A stretch of 43,821 nucleotides of DNA, taken from an uncultured Elusimicrobiales bacterium (GTDB lineage Bacteria; Elusimicrobiota; Elusimicrobia; Elusimicrobiales; Elusimicrobiaceae). This document shows positions 1 through 43,821 of the stretch, piece after piece. Under the pieces are notes generated by a model. That model did no database searches. It saw only the letters and a program-made list of their open reading frames with translations, and was not told where the DNA came from. The stretch spans positions 1-43,821 of the forward strand of contig CALUVA010000003.1 in NCBI GenBank assembly GCA_944324105.1, written 5' to 3'. A program made the translations under genes and the position numbers. The stretch's first letter is position 1; every line of letters begins with the position of its first letter.

Positions 1-1
1 G

Positions 2-295
2 GCGGATTTACCGTTTATCGGACGTTTTGGTTTTCGTACGGGACGGAATTTTGACAAATTTGCCGGGCTGGAGGTTACCCGCGGCCGGCTGGGCTGCCCG
101 CTGATTAAACAGCATACGCTCAGCAGCCTGGAAGTGAAAGTGGAGCAAACCGTGGATGTGGGCACCCATACGCTGTTTATCGGTCCCGTGCAGGATGCGG
201 TATGTTTTCACCTGGAGCCGGCCGTACCTATGACGTATGAATATTATCATACGGTCATTAAAGGGAAGGCTCCCAAAGGGGCGACGCACTCATAA
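2..295 (+). CDS. Flavin reductase-like FMN-binding protein, C-terminal part (5' end outside window)
   Basis: Only the last 97 codons are present; the reading frame is open at base 2 and stops with TAA at 293-295. The fragment contains GFRTGRNFDKFAGLEVTRG and ends in a VPMTYEYYHTVIKGKAPKGA-type tail, which I recognise from the small flavin reductase (FMN-binding split-barrel) proteins of anaerobes that hand electrons to rubredoxin or flavoproteins. A rubredoxin gene follows 220 bp downstream, which supports a redox role, although an inverted-repeat element separates the two. The substrate cannot be told from this fragment. Confidence 0.8.
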   Translation, partial: ADLPFIGRFGFRTGRNFDKFAGLEVTRGRLGCPLIKQHTLSSLEVKVEQTVDVGTHTLFIGPVQDAVCFHLEPAVPMTYEYYHTVIKGKAPKGATHS

Positions 296-296
296 A

Positions 297-475
297 AAGG
301 GGTGCCCCCTTACGGCCCTACTTTTTCTCTTGGCAGAAAAAGTAGGCAAAAAGGCCAGGCAACGGGAAAGCAAAAATTTTTGGAAAAAAGTATTTTTTAA
401 ACTCGGCCTTCGGCCTCAAACATAAAAAATATTTTTTCTTTTTTCCAAAAATTTTAAAACGCTTTCCATGTTGCC
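297..475. repeat. Nested inverted-repeat element (extragenic palindrome)
   Basis: Three stacked hairpins fill the gap between the flavin reductase and rubredoxin. AAGGGG (297-302) pairs with CCCCTT (306-311). CCTACTTTTTCT (317-328) pairs perfectly with AGAAAAAGTAGG (335-346). A long imperfect palindrome runs from GGCAAC/GGAAAGC (358-371) to GCTTTCC/GTTGCC (461-475), with A/T-rich arms and a central GGCC-TTC-GGCC hairpin at 405-415. The element encodes no convincing protein. The second hairpin resembles dispersed extragenic palindromes I recall from other genomes, but no second copy is visible in this window. Confidence 0.7.
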
Positions 476-516
476 GCTAATAAGCAGAATTTACAAATCA
501 ATAGGGAGGTAGTTTT

Positions 517-675
517 ATGAAATATGTGTGCGAAGTGTGCGGTTATGTGTATGATCCCGCCGTCGGAGATCCGGAACACGGTATCGCCGCCGGTACGAAA
601 TTTGAAGATTTGCCGGCCGACTGGACCTGCCCCGTCTGCGGTGTGGGCAAGGACCAGTTTAAACCCGCCGAATAA
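517..675 (+). CDS. Rubredoxin
   Basis: A 52-residue protein too short for most ORF cut-offs. It carries the two rubredoxin iron-binding knuckles, CEVCGY near residues 5-10 and CPVCGVGK near residues 38-45, so all four Cys ligands of the Fe(SCys)4 centre are present. Length matches the 52-54 residues usual for the family. A good Shine-Dalgarno, AGGGAGGT, lies at 503-510, six bases before the ATG. It is a one-electron carrier in the cytoplasm of anaerobes; the flavin reductase upstream is a plausible partner. A terminator follows directly. Confidence 0.95.
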
Positions 676-694
676 AAGTTAAAACGATATCTTT

Positions 695-728
695 CAGGCG
701 GAGCGGATACCGTTCCGCCTGATTTTTT
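695..728 (+). terminator. Rho-independent terminator after rubredoxin
   Basis: CAGGCGGA (695-702) pairs with TCCGCCTG (714-721), with further pairing inside the loop, and is followed by a T-run. Confidence 0.85.
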
Positions 729-793
729 GCATAAAAATAATTATTTTATGGTAAATACAAATATCGGAGCTTTGCTTGTTCCGCTAACAGAAC

Positions 794-803
794 TTGCTAT
801 AAT
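794..803 (+). promoter_or_regulatory. Extended -10 promoter, leaderless type, for the glycosyltransferase
   Basis: TTGCTATAAT ends six bases before the ATG at 810, so transcription should start at or next to the start codon. No Shine-Dalgarno is present. A weak -35 (TTGTTC, 776-781) lies 16 bp upstream of the -10. Confidence 0.75.
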
Positions 804-809
804 AAACAT

Positions 810-1913
810 ATGAAGATTTTATATGTCTGCACGTCTACGGAAACGGGCGGGGCCGAAACGGCTTTGCGCGCCCAGGCATTGGCCGCGCGCGAAGCGGGAC
901 ACGGCGTAAAAATTATCTCTTTAAAACCCCTGGGCTCCGTCGGGCGGGACCTTCAAAGCAAGGGGCTTGAAATAATCAGTTTTCAAATGAAAGGCAGGCT
1001 GCGCCCGCTGGAAACGGCCGGTGTATTGGCGCGGCTGGTGCAGGAAATACAAGATTTTAAGCCTGACATCGTACACGCCTGTTTATACCGTGCCATACAG
1101 TTGTGCCGCCTGGCCAAAAGGCGTGCGGAGTTTACGCTCATTACCACCCCGCATTATGATTTATCCCGTAAAAATTATTTTTTGCGCTTGCTGGACCGCG
1201 CTTTAAAAGACGCCGATTCCGTCAGCTGTGCCGAATCATATGCCACGGCGGAATTTTTAAAGAAAAAGCAAAAATATGCGGAAGAAAAAATCCGTTTGGT
1301 TACCAACGGCGTCCGCGCGGAAGTTTTTCATCCAAACGAACAGCGGGCCGTACAGGAGCGGGAAAAATGGGGTTTTGCTCCGCAGGACGTGGTATTTTTG
1401 TGCGGGGCGCGGCTGTCTGCGGAAAAAAACCATATGCTTTTATTAAAAAGTTTTGCCTCCGTATCTGCCAAAAACCCGCATGTAAAGCTCATGTTGGCCG
1501 GAGACGGACCGGAAAAAGAAAAACTAGAGGCTTTTGTCTGTGAAAAGAAAATGGAAAAGGCCGTCTTTTTTATGGGAGAAGTAAGTAATATTTATCCTCT
1601 TTTGTTAGCGTCTGACGCGGCAATTTTGGTTTCTTCTATAGAGAGTATGCCCATGTTTTTATTGGAGGCTTGTTCATGCGGACTTCCGGCTATTGTTAGT
1701 AAAGCAGGCGATATGCCCCGTCTGGTTCACCACGGGGAAAACGGCTTTGTGTGCAACGGACAGGATCCGGTGCTTTTAAGCGCTTTAATAGCGGAAATGG
1801 CGGAAAATAAAACACTTCGCAAACGGATGGGACAAAAATCGTTAGAAAGAATACATAAATATTATCCTGCTCCGGAGCAGATTTATTTGCAGATTTATCA
1901 GGAATTTCAGTAG
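810..1913 (+). CDS. Glycosyltransferase family 4-like protein
   Basis: 367 residues with the GT-B layout. The N-terminal half opens with MKILYVCTSTETGGAETAL, the nucleotide-sugar transferase opening with a Gly-rich GGAE loop. The C-terminal half has FLCGARLSAEKNHMLLLKSF, LMLAGDGPEKEKLE and a SIESMPMFLLEACSCGLPAI segment, the usual donor-binding EX7E-type region of family 4 glycosyltransferases. It probably acts at the cytoplasmic face of the inner membrane in synthesis of LPS or another glycoconjugate; donor and acceptor are unknown. The gene appears to be transcribed as a leaderless mRNA. Its stop codon overlaps the first base of a ParB-site-like palindrome, and lepB follows 26 bp later. Confidence 0.9.
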   Translation: MKILYVCTSTETGGAETALRAQALAAREAGHGVKIISLKPLGSVGRDLQSKGLEIISFQMKGRLRPLETAGVLARLVQEIQDFKPDIVHACLYRAIQLCRLAKRRAEFTLITTPHYDLSRKNYFLRLLDRALKDADSVSCAESYATAEFLKKKQKYAEEKIRLVTNGVRAEVFHPNEQRAVQEREKWGFAPQDVVFLCGARLSAEKNHMLLLKSFASVSAKNPHVKLMLAGDGPEKEKLEAFVCEKKMEKAVFFMGEVSNIYPLLLASDAAILVSSIESMPMFLLEACSCGLPAIVSKAGDMPRLVHHGENGFVCNGQDPVLLSALIAEMAENKTLRKRMGQKSLERIHKYYPAPEQIYLQIYQEFQ

Positions 1914-1928
1914 TTTTCACGTGAAAAC
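1913..1928. promoter_or_regulatory. parS-like palindrome 1
   Basis: GTTTTCACGTGAAAAC, a perfect 16-bp palindrome with the CACGTG core of ParB-binding sites. It lies between the glycosyltransferase stop and lepB, about 2.1 kb before parB. Confidence 0.7.
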
Positions 1929-1939
1929 AGGGAGAATAT

Positions 1940-2914
1940 ATGGAACAAAGGCTTTTTATTGCGGCATGTATTATGTATTTGTTTGCCTGGGTCAGCAGAA
2001 GATTATTCCGTAAAAATAAACTGGATAAGCCTTCAGCTTTTGGCATGTGGCATGCGGGCTTTTTACTGTTGATTTTGGGCTGTGCTTATTATATTTTTAG
2101 TTTCATTATGAATAGTTCTGCCTCTATCCCCCAAGAAGGAGTGTCCGCTAAAACGGTTATCATATGCCTGCTGATACTGGCTGTATCAGTGTATGGCTTT
2201 TTCTCTGCCCGGAAAAAGAATGCCGAACAGCGCCAGCCTCTGATTAAAACAGATTTAGATTGGGCAAATACAGTGTATTTTGCCGGTTTTGTGGCGGCTT
2301 TTGTGATGTTCTTTTTTGTGCAAGCCTTTAAAATTCCCTCCGCTTCTATGGAGAATACTTTGTTAATAGGGGACCATTTGTTTGTGAATAAAGCCGCCTA
2401 TGGCTTCCGTATTCCGCTGACGCAAATACGTTTTGGTGAATTTAAACATATACAGCCAGGGGATATTATTGTCTTTACGTTTCCGGCGGATACTCCTCAG
2501 CAGGTAAACTGCGGCGGTTATCAGTATGGGCGGGATTATGTAAAACGTGTTGTGGCCATGCCCGGGGACAAAGTGGAAGTAAGAGAAGGGAATTTATATG
2601 TAAATGATGAAAAAGTGCCTTTGCACGGTTATGAAAGATTTGAAGATGTGCAGCGCTTTGAAGTAGGAGAAACGCTTCCGCAGGATTTGTATCAGTCTCT
2701 TTGGGAGGAACATAAGTTAGAAGATATTTTTGGTATTACCCTGCGGGATGATTTCGGACCGGTGGTGGTGCCGGAGGGAACTTATTTTGCGATGGGAGAT
2801 AACCGAGATAATTCCTGCGATTCCCGTTTTTGGGGTCCTGTCCCTCGCGAGAACATTAAAGGAACCGCCTGGTTTATCCACTGGCCAATAAAGCGGATAG
2901 GACTTATTAAATAG
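1940..2914 (+). CDS. lepB: Signal peptidase I with extra N-terminal membrane segments
   Basis: 324 residues. The catalytic part begins near residue 112 with a membrane segment, followed by the box-B motif IPSASMENTL (catalytic Ser136), the box-D stretch DYVKRVVAMPGDKV (catalytic Lys202) and box E, GDNRDNSCDSRFWGPV. The enzyme cleaves signal peptides of Sec-exported proteins on the outer face of the inner membrane. Before the usual anchor there are further hydrophobic stretches at about residues 5-18, 38-57 and 72-90, so the N-terminus is longer than in single-anchor enzymes. GGGAG at 1930-1934 is the ribosome-binding site. The coding sequence looks AT-richer than the parAB genes downstream. 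Confidence 0.96.
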   Translation: MEQRLFIAACIMYLFAWVSRRLFRKNKLDKPSAFGMWHAGFLLLILGCAYYIFSFIMNSSASIPQEGVSAKTVIICLLILAVSVYGFFSARKKNAEQRQPLIKTDLDWANTVYFAGFVAAFVMFFFVQAFKIPSASMENTLLIGDHLFVNKAAYGFRIPLTQIRFGEFKHIQPGDIIVFTFPADTPQQVNCGGYQYGRDYVKRVVAMPGDKVEVREGNLYVNDEKVPLHGYERFEDVQRFEVGETLPQDLYQSLWEEHKLEDIFGITLRDDFGPVVVPEGTYFAMGDNRDNSCDSRFWGPVPRENIKGTAWFIHWPIKRIGLIK

Positions 2915-2951
2915 CCTTTTGTATAGGGAAATACAGAAGCACACCGAAAAA

Positions 2952-2960
2952 TTATCCACA
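2952..2960 (+). promoter_or_regulatory. DnaA-box-like 9-mer
   Basis: TTATCCACA matches the consensus DnaA box exactly and lies in the lepB-parA intergenic region next to three parS-like sites. It is a single copy, so it does not by itself make an origin. Confidence 0.4.
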
Positions 2961-2965
2961 CTATA

Positions 2966-2998
2966 AACAGGCTTTATTTTAATAAAGCCTGTTTTGTT
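2966..2998 (+). terminator. Terminator after lepB
   Basis: AACAGGCTTTAT (2966-2977) pairs with ATAAAGCCTGTT (2982-2993) around a four-base loop and is followed by a T-rich stretch that runs into parS-like site 2. Confidence 0.8.
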
Positions 2999-3012
2999 TC
3001 CACGTGAAAACA
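2995..3012. promoter_or_regulatory. parS-like palindrome 2
   Basis: TGTTTCCACGTGAAAACA: the left half matches sites 3 and 4, the right half matches site 1. The remaining lepB-parA gap (3013-3221) otherwise holds sites 3 and 4 and the parA promoter. Confidence 0.75.
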
Positions 3013-3030
3013 TAAAATAAGCAGGGGAGC

Positions 3031-3048
3031 AGTTTCCACGTGGAAACT
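3031..3048. promoter_or_regulatory. parS-like palindrome 3
   Basis: AGTTTCCACGTGGAAACT, a perfect 18-bp palindrome 174 bp upstream of parA. Confidence 0.8.
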
Positions 3049-3150
3049 TTTATACAGAAGGCATCTGATAAACGGATAAGAGAAACATATATGAATATAG
3101 TGGTGGTTCGGCGGATATTCTTACTTTCCTTATAAAAATCTTGTTTAAAT

Positions 3151-3168
3151 TGTTTCCACGTGGAAACA
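3151..3168. promoter_or_regulatory. parS-like palindrome 4
   Basis: TGTTTCCACGTGGAAACA, a perfect 18-bp palindrome just upstream of the putative parA promoter (TTGCTT at 3175-3180, 18-bp spacer, TTTAAT at 3199-3204). ParB bound here could also influence parAB transcription. Confidence 0.82.
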
Positions 3169-3221
3169 AAACAGTTGCTTTTATAACTTATTTTATGTTT
3201 TAATATCTTAACGGAGGATAT

Positions 3222-4055
3222 ATGGGTGAAATAGTAGCCATTGCCAACCAAAAGGGCGGAGTGGGTAAAACCACGACGGCCATCAATTTATCTTATGCCC
3301 TGGCCTATTTGGACCAGGAAGTGCTGCTGGTAGACTTTGATCCGCAGGGGAATGCCGGTTCCGGTTTGGGCATTACCTTAAATGACGGGGAAAAATCCGT
3401 CTATCATCTTATTACTAAAAATGCTTCTTTTGAGGAAGTGGTGAAACAGACTTCTAATGAAATGTTAGATGTTTTGCCCACCTGCAAAAATCTGGCCGGA
3501 GCGGAAGTGGAGCTGGTCAATGTGCGCGGGCGAGAAAATATGCTGCGCGAAGTCCTTGCCCCGCTGCGCAAAATGTACCGCTACATTATTATAGACTGCC
3601 CTCCTTCTTTGGGGCTTTTAACCTTAAATGCATTGATGGCAGCAGACAGCGTTATCACTCCTGTACAATGCGAATATTACGCCATGGAAGGGTTGGCCCA
3701 CTTTATGACGACTATTTCCAAAATTAAACAGTTTTTAAATACCAATTTAAAGCTGGACGGCGGTGTATTGACCATGTATGATGCGCGCATGAATCTGTCC
3801 AAACAGGTCTTTGAAGAAGTCAGCCGTTTCTTTGGGGAGCAGGTATATAAAACCCCCATTCCGCGCAATATCCGCCTGGCGGAAGCCCCCAGCTTTGGGC
3901 AGTCCATTTTTGATTACGATCCGGCCTGCCGCGGGGCCAATGCATATGTGGACCTGGCTGTGGAATTTTTAGCCCGCCGCGGCGCCAATGTGGCGGATTT
4001 TGTAAAACCGGAAATGGCAATTTCCGGGAATTACAGTTATGATTTCGGAGGATAA
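3222..4055 (+). CDS. parA: Chromosome partitioning ATPase ParA (Soj)
   Basis: 277 residues. The deviant Walker A motif KGGVGKTT is at residues 11-18, followed by VLLVDFDPQGNAGSGLG (Walker A') and YIIIDCPPSLGLLTLNAL (Walker B region), diagnostic of the MinD/ParA family. ParA binds nucleoid DNA as an ATP dimer and helps move or separate ParB-bound origin regions. The start is fixed by GGAGG at 3212-3216. parB begins two bases after the stop and four parS-like palindromes lie upstream, so this is a chromosomal-type parABS locus rather than an orphan ParA. Confidence 0.97.
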   Translation: MGEIVAIANQKGGVGKTTTAINLSYALAYLDQEVLLVDFDPQGNAGSGLGITLNDGEKSVYHLITKNASFEEVVKQTSNEMLDVLPTCKNLAGAEVELVNVRGRENMLREVLAPLRKMYRYIIIDCPPSLGLLTLNALMAADSVITPVQCEYYAMEGLAHFMTTISKIKQFLNTNLKLDGGVLTMYDARMNLSKQVFEEVSRFFGEQVYKTPIPRNIRLAEAPSFGQSIFDYDPACRGANAYVDLAVEFLARRGANVADFVKPEMAISGNYSYDFGG

Positions 4056-4057
4056 AT

Positions 4058-4954
4058 ATGGCCAGACAGGCATTAGGCAAAGGGCTGGACGCCTTGCTCA
4101 AACAAACCCAGGAAGTATTAAATAATCCGGCTGCGGCCCAGAACAGCCAAAACAGCGGCGGAGCGTCCGTACATAAAATCGCTTTAAATAAAATTATTCC
4201 CAACCGTTTCCAGCCGCGCCGCGTATTTGACGAGGCGAAACTGCAGGAGCTGGCCCAGTCTATTCAGGAGCATGGCCTGACCCAGCCGATAGTGGTGGTT
4301 TACGACGCGGGAATGGATAAATATGAAATTGTCGTCGGGGAGCGGCGTTTCCGCGCCAGCCAGCTGGCGGGCCTGACGGAGATTGATGCTTTGGTGCATA
4401 AAGCGTTGTCCGACCAGCAAATGTGCGCCCTGGCCCTGATTGAAAATATTCAGCGCGAGGATTTAAACCCCATAGAAACCGCGCTGGGCTACCGTAATTT
4501 AATGAATAAGTTTGGCATTTCCCAAACCGATTTGGCGCAATATTGCGGCAAATCCAAAGGGGCGGTGTCCAATTCCCTGCGCCTGCTGGAGCTGCCGCAG
4601 CATATGCAGGACGCTTTGCAAGACGGTACGATTACGGAAGGACACGGCAAAGCCTTGTTAATGCTTTCCGACCCCGCCAAAAAAGAAACACTGTTTCAGC
4701 GCATGAAAAAAACCAAGATGTCTGTGCGCCAGGCCGAAGACGCGGCGCGGGCGTTGCTGCAGCCTGCCGGAGCCAAAAAAGGGCCCAAACCGCCGGAGGT
4801 GGCCTCTTTTGAAAACGAATTGCAGGCCGCTTTGGGTACCAAAGTGGAAGTGCGCTACGGCAAAAAAATGTCCAAAGGGGTATTGATGATTCAATACAAC
4901 TCTTTGGAAGAACTGGATAATTTGGCCAGCCGCTTAAAAACCAAGTTATTATAA
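4058..4954 (+). CDS. parB: Chromosome partitioning CTPase ParB (Spo0J)
   Basis: 298 residues. The N-terminal start MARQALGKGLDALL is typical of ParB. A ParB/Srx domain follows with IIPNRFQPRR near residues 47-55 and the CTP-binding box GERRFRA at 94-100, then ENIQREDLNPIETA and a helix-turn-helix region (FGISQTDLAQYCGKSKGAVSNSLRLL). The C-terminal dimerisation region is present. It should load at the palindromic parS-like sites and spread as a CTP-dependent clamp. The ribosome-binding site GGAGG lies inside the end of parA, so the pair is translationally linked. Confidence 0.97.
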   Translation: MARQALGKGLDALLKQTQEVLNNPAAAQNSQNSGGASVHKIALNKIIPNRFQPRRVFDEAKLQELAQSIQEHGLTQPIVVVYDAGMDKYEIVVGERRFRASQLAGLTEIDALVHKALSDQQMCALALIENIQREDLNPIETALGYRNLMNKFGISQTDLAQYCGKSKGAVSNSLRLLELPQHMQDALQDGTITEGHGKALLMLSDPAKKETLFQRMKKTKMSVRQAEDAARALLQPAGAKKGPKPPEVASFENELQAALGTKVEVRYGKKMSKGVLMIQYNSLEELDNLASRLKTKLL

Positions 4955-4966
4955 AAGAAACAAATT

Positions 4967-5000
4967 AAAAAAAGTCCGGTTTCGTGCCGGACCTTTTTTG
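4967..5000 (+). terminator. Terminator after parB
   Basis: GTCCGG (4974-4979) pairs with CCGGAC (4987-4992), preceded by an A-run and followed by a T-run. Confidence 0.88.
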
Positions 5001-5454
5001 TGTGTTGGGAAAAAATGCGGACTGTTCTGAAAAATGTTGATGGCACCTTTTTACGGATGTGTCGCTTTGCTTAAACAAAAAGAAATAGTTTTCATGTGAA
5101 AACAGCTTTATTTATTTGATTTGGGCTGTTAAATGCCTTAAAAAGTGCGATTTTGCGCAAAAAGGCCATTTTTAGCGGCTTTATTGAATTTTTTATCCGT
5201 TTGCTTGGCCATTTTATAAAAAATTAAATAAAGGCCTATTTTGCGCAAAAATAATTTTCTCCGTCGGAGAAAACACACATTTTTAGTTTAAAAAACCTTT
5301 TTTATCTGACTTTTTGCCTTTCAGCCCGTTTACTACTGACCTTTTGGGGAAGGCAACATCTCTTATTTTTTTTGGGGACCTTCATTTTCTTAAAGTTAGT
5401 TAAACTAACTTGGTACGGTCGCGGCGGTGTTTTTAATAGGTTCAAAAGCTGCGT
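5001..5454. other. Non-coding convergent gap with several palindromes
   Basis: About 450 AT-rich bases without a credible gene lie between the parB terminator and the terminators of the leftward cluster. They hold a parS-like site (5088-5103), two copies of TTTTGCGCAAAA (5151-5162 and 5239-5250) flanked by GGCC-containing sequence in inverted orientation, TTTTCTCCG-T-CGGAGAAAA (5255-5273) and AAGTTAGTT-A-AACTAACTT (5393-5411). I cannot assign a function. Genes on both sides point into this gap. Confidence 0.5.
5088..5103. promoter_or_regulatory. parS-like palindrome 5 (degenerate)
   Basis: GTTTTCATGTGAAAAC differs from site 1 only by T for C in the core (CATGTG). It lies downstream of parB. 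Confidence 0.5.
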
Positions 5455-5487
5455 AAAAAACCCTCGCACACGAAGCGGGGGTTTTTA
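5455..5487. terminator. Bidirectional terminator
   Basis: An A-run followed by CCCTCGC pairs, with one G-T wobble, with GCGGGGG followed by a T-run, so it can end transcripts from either side. Confidence 0.75.
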
Positions 5488-5505
5488 ACTACGGCTCACA
5501 AATAA

Positions 5506-5527
5506 ACCCCGGGCTTAAGCCCGGGGT
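5506..5527. terminator. Perfect 22-bp GC-rich palindrome, probable terminator of the leftward cluster
   Basis: The arm ACCCCGGGCTT (5506-5516) is followed directly by its exact complement (5517-5527). It sits 30 bp beyond the stop of the aminotransferase gene; the following T-tract on the minus strand is short. Confidence 0.6.
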
Positions 5528-5556
5528 ATTTCGTTTTGGATTTTTTCAAAAACAAA

Positions 5557-6681
5557 TCAGTGGTTTTCGTAAAAATCGCGTATCGTGTCGCAGACCCGGG
5601 TTACCTGTTCCTGGGTCAGTTCCGGAAACATCGGAATAGACAAAACTTCCTGCGCCGCTTTTTCGGCGTTGGGATAGTCCTGCGGGTTTAAGTTCAGGTG
5701 TTTGTAGGCCGGCTGTTTATACAGAGGCACAGGATAGTACACCGCCGATCCGATGCCGTGCTCTTTTAAATACTGCTGCAGCTCGTCGCGGCGTTCGGCG
5801 CGGATCGTATACACATAATAAGACTGGGAATAGCCGGCAGGCGGCAAGGGCGGCGTGACCACCGGCAGGCCCTGCAGGCCTTCTTCGTACAAGGCGGCCA
5901 CTTTCTGACGCGCGTCGGTCCAGTCGGCCAGGTGGCGCAATTTTACGCGCAGAATGGCGGCCTGGATTTCGTCCATGCGCAGGGTGGAGCCTTCCAAATC
6001 ATATTCATATGCCTTGTCTTTAGCGCGGCCGCTGTGGCGCAGGCTGCGGCAGCGGTCGGCGATGTCGTCGTCATTGGTGGTTATGGCGCCGGCGTCCCCG
6101 CATGCGCCGAGGTTTTTGCTGGGATAAAAACTAAACGCGCCCGCATCGCCGATACCGCCCACTTTCACGCCGTCGGCGGTGGCCAAATGTGCCTGGGCAC
6201 AGTCTTCTATGACGCGCAGGTCATGTTCCCGCGCCAAATTCATAATCGCGTCCATATCCGCCGGAAAACCGTACAAATGCACGGGCAGAATGGCTTTTGT
6301 TTTTTTGGTGATTTTGCGTTCAATATCTTTCGGGTCAATGTTATAGGTGCGCGGGTCAATGTCGGCAAAAACAAATTTTGCGCCGGTCAGGGAAACAGAG
6401 GACGTTGTAGCGATAAACGTAAACGGGGTGGTAATTACTTCGTCCCCTTCGCCGATGCCGGCCGCGCCCAGCGCAATTTGAATGGCGCTGGCGCCCGACG
6501 AGCAGGTAATGCAGTGTTTCACGCCGATGGCTTCGGCAAATTCTTTTTCAAAGGCTTCCGTTTGCGGGCCGAGCAGCCAGCGCATGGAGTTCAGCGCGTC
6601 CAGCGCGGCGGCGTTAATTTCATTTTTTAAAGAATCGTGTTGTTTTTGCAGATTAAACAGCGGTATGGGGGTTTGAGACAT
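5557..6681 (-). CDS. DegT/DnrJ/EryC1/StrS family PLP-dependent sugar aminotransferase
   Basis: 374 residues of the fold-type I aminotransferase family that acts on nucleotide-linked keto-sugars. It begins with [17 protein letters not shown], then [12 protein letters not shown] (PLP phosphate contact), [20 protein letters not shown] with the Schiff-base Lys189, and IEDCAQAH containing the PLP-ring aspartate. Likely role: making an amino-sugar for LPS or another surface glycan; the exact sugar cannot be inferred. The gene follows the mgtC-like gene by 20 bp and has AGGAG upstream. It is the last gene of its leftward cluster. Confidence 0.93.
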
Positions 6682-6701
6682 AACTATTTTACAGACTCCT
6701 T

Positions 6702-7331
6702 TTATTTGTACAGGCTGTATACGTCGGGCATTTCCAGCACGTCTTTGGTAATGTTTTGGAATTCCCGTCCGGTAAACGTGGCCACCAGTGCAACGACGAA
6801 ACGGTTATCGTGCTTGGTGACTTCTTTTTTGAGAATTTGCACGTTTCTCTTTTCTATTTCTGCACAAATCTGATCCACTACGCTCCATTTCGGCGCGCAG
6901 GTTAAATAAATGGTATCGTAACGGCGCAGGCGTTCCAGCAGGCCCAGCGTGCGCCGCACGCCCAGCTGCATGAGTATGGCCGCCGCACAGGCGGAGGAAG
7001 CCAAAATATACTGGCCAAAACCAACCGCCATGCCGATGGCCGCCACCAGCCACACGGCCGCGGCGGTGGTCAGGCCGGAAATTTTATTTCCTTCGCGCAA
7101 AATCGCGCCCGCGCCCAAAAAACCTACGCCGGATACGATTTGCGCCGCAATGCGCCCCGGGTCGCCGCCCATTTCCGCCATGTATAAAGACAACATGGTA
7201 AACAGGGCCGCGCCCAAACAAATAATGGAATTGGTGGCGTAGCCGGCGGGCTTGTCGTTATATTCGCGTTCCAGGCCCATAATGCCGCCTAACACCAACG
7301 CTAAAACCACTTTAACGATAAAATCTTCCAT
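6702..7331 (-). CDS. MgtC/SapB family membrane protein
   Basis: 209 residues. The N-terminal two thirds hold four to five membrane segments and the family hallmarks [53 protein letters not shown] and [19 protein letters not shown]. The soluble C-terminus (from about residue 140) resembles the ACT-like tail of MgtC relatives. MgtC of pathogens supports growth at low magnesium, partly by modulating other proteins; most relatives are uncharacterised, so no transport function is assigned. The gene has its own leaderless-type promoter, TTGCTATAAT at 7347-7338, overlapping the terminator of the gene before it. Confidence 0.93.
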
Positions 7332-7337
7332 GTTTGT

Positions 7338-7347
7338 ATTATAGCAA
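7338..7347 (-). promoter_or_regulatory. Extended -10 promoter, leaderless type, for the mgtC-like gene
   Basis: Read on the minus strand: TTGCTATAAT, six bases (ACAAAC), then ATG. No Shine-Dalgarno. Confidence 0.75.
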
Positions 7348-7348
7348 A

Positions 7349-7369
7349 ACGGGGCCTGGCCCGCCCCGT
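7349..7369 (-). terminator. Terminator of the transporter-like gene
   Basis: ACGGGGC (7349-7355) pairs with GCCCCGT (7363-7369). On the minus strand the stem is followed by a short T-run that is also the upstream part of the mgtC-like promoter. Confidence 0.6.
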
Positions 7370-7373
7370 GCGT

Positions 7374-8423
7374 TTAAAGCATCCACATCAAAACGGCAAA
7401 ATATACCGCCATGCAGATAATCCCTACAGGCAGGGCCGCGCGCGCCCAGTCGCGGCTTTTGATGGCCAGCTTGGAGGCGCAAATAATGTTGGGAATGTTG
7501 CCCGGGATTAACAAGCCGCCCGCCAGCACCAAAGACACCAGTAAAAATACCAGCGTGTCCGGCGGCAGGGAAGGCTGTATTTCAATGCTGGCCAGCGTGG
7601 CATTGTCCAACACGGCAGAGAGGGTGTTTATCCAGTACAGCACCGCGCGAGACAGATGACCGATGGTGCGCTCCGCCAGCGGTTTAAGACCTTCTCCCAG
7701 CAGAATAAGAGCTGCTACAAACAAATATACTTTTCCCGCGCGGGAAAGCACCGCGGCATTGGTTTCCGGCGAAACGGAACGCTGTCCGTCCGTCAGCGCA
7801 CAGGCGCCCAGCCGCGCGGCCAGGGCGGCAAACAGAATAACGCCCGGAATAATCCACCAACCCAGCAACTGCAACAAAAAGAAAAATCCCGCATGATACG
7901 GTTCCTCGCGCAGGCGCGCCACCACGATGGTGGACAGCGGCTCCCCCACCGGCGTCAGCACCGCGCCCAGCCCGACGGCAAAACAGACGTAAACGGTCAG
8001 GCGTACTTTTTGCCGTTCGTCCAAACGCAGGCCTTTAATGACTTCCGCCGCCAGCAACGCGGCGATAATGGCCGTAATCAGGCTGGAGCACAGCCCCAGA
8101 GCCAGCACGAAAAAAAACAAAAACCAGCGCGGCCCCACGCTTTTTTCGGCGCGGTGAACAAAAGCATTTAACCCGCCGCCGAAACGCTTAAATAAAAATC
8201 CCAGCACCAGCACCGCGGCGGAAATTAGGATGGGTTCTTTGACCGCTTCCAGCAGCAAATGTCCGCTCCACAGCCCCGATATGCTCACCGCGGCGATGCC
8301 GCAGACAAAGAGGAAAATTTCCAGTTCCTCTTCGGCCTTTTTAAACAAAAAAGGAACGAACAGCGCCGCCAGCACGACGCCGGAAAGACAGGCGGTTTGC
8401 CATAAAGAAAGTGCGGTATTCAT
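7374..8423 (-). CDS. Multi-pass membrane protein, putative cation transporter (DUF1646-like)
   Basis: 349 residues, almost entirely hydrophobic, with roughly nine or ten membrane segments. The stretch AVGLGAVLTPVGEPLSTIVVARL near the middle and GGLLIPGNIPNIICASKLAIKSRDW near the end are the two re-entrant-type motifs of the ion-transporter superfamily (ArsB/NhaD-like). I associate this arrangement with DUF1646, annotated as putative cation transporters. The ion and direction are unknown. The start is supported by a TACAAT box seven bases before the ATG and by the absence of any other good start. It precedes the mgtC-like gene on the same strand but has its own terminator. Confidence 0.75.
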   Translation of the reverse strand: MNTALSLWQTACLSGVVLAALFVPFLFKKAEEELEIFLFVCGIAAVSISGLWSGHLLLEAVKEPILISAAVLVLGFLFKRFGGGLNAFVHRAEKSVGPRWFLFFFVLALGLCSSLITAIIAALLAAEVIKGLRLDERQKVRLTVYVCFAVGLGAVLTPVGEPLSTIVVARLREEPYHAGFFFLLQLLGWWIIPGVILFAALAARLGACALTDGQRSVSPETNAAVLSRAGKVYLFVAALILLGEGLKPLAERTIGHLSRAVLYWINTLSAVLDNATLASIEIQPSLPPDTLVFLLVSLVLAGGLLIPGNIPNIICASKLAIKSRDWARAALPVGIICMAVYFAVLMWML

Positions 8424-8430
8424 ATTTGTT

Positions 8431-8436
8431 ATTGTA
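8431..8436 (-). promoter_or_regulatory. -10 box, leaderless type, for the transporter-like gene
   Basis: TACAAT on the minus strand, seven bases before the ATG at 8423. It lacks the TG extension seen at most other leaderless starts. Confidence 0.55.
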
Positions 8437-8473
8437 CCCGAAAAAAGATTTTTACGCCACCGGAAATAAGATT

Positions 8474-8505
8474 AAAAAACCCGCCGCTTGTTTCCAGGCG
8501 GCGGG
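8474..8505 (-). terminator. Terminator of the outer-membrane protein gene
   Basis: CCCGCCGC (8480-8487) pairs with GCGGCGGG (8498-8505). Read leftward, the stem is followed by a six-base T-run. Confidence 0.88.
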
Positions 8506-8523
8506 CGGTAAAACGGAAGTCGC

Positions 8524-9168
8524 TTAAAACTTCACGCCCAGTTTTAACATCATCGTCCAGTAACCGAAGTTATCGTGGCCAACGCGGTCTTTCAAGTCGC
8601 TGCGCAGACCAACCCAGTTGTAGCGGCCTTCGGCGCCGAACACGACGGTTTCGTCAATGTCAAATTCCAAGCCAGCGCCCAGCATCCAGGCAATGTCGGT
8701 GCTGTCGTAGGTTTCGGATGAATCGGCTGTGTCGTTTTTCTCTTTGGCGTACATATAACCGCCGCCGATGCCGGCCGTGCCGTAAATGCGGGTCATGGAT
8801 TTGGGGAACAGGTATACGCGTCCCGCCACCATGGCCGTGGCCACGCCGGAGCGGAAATTGGCGGTGTCGCCCGTGGCGGACAGGAAATCATCCCCTTTGG
8901 AAAAACCGGCGTAGTTGCCGTCCAGGCCCAGCGTCAGCCAGGGCAGAATATTGCGCACAAACGCGAGGCCGGCGGAAAAGCCCGTATCGCCGATCTGCTG
9001 TGCCCAATCTTCTTCCGGCAGGGAAACGCCGCCGTAAAATTCCACGCGGGACAAATTGGTATACAGCCCGTATTTCGGGGTTTCTTCATACGAGCAGCAG
9101 GTATATTGTTGTGCCGCTATCAGTGCCGGAGTGCAGAGCAAAGCGGCCAAAATAAACAGTTTTTTCAT
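8524..9168 (-). CDS. Outer-membrane beta-barrel protein (OmpA/OmpX-like barrel)
   Basis: 214 residues. A Sec signal peptide (MKKLFILAALLCTPALIAA, cleavage near residue 19) is followed by alternating amphipathic strands rich in Gly and aromatic residues, including YGTAGIGGGYMYA and GAGLEFDIDETVVFGAEGRYNWVG. The protein ends in a terminal Phe (MMLKLGVKF), the usual sorting signal for outer-membrane barrels. Size suggests an eight-stranded barrel; no peptidoglycan-binding OmpA domain follows. Function is unknown. The start is set by AAGGAG upstream. kdsC lies 43 bp upstream on the same strand. Confidence 0.85.
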   Translation of the reverse strand: MKKLFILAALLCTPALIAAQQYTCCSYEETPKYGLYTNLSRVEFYGGVSLPEEDWAQQIGDTGFSAGLAFVRNILPWLTLGLDGNYAGFSKGDDFLSATGDTANFRSGVATAMVAGRVYLFPKSMTRIYGTAGIGGGYMYAKEKNDTADSSETYDSTDIAWMLGAGLEFDIDETVVFGAEGRYNWVGLRSDLKDRVGHDNFGYWTMMLKLGVKF

Positions 9169-9211
9169 AAGACTCCTTCTTTGTTTTAAGGTAAACGGCT
9201 TCTTTTATATT

Positions 9212-9808
9212 TTATTTTTTCAAAGCGGTTTTGACAACGGTTAACGGAGGCCGCATATCCGCAAAGGTTCCCTCTTCCACGGCTTTTACAATGCGGTCCC
9301 ACTGGCCGCGGGCCTTTAAAATCTGCTCGCAGATATCGCGCACCGCACCGCAGCCGCCGTGTTTGGGGGAAACGTACAAAGCGATTTTTTTCACTTCTGC
9401 CACAGCGTTGTCCACCGCCAGCGGCAGACCGGCGGCTTTTAAAATTCCCAGGTCTATAATGTCGTCTCCGATAAAGGCGGCTTCCTGCGGCGTGCAGCCA
9501 AACCGGGCGCAGGCGTCGTGCAGAGCGGCGGCTTTGTTCAGGCAGCCGAAGTAAAGGATATCCATACCCAACAGCCGCGCCCAGTTTTGCAGAACGGGTG
9601 CGGACCCGCGCGACACGATGCCCGTATGTACTCCGCACGCGCGCAGGAAAATCATACCCATCCCGTCCAGGGATTCAAAATGTTTCACTTCTATATGGCG
9701 GCCTTCCCCGTCGGTGTACCAAGCAAGCTTGCTGTCGGTCATTACCCCGTCAATATCGGTCAGCAGAAGTTTGAGATTTTTGGCTTTTTCAATAAAATCC
9801 GGATTCAT
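9212..9808 (-). CDS. kdsC: HAD phosphatase, KdsC-like 3-deoxy-D-manno-octulosonate 8-phosphate phosphatase
   Basis: 198 residues from the ATG at 9808. An in-frame start 141 bp further upstream exists but would add 47 residues that do not look like the family, and it would place the TATAAT box inside the gene. The catalytic motif LLLTDIDGVMTDSKL (Asp18, Asp20) and GDDIIDLGIL near the C-terminus, without a cap domain, are typical of the tetrameric KdsC/YrbI group. The enzyme releases Kdo from Kdo-8-phosphate for LPS core synthesis in the cytoplasm. The related KDN-9-phosphate phosphatases cannot be fully excluded. Confidence 0.85.
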   Translation of the reverse strand: MNPDFIEKAKNLKLLLTDIDGVMTDSKLAWYTDGEGRHIEVKHFESLDGMGMIFLRACGVHTGIVSRGSAPVLQNWARLLGMDILYFGCLNKAAALHDACARFGCTPQEAAFIGDDIIDLGILKAAGLPLAVDNAVAEVKKIALYVSPKHGGCGAVRDICEQILKARGQWDRIVKAVEEGTFADMRPPLTVVKTALKK

Positions 9809-9814
9809 GAAATA

Positions 9815-9823
9815 ATTATACCA
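9815..9823 (-). promoter_or_regulatory. Extended -10 promoter, leaderless type, for kdsC
   Basis: On the minus strand TGGTATAAT lies six bases (TATTTC) before the ATG at 9808. It faces away from the promoter of the CsgG-like gene 50 bp to the right. Confidence 0.7.
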
Positions 9824-9866
9824 TTTCACCGTGTTTGATAAGGGGGCAGGCATTATGGAAAAATTA

Positions 9867-9872
9867 TATAAT
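9867..9872 (+). promoter_or_regulatory. -10 box, leaderless type, for the CsgG-like lipoprotein
   Basis: TATAAT followed by six bases (GATACT) and ATG at 9879. There is no Shine-Dalgarno. Confidence 0.7.
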
Positions 9873-9878
9873 GATACT

Positions 9879-10556
9879 ATGAAAAAAGTTTTGCTTTTTT
9901 TGCTGTGTCTGGTTTTTTGGGGAGCGGGCTGTACGCCCAAAACCGTCATCAGCCAAAGTTATGATTTCAACCAAATGGACCGCATCGGCATTATGGGCTT
10001 TACCAGTGCGTACAGCGATTTAAACGGCGTGGAAAATTTGTTTGCCAAATATTTAATAGAATCCGGGTTTAAAGTGGTGGAACGCGCCCAGCTGGACCAG
10101 GTGTTAAAGGAACACAATATTTCGGTGTCGGGGTATTTGTCTCCGGAGACGACACGCAAAATAGGCGAAATTTTAGGCGTGGATGTGCTGTTAATCGGGG
10201 AAGTAACTTCTTATACTCCCACCCGTACCGGCGTGGCTATGGTAACCACCCGCCGCACCGAATCCCGCCCTGTCTATGCCCAAAACGTGATGCAGCTGCC
10301 GGACGGTTCTTATGCTGCTTATACGCAAAACGTGGGCACACGCTACAGCCACAGCACCGACGTTTCCCCGCAGCAGTATACGATTAATGCCCAAGTAGGC
10401 ATTATTGCCAAGCTGGTGGATGTGGAAACGGCTGAAATTGTGTGGATAGGCTCTTTGTCCGAAGACAGTTCCAGCGCGCTGGACGCGGCGGACTATATTG
10501 CACGCAGCCTGGTGAAAAGTTTTACCAAAGAGCTGGCCAAACTGCAGGAAAAATAA
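9879..10556 (+). CDS. CsgG-like lipoprotein
   Basis: 225 residues from the ATG at 9879. An upstream in-frame ATG at 9831 would bury the signal sequence and the -10 box. The signal peptide MKKVLLFLLCLVFWGAGC ends in a lipobox with lipidated Cys18. The mature part has IGIMGFTSAYSDLNGVENLFAKYLIESGFKVVERAQLDQVLKEHN and IGEILGVDVLLIGEVTSY, the fold signature of the CsgG / penicillin-binding-protein-activator (LpoB-like) lipoproteins. These sit at the outer membrane's inner leaflet. No other curli genes are visible, so curli export is not claimed. It is followed without a gap by a small membrane protein and then serS. Confidence 0.78.
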   Translation: MKKVLLFLLCLVFWGAGCTPKTVISQSYDFNQMDRIGIMGFTSAYSDLNGVENLFAKYLIESGFKVVERAQLDQVLKEHNISVSGYLSPETTRKIGEILGVDVLLIGEVTSYTPTRTGVAMVTTRRTESRPVYAQNVMQLPDGSYAAYTQNVGTRYSHSTDVSPQQYTINAQVGIIAKLVDVETAEIVWIGSLSEDSSSALDAADYIARSLVKSFTKELAKLQEK

Positions 10557-10557
10557 T

Positions 10558-10833
10558 ATGCGTCCCGTCACTGAGCAGCAAAAAACTCTTTCTTCCCTGG
10601 CGCTGGGCGGATTCTTTTTTATTGTAAAAACATTAACGGCCGCTCTGCTGGTGCTTTTGGCCGTGCTGGTGCTTAGTCAAAGTGCGGTGGCGCCGGTCAG
10701 TACGCGGCTGCTGGGTATGTACGCCGTACAATATACTGTGCAAACCATTAAGCCTTACCGTCATTTATTCCCGCGTCCATATATGGTGCCCGAAGAAGAC
10801 GAAACGCAAAATTTACAAGAACAAACGAGGTAA
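10558..10833 (+). CDS. Small single-pass membrane protein, unknown function
   Basis: 91 residues starting one base after the previous stop. A single hydrophobic segment spans about residues 15-43, followed by a short tail ending in an acidic stretch (VPEEDETQNLQEQ). I do not recognise a family. Tight spacing to the CsgG-like gene and to serS (5 bp) argues that it is a real, co-translated gene. Confidence 0.6.
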   Translation: MRPVTEQQKTLSSLALGGFFFIVKTLTAALLVLLAVLVLSQSAVAPVSTRLLGMYAVQYTVQTIKPYRHLFPRPYMVPEEDETQNLQEQTR

Positions 10834-10838
10834 CCCCC

Positions 10839-12128
10839 ATGCTGGACATAAAATTGATTATTGCTAATCCCGACGAGGTCAAACGCCGCCTGTCTTTGCG
10901 CAAGCCGGAGCTGGCCGCGCAAATAGACGAAGTGCTTTCACTTTACGAAAATTACAAAAAAGTGTTGGCCGCCGTGGAAGAGCTGCGCGCCAAACGTAAC
11001 AGCCTTTCCAAACAAATCGGGCAGATTAAAAAAGAAAAAGGCGACGAGGCCGCCAAAGAAACCATGGCGGAAGTTTCCCGCCTCAAAGAAGACATGGCGC
11101 AAAAAGAAGCCGAACTGGACCCGATGAAAAAGCAGATAGACGATTTGCTGTTAAGCATTCCCAATCTGCCCAACGAACATATCCCCGTGGGAACTTCGGA
11201 CGCGGACAATCCGGAATATCTGCCCTGCACCATTCCCCTGCCCAAATTTGATTTTAAACCGCTGGACCACCAGGCGGTAGGCGAAAAGCTGGGCATTTTG
11301 GATTTCGCCGCCGCGGCCACGCTGTCCGGCAGCCGTTTTGCTTTGTATAAAGGCGACGGCGCACGGCTGGAACGCGCCATTATCGCGTTTATGCTGGACA
11401 TGCACGCGCGCAAAGGCTACACCGAAATTTTGCCGCCCGTTATCGTCAATGAAGAAATTTTATACGGCACCGGCCAGCTGCCCAAATTCCGCGAGGATAT
11501 GTATGAGTTGGCGGGCGAACCGAAACAGTTTTTGATTTCCACGGCGGAAATCCCGCTGACCAACTTAAACCGCGGCCGCATCATTGCCGAAGCCGAACTG
11601 CCTATTAAACTAACCGCTTATACGCCGTGCTTCCGCAAAGAGTCCGGCACGTATGGCAAGGACACGCGCGGGCTGATCCGCAACCACCAGTTTAACAAGG
11701 TGGAGCTGGTCATGATTTCCAAGCCGGAAAACTCTTACCAAATGCTGGAAATTATGGTCTCCGACGCGCAGGAAGTGCTCAAAGAGCTGGGTCTGCCGTA
11801 CCATGTGGTGGAACTGTGCTCGGGCGATATCGGTTTTTCGTCTGCCAAAACCTATGATATAGAGGTTTGGATGCCCAGCGAAAACCGTTTCCGCGAGATT
11901 TCTTCCTGCTCCAACTGCTTAGACTTCCAGGCGCGGCGCATGGGCCTGCGCTACAAAAACGCGCAGGGCAAGCTGGAATATGTGCATACGTTAAACGGCA
12001 GCGGGCTGGCCGTGGGCCGCACCTTTGCCGCCATATTGGAAAACTTCCAGCAGGCAGACGGCTCAGTCATTATCCCGCAGGCTTTGCGTCCGTACTTCGG
12101 CAAAGATAAAATAGAGGCCAAAAAATAA
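10839..12128 (+). CDS. serS: Seryl-tRNA synthetase
   Basis: 429 residues. The N-terminal coiled-coil arm that grips tRNA-Ser spans about residues 30-105. The class II core has motif 2 (FRKESGTYGKDTRGLIRNHQF) and motif 3 (LNGSGLAVGRTFAAILENFQ). It charges tRNA-Ser in the cytoplasm. Length equals the bacterial norm. The start ATG follows a GAGGTAA-type ribosome-binding site. The stop overlaps the next start in TAATG. Confidence 0.98.
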   Translation: MLDIKLIIANPDEVKRRLSLRKPELAAQIDEVLSLYENYKKVLAAVEELRAKRNSLSKQIGQIKKEKGDEAAKETMAEVSRLKEDMAQKEAELDPMKKQIDDLLLSIPNLPNEHIPVGTSDADNPEYLPCTIPLPKFDFKPLDHQAVGEKLGILDFAAAATLSGSRFALYKGDGARLERAIIAFMLDMHARKGYTEILPPVIVNEEILYGTGQLPKFREDMYELAGEPKQFLISTAEIPLTNLNRGRIIAEAELPIKLTAYTPCFRKESGTYGKDTRGLIRNHQFNKVELVMISKPENSYQMLEIMVSDAQEVLKELGLPYHVVELCSGDIGFSSAKTYDIEVWMPSENRFREISSCSNCLDFQARRMGLRYKNAQGKLEYVHTLNGSGLAVGRTFAAILENFQQADGSVIIPQALRPYFGKDKIEAKK

Positions 12129-13321
12129 TGAAAAAACTTTTCGCTTTGCTAACCGCGATGCTGTTTACCGCGGCGGGGACGGTGCCCGCGCGCGCGGAAA
12201 TCAAACTCCCCCCCGACGTGATGGAATATGCCACCGTGGGCATTAACGGCGTGTACAGCCTGGACTTTGAGCTGGCGCAGGAAAATATTGAAAAAGTGTT
12301 TGCCCTGTACCCCGATCATCCGTTTGCTCATTTTGGAAACGCGATGATCGCCTGGAGCCGCTATGAATACGAGTTTGAAACCAGCGACGACAAACAGCGC
12401 AAGGTGTTTGAAAAAACGCTGGACGATTCCATAGACGGTATCAAACGCTGGATGAAAAAATACCCCGACGACCCCAATGCGTATATGGGTATTGGCGCGC
12501 TGTACGGCCTGCGCGCCATGTTCGCCATGCGCAACCGCAGCTGGGTGACGGCATATTTTTCGGGACGCAAAGCCATTAACCGGCTGGAAAAATCCCTGGA
12601 GCTGGATCCGACGTATTACGACGCGTATTTCGGCTTGGGCATTTATAATTATTTTGCGGGTACCTTACCCAGCGTGATTAAAATTTTGGCGGCCATTGTG
12701 GCGATCAAAGGCGATCCGGATTTGGGCGTGGAACAACTCAATCTTTCGCGCGAAAAGGCCATGTTTACTTCCGACAGTTCCAAACTGATTTTGATTGAAG
12801 TGCAAAACACGCGCGGCGGCAAATATTATAATCCCCAAAAATCCCTGGAATACATCCGCCAGCTGCGCGCCAAATACCCCGATAATCCGCTGATGCATTA
12901 TGTGGAGCTCATCTGCCTGTTTGAAACGGGGGACTATGATTCCGTACAAAAAGGCGGACGGGAATTTTTATCCCTGATAGGCAAAGACCCGTTTTATAAG
13001 GATATTTATATTTCCCGCGCTTATACCGCTATCGGTACCTCGTATATGGCTCAAGGAAAATGGGAGCAGGCCCGCGAGGCTTTTGAGGAGGGGCAGGCCG
13101 CACTGGCCAAGCAGGAACCCAGCCGCTGGGGTGTGTGGAACGAATACCGCCTGGGGCAGGTGTATGACGCGTTGGGCGAGCGTGAAAAAGCCGTGGCCCA
13201 GTATAAAAAAGTGCTTTCGTTTAAAGACAAATGGGGCTTTGACGAAGTGGCCAAGCAGGGTGTAAAAAATCCGTGGACAGCCCAGGATGGCACGGGGGTA
13301 GGACCTCTGCCTCCGCTGTAA
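12128..13321 (+). CDS. Exported TPR-repeat protein (TTC39/IML2-like repeat region)
   Basis: 397 residues. A signal peptide (MKKLFALLTAMLFTAAGTVPARA) is followed by tetratricopeptide-type helices. One repeat is recognisable as LELDPTYYDAYFGLGIYNYFAGTLPSV, followed by IKGDPDLGVEQLNLSREKA; I recall this combination from bacterial periplasmic or outer-membrane TPR proteins. Later repeats are AYTAIGTSYMAQGKWEQAREAFEEG and RLGQVYDALGEREKAVAQYKKVL. It probably scaffolds envelope proteins; the partner is unknown. It is translationally coupled to serS by the TAATG overlap, and a strong terminator follows. Confidence 0.8.
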   Translation: MKKLFALLTAMLFTAAGTVPARAEIKLPPDVMEYATVGINGVYSLDFELAQENIEKVFALYPDHPFAHFGNAMIAWSRYEYEFETSDDKQRKVFEKTLDDSIDGIKRWMKKYPDDPNAYMGIGALYGLRAMFAMRNRSWVTAYFSGRKAINRLEKSLELDPTYYDAYFGLGIYNYFAGTLPSVIKILAAIVAIKGDPDLGVEQLNLSREKAMFTSDSSKLILIEVQNTRGGKYYNPQKSLEYIRQLRAKYPDNPLMHYVELICLFETGDYDSVQKGGREFLSLIGKDPFYKDIYISRAYTAIGTSYMAQGKWEQAREAFEEGQAALAKQEPSRWGVWNEYRLGQVYDALGEREKAVAQYKKVLSFKDKWGFDEVAKQGVKNPWTAQDGTGVGPLPPL

Positions 13322-13334
13322 TTGAGAATTTACC

Positions 13335-13366
13335 AAAAAACCCCGCTCCAAAGAGCGGGGTTTTTT
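13335..13366. terminator. Bidirectional terminator between the TPR gene and speB
   Basis: A-run, CCCCGCTC, four-base loop, GAGCGGGG, T-run: symmetric, so it serves both converging transcripts. Confidence 0.92.
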
Positions 13367-13378
13367 GACGGGTAAAAC

Positions 13379-14266
13379 TTATTTTTTCTTTTGTCCTTTT
13401 ACCGTTAAATATCCCATTAAACGGTAAATCAGCTTGGCCGTGTTAAACTCCGTAATAGGGTCTGCTTTTCTTTGGCAGGCTTCCACCACGTCTACGGCAA
13501 CGATGTTCTTTTTCTGTATGACCGCGCGGAACAGATCCAGCGCTTCATACCAGCCGAATCCGCCCGGCTGCGGCGTACCCGTGGCCGGAATGACGGAAGG
13601 GTCAAAGCCGTCCACGTCTATGGTAATATACACGGTGTCGGTCAGTTTTTTAAGCACCTGCGGAATCAGTTTGTTGACGTCGCGGTGTTCGTGCATAAAA
13701 AACGTGGTAACTTTGCCCGCGTTGCAATATTGTTTTTCTTCGCTGGCTACGCTGCGTATGCCTACCTGCACCACGGGCACCTGGCGCGAAGCCGGATACA
13801 GCGCGCAGGCATGGCTGCGCGGCGTGCCTTCAAAGGTTTCGCGCAAATCCGCATGTGCGTCAAAATGCAGGATGCTCAAATTTTTATGGGCTTCAATATA
13901 CGGCTGTGCCAATGCCTGCGTGACGGTGTGCTCCCCGCCGATGTAAAAGGGAATGCACTGCTTGTGCTGCATCATGCCGCGCACGGTTTTGTCTATGGCT
14001 TTAAACACCTTGGCGGTGGAGCCGGCGCAGTTGACCGCCGGGCAGGTGTGAATGCCCTGCTCCCAGGTTTCCGTTTTTGTTTCTTCATCCCAAAGTTCTA
14101 TTTGGGTGGAAGCCTCTATAATGGCCGCGGGGCCTTTGGCCGTACCGTGGCCGTAGCAGACCGTTTTTTCAAACGGCACGGGCACGACGGCGAATTTACA
14201 AAGGGCCAGAGAGCTGTTCTTGCTCTCTAGCCCCATAAACTTATCGGTTTGTACGTTATCGCTCAC
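13379..14266 (-). CDS. speB: Agmatinase (arginase/agmatinase family)
   Basis: 295 residues from a GTG start at 14266, chosen because AGGA lies five bases upstream and the start falls just after the stop of the upstream decarboxylase gene. A longer reading from an ATG at 14332 would overlap that gene and add basic residues unlike the family. All binuclear Mn ligands are visible: GGEH (His113), DAHAD (Asp136, His138, Asp140) and DVDGFDP (Asp217, Asp219). The enzyme hydrolyses agmatine to putrescine and urea. Pairing with arginine decarboxylase makes agmatinase more likely than arginase. Confidence 0.9.
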   Translation of the reverse strand: MSDNVQTDKFMGLESKNSSLALCKFAVVPVPFEKTVCYGHGTAKGPAAIIEASTQIELWDEETKTETWEQGIHTCPAVNCAGSTAKVFKAIDKTVRGMMQHKQCIPFYIGGEHTVTQALAQPYIEAHKNLSILHFDAHADLRETFEGTPRSHACALYPASRQVPVVQVGIRSVASEEKQYCNAGKVTTFFMHEHRDVNKLIPQVLKKLTDTVYITIDVDGFDPSVIPATGTPQPGGFGWYEALDLFRAVIQKKNIVAVDVVEACQRKADPITEFNTAKLIYRLMGYLTVKGQKKK

Positions 14267-14277
14267 AACAATCCTGA

Positions 14278-14832
14278 TTATTTCACGAATACGGCGGCGG
14301 CCACGACGGTCGTCCACATGCCTTCCACGCAAATGGCAGACTGCGTAATGTTGGTCGTGCGTACGATTTTGCCGCTCATTTTCCAGATTTCTTCTTTTTG
14401 GTCCCAGGTGGTGTTGTTGTCAAACTCAATACCCAGGGTGGTGGACAGCATCAGCGCGGCCAAATCTTCGGCATAGTCGCCGGCCTGTTTGTCCGTTTCG
14501 CCGAAACTGTGATGCTCGGAGATATATCCGTGTGTTTTTTTATTGTCTTTGGGAATGGCCAGACCGACGGAAGCGGAAATCAGGCGCCGGTATTCATTGC
14601 TGGTGTTGCGGCTGATGACGCAGTGCAGGATTTGGCCCGTGCGCAGCTGGCTCAGTCCTTTGGACACGGGGATGGTTTTGCATCCCGGAGGAAAAATACT
14701 GGATACAGGCACAATGTTAAACGGCGCGATTTTAGCGTCGCGCAGAGCTTCTTCAAAGCTCGCCAGTTTTTCTTTGTGTCTGCCGATTCCTTTGGTCAGG
14801 AATATCTCTTTGGGTACAAACGGTTCGTACAT
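14278..14832 (-). CDS. pdaD: Pyruvoyl-dependent arginine decarboxylase
   Basis: 184 residues. The self-cleavage region NIVPVSSIFPPGC places the Ser44-Ser45 bond as the expected site where the proenzyme splits and Ser45 becomes the pyruvoyl cofactor. The C-terminal segment with HHSFGETDKQAGDYAEDLAA also matches the family. It decarboxylates arginine to agmatine. The agmatinase gene starts 11 bp after the stop, so the pair makes a two-step arginine-to-putrescine route. Length agrees with archaeal and bacterial relatives. Confidence 0.92.
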   Translation of the reverse strand: MYEPFVPKEIFLTKGIGRHKEKLASFEEALRDAKIAPFNIVPVSSIFPPGCKTIPVSKGLSQLRTGQILHCVISRNTSNEYRRLISASVGLAIPKDNKKTHGYISEHHSFGETDKQAGDYAEDLAALMLSTTLGIEFDNNTTWDQKEEIWKMSGKIVRTTNITQSAICVEGMWTTVVAAAVFVK

Positions 14833-14870
14833 TTTGGGTTCTTAATTCCTCGTGAATTAATATAATATAA

Positions 14871-14880
14871 ATTATAACAA
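14871..14880 (-). promoter_or_regulatory. Extended -10 promoter of pdaD-speB
   Basis: TTGTTATAAT on the minus strand. The predicted start gives a leader of about 30 nt with a GAGGA site, so this transcript is not leaderless. An inverted repeat TTAATTC/GAATTAA lies in the leader. Confidence 0.65.
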
Positions 14881-14892
14881 ATAAACTTGCAT

Positions 14893-14901
14893 TGTTATAT
14901 T
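14893..14901 (+). promoter_or_regulatory. Extended -10 promoter of the oligopeptidase operon
   Basis: TTGTTATATT-type box pointing right, back to back with the pdaD promoter. A leader of about 60 nt follows. Confidence 0.5.
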
Positions 14902-14968
14902 TATATTCCGGTTGGCAAACCATTCGGCCGGTCTGTTAAGTGTAACATATTAAACGGATTAATTCCAT

Positions 14969-17008
14969 ATGAAAAAAGTATTGACCGGAGTTTTGATTTT
15001 AGCCACTGCGGCGGGAGCGAATGCTATGGAGAACATGTTCAGAAACGGCGTTTTGCATTTTGACTATAAAGCGGAGGAGCTGGCCCCGGCCGAAGCGGCT
15101 GCCCGCGCCCGTCTGGAAAAAGATTTGGACTCTCTGGTGGCTATTCCCGACAACCAGCGCACGTTTGACAACACGGTGCTGGGCTATGAGCGCGCTTTTG
15201 AGCGCTACGGCGACGCATTGGGCATGAGCGGTTTTCTTTCCTATGTGTCTACGGATAAAAATTTCCGCGACGCGGCCCTGGCCCTGCAAATGCAGATGAG
15301 CCAGCATATGGTGGATATCGCCACCCGGCGCGACGTGTACCGCGCCATTAAAGCCTATGCCGACACCAAACCGCAGCTGGAGCCGGATCAGGCGCTGCTG
15401 CTTAAAGACATGATGATTGGTTTTAAAAACAGCGGTATGGAATTAAATGACGAAGATTTGGAAATGTTTAAAAAGTTAAACAAAGAAAAAGCGCAGTACA
15501 TTATCCAGTTTGACAAGAATATACAGGAATATAAAGATTATCTGGACGTAACCGAAGAACAGCTGGCCGGTTTGGGAGAAGATTACAAAAACAAACTGGA
15601 AAAAACACCCGAAGGCAAATACCGCGTGACCCTGGATTACCCCGACTATGTGCCTTTTATGCTCAACTCCGAAAGTGACGAAGCGCGCAAAGAACTGGAA
15701 TATAAATACAACCGCCGCGGCGGAGCAGAAAATGTGGAACTGCTGGAAAAAACCATGACCTTGCGCCGCCAAATTGCGCAGCTGTTGGGCTATAAAAACC
15801 ATGCGCAGCTAAAACTGGAAAACCGTATGGCCAAAAACCCCGAAACGGTGGAAAAGTTTTTAAAGGATTTGCAAAAGCGCCTCAAACCCATGTCCAAAGA
15901 AGAGGACAAAAACCTGATTGCGTATAAAAATGAAAAAAAGGGGAGAAAAAGCCGCACACTGTATCCGTATGAAAGCGGTTATTGGGCCAATAAATACAAA
16001 AAAGAAAACCTGGACGTGGACCCCGAGCTGATTAAAGAATATTTCCCTTCGGACGTGGTCATAGACGGCATGCTGGATTTGTTCGGCAATTTGTTCGGCA
16101 TCGCTTTTGAGCCTGCCGACATTCCCGTCTGGCACCCTGACGTAAAAGCCTTTAAAATCGTCAATAAAGATGACGGCGCGCTGGTGGCCTATTTCTATAT
16201 GGACTTGTATCCGCGCGAAGGCAAATACAAACACGCGGCCTGCTTTGATTTGGTGGAAGGACACGAAAAAGAGGACGGCACCTGGCAAATCCCGTTCGTG
16301 GCCATTGTAGCCAATATGAACAAACCCGCCGCGGGAGCGCCGTCGCTGTTAAAACACGGCGAGGTCAGCACCCTGTTCCATGAATTTGGGCATGTGCTGC
16401 ACAATGCGCTGACCAAAGCGCGTTACTCTTCCCAGTCCGGCACCAGCGTCAGCTGGGACTTTGTGGAAACCCCCAGCCAAATGCTGGAGCGTTGGGCCTG
16501 GAACCCGCAGGTACTCAAAAAAATCAGCAAACATTACAAAACCGGCGAACCGCTGCCCGATGAAATGATTGAAAAAATGATTGCGGCCAAAAATTTCGGC
16601 GCCGGCGGCACGTATCTGCGCCAGGACTTTTTTGCACAGTATGACATGAAGCTGCACACCGCTTCCAAAACCCCCGACACCACGAAAACCTATTTTACCC
16701 TGACCAAAAAAATCCGCGGCCTGCCGCTGACTAAAGGCACCTATCCGCAGGCGTCTTTCGGGCATATTATGGGCGGGTATGACGCGGGCTATTACGGGTA
16801 TTTGTGGTCGGAAGTCATCGCGCAGGACTTTTTCGGCGAGTTTGAAAAGAACGGCGTATTTGATGTGCAGACTGGCCTGAAATTCCGCCGTGAAGTGTTG
16901 GAAAAAGGCGGCACGGTGGAAGAAGAACAAATGGTGCAGAACTTCCTGGGCCGCAAAGAAAGCATCACCCCGTTCCTCAAATCCATCGGGCTGGAGGATG
17001 ACAAATGA
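14969..17008 (+). CDS. M3-family zinc oligopeptidase, apparently exported
   Basis: 679 residues. The thermolysin-like zinc motif HEFGH is at residues 471-475, and the downstream GGYDAGYYGYLWSEVIAQDFF matches the substrate-closing Gly/Tyr loop of M3 peptidases (Dcp, oligopeptidase A, thimet oligopeptidase). Length fits the Dcp/OpdA branch better than PepF. An N-terminal hydrophobic stretch (MKKVLTGVLILATAAGANA) looks like a Sec signal peptide, so the enzyme may act in the periplasm on short peptides. The stop overlaps the next start (ATGA). Confidence 0.9.
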   Translation: MKKVLTGVLILATAAGANAMENMFRNGVLHFDYKAEELAPAEAAARARLEKDLDSLVAIPDNQRTFDNTVLGYERAFERYGDALGMSGFLSYVSTDKNFRDAALALQMQMSQHMVDIATRRDVYRAIKAYADTKPQLEPDQALLLKDMMIGFKNSGMELNDEDLEMFKKLNKEKAQYIIQFDKNIQEYKDYLDVTEEQLAGLGEDYKNKLEKTPEGKYRVTLDYPDYVPFMLNSESDEARKELEYKYNRRGGAENVELLEKTMTLRRQIAQLLGYKNHAQLKLENRMAKNPETVEKFLKDLQKRLKPMSKEEDKNLIAYKNEKKGRKSRTLYPYESGYWANKYKKENLDVDPELIKEYFPSDVVIDGMLDLFGNLFGIAFEPADIPVWHPDVKAFKIVNKDDGALVAYFYMDLYPREGKYKHAACFDLVEGHEKEDGTWQIPFVAIVANMNKPAAGAPSLLKHGEVSTLFHEFGHVLHNALTKARYSSQSGTSVSWDFVETPSQMLERWAWNPQVLKKISKHYKTGEPLPDEMIEKMIAAKNFGAGGTYLRQDFFAQYDMKLHTASKTPDTTKTYFTLTKKIRGLPLTKGTYPQASFGHIMGGYDAGYYGYLWSEVIAQDFFGEFEKNGVFDVQTGLKFRREVLEKGGTVEEEQMVQNFLGRKESITPFLKSIGLEDDK

Positions 17009-17853
17009 ACGTCATTATCGGTATAGACGTAGGTGGTTCCACCACCAAAATCGTAGGGTATTTTGAGGACGGCAAACTTATCGGCCGCCTGATGGTGGAA
17101 GCGGCCGACCCGCTGACCTCGGCCTACGGTGCATTAGGAAAATTTGTCAACGAAAATAAACTGTCCCTGTCCCAGGTCAAACAAATTTTGCTGACCGGCG
17201 TGGGATCTTCTTTATTTAAAGAAAATATTTACGGTATTCCCACGCATAAGGTGGACGAGTTTGAAGCCATCGGCCTGGGCGGCCTGGCGCTGTCTAATAA
17301 AAAAGAGGGCCTCATTATCAGCATGGGCACGGGCACGGCGTTTGTGCGCGCCGATAAAGACGGCATACGCCATATCGGCGGGTCCGGCGTGGGCGGCGGC
17401 ACGGTGCTGGGTTTATGCGGGCAGCTGTGCAATGCGCGTTCTTTTGAAACCGTGGTGGAAATGGCCCACAAAGGCGATTTGAAAAAAGTGGATTTAAATA
17501 TTTCCGATATCAGCGCGGGGGATATTTCCACGCTGACGCCGGACGCAACGGCGTCCAACTTCGGCAAAATGTCCGACGGAGTTACGCCGGAGGATTTGGC
17601 GCGCGGCGTGTTGAATATGGTGTTTCAGACCATCGGCATGCTGGCCGTGTTTGCCTGCCGCCAGGACGGGATAAAAGACGTTATCGTGACCGGCACGCTC
17701 AGCACGGTCCCCTGCGCCAATGTGCTGTTTAAACAGGTGGAGCGGCTGTATAAAATCAAATTTATCATTCCGCAGCATTCCATTTATGCCACGGCCACCG
17801 GCGCGGCGCTGTCTTATATTTTTAAAAACGGGCAGAAAAATGAACGCGGATAA
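17005..17853 (+). CDS. coaW: Type II pantothenate kinase
   Basis: 282 residues of the acetate/sugar-kinase (ASKHA) fold. The phosphate-1 loop IGIDVGGSTTKIVGY is at the N-terminus, with SMGTGTAFVRAD and GGSGVGGGTVLGL as the second phosphate loop, as in eukaryotic and staphylococcal type II PanK. It performs the first step of coenzyme A synthesis. Type II enzymes are uncommon in bacteria outside staphylococci and a few other groups and usually escape CoA feedback; that regulatory point is family knowledge, not shown here. It is coupled to the oligopeptidase by a 4-base overlap and to the next gene by a 14-base overlap. Confidence 0.88.
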   Translation: MNVIIGIDVGGSTTKIVGYFEDGKLIGRLMVEAADPLTSAYGALGKFVNENKLSLSQVKQILLTGVGSSLFKENIYGIPTHKVDEFEAIGLGGLALSNKKEGLIISMGTGTAFVRADKDGIRHIGGSGVGGGTVLGLCGQLCNARSFETVVEMAHKGDLKKVDLNISDISAGDISTLTPDATASNFGKMSDGVTPEDLARGVLNMVFQTIGMLAVFACRQDGIKDVIVTGTLSTVPCANVLFKQVERLYKIKFIIPQHSIYATATGAALSYIFKNGQKNERG

Positions 17854-18664
17854 AAATTCTTATAAAAAATCCAGCTTCGGGCCGGCGTTTTTATTTTTAT
17901 GTAAACGCCGCCGCGAAGCGTTGGCCGTCTATTATGCTTTTTGCCGCCTGATGGATGACATTGCCGATGAGCCGGACGTAAAAGACCGCCTGGCGGAGCT
18001 GGCCTTATGGAAAGAAGAAATCTTCCGGGCTTTTAACGGCAAAGCCCAAACCCCGCTGGGCCAAGATATAGCCCGTATGGCTCCGCAGTACGGCATGACG
18101 CAGGACCGTTTCTTGCTGTTAATAGAAGGAATGGAAGCGGACGTACAGGGACGGGCATATAAAGATTTTGAAGAACTTCAGTGGTACTTGTGGCGCGTGG
18201 CGGGCATTGTGGGACTGGCCACGCTGGATATTTTGGGTATTAAAGGCCCGCAGGCGCAGGAGCTGGCCCGCGCGCTGGGTTTTGCCGTACAGCTGACCAA
18301 TATTGTGCGTGATGTGCATGAAGACGCCGCCCTGGGCCGCGTGTACCTGCCGGAAGATTTGCTGGCTAAACACGGTCTGAGCCGCCAGGACGTATTGCAA
18401 AACCAAAATCCCGCGCGTCTGGCCGCTGTTTTGGCCGAGCTGGCGCAGAAAGACAAAGATTTCTACCGCCGTGCAGGCGAAATTTTGCGCAAGCTTCCCG
18501 CCCGTAAAACGCTGCCCTGCCGTGTGATGGGTTCCGTCTATCGTACAAATCTTGCTAAAATAGAAAAAACGGGTTTCGAATTCATCCGCCCCGTCAGACT
18601 GTCCAAGGCGGAAAAAGCCCTGCAATGTATATATGCCTTATATAAAACCGATTTTGCTGCTTAA
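17840..18664 (+). CDS. Squalene/phytoene synthase family protein
   Basis: 274 residues from the ATG at 17840; an earlier in-frame ATG lies deep inside coaW and is rejected. Both Asp-rich Mg-binding motifs are present: MDDIADEPD (Asp39, Asp40) and QLTNIVRDVHED (from Asp158). Together with YYAFCRLMDD and the GRVYLPEDLL segment they define head-to-head prenyl synthases (HpnC/HpnD, CrtB, squalene synthase). The product cannot be decided; no hopene cyclase or carotenoid desaturase is in the window. The last 32 bases overlap the next gene. Confidence 0.88.
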   Translation: MNADKNSYKKSSFGPAFLFLCKRRREALAVYYAFCRLMDDIADEPDVKDRLAELALWKEEIFRAFNGKAQTPLGQDIARMAPQYGMTQDRFLLLIEGMEADVQGRAYKDFEELQWYLWRVAGIVGLATLDILGIKGPQAQELARALGFAVQLTNIVRDVHEDAALGRVYLPEDLLAKHGLSRQDVLQNQNPARLAAVLAELAQKDKDFYRRAGEILRKLPARKTLPCRVMGSVYRTNLAKIEKTGFEFIRPVRLSKAEKALQCIYALYKTDFAA

Positions 18665-20006
18665 TCTTGCCTTTTGTTTTCTGGCTGTTTCTGCGCAGGG
18701 GGCGCAAGATTCACTGGCGTCCTGTCTGGAAAAAGGGAAACAAGAGTTTGTGTCGCAGCAACAAAAAGCCCTCTCCCGGCGCGATTATGAGCCGGCCCGT
18801 AAAACTTTTGAACGTTGTCTAAAACTGGACCCGGATAATGTGGATACTCTGCTCAGTCTGGGAGGGGTGGCTCTGACACAGGAAAAACTGACGAAGGCGC
18901 AGGACTATTTTCTGCGTGCTCTGCCGCATATGAGCCGCACTTCTCCATATCTTTCCTATACGTATTCGATGCTGGGAGATATCGCTTTTAAACAACAGCA
19001 TTACGACAAAGCATTGTCTTATTATGAACAGTCGTTGGATTATAACAAAGCTTATGTTAATTCCCTGGTGGGCAAAGGCTTGATTTTGGAAATACAGGGG
19101 CGTAAAAAAGAAGCAGCCGAGGTATACCAGGTGGCCCTGGCGGTAGAACCGCTGAATATTCGCGCGCGACAGCAACTGATTGCGCTGGAACCGATATATT
19201 TTACGGATGAAGAAGTCCTGTCCGCGTTAAAACAGCGATACGCCGCCCTTCCGGAAAAAACACGTCTTTCGGAGGGGGACCGGGAGTTATTCATAAATAT
19301 TCACGACGCAGAGCAAAGAGGAGGTATTACTTATTTAAAAAGTAAATACAAACCGTTGCCTGCCGATTATGTGGTTACCTTGTTTAAAGGTACGGATTTT
19401 GCCCGGGAAGTATTAACCGTCAGCGGTTACAATGCACTGCGTAAAGCTGTGGGGCAGGATGCGGTGGCCGTTTTTCAACAGATGAAAGTACCTGTCAAAG
19501 ATGTTTTTGATCTGCGGGATATGCAGGGGAAAAAAGTTTTTTTGGCGGACAGCACTCTTTCCAATGAAGGATTTTATGTATATAACGAAGCGCTTCAAGG
19601 CAGAAAAGAGTTTCTTCTTCCCGGGCAACCGCTGCCTCCTTCTCGGGATGATTTAAAAAAACTGGCGGCCCGTATCCAAGAACTGGAAAAAAACGGATAC
19701 ACGGAAATCTCACGCAAAGAACTGGATGTAGTGCAGCAGTATACGAGCTGTTCCGAGGAAACGCTTCGTCAATATATGGGTTTGTATGTTTTGTCTCTTT
19801 CCGACAAAGAGAAACGCTATTTTGTGCCCCGAGGAGAGACTGCCGATCCTAAAAAAGGCGTCCCGTATCATTATGTGGCGCGCTACCGAGCTTTACGTCA
19901 TCCGGGGGTGCAAATTCCGCCCAACAGTTTAGTGGAAATGTACGAGTCTTTTGGGGACACGTATAAATTATGCAGTTCTGTGGATGGAACGCTGTTGATT
20001 ATGTAA
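18633..20006 (+). CDS. Exported TPR protein with unrecognised C-terminal region
   Basis: 457 residues. A signal peptide (IKPILLLNLAFCFLAVSAQGA) is followed by TPR helices over about residues 45-180, e.g. PDNVDTLLSLGGVALTQEKLTKAQDYFLRAL and HYDKALSYYEQSLDYNKAYVNSLVGKGLILE. Residues from about 190 to the end, with FDLRDMQGKKVFLADSTLSNEGFYVYNEA and a VPYHYVARYRALRHPGVQIPPNSL segment, match no family I know. The gene begins inside the end of the squalene-synthase-like gene and looks AT-richer than it. Probable periplasmic or outer-membrane scaffold; function unknown. Confidence 0.75.
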   Translation: MPYIKPILLLNLAFCFLAVSAQGAQDSLASCLEKGKQEFVSQQQKALSRRDYEPARKTFERCLKLDPDNVDTLLSLGGVALTQEKLTKAQDYFLRALPHMSRTSPYLSYTYSMLGDIAFKQQHYDKALSYYEQSLDYNKAYVNSLVGKGLILEIQGRKKEAAEVYQVALAVEPLNIRARQQLIALEPIYFTDEEVLSALKQRYAALPEKTRLSEGDRELFINIHDAEQRGGITYLKSKYKPLPADYVVTLFKGTDFAREVLTVSGYNALRKAVGQDAVAVFQQMKVPVKDVFDLRDMQGKKVFLADSTLSNEGFYVYNEALQGRKEFLLPGQPLPPSRDDLKKLAARIQELEKNGYTEISRKELDVVQQYTSCSEETLRQYMGLYVLSLSDKEKRYFVPRGETADPKKGVPYHYVARYRALRHPGVQIPPNSLVEMYESFGDTYKLCSSVDGTLLIM

Positions 20007-20008
20007 TT

Positions 20009-20038
20009 AAAAAACCCCGCTTTCAAAGCGGGGTTTTT
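20009..20038. terminator. Bidirectional terminator
   Basis: A-run, CCCCGCTT, two-base loop, AAAGCGGGG, T-run between the converging TPR and ligA genes. Confidence 0.92.
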
Positions 20039-20048
20039 GTTTGGTCAC

Positions 20049-22043
<1,995 letters not shown>

Positions 22044-22454
22044 TTATTTGCGTTCTTTTTTCAGCTGGTCCAAAAGGCCGTTGATAAATTTGCCGGAATT
22101 GTCCGTAGAATATTTTTTGGCCAGCTCTATGGCTTCGTCTATAACGGCCGGAACGGGCGTCCTTTCGGGGCTGAACACCAACTCATAAGCGGCCATGCGC
22201 AGAATGGAGCGATCCACCACCGACATGCGTCCGATGGTCCAGTTCTTGGCATATTTGGAAACCAGCTTGTCTATTTCGGGCAGGTTGTTTGTTGTTCCGT
22301 TGACCAGTTCCTGGCAGAAAGGGAAGTTTTCCCCCAGTTCCCGCTTAAAATCGGCGGCATACAGGGCCACTTTGTCGCCGTCCAGCATTTTGGCGCTGTC
22401 GGCGTAATACAGGCACTGCAAAGCACATTCTCTGGCCATTCTCCGGTTGCTCAT
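22044..22454 (-). CDS. nusB: Transcription antitermination factor NusB
   Basis: 136 residues, all-helical. MARECALQCLYYAD and the C-terminal VDRSILRMAAYELVF, PVPAVIDEAIELAKKYSTDNSGKFINGLLD are the NusB signature. It binds boxA RNA with S10 and promotes rRNA antitermination. The start has GAGGTGCGGG upstream. A TAAAAT box at 22488-22483 on the minus strand is a plausible promoter. Confidence 0.96.
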   Translation of the reverse strand: MSNRRMARECALQCLYYADSAKMLDGDKVALYAADFKRELGENFPFCQELVNGTTNNLPEIDKLVSKYAKNWTIGRMSVVDRSILRMAAYELVFSPERTPVPAVIDEAIELAKKYSTDNSGKFINGLLDQLKKERK

Positions 22455-22569
22455 TGTTCCCGCACCTCGTCTAAGTTAACTTATTTTACTATATTTGTGC
22501 CGTCTTGCGCACCGTGTTCGGAAAAGCGAAGCTCCGTTGATAAAAAATGCTGTTCTTTTTATACGCTTT

Positions 22570-22579
22570 TTGCTACAAT
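22570..22579 (+). promoter_or_regulatory. Extended -10 promoter for the DUF2807-type gene
   Basis: TTGCTACAAT, matching the window's extended -10 pattern. It predicts a start near 22586, the first base of the P1 stem of the structured leader. Confidence 0.6.
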
Positions 22580-22581
22580 AA

Positions 22582-22707
22582 GTTACTTTCGGCCCGCGCA
22601 GGCGGGCATCGTTACGGAAGTGAAAAAACGTAAATCGTATCCTCCCGTCCGACACGGCGCCGAAAGAAACACCGGCCTTTAAAGGCCGTAAATTAAGGAG
22701 AAAAAAC
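22582..22707 (+). ncRNA. Candidate structured 5' leader (unknown regulatory RNA)
   Basis: CTTTCGGC (22586-22593) pairs with GCCGAAAG (22659-22666). The stem extends past one A-A mismatch by GTT/AAC (22582-22584 with 22668-22670). Three smaller hairpins sit inside it: CCGC/GCGG (22594-22597, 22602-22605), TTACG/CGTAA (22612-22616, 22629-22633) and CCGT/ACGG (22645-22648, 22654-22657). After the closed domain comes CGGCCTTTAAAGGCCG (22673-22688), then AAGGAG seven bases before the start codon. I know of no riboswitch class with this layout. Confidence 0.45.
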
Positions 22708-23637
22708 ATGAAAAAGATGGCACTTGCGCTTTGCGCGCTGACGCTGGTTTTTGCCTGGCCCGTTCAGGCCAAACCGGTGTATGTGACCGCCAGCCAGAAT
22801 TACATCACCCAGGAAGTAACTGGATTGGCGCCGTTTACCGCTTTGTCCGTGAGCGGACAGGCGGAGGTGGACTTCCGTCAAGGGGCTGAAAAGGAACCGT
22901 TTGCTGTTATCTACGGTTCGGACAACCTCGTCAACCTGGTTGAAGTGAAAAGCGACGGAAAAACACTGACGGTGCATTATAAAGATCCTTTAATCATCAT
23001 GGGTCAGCGCCGGCTGAAAGTAACGGTCGTTGCTCCGTCTTTGGAGCGTGTGGAAGTGCGCCAAAGTGGTGAAGTGGACGTGCAGGGGCTGCTGACCACG
23101 ACGGATCTGTCTTTGTCTGCAGACGGGGAAGGGGAAATTTCCTTCCGCTCCGTTAATGCGACCAATGTTACGGCCCAGGTATCCGGCGACGCCAGCATTG
23201 ATTTTGACAGCCTGGCCTGCCAGACGCTGAACGCTGATGCGCGCGATACGGCTTCTTTTGAAAGCGAAAGAACCACCTGCGACGCGGTAACGCTCAATGC
23301 CTCTGACCGTGCGGAAGCCAGCGTGGGCGGTTTTTCCGGCCGCACGGTGACGGCTGCGGCTTCTAATAATGCGGAAGTGGACCTGAAAGGAACCGCTTTG
23401 ACGGCGGATCTGCGTGCCTCCGGCTCGTCCGAACTGGAAGCCGATGACCTGCGCGCCGACACCGTCAACGCCACGGTGTCTGACTCCGCCCGCATGAAAG
23501 TGCAGGCCGTGCAGACCCTCAATGCCGACGCGTCCAAACGCGCTACGATCGTGTACAAGGGCTATCCCGATACGATCAACCGCCACGGCAAAGAGGGCAA
23601 TATCCGCCAGCATTTTGATTACGATTACGACGACTAA
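22708..23637 (+). CDS. Secreted head-GIN-domain protein (DUF2807-like)
   Basis: 309 residues. A signal peptide (MKKMALALCALTLVFAWPVQA) is followed by ITQEVTGLAPFTALSVSGQAEVDFRQGAEK, the opening of the putative auto-transporter adhesin head-GIN domain. The rest is a regular run of short strands with small polar residues (VEVRQSGEVDVQGL, LSADGEGEISF, AQVSGDASIDF, ASGSSELEADDL), as expected for a right-handed beta-solenoid. It likely lies in the periplasm or at the cell surface. The function of the family is not established. A long structured leader precedes it. Confidence 0.82.
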   Translation: MKKMALALCALTLVFAWPVQAKPVYVTASQNYITQEVTGLAPFTALSVSGQAEVDFRQGAEKEPFAVIYGSDNLVNLVEVKSDGKTLTVHYKDPLIIMGQRRLKVTVVAPSLERVEVRQSGEVDVQGLLTTTDLSLSADGEGEISFRSVNATNVTAQVSGDASIDFDSLACQTLNADARDTASFESERTTCDAVTLNASDRAEASVGGFSGRTVTAAASNNAEVDLKGTALTADLRASGSSELEADDLRADTVNATVSDSARMKVQAVQTLNADASKRATIVYKGYPDTINRHGKEGNIRQHFDYDYDD

Positions 23638-23654
23638 TCAAAACCGTTTCCGTC

Positions 23655-23684
23655 AGCCCCGCCCTTTTGCGGCGGGGCTTTTTG
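23655..23684 (+). terminator. Terminator after the DUF2807-type gene
   Basis: AGCCCCGCC (23655-23663) pairs with GGCGGGGCT (23671-23679), followed by T-run. The T-run is directly continuous with the next gene's promoter. Confidence 0.9.
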
Positions 23685-23691
23685 TTATAAT
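23682..23691 (+). promoter_or_regulatory. Extended -10 promoter, leaderless type, for the lipoprotein gene
   Basis: TTGTTATAAT followed by six bases and ATG at 23698. The -35 position falls inside the terminator hairpin. Confidence 0.72.
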
Positions 23692-23697
23692 AAGCAT

Positions 23698-24129
23698 ATG
23701 AAAAAACAATTACTTATCGGGGTGCTGTGTCTGTGCTGTGCGGCTTGCGCTTCTTCAGGAGGGAAAGATTCTTCTCTGGTGGGCGCGGATAAAGACGGGC
23801 ACGGCTGTATTGCTTCGGCCGGATATACCTATGTTTCCGTTTTGGGCCGCTGCGCCCGCCTGTGGGAAGAAGGGGTGCGTTTAAATCCCGTGCAGCCCCC
23901 GTCCGGCGGGGCGGTCTTGAGTGCTTTTGCCGTATTGTCCGAAAGCGGTGCGGAAGCGGAGCTGTTTTTGCCGGAGGCGGAACCCGTAATTTTAACCCGT
24001 TCCTTTACGCCGGAAGGGCCGTATTGGACGACAGAAAACTACCGCCTGGAACGCTTGCCGCAGGGCTGGCGGCTGTATGAGAAAGATCTCCTGTTGTATA
24101 CGGCGCCCAATCCGCCCGTTGCAAATTGA
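23698..24129 (+). CDS. Small lipoprotein of unknown function
   Basis: 143 residues. The signal peptide MKKQLLIGVLCLCCAAC ends in a lipobox with Cys17 as the lipidated residue, followed by a Ser/Gly linker. The mature part (VGADKDGHGCIASAGYTYVSVLGRCARLWEEGVRLNP, then a beta-rich stretch) has two further Cys. It is reminiscent of small periplasmic domains but I cannot name the family. It should be anchored in the outer or inner membrane. The stop codon overlaps the -35 hexamer of the infC promoter. Confidence 0.7.
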   Translation: MKKQLLIGVLCLCCAACASSGGKDSSLVGADKDGHGCIASAGYTYVSVLGRCARLWEEGVRLNPVQPPSGGAVLSAFAVLSESGAEAELFLPEAEPVILTRSFTPEGPYWTTENYRLERLPQGWRLYEKDLLLYTAPNPPVAN

Positions 24130-24155
24130 CACCTTTCGCGGCAAGTTTGTATAAT
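24126..24155 (+). promoter_or_regulatory. Strong sigma-70-type promoter of infC-rpmI-rplT
   Basis: Consensus -35 TTGACA (24126-24131), 18-bp spacer, consensus -10 TATAAT (24150-24155). It is the best full promoter in the window. Confidence 0.85.
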
Positions 24156-24161
24156 AGAAGT

Positions 24162-24185
24162 GTCCTAAAAAGGACGATTTTTTTT
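24162..24185 (+). promoter_or_regulatory. Small hairpin plus U-run in the infC leader
   Basis: GTCCT (24162-24166) pairs with AGGAC (24171-24175), then eight T. It sits at the very 5' end of the predicted transcript. It could act as an attenuator or a 5' stabilising hairpin. Confidence 0.4.
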
Positions 24186-24200
24186 GCAAAGAAAATATAA

Positions 24201-24740
24201 ATGGCCAGATTTGATAACAGAAGAGTTTACAAGAAAGATTTATATAACCGCAACGGCAATATCCGCGCGCCGGAAGTGAGGGTCATTAATTCCGACGGTA
24301 CCATGGTGGGCGTACTGCCTACCGCGCAGGCCGTGGCGATGGCCAGAGAACAAGAGCTGGACCTGGTGGAAATTTCACCGACCGCCCAGCCGCCTGTTTG
24401 CAAAATACTTGATTACAACAAGTATGTTTTTGAACAGAGCAAAAAAAGCAAAGACGCCAAGAAGAAACAAACCAAGGTGACGATGAAGGAGCTGCGCATT
24501 AAATCCCGCATCGCCCCGCATGACTTGGACGTCAAACTCAGACAAATAGAAGGATTTCTGAAAAAGAAAGACATGGTGCGTTTGGTGGTGGTGTTTCACG
24601 GGCGTGAAAACCAGCACAAAGACATCGGCGAGCAAATGCTCAAAGACGCGGCCAAACGCCTGGAGCCTTTGGCCAATGTGGACGGCGGCCTGCAGCAGCA
24701 GGGCAACCGCATGTCCATGACGTTTGTGCCGAAAGCCTGA
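24201..24740 (+). CDS. infC: Translation initiation factor IF-3
   Basis: 179 residues with the IF3-N domain (NRNGNIRAPEVRVINSDGTMVGVLPTAQA, LDLVEISPTAQPPVCKILDYNKY), the Lys-rich linker (EQSKKSKDAKKKQTKVTMKELRIKSRI) and IF3-C. It binds the 30S subunit and checks start-codon pairing. It begins with ATG, not the rare AUU used for autoregulation in Escherichia coli, and lacks a clear Shine-Dalgarno. First gene of the conserved infC-rpmI-rplT operon. Confidence 0.97.
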   Translation: MARFDNRRVYKKDLYNRNGNIRAPEVRVINSDGTMVGVLPTAQAVAMAREQELDLVEISPTAQPPVCKILDYNKYVFEQSKKSKDAKKKQTKVTMKELRIKSRIAPHDLDVKLRQIEGFLKKKDMVRLVVVFHGRENQHKDIGEQMLKDAAKRLEPLANVDGGLQQQGNRMSMTFVPKA

Positions 24741-24831
24741 TTTCTTTTTCTTAATAAAACACCTGCCCGCGCACGGTTTGCGTAGGGGAGGGCGCGCCTG
24801 ACGGCGTGAAATTATACAAGAGGACAAACAA
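24741..24831 (+). promoter_or_regulatory. infC-rpmI spacer with GC-rich hairpin
   Basis: CGCGCC (24793-24798), TGAC loop, GGCGTG (24803-24808, one G-U pair) within a 91-nt spacer before rpmI. In other bacteria L20 represses its operon by binding a structured leader; whether this is such a site is inference. Confidence 0.3.
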
Positions 24832-25038
24832 ATGCCTAAAATGAAAAACCACAGCGGTGCCAAAAAACGCTTCCGCGTGACCGCAAAGGGTAAATATACC
24901 CACCGCAAAGCCGGCAGAAAACATTTGCTTACGCCTGTTTCTGCTTCCCGCAAACACGACATGCGCGCTACCGGAGTGATTGAAAAGAACTCCCTTAACG
25001 GTCGCATTCTGCAGAAACAACTGCCCGTTGCCAAATAA
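24832..25038 (+). CDS. rpmI: 50S ribosomal protein L35
   Basis: 68 residues, very basic, with [22 protein letters not shown] and the [10 protein letters not shown] stretch of L35. GAGGA lies upstream. It is followed by rplT in the usual order. Confidence 0.97.
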
Positions 25039-25051
25039 GAGGTGAAGCAAA

Positions 25052-25405
25052 ATGAGAATCAAATTTAGCGTTCCCAGACACGCCAGAAAGAAAAAATTAT
25101 TAAAAGCCGCCAGCGGCTATTACGGCGACAAATCCCGCCGGTTGCGCATGGCCACCCAGCAGCTGGGCAAATCCTGGGTGCATTCGTATGTTGACCGCCG
25201 TGACAAAAAGCACACCTACCGCCAGTTGTGGATTACCCGCATCAACGCCGCGGTGCGCGAAGACGGCATCAGCTACTCCAAATTCATCAACGGTTTGGCC
25301 AAAGCCGGCATTACGCTTAACCGCAAAATGCTGTCCGAAATGGCCATTAAAGACCCCGTGTCTTTTAAACAGTTGGTGGATGTGGCCAAGCAGGCCCAGG
25401 CTTAA
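25052..25405 (+). CDS. rplT: 50S ribosomal protein L20
   Basis: 117 residues with [27 protein letters not shown] and [29 protein letters not shown], diagnostic of L20, an early 23S rRNA assembly protein and, in other bacteria, the autogenous repressor of this operon. AGAGGTG precedes the start. A terminator follows at 25425. Confidence 0.98.
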
Positions 25406-25424
25406 GTTTTTGGTCTGAAAAATT

Positions 25425-25452
25425 AAAAGCCGCCCGAAAGGGCGGCTTTTTT
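25425..25452 (+). terminator. Terminator of the infC operon
   Basis: AAAAGCCGCCC, four-base GAAA loop, GGGCGGCTTTTTT. Confidence 0.93.
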
Positions 25453-25514
25453 CTTGGAAAAGATATTTCTTTTTCTACAAAAGGCCGCTTCTTTTTCCCT
25501 TTTGCCAAATTTAC

Positions 25515-25520
25515 TAAAAT
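25515..25520 (+). promoter_or_regulatory. -10 box, leaderless type, for rsmE
   Basis: TAAAAT, six bases (ATACGC), ATG at 25527. No Shine-Dalgarno and no TG extension. Confidence 0.55.
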
Positions 25521-25526
25521 ATACGC

Positions 25527-26225
25527 ATGCCCCAGTATTTGGCTGATATTAAAGAAAAAGAATTTTTTGTACAGGACGATGAAGCGCGCCACCTGACGCT
25601 GGTTGCCCGCCATAAAGAAGGCGATGTCGTTACCGTTTTTGACGGCAAAGGCAAACAATATACGGCACGTATAGAACGCGTGCAGAAAAATTTTGTGCGC
25701 GGCGTTCTGCTGGAGGCTCTGCCTTCGCGCAAATCCGCGCTGTCTTTGGAGCTTTGTTTCGCGCCGACGTCCCGCAATACTCTGGAAGACGTGTTGGACA
25801 AATGCACGCAGCTGGGCGTGGATTCCTTTTTACCCATACGCACGGTACGCAGTGAATACGATTTGTTCAAAAAATGGGATCAAAAAGCAGACCGCTGGCG
25901 GCAAATTATTCTCTCTGCCTGCAAACAGTGCGACCGCGCCGATGTGCCCGTACTTAAGGAACCTGCGGATTTTGTTTCCGCCGCCGCGCAGCGGGATATT
26001 CCGTCCCTGCTGGCCTATGAGGCCGAAGAAACCCGTACGCTGGCCTGGGGGCTGGAAAAACTGGGGCGCCCTGCTGCCCTGCGCGTTTATATCGGCCCCG
26101 CCGGAGGCTGGGCCGATGAGGAAGTGGTCGTCGCCGCCCAATACGGCATTTTGCCCGTTACGCTGGGGCCGCACATTTTGCGCGCCGAAACGGCCTGTAT
26201 AGCGGCTGCGGCCAAACTGTTATGA
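25527..26225 (+). CDS. rsmE: 16S rRNA m3U1498 methyltransferase RsmE
   Basis: 232 residues. An N-terminal PUA-like domain (EFFVQDDEARHLTLVARHKEGDVVTVFDGKG) precedes a SPOUT knot domain with LDKCTQLGVDSFLPIRTVRSEY, YIGPAGGWADEEV and PVTLGPHILRAETACIAA, which form the SAM-binding trefoil. It methylates U1498 in 16S rRNA. The stop overlaps the next start (ATGA). Confidence 0.94.
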   Translation: MPQYLADIKEKEFFVQDDEARHLTLVARHKEGDVVTVFDGKGKQYTARIERVQKNFVRGVLLEALPSRKSALSLELCFAPTSRNTLEDVLDKCTQLGVDSFLPIRTVRSEYDLFKKWDQKADRWRQIILSACKQCDRADVPVLKEPADFVSAAAQRDIPSLLAYEAEETRTLAWGLEKLGRPAALRVYIGPAGGWADEEVVVAAQYGILPVTLGPHILRAETACIAAAAKLL

Positions 26226-27451
26226 AATTTTTTCTAAAAACATTCGGCTGTCGCGTCAATCAGGTGGAAAGCCAGGCCATTTTGGAGCAGTTCGCGGCCC
26301 GCGGCTGGGAACATGCTGCTTCTTTTGAAGAGGCGGACCTTTGTCTGCTCAATACCTGCACCGTCACCCACCAGGCCGATAAGGACGTGGAAAAACTCAT
26401 TCGCCAAATTTCCCGCCGCAATCCTTCCGCACGGTTGGTATTGACCGGCTGTTACGCCGCGGCGCATGCGGAGCATATTCGGCAGTCTTTCCCAAAGGCG
26501 GAAATAATCGGCAAATATGATTTGGGGAAGAAACTTTTCGGACAGGAAGATATTTGCTGGACGGTGTCCGGCCACGAAGGGCACAGCCGCGCGTTTATTA
26601 AAATACAGGACGGGTGCGACTGCTTTTGCTCTTATTGCATTGTGCCTTTTGCGCGCACCGTCAAACGCTCCAAACCCGTGCCGGACGTGCTGAAAGAAAT
26701 CACCGCGCTGGCACAAAAAGGATTTGGCGAAATTGTACTGACGGGCATTAATATCGGCAACTATTCCTGCCCGCAAAGCGGCAAGGATTTGGCTGCCCTG
26801 TGCGCGGATATTGCCGCGCTGGAGGGCCGCTTCCGCATTCGTTTTTCTTCCATAGAACTGCAAACCGTGACGGACGGCGTTATAGATGCCATGGCCTCCC
26901 GTCCGGACCGCTTTTGCAATTACCTGCATTTGCCGCTGCAAAGCGGCTGTGACGGCGTACTTAAAGCAATGAACCGCCACTATAACACAGAACAGTATGC
27001 CGCCAAAGTGGCCGCATTGCGCGCACGTGTGGCGGGTGTTTCCGTCTTTGCGGACGTGATCGCCGGATTCCCCACGGAAACGGAAGAAGATTTTAAATCG
27101 TCTTACCATTTTATTGAAAGCCAAAAACTCTGCGGGCTGCATGTATTTAGCTATTCCCCGCGCCCGCTGACCAAAGCCGCCGCCTTGCCGCAGCTGTCCT
27201 CTGATGTGATAAAACGCCGCGCCGAACGCCTGCGGGAATTGGACAAAAAACTGCGCGCGGATTTTGCCTCTTCATTGGCAGGCACGGAACAGGAAGTGTT
27301 TGTGGAGGAGCACGGCAAACAGGGGGTCAGCGGCGTAACGTCCAACTTTCAGCATGTCATCATAGAAAACGCCCCCGCGGATTTGCATGGCCTGGTGCGC
27401 GTGCGGATTACCCGTGCCGAAGGCCCTGCCTGCTATGCGCAGATGCAGTAG
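26222..27451 (+). CDS. mtaB: MtaB-type tRNA methylthiotransferase (radical SAM)
   Basis: 409 residues. The N-terminal UPF0004 domain supplies cluster ligands Cys10, Cys46 (NTCTV) and Cys77 (TGCYA). The radical SAM motif is Cys132-x3-Cys136-x2-Cys139 (GCDCFCSYC), and a TRAM-like end follows. The start MKFFLKTFGCRVNQVES is typical of the MtaB (t6A to ms2t6A at position 37) branch rather than MiaB or RimO. The assignment to MtaB rests on remembered sequence features. Coupled to rsmE, another RNA-modification gene. Confidence 0.87.
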   Translation: MKFFLKTFGCRVNQVESQAILEQFAARGWEHAASFEEADLCLLNTCTVTHQADKDVEKLIRQISRRNPSARLVLTGCYAAAHAEHIRQSFPKAEIIGKYDLGKKLFGQEDICWTVSGHEGHSRAFIKIQDGCDCFCSYCIVPFARTVKRSKPVPDVLKEITALAQKGFGEIVLTGINIGNYSCPQSGKDLAALCADIAALEGRFRIRFSSIELQTVTDGVIDAMASRPDRFCNYLHLPLQSGCDGVLKAMNRHYNTEQYAAKVAALRARVAGVSVFADVIAGFPTETEEDFKSSYHFIESQKLCGLHVFSYSPRPLTKAAALPQLSSDVIKRRAERLRELDKKLRADFASSLAGTEQEVFVEEHGKQGVSGVTSNFQHVIIENAPADLHGLVRVRITRAEGPACYAQMQ

Positions 27452-27612
27452 GTTTTGGGCTCCAAAAATTGCTAGTATATAAGCAATGCTTGGGCCTAGA
27501 GCAGGTATATTGTGCCGGTTTGCCCGCGCGGACGGGTATAATTTGGTATAATATATACACAAATAATTTGTTTTAGACAAGTTAGATTCTTTTTAGGCAA
27601 GAGTTAAACAAA
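27452..27612 (+). promoter_or_regulatory. glmU upstream region with tandem -10 boxes
   Basis: Two TATAAT boxes (27537-27542 and 27547-27552, the second as TTGGTATAAT) lie ten bases apart, giving a leader of about 55 nt. An ATTGCT/AGCAAT hairpin is at 27468-27487. No clear Shine-Dalgarno precedes the glmU ATG. Confidence 0.6.
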
Positions 27613-29019
27613 ATGGTAGCCCAAAAAAATCTTTGCGTGCTCATCCTGGCCGCCGGCAAAGGCACCCGGATGAAATCTTCCCTTCCCAAACCGCTGCACC
27701 GTGTGTGCGGCCTGCCCATGATTGCGCACAGCCTGCGCGCCGCCCAAAGTTTAAACCCGGGTGCTATTTGCGTGATAGTTGGCCATGAAGCGCAACGCGT
27801 CATGGATGAAATCAAAGCCAATTTGTCTTCCTGGGGAGTAAGTGCCCCCATTGTGTTTGCCGAGCAGAAAGAACTCAACGGTTCCGCCGGGGCCGTCCGC
27901 GCGGCGTTGCCCTTGCTGAATAAATTTCAGGCCATTATGGTTTTAAACGGCGACGCTCCGATGATCCGTCCCGAAACCCTGCAGCAAATGTATGATGCAT
28001 TTGACGCCAATGAAGCCGGCGCACTGGTATTGGGCGTTACAGTGCCGGAGCCCAAAGGTTACGGGCGCATTATCCGTGCGGCTGACGGCAGCTTTGACCG
28101 GATTGTGGAAGAAGCAGACGCAGATGACCGCACGCGGAAAATAGATGAAGTCAATGGCGGCATGTATGTGTTTAATTCCCAGGCGCTTGTTTCCGCTCTT
28201 TCTTTGTTAAAGCCCCAAGGGCCGAAGCAGGAATATTATTTAACAGATACGCTGGCCCACATTAAAGATTTCCAGGATACGGTTTTGGTGTTTAACTTGC
28301 CCGATTACCGGCAGGCATTAGGCGTAAACTGCCAAATGGATTTGGCGCAGGCCGAAGATATTATGCGCGCCCGTATATCGCGCAGGTTAATGGATAACGG
28401 CGTGCGCCTGGTGCGTCCCTATGAAGTATATATAGATGAGGATGTGCAAATTGGTGCTGACACGACGGTTTGCCCGGGCTGTTACCTCAAAGGGAAAACC
28501 CAAATCGGCGAAAACTGCCGCCTGGACGGCAGCGTGTTTATTACCGATTCGGTCATCGGCAATAATGTGTTTCTGAAACTGGGCACTTATATAGAAGAAG
28601 GCTGCGTCATAGAGGATGGCTGCGAGGTCGGCCCGTATGCGCATTTGCGCCCGGGCACCGTGCTCAAAAAGGGCGCCAAAGTAGGCAATTTTTGTGAAAT
28701 TAAGAAATCCGTCATTGGCGAAGGGTCCAAAGTCAACCATTTGACCTATATCGGCGATACGGACATGGGACAAGGGGTTAATATCGGCGCGGGCACCATT
28801 ACCTGCAATTATGACGGGCAGAAAAAGCACCGCACTGTAATAGGGGACCACTGCTTTGTGGGTTCCAATGTCAATTTTGTAGCACCCGTAGAAATTAAGC
28901 CGTACAGCAAAATCGGCGCGGGATCCACGATTACCAAAGACGTCCCGGAGGACGCCTTGGCCGTCGCGCGTGCGCGCCAGGTCGTACTGGAAAACAAAGG
29001 TGTGAAAAAAAATGACTAA
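27613..29019 (+). CDS. glmU: Bifunctional GlcNAc-1-phosphate uridyltransferase / glucosamine-1-phosphate acetyltransferase
   Basis: 468 residues. The Rossmann-like uridyltransferase domain begins VLILAAGKGTRMKSSLPKPLHRV. The C-terminal left-handed beta-helix has hexapeptide repeats and the active-site stretch IKKSVIGEGSKVNHLTYIGDTDMG, then GAGTITCNYDG. It makes UDP-GlcNAc for peptidoglycan and LPS. First gene of a glmU-prs-ctc-pth run, an order conserved in many bacteria. Its end overlaps prs by 8 bases. Confidence 0.97.
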   Translation: MVAQKNLCVLILAAGKGTRMKSSLPKPLHRVCGLPMIAHSLRAAQSLNPGAICVIVGHEAQRVMDEIKANLSSWGVSAPIVFAEQKELNGSAGAVRAALPLLNKFQAIMVLNGDAPMIRPETLQQMYDAFDANEAGALVLGVTVPEPKGYGRIIRAADGSFDRIVEEADADDRTRKIDEVNGGMYVFNSQALVSALSLLKPQGPKQEYYLTDTLAHIKDFQDTVLVFNLPDYRQALGVNCQMDLAQAEDIMRARISRRLMDNGVRLVRPYEVYIDEDVQIGADTTVCPGCYLKGKTQIGENCRLDGSVFITDSVIGNNVFLKLGTYIEEGCVIEDGCEVGPYAHLRPGTVLKKGAKVGNFCEIKKSVIGEGSKVNHLTYIGDTDMGQGVNIGAGTITCNYDGQKKHRTVIGDHCFVGSNVNFVAPVEIKPYSKIGAGSTITKDVPEDALAVARARQVVLENKGVKKND

Positions 29020-29956
29020 AACCGTAAACGGAGATTTGCGCATTTTCTCCGGCAATTCCAACCTGGCCCTGGCGCAGAAAATAGCGGGGCACCTGAATAT
29101 GGATCTGGGCAAAATCCGCGTGGAGCGGTTTGCCGACGGGGAAATTGACGTGCAAATCCTGGAATCCGTCCGCGCCCATGACTGTTACATCGTGCAGAGC
29201 ACCTGCCCTCCCGTCAATGAAAACCTGATGGAACTGCTGATTATGGTGGACGCGTTTAAACGCGCCAGCGCCGGACGCATTACCGTGGTGATTCCGTATT
29301 TCGGTTATGCGCGCGCCGACCGCAAAGCCGCCGCCCGCGTGCCCATTACGGCCAAGCTGGCCAGCAACTTGATTACCGAAGCGGGCGCCGACCGTATTAT
29401 GACGGTGGACCTGCATGCGGGGCAGATACAGGGGTTTTTTGATATTCCCGTAGATCATCTGCGCGCCCGCAGCGTGTTTTTGGATTATTTTAAAGATTTT
29501 GACCGCAAAGACCTGGTGGTCATTTCGCCGGATGTGGGCGGCGTGGAACGCGCCCGCAAATTCGCCGCGCGCATGGACGCAGGCCTGGTCATTATAGATA
29601 AACGCCGTCCCAAACCCAATGAGGCGGTGGTGTACAACGTCATCGGCGACGTAAAAGACAAAGTGGCCATTATTTTTGACGATATCGTGGATACGGCGGG
29701 CACGCTGACCACGGTGGCCGCCAAAATCAAAGAGCACGGCGCGCGGGAAATATACGCCGCGTGTTCGCACGGGCTTTTGTCGCGCAATGCCGTGGACAAA
29801 ATTAATAAATCATCTATCAAAAAACTAATCATCACTGACACCCTGCCCATACGGGATTTGGGGCCGAAAACGGAAGTGTTGTCTGTGTCTTACATTTTAG
29901 CTGATGCCATTAAGCGCAACCATGACGGCCGCTCCATCAGCGATATGTTTAATTAG
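29012..29956 (+). CDS. prs: Ribose-phosphate pyrophosphokinase
   Basis: 314 residues. The ATP-binding start LRIFSGNSNLALAQKIAGHLN, the VERFADGEIDVQI segment, the flexible loop YFGYARADRKAAARVPITAK and the PRPP signature VAIIFDDIVDTAGTL are all present. It makes PRPP from ribose 5-phosphate and ATP for nucleotide, His and Trp synthesis. The start lies inside glmU. Confidence 0.98.
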   Translation: MTKTVNGDLRIFSGNSNLALAQKIAGHLNMDLGKIRVERFADGEIDVQILESVRAHDCYIVQSTCPPVNENLMELLIMVDAFKRASAGRITVVIPYFGYARADRKAAARVPITAKLASNLITEAGADRIMTVDLHAGQIQGFFDIPVDHLRARSVFLDYFKDFDRKDLVVISPDVGGVERARKFAARMDAGLVIIDKRRPKPNEAVVYNVIGDVKDKVAIIFDDIVDTAGTLTTVAAKIKEHGAREIYAACSHGLLSRNAVDKINKSSIKKLIITDTLPIRDLGPKTEVLSVSYILADAIKRNHDGRSISDMFN

Positions 29957-29985
29957 TTTTTTATAAATCAAGGAGTGAATGTAAT

Positions 29986-30660
29986 ATGCAAGAACTGAAC
30001 ATCGCCGCCACCGTAAGAACCGGTGAAGGCGTCAAAGGAACCCTGAGCAAAATCCGGGCCGAAAAGAATGTGCCGGCCGTTATCTACGGCGGACACAAAG
30101 AGCCCGTGAGCATCACCATCAGCCTAAAAGATTTGGACAAAATCATCAAGGCCGGTAAAAATACCGTTGTGGAAATCAACCTGCCCGAAGGCAAAGAACA
30201 GGCACTGGTAAAAGAAATCCAGTATCATGTGGTAACGGATCTGCCCATTCATGCCGACTTTCAGCGCGTGTCGCTCAAAGACAAAATGGACGTGGTCGTA
30301 CCGGTGAAGCTGGTCGGCCAGTCGCCGGATGAAAAAGCCTACGGCGCCATGGTGGAACACATTCTGCGCGAAATTGAAGTTCGCGCCCTGGTCAGCAAAA
30401 TCCCGCATGAAATTGAAGTGGACATGACCCCGATGACCATCAACACCGGTATTGTGGCCGGTGACATCAAGCTGCCCGAAGGCGTGGAACTGCTGACCGA
30501 TCCGCAGGCCCCCGTCGTGCACCTGACCATCCTGAAGGAAGAAGAAACCCCGGCTCCGGCCGCCGCAACGCCCGCCGAACCGGAAAGCTCTTCCACCAAG
30601 GGCAAGAAAGACGAAGACGGCAATCTGACCAAGAACGCCGCCCCCGCGGACAAGAAATAA
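29986..30660 (+). CDS. rplY: 50S ribosomal protein L25, long (Ctc) form
   Basis: 224 residues. The N-terminal L25 domain (LNIAATVRTGEGVKGTLSKIRAEKNVPAVIYGGHKEPVSI) binds 5S rRNA, followed by the C-terminal TL5/Ctc beta domain and a charged, disordered-looking tail rich in Pro, Ala, Lys and Asp (about residues 185-224). AAGGAG lies upstream. Long Ctc-type L25 is the usual form outside gamma-proteobacteria. Confidence 0.96.
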   Translation: MQELNIAATVRTGEGVKGTLSKIRAEKNVPAVIYGGHKEPVSITISLKDLDKIIKAGKNTVVEINLPEGKEQALVKEIQYHVVTDLPIHADFQRVSLKDKMDVVVPVKLVGQSPDEKAYGAMVEHILREIEVRALVSKIPHEIEVDMTPMTINTGIVAGDIKLPEGVELLTDPQAPVVHLTILKEEETPAPAAATPAEPESSSTKGKKDEDGNLTKNAAPADKK

Positions 30661-30676
30661 CGCGGCAGGAAATACT

Positions 30677-31240
30677 TTGCAGCGCATCCTTATTGCCGGA
30701 CTGGGAAATCCGGGCGCACAGTATCAGCAAACGCGGCACAATGCCGGGTTTATGGTGGTGGACGCTTTCGCCAAGCAGCACGGCGCGGATTTCCAGCCCT
30801 GGCAGAAGTTGGGGGAATACGCCAAAGTATCCGTCGGCGGCAAGGAAGTTTTCCTGGCCAAGCCGATGACTTATATGAATTTGTCGGGTCAAATGGTATG
30901 CCATTTGGCCCGCTTTTTCAAAATTCCGGCAGACTGTCAGCTTATCTGCTTTGACGATATGTCTTTGCCTTTGGGCGACATTCGCCTGCGCCCTTCCGGC
31001 TCTGCCGGCGGACAAAAAGGCATGAAAAATATTATTGAACTGTCCGGCACCGATAAAATTGCGCGTCTGCGCGTGGGCATCGGGCCCAGGCCGGATCGTT
31101 TTGACGCGGCGAATTTTGTGCTTTCCCGTTTTTCCAAAACGGAGCTCCCCGCGCTGGAAAGCGCGCTGGACAAGGCCGTGCAAGCATTGGAAACATATTT
31201 GACCGACGGCCTGGAAAAGGCCATGAACCGGTTTAATTAA
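30677..31240 (+). CDS. pth: Peptidyl-tRNA hydrolase
   Basis: 187 residues from a TTG start at 30677, chosen because AGGA lies six bases upstream and the first residues (RILIAGLGNPGAQYQQTRHNAGF) match the family start. The active-site Asn and His of GNPG and TRHN (His21) are visible, as is FDDMSLPLGDIRLRPSGSAGGQKGMKNI. It releases tRNA from stalled peptidyl-tRNA. Last gene of the glmU run; a terminator follows. Confidence 0.96.
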   Translation: MQRILIAGLGNPGAQYQQTRHNAGFMVVDAFAKQHGADFQPWQKLGEYAKVSVGGKEVFLAKPMTYMNLSGQMVCHLARFFKIPADCQLICFDDMSLPLGDIRLRPSGSAGGQKGMKNIIELSGTDKIARLRVGIGPRPDRFDAANFVLSRFSKTELPALESALDKAVQALETYLTDGLEKAMNRFN

Positions 31241-31262
31241 CATTTGCCGTTTTTAACGATAG

Positions 31263-31291
31263 AGCGCAGGGCAACGGCTCTGCGCTTTTTG
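31263..31291 (+). terminator. Terminator after pth
   Basis: AGCGCAG (31263-31269) pairs with CTGCGCT (31280-31286), followed by a five-base T-run. Confidence 0.85.
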
Positions 31292-31462
31292 TTTATCTGT
31301 TATTTTGCTTATAAAATATTCTTATTTGTTTGTTTGCCTTGCTGTTTTGTGCGCCCTGCCAGAAGGTACTTGAAGCGATAAACGAGGCCATAAGCATTTT
31401 TGGAATATGAGATAAAAGACTTTGCCATAACAATGTTTAAGGAAGCGGCAATCCTATCTGAT
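31292..31462. other. Non-coding gap between pth and tlyA
   Basis: About 170 bases with no credible gene. A TTGCTTATAAAAT stretch near the left end weakly resembles a promoter on the plus strand, and the terminator at 31463 could end such a transcript. Nothing else is recognisable. Confidence 0.3.
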
Positions 31463-31490
31463 AAAAACCCGTCTTAAAAGACGGGTTTTT
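31463..31490. terminator. Terminator of the pheS-tlyA cluster
   Basis: A-run, CCCGTCTT, AA, AAGACGGG, T-run: symmetric. It ends the leftward tlyA transcript and could also stop rightward transcripts. Confidence 0.92.
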
Positions 31491-31506
31491 AATATATCAT
31501 TTGCCA

Positions 31507-32271
31507 TTATGATAAAGGTTTTTGTAGCGTTACATACCACAAATATTCGGTGTTGCCGTGTGTGCCTTTAATGGGGCTTTCCATCAGCGCGACGGACTGG
31601 CCGCCGTATTTTTCTTTTAAATTGTCTTCAAAAAACGTCTGCACCAGCCGTATGGCCTCCTGGCGGTTTTCGTCGGTTTTTACAATGCCGTGCGGCACCT
31701 GTTTGGGGGTCAGCTCAAACTGCGGCTTAATTAAAAAAACGATTTCACTTTGCGCCGCCATTACTTTAAAAAGCGGCTCCATAATCATCTTTAAGGAAAT
31801 AAAAGACACATCCACCGCGGCAAACTGCGGGGCCTGCTCAAACAAATCCGCCGTCATATAGCGGGCATTGGTTTCGGGCTTAAAATGGAAATTTTTATAG
31901 CGTAGCATTTCGCTGGCCAGCTGGCCTTTGCCCACATCCACGCCGTATACTTCTTTGGCCCCCGCCTGTATCATGCAGTCGCTAAATCCGCCCGTCGCCA
32001 CGCCGATGTCCACGCAGATTTTGTCGTTGAGGGAAATATTCCACGTTTTCAGCGCGTGCGCCAGCTTCAGCCCGCCGCGCGACACATACGGGCAGGATTT
32101 TTCTTTTAGGGAAATGACGTCTTCCGGCAAAATACTGCGGTCGGCGCGCGTATCCGCCTGGCCGTTAACCAGCACTTCGCCCGCCATAATGGAAGCCTGC
32201 GCGCGGGTGCGGCTTGGGAAAATCCCCCGCTTCACCAGCGCCATGTCCAAACGCAGTTTTTTATTCGGCAT
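31507..32271 (-). CDS. tlyA: TlyA-family rRNA methyltransferase / hemolysin-like protein
   Basis: 254 residues from the ATG at 32271, which overlaps xseB by 11 bases; a start at 32307 is possible but adds polar residues outside the S4 domain. The N-terminal S4 RNA-binding domain (RLDMALVKRGIFPSRTRAQASIMAGEVLVNG) is followed by an FtsJ-like methyltransferase (CVDIGVATGGFSDCMIQAGAKEVYGVDVGKGQL). Characterised TlyA proteins 2'-O-methylate cytidines in rRNA; the hemolysin label is historical. It follows xseAB, an arrangement seen in many bacteria. Confidence 0.9.
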   Translation of the reverse strand: MPNKKLRLDMALVKRGIFPSRTRAQASIMAGEVLVNGQADTRADRSILPEDVISLKEKSCPYVSRGGLKLAHALKTWNISLNDKICVDIGVATGGFSDCMIQAGAKEVYGVDVGKGQLASEMLRYKNFHFKPETNARYMTADLFEQAPQFAAVDVSFISLKMIMEPLFKVMAAQSEIVFLIKPQFELTPKQVPHGIVKTDENRQEAIRLVQTFFEDNLKEKYGGQSVALMESPIKGTHGNTEYLWYVTLQKPLS

Positions 32272-32512
32272 GGTCGGCCTCGTCTGCGTTTCCTTCCGGC
32301 GCGTCAAAGGGCTCGGTCAGCAGGGCCGCGCCTTTTTTCTTTAACGCGGTAACTTTAAATTTTACTTCCTGCAATTTCTGCGTCATTTCTTTGGACAGCG
32401 CAATTCCTTCTTCAAACAGTTTTACCGACGCGTCCAAATCCGTTTGTTCTTCTTCCAGCTTGGACACGATTTCTTCCAGGCGGTTTAATTTATTTTCAAA
32501 ATTGTTTTTCAT
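32261..32512 (-). CDS. xseB: Exodeoxyribonuclease VII small subunit
   Basis: 83 residues, with NFENKLNRLEEIVSKLEEEQTDLDASVKLFEEGIALSKEMTQKLQEV, the two-helix coiled coil of XseB. The acidic C-terminus (EGNADEADHAE) is a little longer than usual. The start overlaps the xseA stop (ATGA), as expected for partners made in fixed ratio. Confidence 0.95.
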   Translation of the reverse strand: MKNNFENKLNRLEEIVSKLEEEQTDLDASVKLFEEGIALSKEMTQKLQEVKFKVTALKKKGAALLTEPFDAPEGNADEADHAE

Positions 32513-33714
32513 TTGACCTCCGCATGTATCATGCCGTCTTTGACCTGTACATAAATCATTTCTTTTTCTTTCGTCTGCCCGACTCGGGAAATAATCTGCC
32601 CCTGCGCATTGCGCGTAATGCTGTAACCGCGCCCCAGCACCGCAAACGGGCTTAAGGCGGCCAGCTTTTGGCTCAACAGTTCCAGCCGGCTTTCGGCGGC
32701 GGAAAGTTGTTTTTCCAGCGCGTCTTCCAGCTTTAGTGTCAGTTCGTCCACGCGCTGTTCCTTCTCCTGCGTGAGCAGTTCGGGATATTTAAAAATACGG
32801 CTGTTTACCGCCAGCTCCACGCGCGCTTTGGCGCGTTCATAAAATAAACTGACGGCCTGGAAAAGCCGCTTTTGCAGCTGGGCGATATGTGCGCTGACGC
32901 CTTCGGCGTTCTGTACCACCAGCTCGGCTGCGGCAGATGGTGTGGGAGCGCGCAGATCGGCCACAAAGTCGGCAATGGTAAAATCCACTTCATGCCCCAC
33001 GCAGGAAATCACGGGGATTTTGCTGTCATAAATGGCACGCGCGACGGGCTCCTCATTAAACGCCCATAAATCTTCCATACTGCCGCCGCCGCGTCCGACC
33101 AGCAGTACGTCCGGCGCGGGTTTAAGGCGGTTTAAATCGGCAATGGCTTGCGCGATTTGTCCGGCGGCTTCCTCTCCCTGTACCAAAGCGGGGGCCAGCA
33201 CCACTTCCAGGTTGGGGCTGCGGCGGCGCAAGACGGACAGAATGTCCCGTATGGCCGCGCCGGTGGGGGATGTAACCACGCCGATGCGCTGCGGGAAGGA
33301 AGGGATCGGCCTTTTATGCTCCGGCGCGAAAAGGCCTTCGGCTTCCAGTTTCTTTTTAAGTTTTTCAAATTCCAAAAACAGATTGCCTTTATGCAGGGCT
33401 TCCACGTTTTTGACGATGATTTGGTATTTGCCCTGTTTGGCATAGCAGGATAAATCGCCAAATACGCGCACCTGCATGCCTTCCTGCAGGTCCAGGCCGT
33501 TTTTGCGCGCGTCCCATTTAAACATTACGGCGGCCAACAGGGCGTCGCGGTCCTTTAAATTAAAATACAGGTGCCCGCTGGCGGCCTCGCGCAGCTGGCC
33601 TACTTCCCCTTCCACAAATACCCCGCGGAATACCCCCTCCATCATCTGTTTAATAGCCAGCGTGATGGCGGTAACGGTAAACACCTGTCCTCTGAACGGG
33701 GCTTCCGGTTCCAT
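32509..33714 (-). CDS. xseA: Exodeoxyribonuclease VII large subunit
   Basis: 401 residues. An N-terminal OB fold (GVFVEGEVGQLREAASGHLYFNLKD) precedes the catalytic region with RIGVVTSPTGAAIRDIL, VLLVGRGGGSMEDLWAFNEE and SCVGHEVDFTIADFVADLRAPTPSAAAEL, then a coiled-coil C-terminus that binds XseB. It degrades single-stranded DNA from both ends. Confidence 0.97.
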   Translation of the reverse strand: MEPEAPFRGQVFTVTAITLAIKQMMEGVFRGVFVEGEVGQLREAASGHLYFNLKDRDALLAAVMFKWDARKNGLDLQEGMQVRVFGDLSCYAKQGKYQIIVKNVEALHKGNLFLEFEKLKKKLEAEGLFAPEHKRPIPSFPQRIGVVTSPTGAAIRDILSVLRRRSPNLEVVLAPALVQGEEAAGQIAQAIADLNRLKPAPDVLLVGRGGGSMEDLWAFNEEPVARAIYDSKIPVISCVGHEVDFTIADFVADLRAPTPSAAAELVVQNAEGVSAHIAQLQKRLFQAVSLFYERAKARVELAVNSRIFKYPELLTQEKEQRVDELTLKLEDALEKQLSAAESRLELLSQKLAALSPFAVLGRGYSITRNAQGQIISRVGQTKEKEMIYVQVKDGMIHAEVK

Positions 33715-33716
33715 AA

Positions 33717-35000
33717 TTATTTGTCCGTTTTGGGGTTGGGGGTCTGGGGCGGGATTTCGCCGCGCAGCCTGCGCCAGCGCTCAATCAGCGGGCCTTCTTT
33801 GCCCTGGTTGGTCGGATGAAAGAACTGCACGGGGCTGGGCATATACTGCTGTTTGACGTAGTGATTGGGAAAATCGTGCGCGTATTTATAGCCCACATTT
33901 TTCATGCCGGAGCGCAAATGGTCCGGCACGCGGCGCAGTTTTCCCTCGCGCACTTCTTTTAAGGCGGCGTCTATGGCCAGATAGGCCGAATTGCTTTTGG
34001 GCGCGCAGGCCACGTAAATGGCCGCATGGGCCAGCGGAATGCGCACCTCGGGCATACCCAGCACTTCGGCGGCTTTAAAAGCGGCCTGGGCGATCATCAG
34101 TGCGGCCGGCTCGGCCAGGCCCACATCTTCGCTAGCGCAGATGAGAATGCGCCGCGCAATAAAGCGCGGGTCTTCGCCGCTTTCCAGCATGCGCGCCAGC
34201 CAGTAAACCGCCGCGTCGGGGTCGGAGCCGCGCATGGATTTGATAAAGGCGGAAATAATATCGTAATGCTCGTCGCCTTTTTTATCGTAATTTAAATGGC
34301 GTTTTTGTATACACTCCTGCGCCACGGCCAAATCAACTTGCTTAAAACCGTCTTTGTCCGGCTCCGTGGTCAGCACGGCGATTTCCAGCGCGTTTAACAG
34401 CTTGCGCCCGTCGCCGTTGGCCTGGGTGATAAAATACTGGGCGGCGTCGTCAGAGAGTTTGACGTTTTCCTTTTGGGCCGCGCGCGCCAGGATTTTGCGC
34501 AGGTCCGCATCGGCCAGCGGTTTAAATTCAAAAACGGAAAAACGCGACAGCAGAGCGTTGTTGATGTAAAAATACGGATTTTCGGTGGTAATGCCGATTA
34601 AAATAATGTCCCCGCGTTCCACGCTGGGCAGCAGTACGTCCTGCTGGGTTTTGTTGAAGTGGTGGATTTCGTCCAAAATAACCAGCGTGCGCCGCTCCTC
34701 AAACGTGGGCGTGCGCATGCGTTCTTTGGCTTCCGCAAGCACTTTTTTTAAATCCGCCACACCCGCTGCGGCGGCATTGAGCTCCACCACATGCGCCTGC
34801 GTGCGGCTGGCCACATAGCGTGCGGTGGCCGTTTTGCCGCAGCCCGGGGGGCCGAAGAAAACGGCGGATTTTAACGTATCCGTTTCCAGCAGGCGGCGCA
34901 GCATTTTGCCCGGCCCCAGCAAATGCGGCTGCCCGGCAAAATCTTCTATGGTTTTGGGTGCCTGGCGCGCGGCCAGCGGCATAAAGTTTTCGTCTGCCAT
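33717..35000 (-). CDS. rarA: Replication-associated recombination ATPase RarA (MgsA)
   Basis: 427 residues. The AAA+ module has Walker A GPPGCGKT at residues 50-57 and Walker [12 protein letters not shown], then sensor and lid regions. The C-terminal tetramerisation domain of the MgsA/WRNIP1 family contains [26 protein letters not shown] and the end segment [18 protein letters not shown]. RarA acts at stalled forks in the cytoplasm. It sits two bases from xseA and one base from the ZapA-like gene, within a replication and repair run. Confidence 0.95.
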
Positions 35001-35001
35001 A

Positions 35002-35301
35002 TTATTTAAGCGGCGTATGGAGCGCGCCCTGCAGTTTGTTAATCAGCTGCTCCACGCGCGCCTGGTCCTCTTTTTGTTTGCCGCCTTCGGCCAGGCCTTT
35101 TAAATAGGCTTCGGCGGCAAATTCCAGCGCGGCGGTCAGCGCCTGCTTTAAGGTGTCAATCACGCCTTCTTCTTCCTGCAGGCGCATCATTTCTCGTTCC
35201 ACTTTGGACGCCAGATCCACCACTTCCACATAGCCGAGGTCTTTGATTTCCACGTCTATGGGAATGCGCTTTATTTCCACGCTGACGGTATTTTTGGCCA
35301 T
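35002..35301 (-). CDS. zapA: ZapA-like cell division protein
   Basis: 99 residues. The N-terminal half (VSVEIKRIPIDVEIKDLGYVEVVDLASKVEREMMRLQEE) has the ZapA strand-helix pattern and the rest is helical coiled coil, as in ZapA, which bundles FtsZ filaments at midcell. Position next to pheT also occurs for zapA elsewhere. Sequence similarity is weak by eye, so the call is tentative. AAGGAAACC precedes the start. Confidence 0.6.
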   Translation of the reverse strand: MAKNTVSVEIKRIPIDVEIKDLGYVEVVDLASKVEREMMRLQEEEGVIDTLKQALTAALEFAAEAYLKGLAEGGKQKEDQARVEQLINKLQGALHTPLK

Positions 35302-35310
35302 AGGTTTCCT

Positions 35311-35571
35311 TTACGGCAAAGCGTTTCTTTTTTCCTGTGCGCGCGTAATTTCTTTCTCCACGCGCGTTTGCAGTTTTTTCAGGGTGCTGACGGTGCTTTT
35401 TTTCCACTCGCGCAGGGCTTTGAGTTCGCTTTCGCTCTCTTTCAGGCGCGCCACGGTTTCTTCCTGTTGGCGCAGTTTTTGGCGCAGCGCGGCCGTTTCG
35501 CCTTCCAGCGTTTGAATACGCGCGGCGGCCTGCGACACCAAAAGCTCCAGCTGCTTGAGTTGCTCCTGCAT
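35311..35571 (-). CDS. Short coiled-coil protein (ZapB-like in form)
   Basis: 86 residues, nearly all one amphipathic helix with heptads (LKQLELLVSQAAARIQTLEGETAALRQKLRQQEE). It starts one base after the pheT stop and ends nine bases before the ZapA-like gene. In other bacteria ZapB, a similar-sized coiled coil, binds ZapA; that parallel is inference from form and place, not from sequence identity. Confidence 0.55.
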   Translation of the reverse strand: MQEQLKQLELLVSQAAARIQTLEGETAALRQKLRQQEETVARLKESESELKALREWKKSTVSTLKKLQTRVEKEITRAQEKRNALP

Positions 35572-35572
35572 A

Positions 35573-37957
35573 TTATCTCAGCTCCGCCCCCGTTTTGGCT
35601 TTCAGGTTTTCCAGCAGCGCGTTAAAAGCCGCGTCCGTTTCCGCGTCCTTTAAGGTGCGGTCCGGCGCGGAGAAAGCCAGCGTAAAAGTGACGCTTTTTT
35701 TGCCCTGCGGCAGGCGGTCCCCTTCGTACAAATCAATTAAATCAAAATGCAGGCCGACTGGCAGCGGCGTATTTTTCAGCACGTCCGCCACGGCGGCGTA
35801 AGGCACGGTTTTGTCCAGCATGACGGACAGGTCGCGCAGCGACGGCGGGAAGGCCGTCACGGCCGCGGCGGGTTTAAACTGCTGGGCGGAAAAACCTTTT
35901 TCCAGCGGCTTTAACGCCAGTTCAAACGCCCAGACTTCGTTTTCTTTTACATCGCAGGATTTCAGGGCCAGCGGATGCACCGCGCCAAACACGCCGGCTT
36001 TTTTGCCGTTGACCAGCACGTCCATGCACATTTTGGGGTGCATATACACCGGTGCGGAAGCGGACGGCGCAAAAGACACGCCTTCAAATCCTTCCAGCAG
36101 ATTTTGCATGACGCCTTTTAAGAAATAGAAATCCGGTTTTTCCCCGTTGGCTTTAAAGAAGGGCCGGTGGGTCAGACGTCCGCACAATGTGCCGGAAACG
36201 GTGTAGGTTTCGGCGGGGAAGCCTTTAATCAGGGTAAACGTGCGCGTAGCTTCAAACAGGGCCAGGTCGCGGTTGCCGCGGCTTTGGTTAAAGGCGATGT
36301 TTTTCAGCAGCGCGGGCAGCAGGGTGGGGCGCATATAGTCCCAGCCTTTGGCCATGGCGTTTTTGATTTTGACGGCGTTTTTGGGGTCAAAGCCGAAATC
36401 TTTGAGCTCTTTTTCGCCTAAAAAATCAATGTTTTTGCATTCGTAAAAGCCCAGGCCGGCCAGCTTTTCGCTGAACAGCTCCAGCAAGTCCACGCCTTTG
36501 GGATTGTCATTAAACTGTACAAACGCGCGGCTTTCTCCGACCGGAATGCAGTCAAAGCCCGCAAAACGTGCGGCTTCTTCAGCCAAATCCCAGCGGTGGT
36601 TCAGGTCACGCCGGTGCGTGGGCGCCTGAAACGTCCACTCGCTGCCGGAAGCGTCAAATTTCAGCGCCAGGCGCGAAAAAATGTCTTTGAGTTTATCTTC
36701 GGGAATATCCGCCCCCAGGATACCGTTAATCTGTGCGGGGGTAAAACGGACGACGGGGTTTTCATACGGCTGCGGATACACGTCGCGTATTTTGGACGGC
36801 GTGCCGCCGCAGGCGGCCACAAACAGTTCCGTGGCGCGTTTTAAGGCCAGCTCCGTCATGCCGATATCCGTGCCGCGTTCAAAGCGCTGGGAAGAATCGG
36901 AAGATACGGCATAGGTTTTGGAAGTTTTATTGGTGGTCGGCGCGTCAAAATAAGCCGACTCAATAAAAATATCCGTGGTGTCGTCTTTAATGCCGGAATT
37001 TAACCCGCCCATGACGCCCGCCAGCGCGGTGGCCTTTTTATCGTCGCCGATCATCAGCGTGTTTTCGTCCAGCGTCAGTTCGCGCCCGTCCAGGAGGGTA
37101 AATTTTTCGCCTTTTTCGGCCCAGCGCACTACAATGGTATCGCCGTCAATTTCGTTTCTGTCAAACGCGTGCAGCGGCTGGCCCAGTTCAAACATCACAT
37201 AGTTGGTCACGTCCACCAGTGCATTTTTGGGGTTTAAGCCCATGGCTGACAGACGTTCCTGTATCAGTTCGGGGGACGGCGCATTTTTTACGCCGCGTAT
37301 GATGCGGCCCGTATAGCGCTGGCAGCCCTGCGGGGCGCGTATGTCCACTTTTAGGCTTTCTCCTTCGCCGGCGTATTCTTTCGGCGAGGGCCATTTGACG
37401 GGTTTGTTCAGCAGGGCCGACAGTTCGCGCGCCACGCCCAAATGGGACATCAAATCAGGGCGGTTGGACGTAATTTCCAAATCAAACAAAGCGTCCGATT
37501 TGCCGTAGAGCGTGCGTACGTCCGTGCCCAGCGGAATGTTTTCGTCCAGCACCAAAATGCCGCGTGCGCGGGTGCTGGTCAGGCCCAGCTCGTCGGAAGA
37601 GCAAATCATGCCTTCGCTGACTACGCCGCGTATTTTGGCGGGACCCAATACGGTTTTGCCCAGCCGCGCGCCCACACGGGCCAGAGGGACTTTCTGCCCC
37701 ACGGCCACATTCGGCGCGCCGCATACCACGCGCTGGGTTTTGCCGCCGCCCAAATCCAAATCCACCAAATGCAAGTGGTCGGAATTGGGGTGGTCTTCAA
37801 TATGGGTAATCTGCGCGACGTTTACGCCTTCAAAGTCCGCGCCTTTTTTTTCTATGGACGCCACTTCTATGCCCAGCGAGGTCAGTTTCTGCGCCAGTTC
37901 TTCGGGCGTATCGTCCAGGTCAATGAAATCTTTCAGCCAGCTGTACAATATCTTCAT
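35573..37957 (-). CDS. pheT: Phenylalanyl-tRNA synthetase beta subunit
   Basis: 794 residues with the EMAP/tRNA-binding domain near residues 40-150, the B3/B4 editing region, B5 domain, the catalytic-like core and a C-terminal ferredoxin-fold anticodon-binding domain (from about residue 700, FPPSLRDLSVMLDKTVPYAAVADVL). Partner of PheS in the alpha2-beta2 enzyme. AAGGAAG precedes the start, 9 bp after pheS. Confidence 0.98.
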   Translation of the reverse strand: MKILYSWLKDFIDLDDTPEELAQKLTSLGIEVASIEKKGADFEGVNVAQITHIEDHPNSDHLHLVDLDLGGGKTQRVVCGAPNVAVGQKVPLARVGARLGKTVLGPAKIRGVVSEGMICSSDELGLTSTRARGILVLDENIPLGTDVRTLYGKSDALFDLEITSNRPDLMSHLGVARELSALLNKPVKWPSPKEYAGEGESLKVDIRAPQGCQRYTGRIIRGVKNAPSPELIQERLSAMGLNPKNALVDVTNYVMFELGQPLHAFDRNEIDGDTIVVRWAEKGEKFTLLDGRELTLDENTLMIGDDKKATALAGVMGGLNSGIKDDTTDIFIESAYFDAPTTNKTSKTYAVSSDSSQRFERGTDIGMTELALKRATELFVAACGGTPSKIRDVYPQPYENPVVRFTPAQINGILGADIPEDKLKDIFSRLALKFDASGSEWTFQAPTHRRDLNHRWDLAEEAARFAGFDCIPVGESRAFVQFNDNPKGVDLLELFSEKLAGLGFYECKNIDFLGEKELKDFGFDPKNAVKIKNAMAKGWDYMRPTLLPALLKNIAFNQSRGNRDLALFEATRTFTLIKGFPAETYTVSGTLCGRLTHRPFFKANGEKPDFYFLKGVMQNLLEGFEGVSFAPSASAPVYMHPKMCMDVLVNGKKAGVFGAVHPLALKSCDVKENEVWAFELALKPLEKGFSAQQFKPAAAVTAFPPSLRDLSVMLDKTVPYAAVADVLKNTPLPVGLHFDLIDLYEGDRLPQGKKSVTFTLAFSAPDRTLKDAETDAAFNALLENLKAKTGAELR

Positions 37958-37966
37958 ATTTCTTCC

Positions 37967-39013
37967 TTAAAATTGGTTTAACAGGCGCAAATCGTTTTCG
38001 TAGAAAGCGCGGATGTCGTTGATGTTCATCATCATCATGGCCAGGCGTTCCACTCCCATGCCAAAGGCATAACCGCTGTATTTTTCGGGGTCAATGCCGC
38101 AGTTTTTCAGCACATTGGGGTGCACCACGCCCGAGCCGAGCATTTCTATCCAGCCGCTGCCCTTGCAGATGTGGCAGCCCTTGCCGGCGCAGAATACGCA
38201 TTTGACGTCCACTTCCGCGCTGGGTTCGGTAAACGGGAAAAAGGACGGACGGAAGCGGATTTCCGTCTTATCTCCCAGCAGCCCTTTCATAAAGGCGGAC
38301 AAATCGCGTTTTAAATCGGCCATGCTGACGTTTTTGTCCACATACAGCCCTTCAATCTGATGAAAAACAGGGCTGTGCGTGGCGTCCAGGCTGTCATTGC
38401 GGAACACGCGGCCCGGGGCCATAATGCGCAGCGGCGGCTGGTGTTTTTCCATAAAGCGGCTTTGTACGTTGGACGTATGTGTGCGCAGCACCATGGACAG
38501 CGGACTGCCGGTTTGGGCAAAAAAGGTATCCTGCGCATCGCGCGCGGGGTGGTGTTTGGGGATATTGAGCATGTCAAAATTGTGCTTTTCGTCCTCCACC
38601 CACGGCCCTTCGGCCCAGGTAAAGCCGAGTTTGGACAAAATGTCCGTCATGCGCTTCTGCGCAATGGAAAGCGGGTGCCGTTTGCCGCAGGGAACGGGGC
38701 GTGCGGGCAGGGTTAAATCCAAATCCACGCGGTTTAATTGTTCGTTGAGTTCCTGCGCGGCCAGCGCGGTGGTTTTTTCTTCCAGGACGCGGGTCAGCGC
38801 GGCTTTTAACGCATTGCCCAGCGGGCCGGCGGCCTTTTTATCTTCTATGGAAAAATCTTTCAGATTTTTCAAAAGCTCGGTCAGCGCGCCTTTGCGCCCT
38901 AGGGCGGCTACGCGCAGTTCTTCCACGGCCTCCAGGGCGGAGGCGGAAGCGATTTTGCCAGTATATTCGCGCTCAATTTGGGCGCAAAGTTCTTTAAATT
39001 CCTGTAAGGTCAT
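37967..39013 (-). CDS. pheS: Phenylalanyl-tRNA synthetase alpha subunit
   Basis: 348 residues. An N-terminal coiled coil is followed by the class II core with HPLSIAQKRMTDIL, FNIP-like FDMLNIPKHHPARDAQDTFF, motif 2 RVFRNDSLDATHSPVFHQIEG and motif 3 AFGMGVERLAMM. It attaches Phe to tRNA-Phe. No Shine-Dalgarno is clear; TATAAC lies five bases and TAAAAT ten bases before the ATG, so this transcript may also be nearly leaderless. Confidence 0.98.
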   Translation of the reverse strand: MTLQEFKELCAQIEREYTGKIASASALEAVEELRVAALGRKGALTELLKNLKDFSIEDKKAAGPLGNALKAALTRVLEEKTTALAAQELNEQLNRVDLDLTLPARPVPCGKRHPLSIAQKRMTDILSKLGFTWAEGPWVEDEKHNFDMLNIPKHHPARDAQDTFFAQTGSPLSMVLRTHTSNVQSRFMEKHQPPLRIMAPGRVFRNDSLDATHSPVFHQIEGLYVDKNVSMADLKRDLSAFMKGLLGDKTEIRFRPSFFPFTEPSAEVDVKCVFCAGKGCHICKGSGWIEMLGSGVVHPNVLKNCGIDPEKYSGYAFGMGVERLAMMMMNINDIRAFYENDLRLLNQF

Positions 39014-39078
39014 AAGTAGTTATATTTTACTTTATTATTGGGTATTGGCGGCAAAATTTAAGTCAGCGTGTCAGATTT

Positions 39079-39104
39079 TAAAAACCCCGCCTGCGGGCGG
39101 GGCT
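39079..39104 (-). terminator. Terminator of glnA
   Basis: CCCCGCC (39085-39091) pairs with GGCGGGG (39096-39102); on the minus strand a T-run follows the stem. Confidence 0.9.
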
Positions 39105-39126
39105 TTGGCAAAGCTGCGTAGCACGA

Positions 39127-40476
39127 TTACAGCACGGAGAGGTATTTTTCCAGCTCATAGCTGGATACATGGCAGCGGTACTGGTCCCATTCAATGTCTT
39201 TATTGGCGATAAATTTTTCAAACGTATGTTCGCCCAATATTTTGCGTACCAGCCCGGAGCGGCGCGTTTCATTGACCGCTTCGTACAAATACGCTGGCAG
39301 GGTGCCGATGCCGCGTTTTTCGCGCTCTTGTGCCGTCATATGGAAAATATTTTCTTCCGTCATGGCCGGCACGGGCAGTTTCCGGGCAATGCCGTCCAGG
39401 CCCGCTCCCAGCATGACCGCAAAAGCCAGATAAGGATTACAGGCCGGATCGGGGAAGCGGCACTCTATGCGCGTGGCGGCAGGCTTGCCAGCTTTGGCCT
39501 GCGGAATGCGCACCAGCGCACTGCGGTTTTTGCGGCCCCAGGCAATATAAGAGGGTGCTTCATATCCCGGCACGAGGCGTTTGTAAGAGTTGACCCATTG
39601 GTTGGTAACAGCACAAATTTCGTTTACATGCGTCAAAATACCTGCGATGTAATGTTTGGCTGTCTGGGACAGATACAGCGGGTCGTTGGCGTCAAAGAAC
39701 TGGTTTTCCCCGTTGGCAAACAAAGACTGGTGAACATGCATGCCGTTGCCGTTGATACCGGCAATAGGTTTTGGCATAAAGGAAGCGTATACGCCGTTGG
39801 ACGCGGCGATTTGCTTGACGACGGTTTTGTAGGTAATAACCTGGTCGGCCATTTTCATGGCTTCGTCATAACGCAGGTCTATTTCGTGCTGGGACGGCGC
39901 GACCTCATGGTGGGAATATTCCACATGAATGCCCAGTTTCTCCAGCATCAGCATGGTTTGCCGGCGGATAGCGTAAGAGGAATCCAGCGGGATGGTGTCA
40001 AAATAGCCGCCGCAGTCCAGTGTTTCGGGGTGTTTGTTGTCTTTAAAATAAAAGTATTCCAGTTCCGGGCCGACCATAAACGCGTCAAATCCGGCCCGGC
40101 GCATGGCGGCCAGGTTCTTTTTGAGGATGTAGCGCGGATCTCCTTCAAATTGCTTGCCGTCCGCGGTTTTGATGTCACAGAAAAAGCGTGCAATGGGCGC
40201 CCCGGTCAGCTCCGGGGGGAACATTTGGAACGTATCCAAATCCGGCAGGGCCACCAGGTCCGATTCATAAATGCGCGCAAACCCTTCCACCGAAGAACCG
40301 TCAAACCCCATGCCTTCGTTCATGGCGTATTCAAATTCGCGGTGGGACAGGGAGAGGGACTTTAGGTTGCCCAAAATATCCACAAACCACAGTTTGATGA
40401 TTTGAATATTATTACGTCTGGTCAAGTCTAAAATTTGTTTGATGGTTTCCTGTTCCTGTGAGCTGCGTGGCTGCAT
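39127..40476 (-). CDS. glnA: Glutamine synthetase, type I (alpha-like)
   Basis: 449 residues from the ATG at 40476, set by GGGAGGA just upstream; longer readings run into the promoter. Beta-grasp domain with GMGFDGSSVEGFARIYESDL, catalytic domain with GPELEYFYF, NGNGMHVHQSL and ATRIECRFPDPACNPYLAFAVMLGAGLDGI. It makes Gln from Glu and ammonia. The C-terminal IEWDQYRCHVSSYELEKY matches the Firmicutes-type GSI-alpha, and I find no NLYxLP-like adenylylation site, so control by feedback or a protein partner is more likely than by adenylylation (inference). Confidence 0.96.
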   Translation of the reverse strand: MQPRSSQEQETIKQILDLTRRNNIQIIKLWFVDILGNLKSLSLSHREFEYAMNEGMGFDGSSVEGFARIYESDLVALPDLDTFQMFPPELTGAPIARFFCDIKTADGKQFEGDPRYILKKNLAAMRRAGFDAFMVGPELEYFYFKDNKHPETLDCGGYFDTIPLDSSYAIRRQTMLMLEKLGIHVEYSHHEVAPSQHEIDLRYDEAMKMADQVITYKTVVKQIAASNGVYASFMPKPIAGINGNGMHVHQSLFANGENQFFDANDPLYLSQTAKHYIAGILTHVNEICAVTNQWVNSYKRLVPGYEAPSYIAWGRKNRSALVRIPQAKAGKPAATRIECRFPDPACNPYLAFAVMLGAGLDGIARKLPVPAMTEENIFHMTAQEREKRGIGTLPAYLYEAVNETRRSGLVRKILGEHTFEKFIANKDIEWDQYRCHVSSYELEKYLSVL

Positions 40477-40506
40477 ACATTCCTCCCAAGTTTTATTTAA
40501 ACCGTT

Positions 40507-40512
40507 ATTATA
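40507..40512 (-). promoter_or_regulatory. -10 box of glnA
   Basis: TATAAT on the minus strand, directly after the T-run of the upstream terminator; the leader to the ATG is about 25 nt and carries a Shine-Dalgarno. Confidence 0.6.
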
Positions 40513-40513
40513 T

Positions 40514-40578
40514 AAAAAACCGCCTTGTCTGGAGGCGGTTTTATGTGTTTTTTTAAAAACGGCTGCGGGGGAAAGCCG
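40514..40578 (-). terminator. Tandem terminators of the ybgC-like/yjbQ transcript
   Basis: Read leftward: CGGCT (40564-40560 side) pairing with AGCCG (40574-40578) and a T-run, then AGGCGGTT/AACCGCCT (40540-40533, 40525-40518) and a second T-run leading into the glnA -10 box. Confidence 0.75.
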
Positions 40579-40624
40579 CGCCTTGCGGGCAAGCGGGGCC
40601 CGGGAGTGCAAACCCCCGGTACGT

Positions 40625-41005
40625 TTAAAGCGTCATGGCTTGTTTTACGTCTGCGCCCATAGAGGTGGGCATGCCGTTTTTGTCCACGCATACCAGCGTA
40701 GTTTTGCCTTTGGTGCACAGGCGGCCGTTTTGGTTGGTGATGATGTTTTCAAACACGATTTTAATGTCTGAAATTTCCAGCACTTTGGTACTGACGTCTA
40801 TGACATCTGCATAGCGCACTGGAAATTTGTATTCCACTTCCTGGCGCGCCACCACGAAATACAGGCCTTTTTGCATCAAGGCCGGCACAGAGAAGCCTTT
40901 TTCGGCCATATATAGGGTGCGGGCCTCTTCAAAAAATTTTAAATAATTGGCGTAATAGACCACGTTGCCGCAGTCCGTGTCATGGTAAAAGATGGTTTTT
41001 TTCAT
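40625..41005 (-). CDS. YbgC/4-hydroxybenzoyl-CoA thioesterase family acyl-CoA thioesterase
   Basis: 126 residues, hot-dog fold. FYHDTDCGNVVYYANYLKFFEEART carries the catalytic Asp of the DxD-type motif that defines the YbgC/4HBT branch. It hydrolyses acyl-CoA thioesters; the substrate is unknown. It begins two bases after yjbQ ends, so the two are translated together. The 46 bp between its stop and the first terminator are GC-rich and unassigned. Confidence 0.9.
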   Translation of the reverse strand: MKKTIFYHDTDCGNVVYYANYLKFFEEARTLYMAEKGFSVPALMQKGLYFVVARQEVEYKFPVRYADVIDVSTKVLEISDIKIVFENIITNQNGRLCTKGKTTLVCVDKNGMPTSMGADVKQAMTL

Positions 41006-41007
41006 AG

Positions 41008-41424
41008 TTATTCCCCGATAATTTTAATTAAAACACGTTTGTTTCGCTGGCCGTCAAATTCCCCGTAGAAAATGGTTTCCCACGGGCCAAAGTCCAGCCG
41101 TCCGTCCGTTACGGCCACCACCACTTCGCGGCCCAACAGCGTACGCTTTAAATGGGCGTCGCCGTTATCTTCCCCCGTTAAATTATGCTGATATTTATCC
41201 ACGCCGTACGGGGCCAGTTTTTCCGCCCATTTCAAAAAATCGGCGTGCAGACCGCGTTCGTTGTCATTGATAAAAACCGAAGAGGTAATATGCATGGAAT
41301 TGACCAGACACAGTCCTTCGCGGATGCCGCTTTTTTCCAATGCGGCTTCCACCTGTGGGGTAATGTTGACGATGTCGTAACGTCTGTCCGTGCAGAGAGT
41401 TAAGTATTCTGTATGTGATTTCAT
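41008..41424 (-). CDS. YjbQ-family protein (UPF0047)
   Basis: 138 residues. [59 protein letters not shown] and [25 protein letters not shown] are the signature of the YjbQ/UPF0047 family, small trimeric proteins with conserved His and Glu. Family members can show weak thiamin-phosphate synthase activity, but the true role is unsettled. The promoter TTGCTATAGT ends six bases before the ATG. Confidence 0.93.
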
Positions 41425-41430
41425 ATATTT

Positions 41431-41440
41431 ACTATAGCAA
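41431..41440 (-). promoter_or_regulatory. Extended -10 promoter, leaderless type, for yjbQ
   Basis: TTGCTATAGT on the minus strand, six bases, ATG at 41424; no Shine-Dalgarno. Confidence 0.68.
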
Positions 41441-41487
41441 ATCCGGCGCGCGCCGCGCCGCCGCCCTTGCGCGAATGCAGAGTTTAT

Positions 41488-41497
41488 TTGTTACAAT
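41488..41497 (+). promoter_or_regulatory. Extended -10 promoter, leaderless type, for the helical membrane protein
   Basis: TTGTTACAAT, six bases (ATCGGT), ATG at 41504; no Shine-Dalgarno. It is divergent from the yjbQ promoter. Confidence 0.68.
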
Positions 41498-41503
41498 ATC
41501 GGT

Positions 41504-42340
41504 ATGGATACGGAAAGACTGATGTCTATTTTGCGCAACCCTAAAAAGCTGCGAAAGAATACCGCGCAAAAAGAAGAAAAGCCGGGAGAATCTGCCCCTA
41601 AAACCAAAACCGAACGCAATACGGCTTTGGCAGCCGGTGCCGTATTGGCCTTGCTGCTGGTAACCCTTTTATTTATTGTGGTGGCTAAAAAACGTGCGGA
41701 TAATATTCCGTCTTCATTGGATCCGTCCGTTTTGCAGGGATTGGTCGTTGATGCAAATTATGACCCTTCTGCCGGCCGTCGATACGTACAGGTGTCCGAA
41801 GGTCAGGATCGCAATGTTATCGTGCCGGAGCTGGGTACCACTCTGCCAGTCATCAGCCGTTATAATTATCGCGCCATGACGCCGCAGCGCTATAGAATTA
41901 TTGGTGAAGCTCCGTATGCACTGACCATTAACGTTTCTTCCAATATCAGTGATCCGGATTTGCTGCGCTATTTGTTTAATCAGCAAAACGTTGTGGAAGG
42001 GTTTTTAAACCGTTCAGATGTCTCTTCTGTGTTGGCCGACCCGGCTGTTTTGGCGGCCCTGGCGGCGGATCAGACGAAGATAAATGCTTTTTTTGCGGAT
42101 GAAACCGTACGTCAGGTTTTGGCTTCTGAAGATCTGGTCAGCGCCCTGGCGGGCAGCCGCCTGTTCTCTTATTTACTTATTAGCAAATCCGTCAAATATT
42201 ACCGGGACCGCCCTGCAGAAGCGGCCAAGCTGATCAATGCCAGCCCCGCGCTGCGCGCGCTGAAACAAAATGCCGCCGTGCGCAAAGCCGTGACGGAAAA
42301 TGTGTACCTGAAAGACATTGCGGCTACACTTTTAAAATAA
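41504..42340 (+). CDS. Single-pass membrane protein with helical repeats, unknown function
   Basis: 278 residues. A charged cytoplasmic-like N-terminus (about 1-42, rich in Lys and Glu) is followed by one membrane segment (ALAAGAVLALLLVTLLFIVV, about 43-64). Beyond it the protein has a beta-like stretch and, from about residue 150, short helices with a repeating Leu/Ala/Asp pattern (VSSVLADPAVLAALAADQTKINAFFADETVRQVLASED). I do not recognise a family. The bulk probably faces the periplasm. A tRNA gene follows after 34 bp with its own promoter. Confidence 0.65.
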   Translation: MDTERLMSILRNPKKLRKNTAQKEEKPGESAPKTKTERNTALAAGAVLALLLVTLLFIVVAKKRADNIPSSLDPSVLQGLVVDANYDPSAGRRYVQVSEGQDRNVIVPELGTTLPVISRYNYRAMTPQRYRIIGEAPYALTINVSSNISDPDLLRYLFNQQNVVEGFLNRSDVSSVLADPAVLAALAADQTKINAFFADETVRQVLASEDLVSALAGSRLFSYLLISKSVKYYRDRPAEAAKLINASPALRALKQNAAVRKAVTENVYLKDIAATLLK

Positions 42341-42343
42341 AAT

Positions 42344-42353
42344 TTGCTATAAT
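42344..42353 (+). promoter_or_regulatory. Extended -10 promoter of tRNA-Gly
   Basis: TTGCTATAAT, 21 bases before the first base of the tRNA. Confidence 0.7.
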
Positions 42354-42374
42354 TTTTATACGGCAAAGATTTAT

Positions 42375-42448
42375 GCGGGCGTGGTTCAATGGTAGAACAC
42401 GACCTTGCCAAGGTTGAGACGAGGGTTCGATTCCCTTCGCCCGCTCCA
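42375..42448 (+). tRNA. tRNA-Gly, anticodon GCC
   Basis: Acceptor arms GCGGGCG (42375-42381) and CGCCCGC (42438-42444) pair fully, the discriminator is T as usual for glycine, and CCA is encoded (42446-42448). The anticodon loop TTGCCAA holds GCC at 42407-42409. The T loop GGTTCGATTCC is standard. A terminator follows. Confidence 0.97.
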
Positions 42449-42452
42449 TTTA

Positions 42453-42483
42453 AAAGGCTCCGTTTAACAACGGAGCCTTTTTT
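42453..42483 (+). terminator. Terminator of tRNA-Gly
   Basis: AAAGGCTCCGTT, TAAC loop, AACGGAGCC, T-run. It also carries an A-run on the left and so may end the leftward aldo/keto reductase transcript. Confidence 0.92.
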
Positions 42484-42500
42484 GTTTCTGTGTCCCAACT

Positions 42501-43538
42501 TCAGATTTTCTGACTGCCGACGGACCAAACGTGTTTTTCTTTGGCCGTGGACGGTTTGTTCTGCGCCATGACGCCCGCCAGCGGATGGGGGCGGTAGGGC
42601 TCTTCCAGATAAGCGCTCTCCTGCGGTGTCAGTTGTAAGTCCACCGCCTTTACGGCATCCTCTATGTGGTGCATTTTGGTGGCACCCACGACGGGTGCGG
42701 TAACCTTGCCCAGCAGCCAGGCCAGCGCCACTTCCGTCATGCTGACCCCGCGCTTTTGGGCTGTTTCTTCCACGCGGCGGATAATCACTCCGTCCTGTTC
42801 TTTGGTGGCGTCATATTTGAATTTGGCGTAGCTGTCTTCTTCCAGGCGTTTGGAGGTTTCCCCGGGGTGGCGGCTGAGGCGGCCGCTGGCCAGCGCGCTG
42901 TAAGGCGTCAGCGCAATGTTGTCTTCCTGGCACAGGGGCACCATTTCCCGCTCTTCTTCGCGGAAAATTAAATTGTAGTGCCCCTGTACGGATACAAATT
43001 TGGCAAAGCCCTCTTTTTCGGCCAGCACATTTGCCTTGGCCAACTGCCAGGCAAAACAGTTGGAAATACCGATATAGCGCGCTTTTCCGGCTTGTACCAT
43101 TCTGTTCAGTCCGTCCAAAATATCATAAATGGGGGTTTGCCAGTCCCACATGTGGTAAATATATAAATCCACATAATCCGTACCGAGGTTTTGCAGGCTT
43201 TTGTGCAGCATTTTTTCTATATGTTGCTGTCCCGTTACGCCGGCTTCTATTTCCTCCTGCGTGCGCGGCAGGAATTTGGTAGCCAGCACGACGTCCCGGC
43301 GTTGGGCAAAGTCCCGCACGGCGCGGCCCACATACTGTTCGCTGGTGCCGCTTTGGTAGCCGATGGCGGTGTCAAAAAAGTTCACTCCCAGCTCCAGCCC
43401 GCGGCGGATAATTTCGCGGGAATGTTCTTCGTCCAACGTCCAGGAATGCTGGCCCGTGGCGGCATTGCCAAAGCCCATGCACCCCATGCAAATACGCGAT
43501 ACATTTAAATCGGAGTTTCCCAGCTTGGTGTATTTCAT
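42501..43538 (-). CDS. Aldo/keto reductase
   Basis: 345 residues from the ATG at 43538 (MKYTKLGNSDLNVSRICMGCMGFG). An in-frame ATG 54 bases earlier adds a basic tail not seen in the family and overlaps the preceding gene. The tetrad is present: Asp and Tyr in FFDTAIGYQSGTSEQY, Lys in VVLATKF and His in LYIYHMWDW. NADPH is bound by the C-terminal VVGATKMHHIEDAVKA region. The substrate is unknown. It directly follows a flavodoxin-like gene, so both may serve redox detoxification. Confidence 0.93.
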   Translation of the reverse strand: MKYTKLGNSDLNVSRICMGCMGFGNAATGQHSWTLDEEHSREIIRRGLELGVNFFDTAIGYQSGTSEQYVGRAVRDFAQRRDVVLATKFLPRTQEEIEAGVTGQQHIEKMLHKSLQNLGTDYVDLYIYHMWDWQTPIYDILDGLNRMVQAGKARYIGISNCFAWQLAKANVLAEKEGFAKFVSVQGHYNLIFREEEREMVPLCQEDNIALTPYSALASGRLSRHPGETSKRLEEDSYAKFKYDATKEQDGVIIRRVEETAQKRGVSMTEVALAWLLGKVTAPVVGATKMHHIEDAVKAVDLQLTPQESAYLEEPYRPHPLAGVMAQNKPSTAKEKHVWSVGSQKI

Positions 43539-43554
43539 ATCCTTCTCTTTGTTC

Positions 43555-43821
43555 CTACAGGTTTTTCCCCAGCTCATACGCCTGGTGTGCAAACGGCATG
43601 TGCTTTACCGCGCCTTCCGGCCAGACGCCGGACGCGACCACCGTGCCTGCATCCGTCCAACCCAAATAATCCAGCAAAGTATGATAATGGGACAAAATAG
43701 GCTGTGCTTCTTTGGAAGAAGTATCCGCGTATGTCATCAGCAGCACGGCTTTTCGGGGGGAATGCAGGCTGCCGTTGATGGCGTAAAAGCGGTCTATGAC
43801 GGCTTTCAGCTGTGCCGATAT
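43555..43821 (-). CDS. Flavodoxin-like / NADPH-dependent FMN reductase family protein, C-terminal part
   Basis: The last 88 codons; the frame is open to the window edge at 43821. AQLKAVIDRFYAINGSLHSPRKAVLLMTYADTS and a C-terminal SGVWPEGAVKHMPFAHQAYELGKNL match the flavodoxin-fold NAD(P)H oxidoreductases of anaerobes, where the KAVIDRFY helix and the following beta strand line the FMN site. The N-terminal FMN phosphate loop lies outside the window. The aldo/keto reductase follows 16 bp later. Confidence 0.8.
   Translation of the reverse strand: MSAQLKAVIDRFYAINGSLHSPRKAVLLMTYADTSSKEAQPILSHYHTLLDYLGWTDAGTVVASGVWPEGAVKHMPFAHQAYELGKNL

Follow-up and report, generated by a model that had tools for sequence, protein, structure and literature searches.

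Elusimicrobiota are a little-studied phylum, and the source of the DNA analysed here is a gut bacterium. The whole stretch of 43,821 nucleotides that we analysed (the window; contig CALUVA010000003.1) comes from an organism near Ca. Avelusimicrobium, and in it nine genes on both strands open directly behind a TATAAT-like box. This raises the question of whether the box is the promoter of a message that begins on the start codon itself, with neither leader nor Shine-Dalgarno site.

Results

Box-led genes in the window and in the genome

All nine boxes lie where the initial annotation had placed them (Table 1), and inspection of the sequence also bears out its reading of the upstream extension, with TGn before six of the nine and TTGn before five; TGn is absent at 8423-, 9879 and 25527. 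Throughout, the gap is the number of bases between the -10-like box and the start ATG.

Table 1. Boxes, gaps and associated genes in the window
Feature	Positions	Strand	Gene and remarks
TATAAT (798-803), TTGC 5' of box, N6, ATG 810	798..812	+	glycosyltransferase gene
TATAAT, N6, ATG 7331	7329..7343	-	MgtC-family gene
TACAAT, 7 nt, ATG 8423	8421..8436	-	DUF1646 gene; without TGn
TATAAT, N6, ATG 9808	9806..9820	-	KdsC-like phosphatase gene; divergent partner of 9879 gene
TATAAT, N6, ATG 9879	9867..9881	+	CsgG-like gene
TATAAT, N6, ATG 23698	23686..23700	+	gene without Pfam match
TAAAAT, N6, ATG 25527	25515..25529	+	RsmE-family rRNA methyltransferase gene (rsmE)
TATAGT, N6, ATG 41424	41422..41436	-	YjbQ/UPF0047 gene (yjbQ)
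TACAAT, N6, ATG 41504	41492..41506	+	278-aa protein without Pfam match
TATAAT, TTTGC 5' of box, 21 nt before tRNA-Gly	42348..42353	+	tRNA-Gly; position calculated from the 21-nt distance
TATAAT, TTTGT 5' of box, 38 nt upstream of ATG 14832	14871..14876	-	pdaD; leadered gene

The exact sequence TATAAT-N6-ATG occurs five times in the window, where 100 shuffles average 0.13, and a -10-like hexamer stands at gap 6 before an in-frame ATG in 8 of the 48 crude genes called there by our own codon-pair script, compared with a mean of 0.67 and a maximum of 4 genes in the shuffled window. Across 443 kb of the genome, a figure that includes the window, the gap-6 hexamer is carried by 32 of 383 genes called in the same crude way, while dinucleotide shuffles of this set give a mean of 4.55 and a maximum of 12; gap 6 has 15 exact and 32 near boxes, where the other gaps average 1.04 and 6.33. 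These gene-based counts cover one third of the genome, and the exact pattern was counted over all of it. Enrichment at this fixed distance had been named beforehand as the point on which the reading could fail, and it is present genome-wide; in an E. coli control of similar GC the same gap profile has no such peak (1 gene at gap 6, mean 1.56).

The genome has 52% GC and its gene starts are AT-rich. In the 443-kb gene set 18 near boxes occur also at gap 0, so that AT-rich start regions by themselves raise the counts. The relaxed pattern TAWAAT-N6-ATG has seven matches in the window where 1.21 are expected; one of them (807-821, minus strand) overlaps the opposite-strand start of the 810 gene, and thus a lone weak box is no proof.

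Features of the start codons

The base at -1 is a pyrimidine in all 32 gap-6 genes, which fits a transcription start on the first base of the ATG; among Shine-Dalgarno starts the count is 141 of 195 (p 0.0002). A looser count, of any ATG opening an 80-codon frame, gives 41/53 at gap 6 and 212/314 elsewhere, and in a relative (G078) the proportion is 26/30 at gap 6. The peak is seen for ATG starts; leaderless GTG and TTG starts were considered and rejected, with no peak at gap 6 and 1 and 3 matches, respectively. Leaderless candidates are mostly genes not placed tightly behind another gene: an upstream gene on the same strand is found within 20 nt at 2 of the 32 box-led genes, compared with 141 of the 351 others (p 7e-5).

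The boxes might instead be ordinary promoters that serve genes with leaders, translation really beginning at a start codon farther downstream; the ATG at +1 would then be a coincidence. Gene finders often misplace starts, and single weak boxes do arise by chance; however, the excess is confined to one spacing, orthologs keep both the ATG and the spacing, and the encoded domains open near the proposed starts (FolD at residue 3, RsmE and the KdsC-like phosphatase near the first residues). Moreover, no Shine-Dalgarno-like motif precedes any candidate start examined in 31 of the 32 genes, and the single motif found lies at an upstream ATG that many orthologs lack. We consider this explanation quite unlikely.

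Two modes of initiation stand side by side, as initially suggested: the 383 crude genes comprise 32 that are box-led, 168 with a Shine-Dalgarno-like motif and 183 with neither. Such motifs are present at rplT (25052) and parA (3222), and glnA, identified by its Pfam match, is likewise in the window. A 16S rRNA was not found in this assembly; for the class Elusimicrobia, PMC10783764 gives a canonical anti-Shine-Dalgarno sequence and 46% Shine-Dalgarno genes.

The box as a promoter element

A TATAAT, TACAAT or TAAAAT box lies 7-66 nt before 9 of the 11 tRNA genes, taken as the best match within 80 nt and without a shuffle control, and eight of these nine boxes carry TGn. The box that tRNA-Gly and pdaD were said to share is indeed present at both, the latter gene being identified by a PvlArgDC Pfam match. 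In the profile of the 32 gap-6 sites G reaches 69% at -14 and T 75% at -15, and a -35 box is not visible. TGn before the -10 hexamer is the mark of extended -10 promoters, and it recurs, though not universally, in the 32 sites; what sets these apart is that the box is fused to the start codon. That TG may substitute for a -35 element is mentioned in a passage of PMC3160421.

Alternatively, the hexamer could be an AT-rich translation signal and no promoter, either an S1-type or a Bacteroidetes-like non-Shine-Dalgarno site, and AT- or U-rich sequence near -10 is indeed discussed as S1 binding in part of PMC5397173. A Bacteroidetes-like ribosome site would act in translation only, whereas a similar extended box precedes 9 of the 11 tRNA genes (no shuffle control) and the leadered pdaD. 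The -1 pyrimidine is a feature of transcription starts and TGn one of promoters, and in the rsmE locus L025 a leader carrying AAGAGG comes after the same box. A translation signal is for these reasons very improbable.

Conservation in orthologs

Orthologs were counted where a start could be mapped. For the CsgG-like gene (9879) and the KdsC-like gene (9808-), with 30 loci out of 66 genomes with a match, gap 6 is kept at 29 of the 30 same-genus loci of the former, the remaining one having gap 7, and at 17 of the 30 of the latter; at four of the KdsC-like loci our script could place no ATG close to the aligned start, and some relatives have gap 9-10. For the 41504 gene, rsmE and yjbQ, the mapped rows number 33, 23 and 26 out of 81, window included: gap 6 occurs in 21/32 mapped relatives of the 41504 gene and in 17/22 of rsmE, and yjbQ (41424-) has a box at gap 6-8 in all 25, at gap 6 in 13. 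At eight neighbouring control genes no box stands at gaps 6-8 in 308 mapped starts. Gene 39013- had been picked as a leadered control, but 37 of 55 relatives have a box 6-8 bases before its start, and it was therefore tallied separately, outside the 308.

Some relatives of rsmE and of the 41504 gene have, by a permissive Shine-Dalgarno rule that was used for yjbQ as well, a leader with such a motif in place of the leaderless layout. The tree that goes with these mapped rows is built on a single gene, and 26 of its 77 inner branches are open. Exact boxes in the closer loci number 22 at gap 6 and 18 at gap 7; given these near-equal counts and the gap variation at yjbQ and the KdsC-like gene, a leader of a few bases may exist there.

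Spread across the lineage

The signal is strong in the genus, and is present in the family and in its sister family. In the genus TGnTATAAT-N6-ATG outnumbers the N9 version by 891 to 94 and is the more frequent in 66 of 66 genomes. The relative G078 has the same peak over 400 kb, gap 6 holding 12 exact and 30 near boxes where the means are 1.44 and 10.41. Samples of 270-290 kb showed no clear gap-6 peak of near boxes: other genera of the family have 19 at gap 6 with up to 27 at other gaps, the sister family has 16 with up to 17, and the rest of the class 6 with up to 6; a further small sample of other genera gave 21 with up to 30, again without a peak. As these samples are so small, spread was judged by whole-genome counts of the exact pattern.

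The first gap-9 control used 42 genomes hand-picked after their gap-6 counts were known, which inflates the contrast; it gave 129 at gap 6 vs 45 at gap 9 in the 19 hand-picked class genomes outside both families. The next 44 such genomes, taken in handle order, gave 109 vs 69, with gap 6 higher in 27; between them the two sets cover all but 23 of the 86 genomes of the class that belong to neither family. Outside the class the counts are 168 vs 117 in 33 genomes, gap 6 being higher in 21. Beyond the two families the signal is thus unclear, and our claim is limited to them.

Within the genus, chance or base composition, in spite of the AT-rich gene starts at 52% GC and the 18 near boxes at gap 0, is disfavoured by the gap-9 and reversed-pattern controls, the dinucleotide shuffles, the lack of a peak in E. 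coli and the empty neighbouring genes, and hardly deserves further consideration.

Discussion

With the box at a distance of exactly six bases from the start codon, the message very likely begins at that codon, and the box-N6-ATG genes are in our judgement very probably leaderless. Three observations favour the start on the ATG that the initial annotation proposed, namely the pyrimidine at -1, the boxes at tRNA genes and the conservation in orthologs, and we infer it from sequence. Leaderless genes would amount to about 7% of the total, from the 32 seen minus 4.55 expected among the 383 crude genes.

We propose that the promoter is of the housekeeping type with an extended -10 element, in which an A/T-rich stretch is followed by TTGn and TATAAT with no visible -35 box, presumably read by the corresponding sigma factor. 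The distance from box to gene would be so short that the first base transcribed by RNA polymerase is the A of the start codon. The resulting mRNA would open with AUG, and the ribosome would presumably initiate through this 5' AUG and the initiator tRNA, no Shine-Dalgarno site being needed for its entry.

Leaderless transcription is already known from many phyla. Zheng et al. 2011 (PMC3160421), in the parts of that paper considered here, read as leaderless those genes that have a TAtaaT-like signal some 12 bp ahead of the start codon, and report TA-led signals in 207 of 953 genomes, 8 of the 20 'Other Bacteria' included, with TAtaaT in medium-GC genomes and a very strong TG before the box in Lactococcus; the term Elusimicrobia does not occur in its main text. 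The Elusimicrobiaceae genes share with those TA-led genes a -10-like signal at a fixed start-codon distance: the hexamer, more frequent there than by chance, would place +1 on the start codon, and 31 of the 32 genes have no Shine-Dalgarno site at the candidate starts examined.

In Deinococcus-Thermus, according to sections of PMC12340547, experiments show that a -10 region adjoining the ORF is the promoter of leaderless mRNAs. The present genes, as judged from sequence, resemble this in having an ORF-adjacent -10 region beside genes with ribosome sites, yet theirs is not the same pattern: there the motif is TANNNT in about 30% of ORFs, and here TAtAaT with TTGn in about 7% of crude genes.

The initial annotation knew of no description in this lineage, and we found none for Elusimicrobiota in the open-licence papers searched; leaderless transcription is apparently new to the record for the phylum. 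Since the mode is already known, the finding extends rather than overturns: one more family, from a poorly studied phylum, joins the bacteria in which leaderless genes are regular, and start-codon calls in Elusimicrobiaceae genomes can be corrected by the spacing rule. Furthermore, natural ortholog pairs that differ chiefly in the leader offer a way to ask what a Shine-Dalgarno leader contributes.

Leaderlessness may be a selected, evolvable gene class in the genus, a composite proposal to which we give even chances. Its core set would be yjbQ and the CsgG-like gene, with the box 6-8 bases from the ATG in every mapped relative; rsmE, the 41504 gene and the KdsC-like gene would have switched between leaderless and leadered forms. 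The switch would take place by the apparent gain or loss of a short Shine-Dalgarno leader 3' of the -10 box, and back-to-back leaderless pairs, with 53-92 nt between the ATGs, would be minimal divergent promoters.

A fusion of terminator and promoter, with a GC-rich hairpin ending beside the box, was considered and rejected as a general feature, since the excess (5 of 32 leaderless genes vs 21 of 400 control boxes, one-sided p 0.035) is weak overall. At 7331- and 23698 it looks clear, a terminator-like hairpin and T run adjoining the box at both genes.

Results

The nine TATAAT-like boxes that the initial annotation placed before the ATGs at 810, 7331-, 8423-, 9808-, 9879, 23698, 25527, 41424- and 41504, six bases away (seven at 8423-), were all located there by inspection of the sequence, and its counts of a TGn element directly before six boxes, five of them as TTGn, were borne out. 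The window holds five exact copies of TATAAT-N6-ATG, where 100 shuffles average 0.13. It corresponds to contig 3 of a draft genome of 1.32 Mb whose completeness is about 81%; together with 20 further stretches of the same genome it gives a sample of 443 kb, roughly one third of the assembly, in which 383 genes were crudely called with a simple codon-pair script. In 32 of the 383 genes a near box (A at position 2, T at position 6 and at least five of the six TATAAT letters) is separated by six bases from an in-frame candidate ATG downstream (gap 6), against a mean of 6.33 over the other gaps, where the highest count is 18, at gap 0; for exact TATAAT the figures are 15 and 1.04. Dinucleotide shuffling of the upstream 30 nt gave a mean of 4.55 and a maximum of 12, and thus the genome-wide excess over shuffled controls that the initial annotation had proposed to look for is found. 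The window is richer than the remaining stretches (8 of 48 crude genes), and the excess outside it is clearly positive on its own (24/335 genes against a shuffle mean of 3.87). In 200 kb of E. coli K-12 the identical pipeline found a single gap-6 gene, compared with a mean of 1.56.

The base before the ATG is C or T at 32/32 gap-6 sites, compared with 141/195 Shine-Dalgarno starts and 125/171 boxes at other gaps; bacterial transcription usually prefers to start on a purine (+1) that follows a pyrimidine (-1). A looser count, which accepts any ATG opening an 80-codon frame and may take in ATGs other than gene starts, gave 41/53 at gap 6 against 212/314. The profile of the 32 sites is A/T-rich from -18 to -16, with T at -15 (75%), G at -14 (69%), the box, and A at -6 (75%), and no -35 hexamer is apparent in it. 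Furthermore, nine of 11 sampled tRNA genes carry TATAAT, TACAAT or TAAAAT 7-66 nt upstream, eight of the nine with TGn (best match within 80 nt, without shuffle control). Box-led genes are rarely internal to operons, only 2/32 lying 20 nt or less behind a same-strand gene against 141/351 others. Because of the -1 pyrimidine, the extended-box profile, the boxes at untranslated tRNA genes and the rarity inside operons, we read the box as a transcription signal.

In orthologs the box and its six-base spacing outlast the flanking sequence, and for this reason we take the proposed start codons to be right. The CsgG-like gene (9879), matched in 66 genomes, keeps gap 6 in 29 of 30 fetched same-genus loci, its own copy included, and gap 7 in the other. 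For the KdsC-like gene (9808-; 30 loci) the gap is 6 in 17, 7 in one, 9-10 in four and 16-18 in four, the script finding no ATG near the aligned start in the remaining four. A near box at gap 6 is present in 17/22 mapped relatives for rsmE, 21/32 for the 41504 gene and 13/25 for yjbQ, where all 25 have gap 6-8. Eight neighbouring genes from the same loci gave 0/308 mapped starts with a box at gaps 6-8. In several box-led products the domains start near residue 1. The 41504-42340 product (278 aa), which adjoins yjbQ and has relatives down to about 41% identity, gave no Pfam or NCBIfam match.

A ninth gene first taken as a control, 37967-39013 (-), has TAAAAT 10 nt before its ATG in the window. 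A near box at gap 6-8 was found in 37 of its 55 mapped relatives, so this tenth candidate seems to lack a leader in many relatives, with a slight shift in the window.

Several leaderless genes stand back to back, with ATGs only 53-92 nt apart, so that the two promoters would occupy the entire intergenic space.

Back-to-back pairs of probable leaderless genes in the window and in two other fetched stretches
Stretch	First ATG	Second ATG
Window	9808-	9879+
Window	41424-	41504+
L009	6559	6613
L022	3746	3839

A GC-rich hairpin adjoins the box at 7331-, 23698+ and 41424-. The hairpins at 7331- and 23698 are followed by a T run, which looks as though the T run of the upstream terminator also supplied the promoter with its T-rich part. 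Such hairpins adjoin 5/32 leaderless sites and 21/400 control boxes. Between convergent genes, at 5506-5527, lies the palindrome ACCCCGGGCTTAAGCCCGGGGT, terminator-like on either strand.

Discussion

The observation is real and, judged from sequence, correctly interpreted as leaderless genes, in which transcription would begin on the start codon, as the initial annotation had read from the fixed spacing. The kind is already known: a 2011 study (PMC3160421) described leaderless genes in 207 of 953 genomes, their -10 box lying about 12 bp upstream of the start, and GeneMarkS-2 is reported to predict leaderless genes in 21.6% of bacterial species (PMC9581028). Those of Deinococcus, which the initial annotation had named, were tested by experiment in a paper that also surveys bacteria at large (PMC12340547). 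Anti-SD data for class Elusimicrobia are given in PMC10783764. The string 'Elusimicrob' is absent from the main texts of PMC12340547, PMC5397173 and PMC9581028, and among open-licence papers we found no description of leaderless genes in Elusimicrobia or Elusimicrobiota; within that literature the occurrence in this lineage seems new, in agreement with the initial annotation.

TGnTATAAT-N6-ATG was counted per genome against the same pattern with nine bases (N9). N6 exceeds N9 by 891 to 94 in the genus itself (higher in 66/66 genomes), by 275 to 41 in other genera of Elusimicrobiaceae (24/24) and by 431 to 182 in the sister family (54 of 59 genomes). For the rest of the class, where 44 plus 19 of 86 genomes were covered, the counts are 109 and 69 in the 44 taken in handle order and 129 and 45 in the 19 hand-picked ones; outside the class they are 168 and 117 (33 genomes). 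We read the signal as strong in Elusimicrobiaceae and present in the sister family. Against this reading, no near-box peak at gap 6 was seen in small samples from other genera and families. The peak does appear in 400 kb of G078, from another genus of the family: gap-6 near boxes precede 30/362 genes, compared with a mean of 10.41, and the -1 base is a pyrimidine in 26/30 against 195/281 at other gaps. Another genome, G258, has identical TGCTATAATAGGCGGGTTATG in five places, probably a repeated element.

Where the box is absent from its place, a Shine-Dalgarno-like motif often stands there instead: by a permissive rule, with the window counted, in 5/23 mapped rows for rsmE and 6/33 for the 41504 gene, five further rows of which have neither. 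On a one-gene tree, many of whose forks are weak, the minimum number of state changes is five for the 41504 gene, three for rsmE and none for yjbQ. In the relative L025, rsmE has the box CAAATTTACTAAAAT followed by a leader with AAGAGG rather than six bases; its -10 region is the same as that of the window and the leader between box and ATG is longer, and the two make a natural ortholog pair, one leadered and one read as leaderless.
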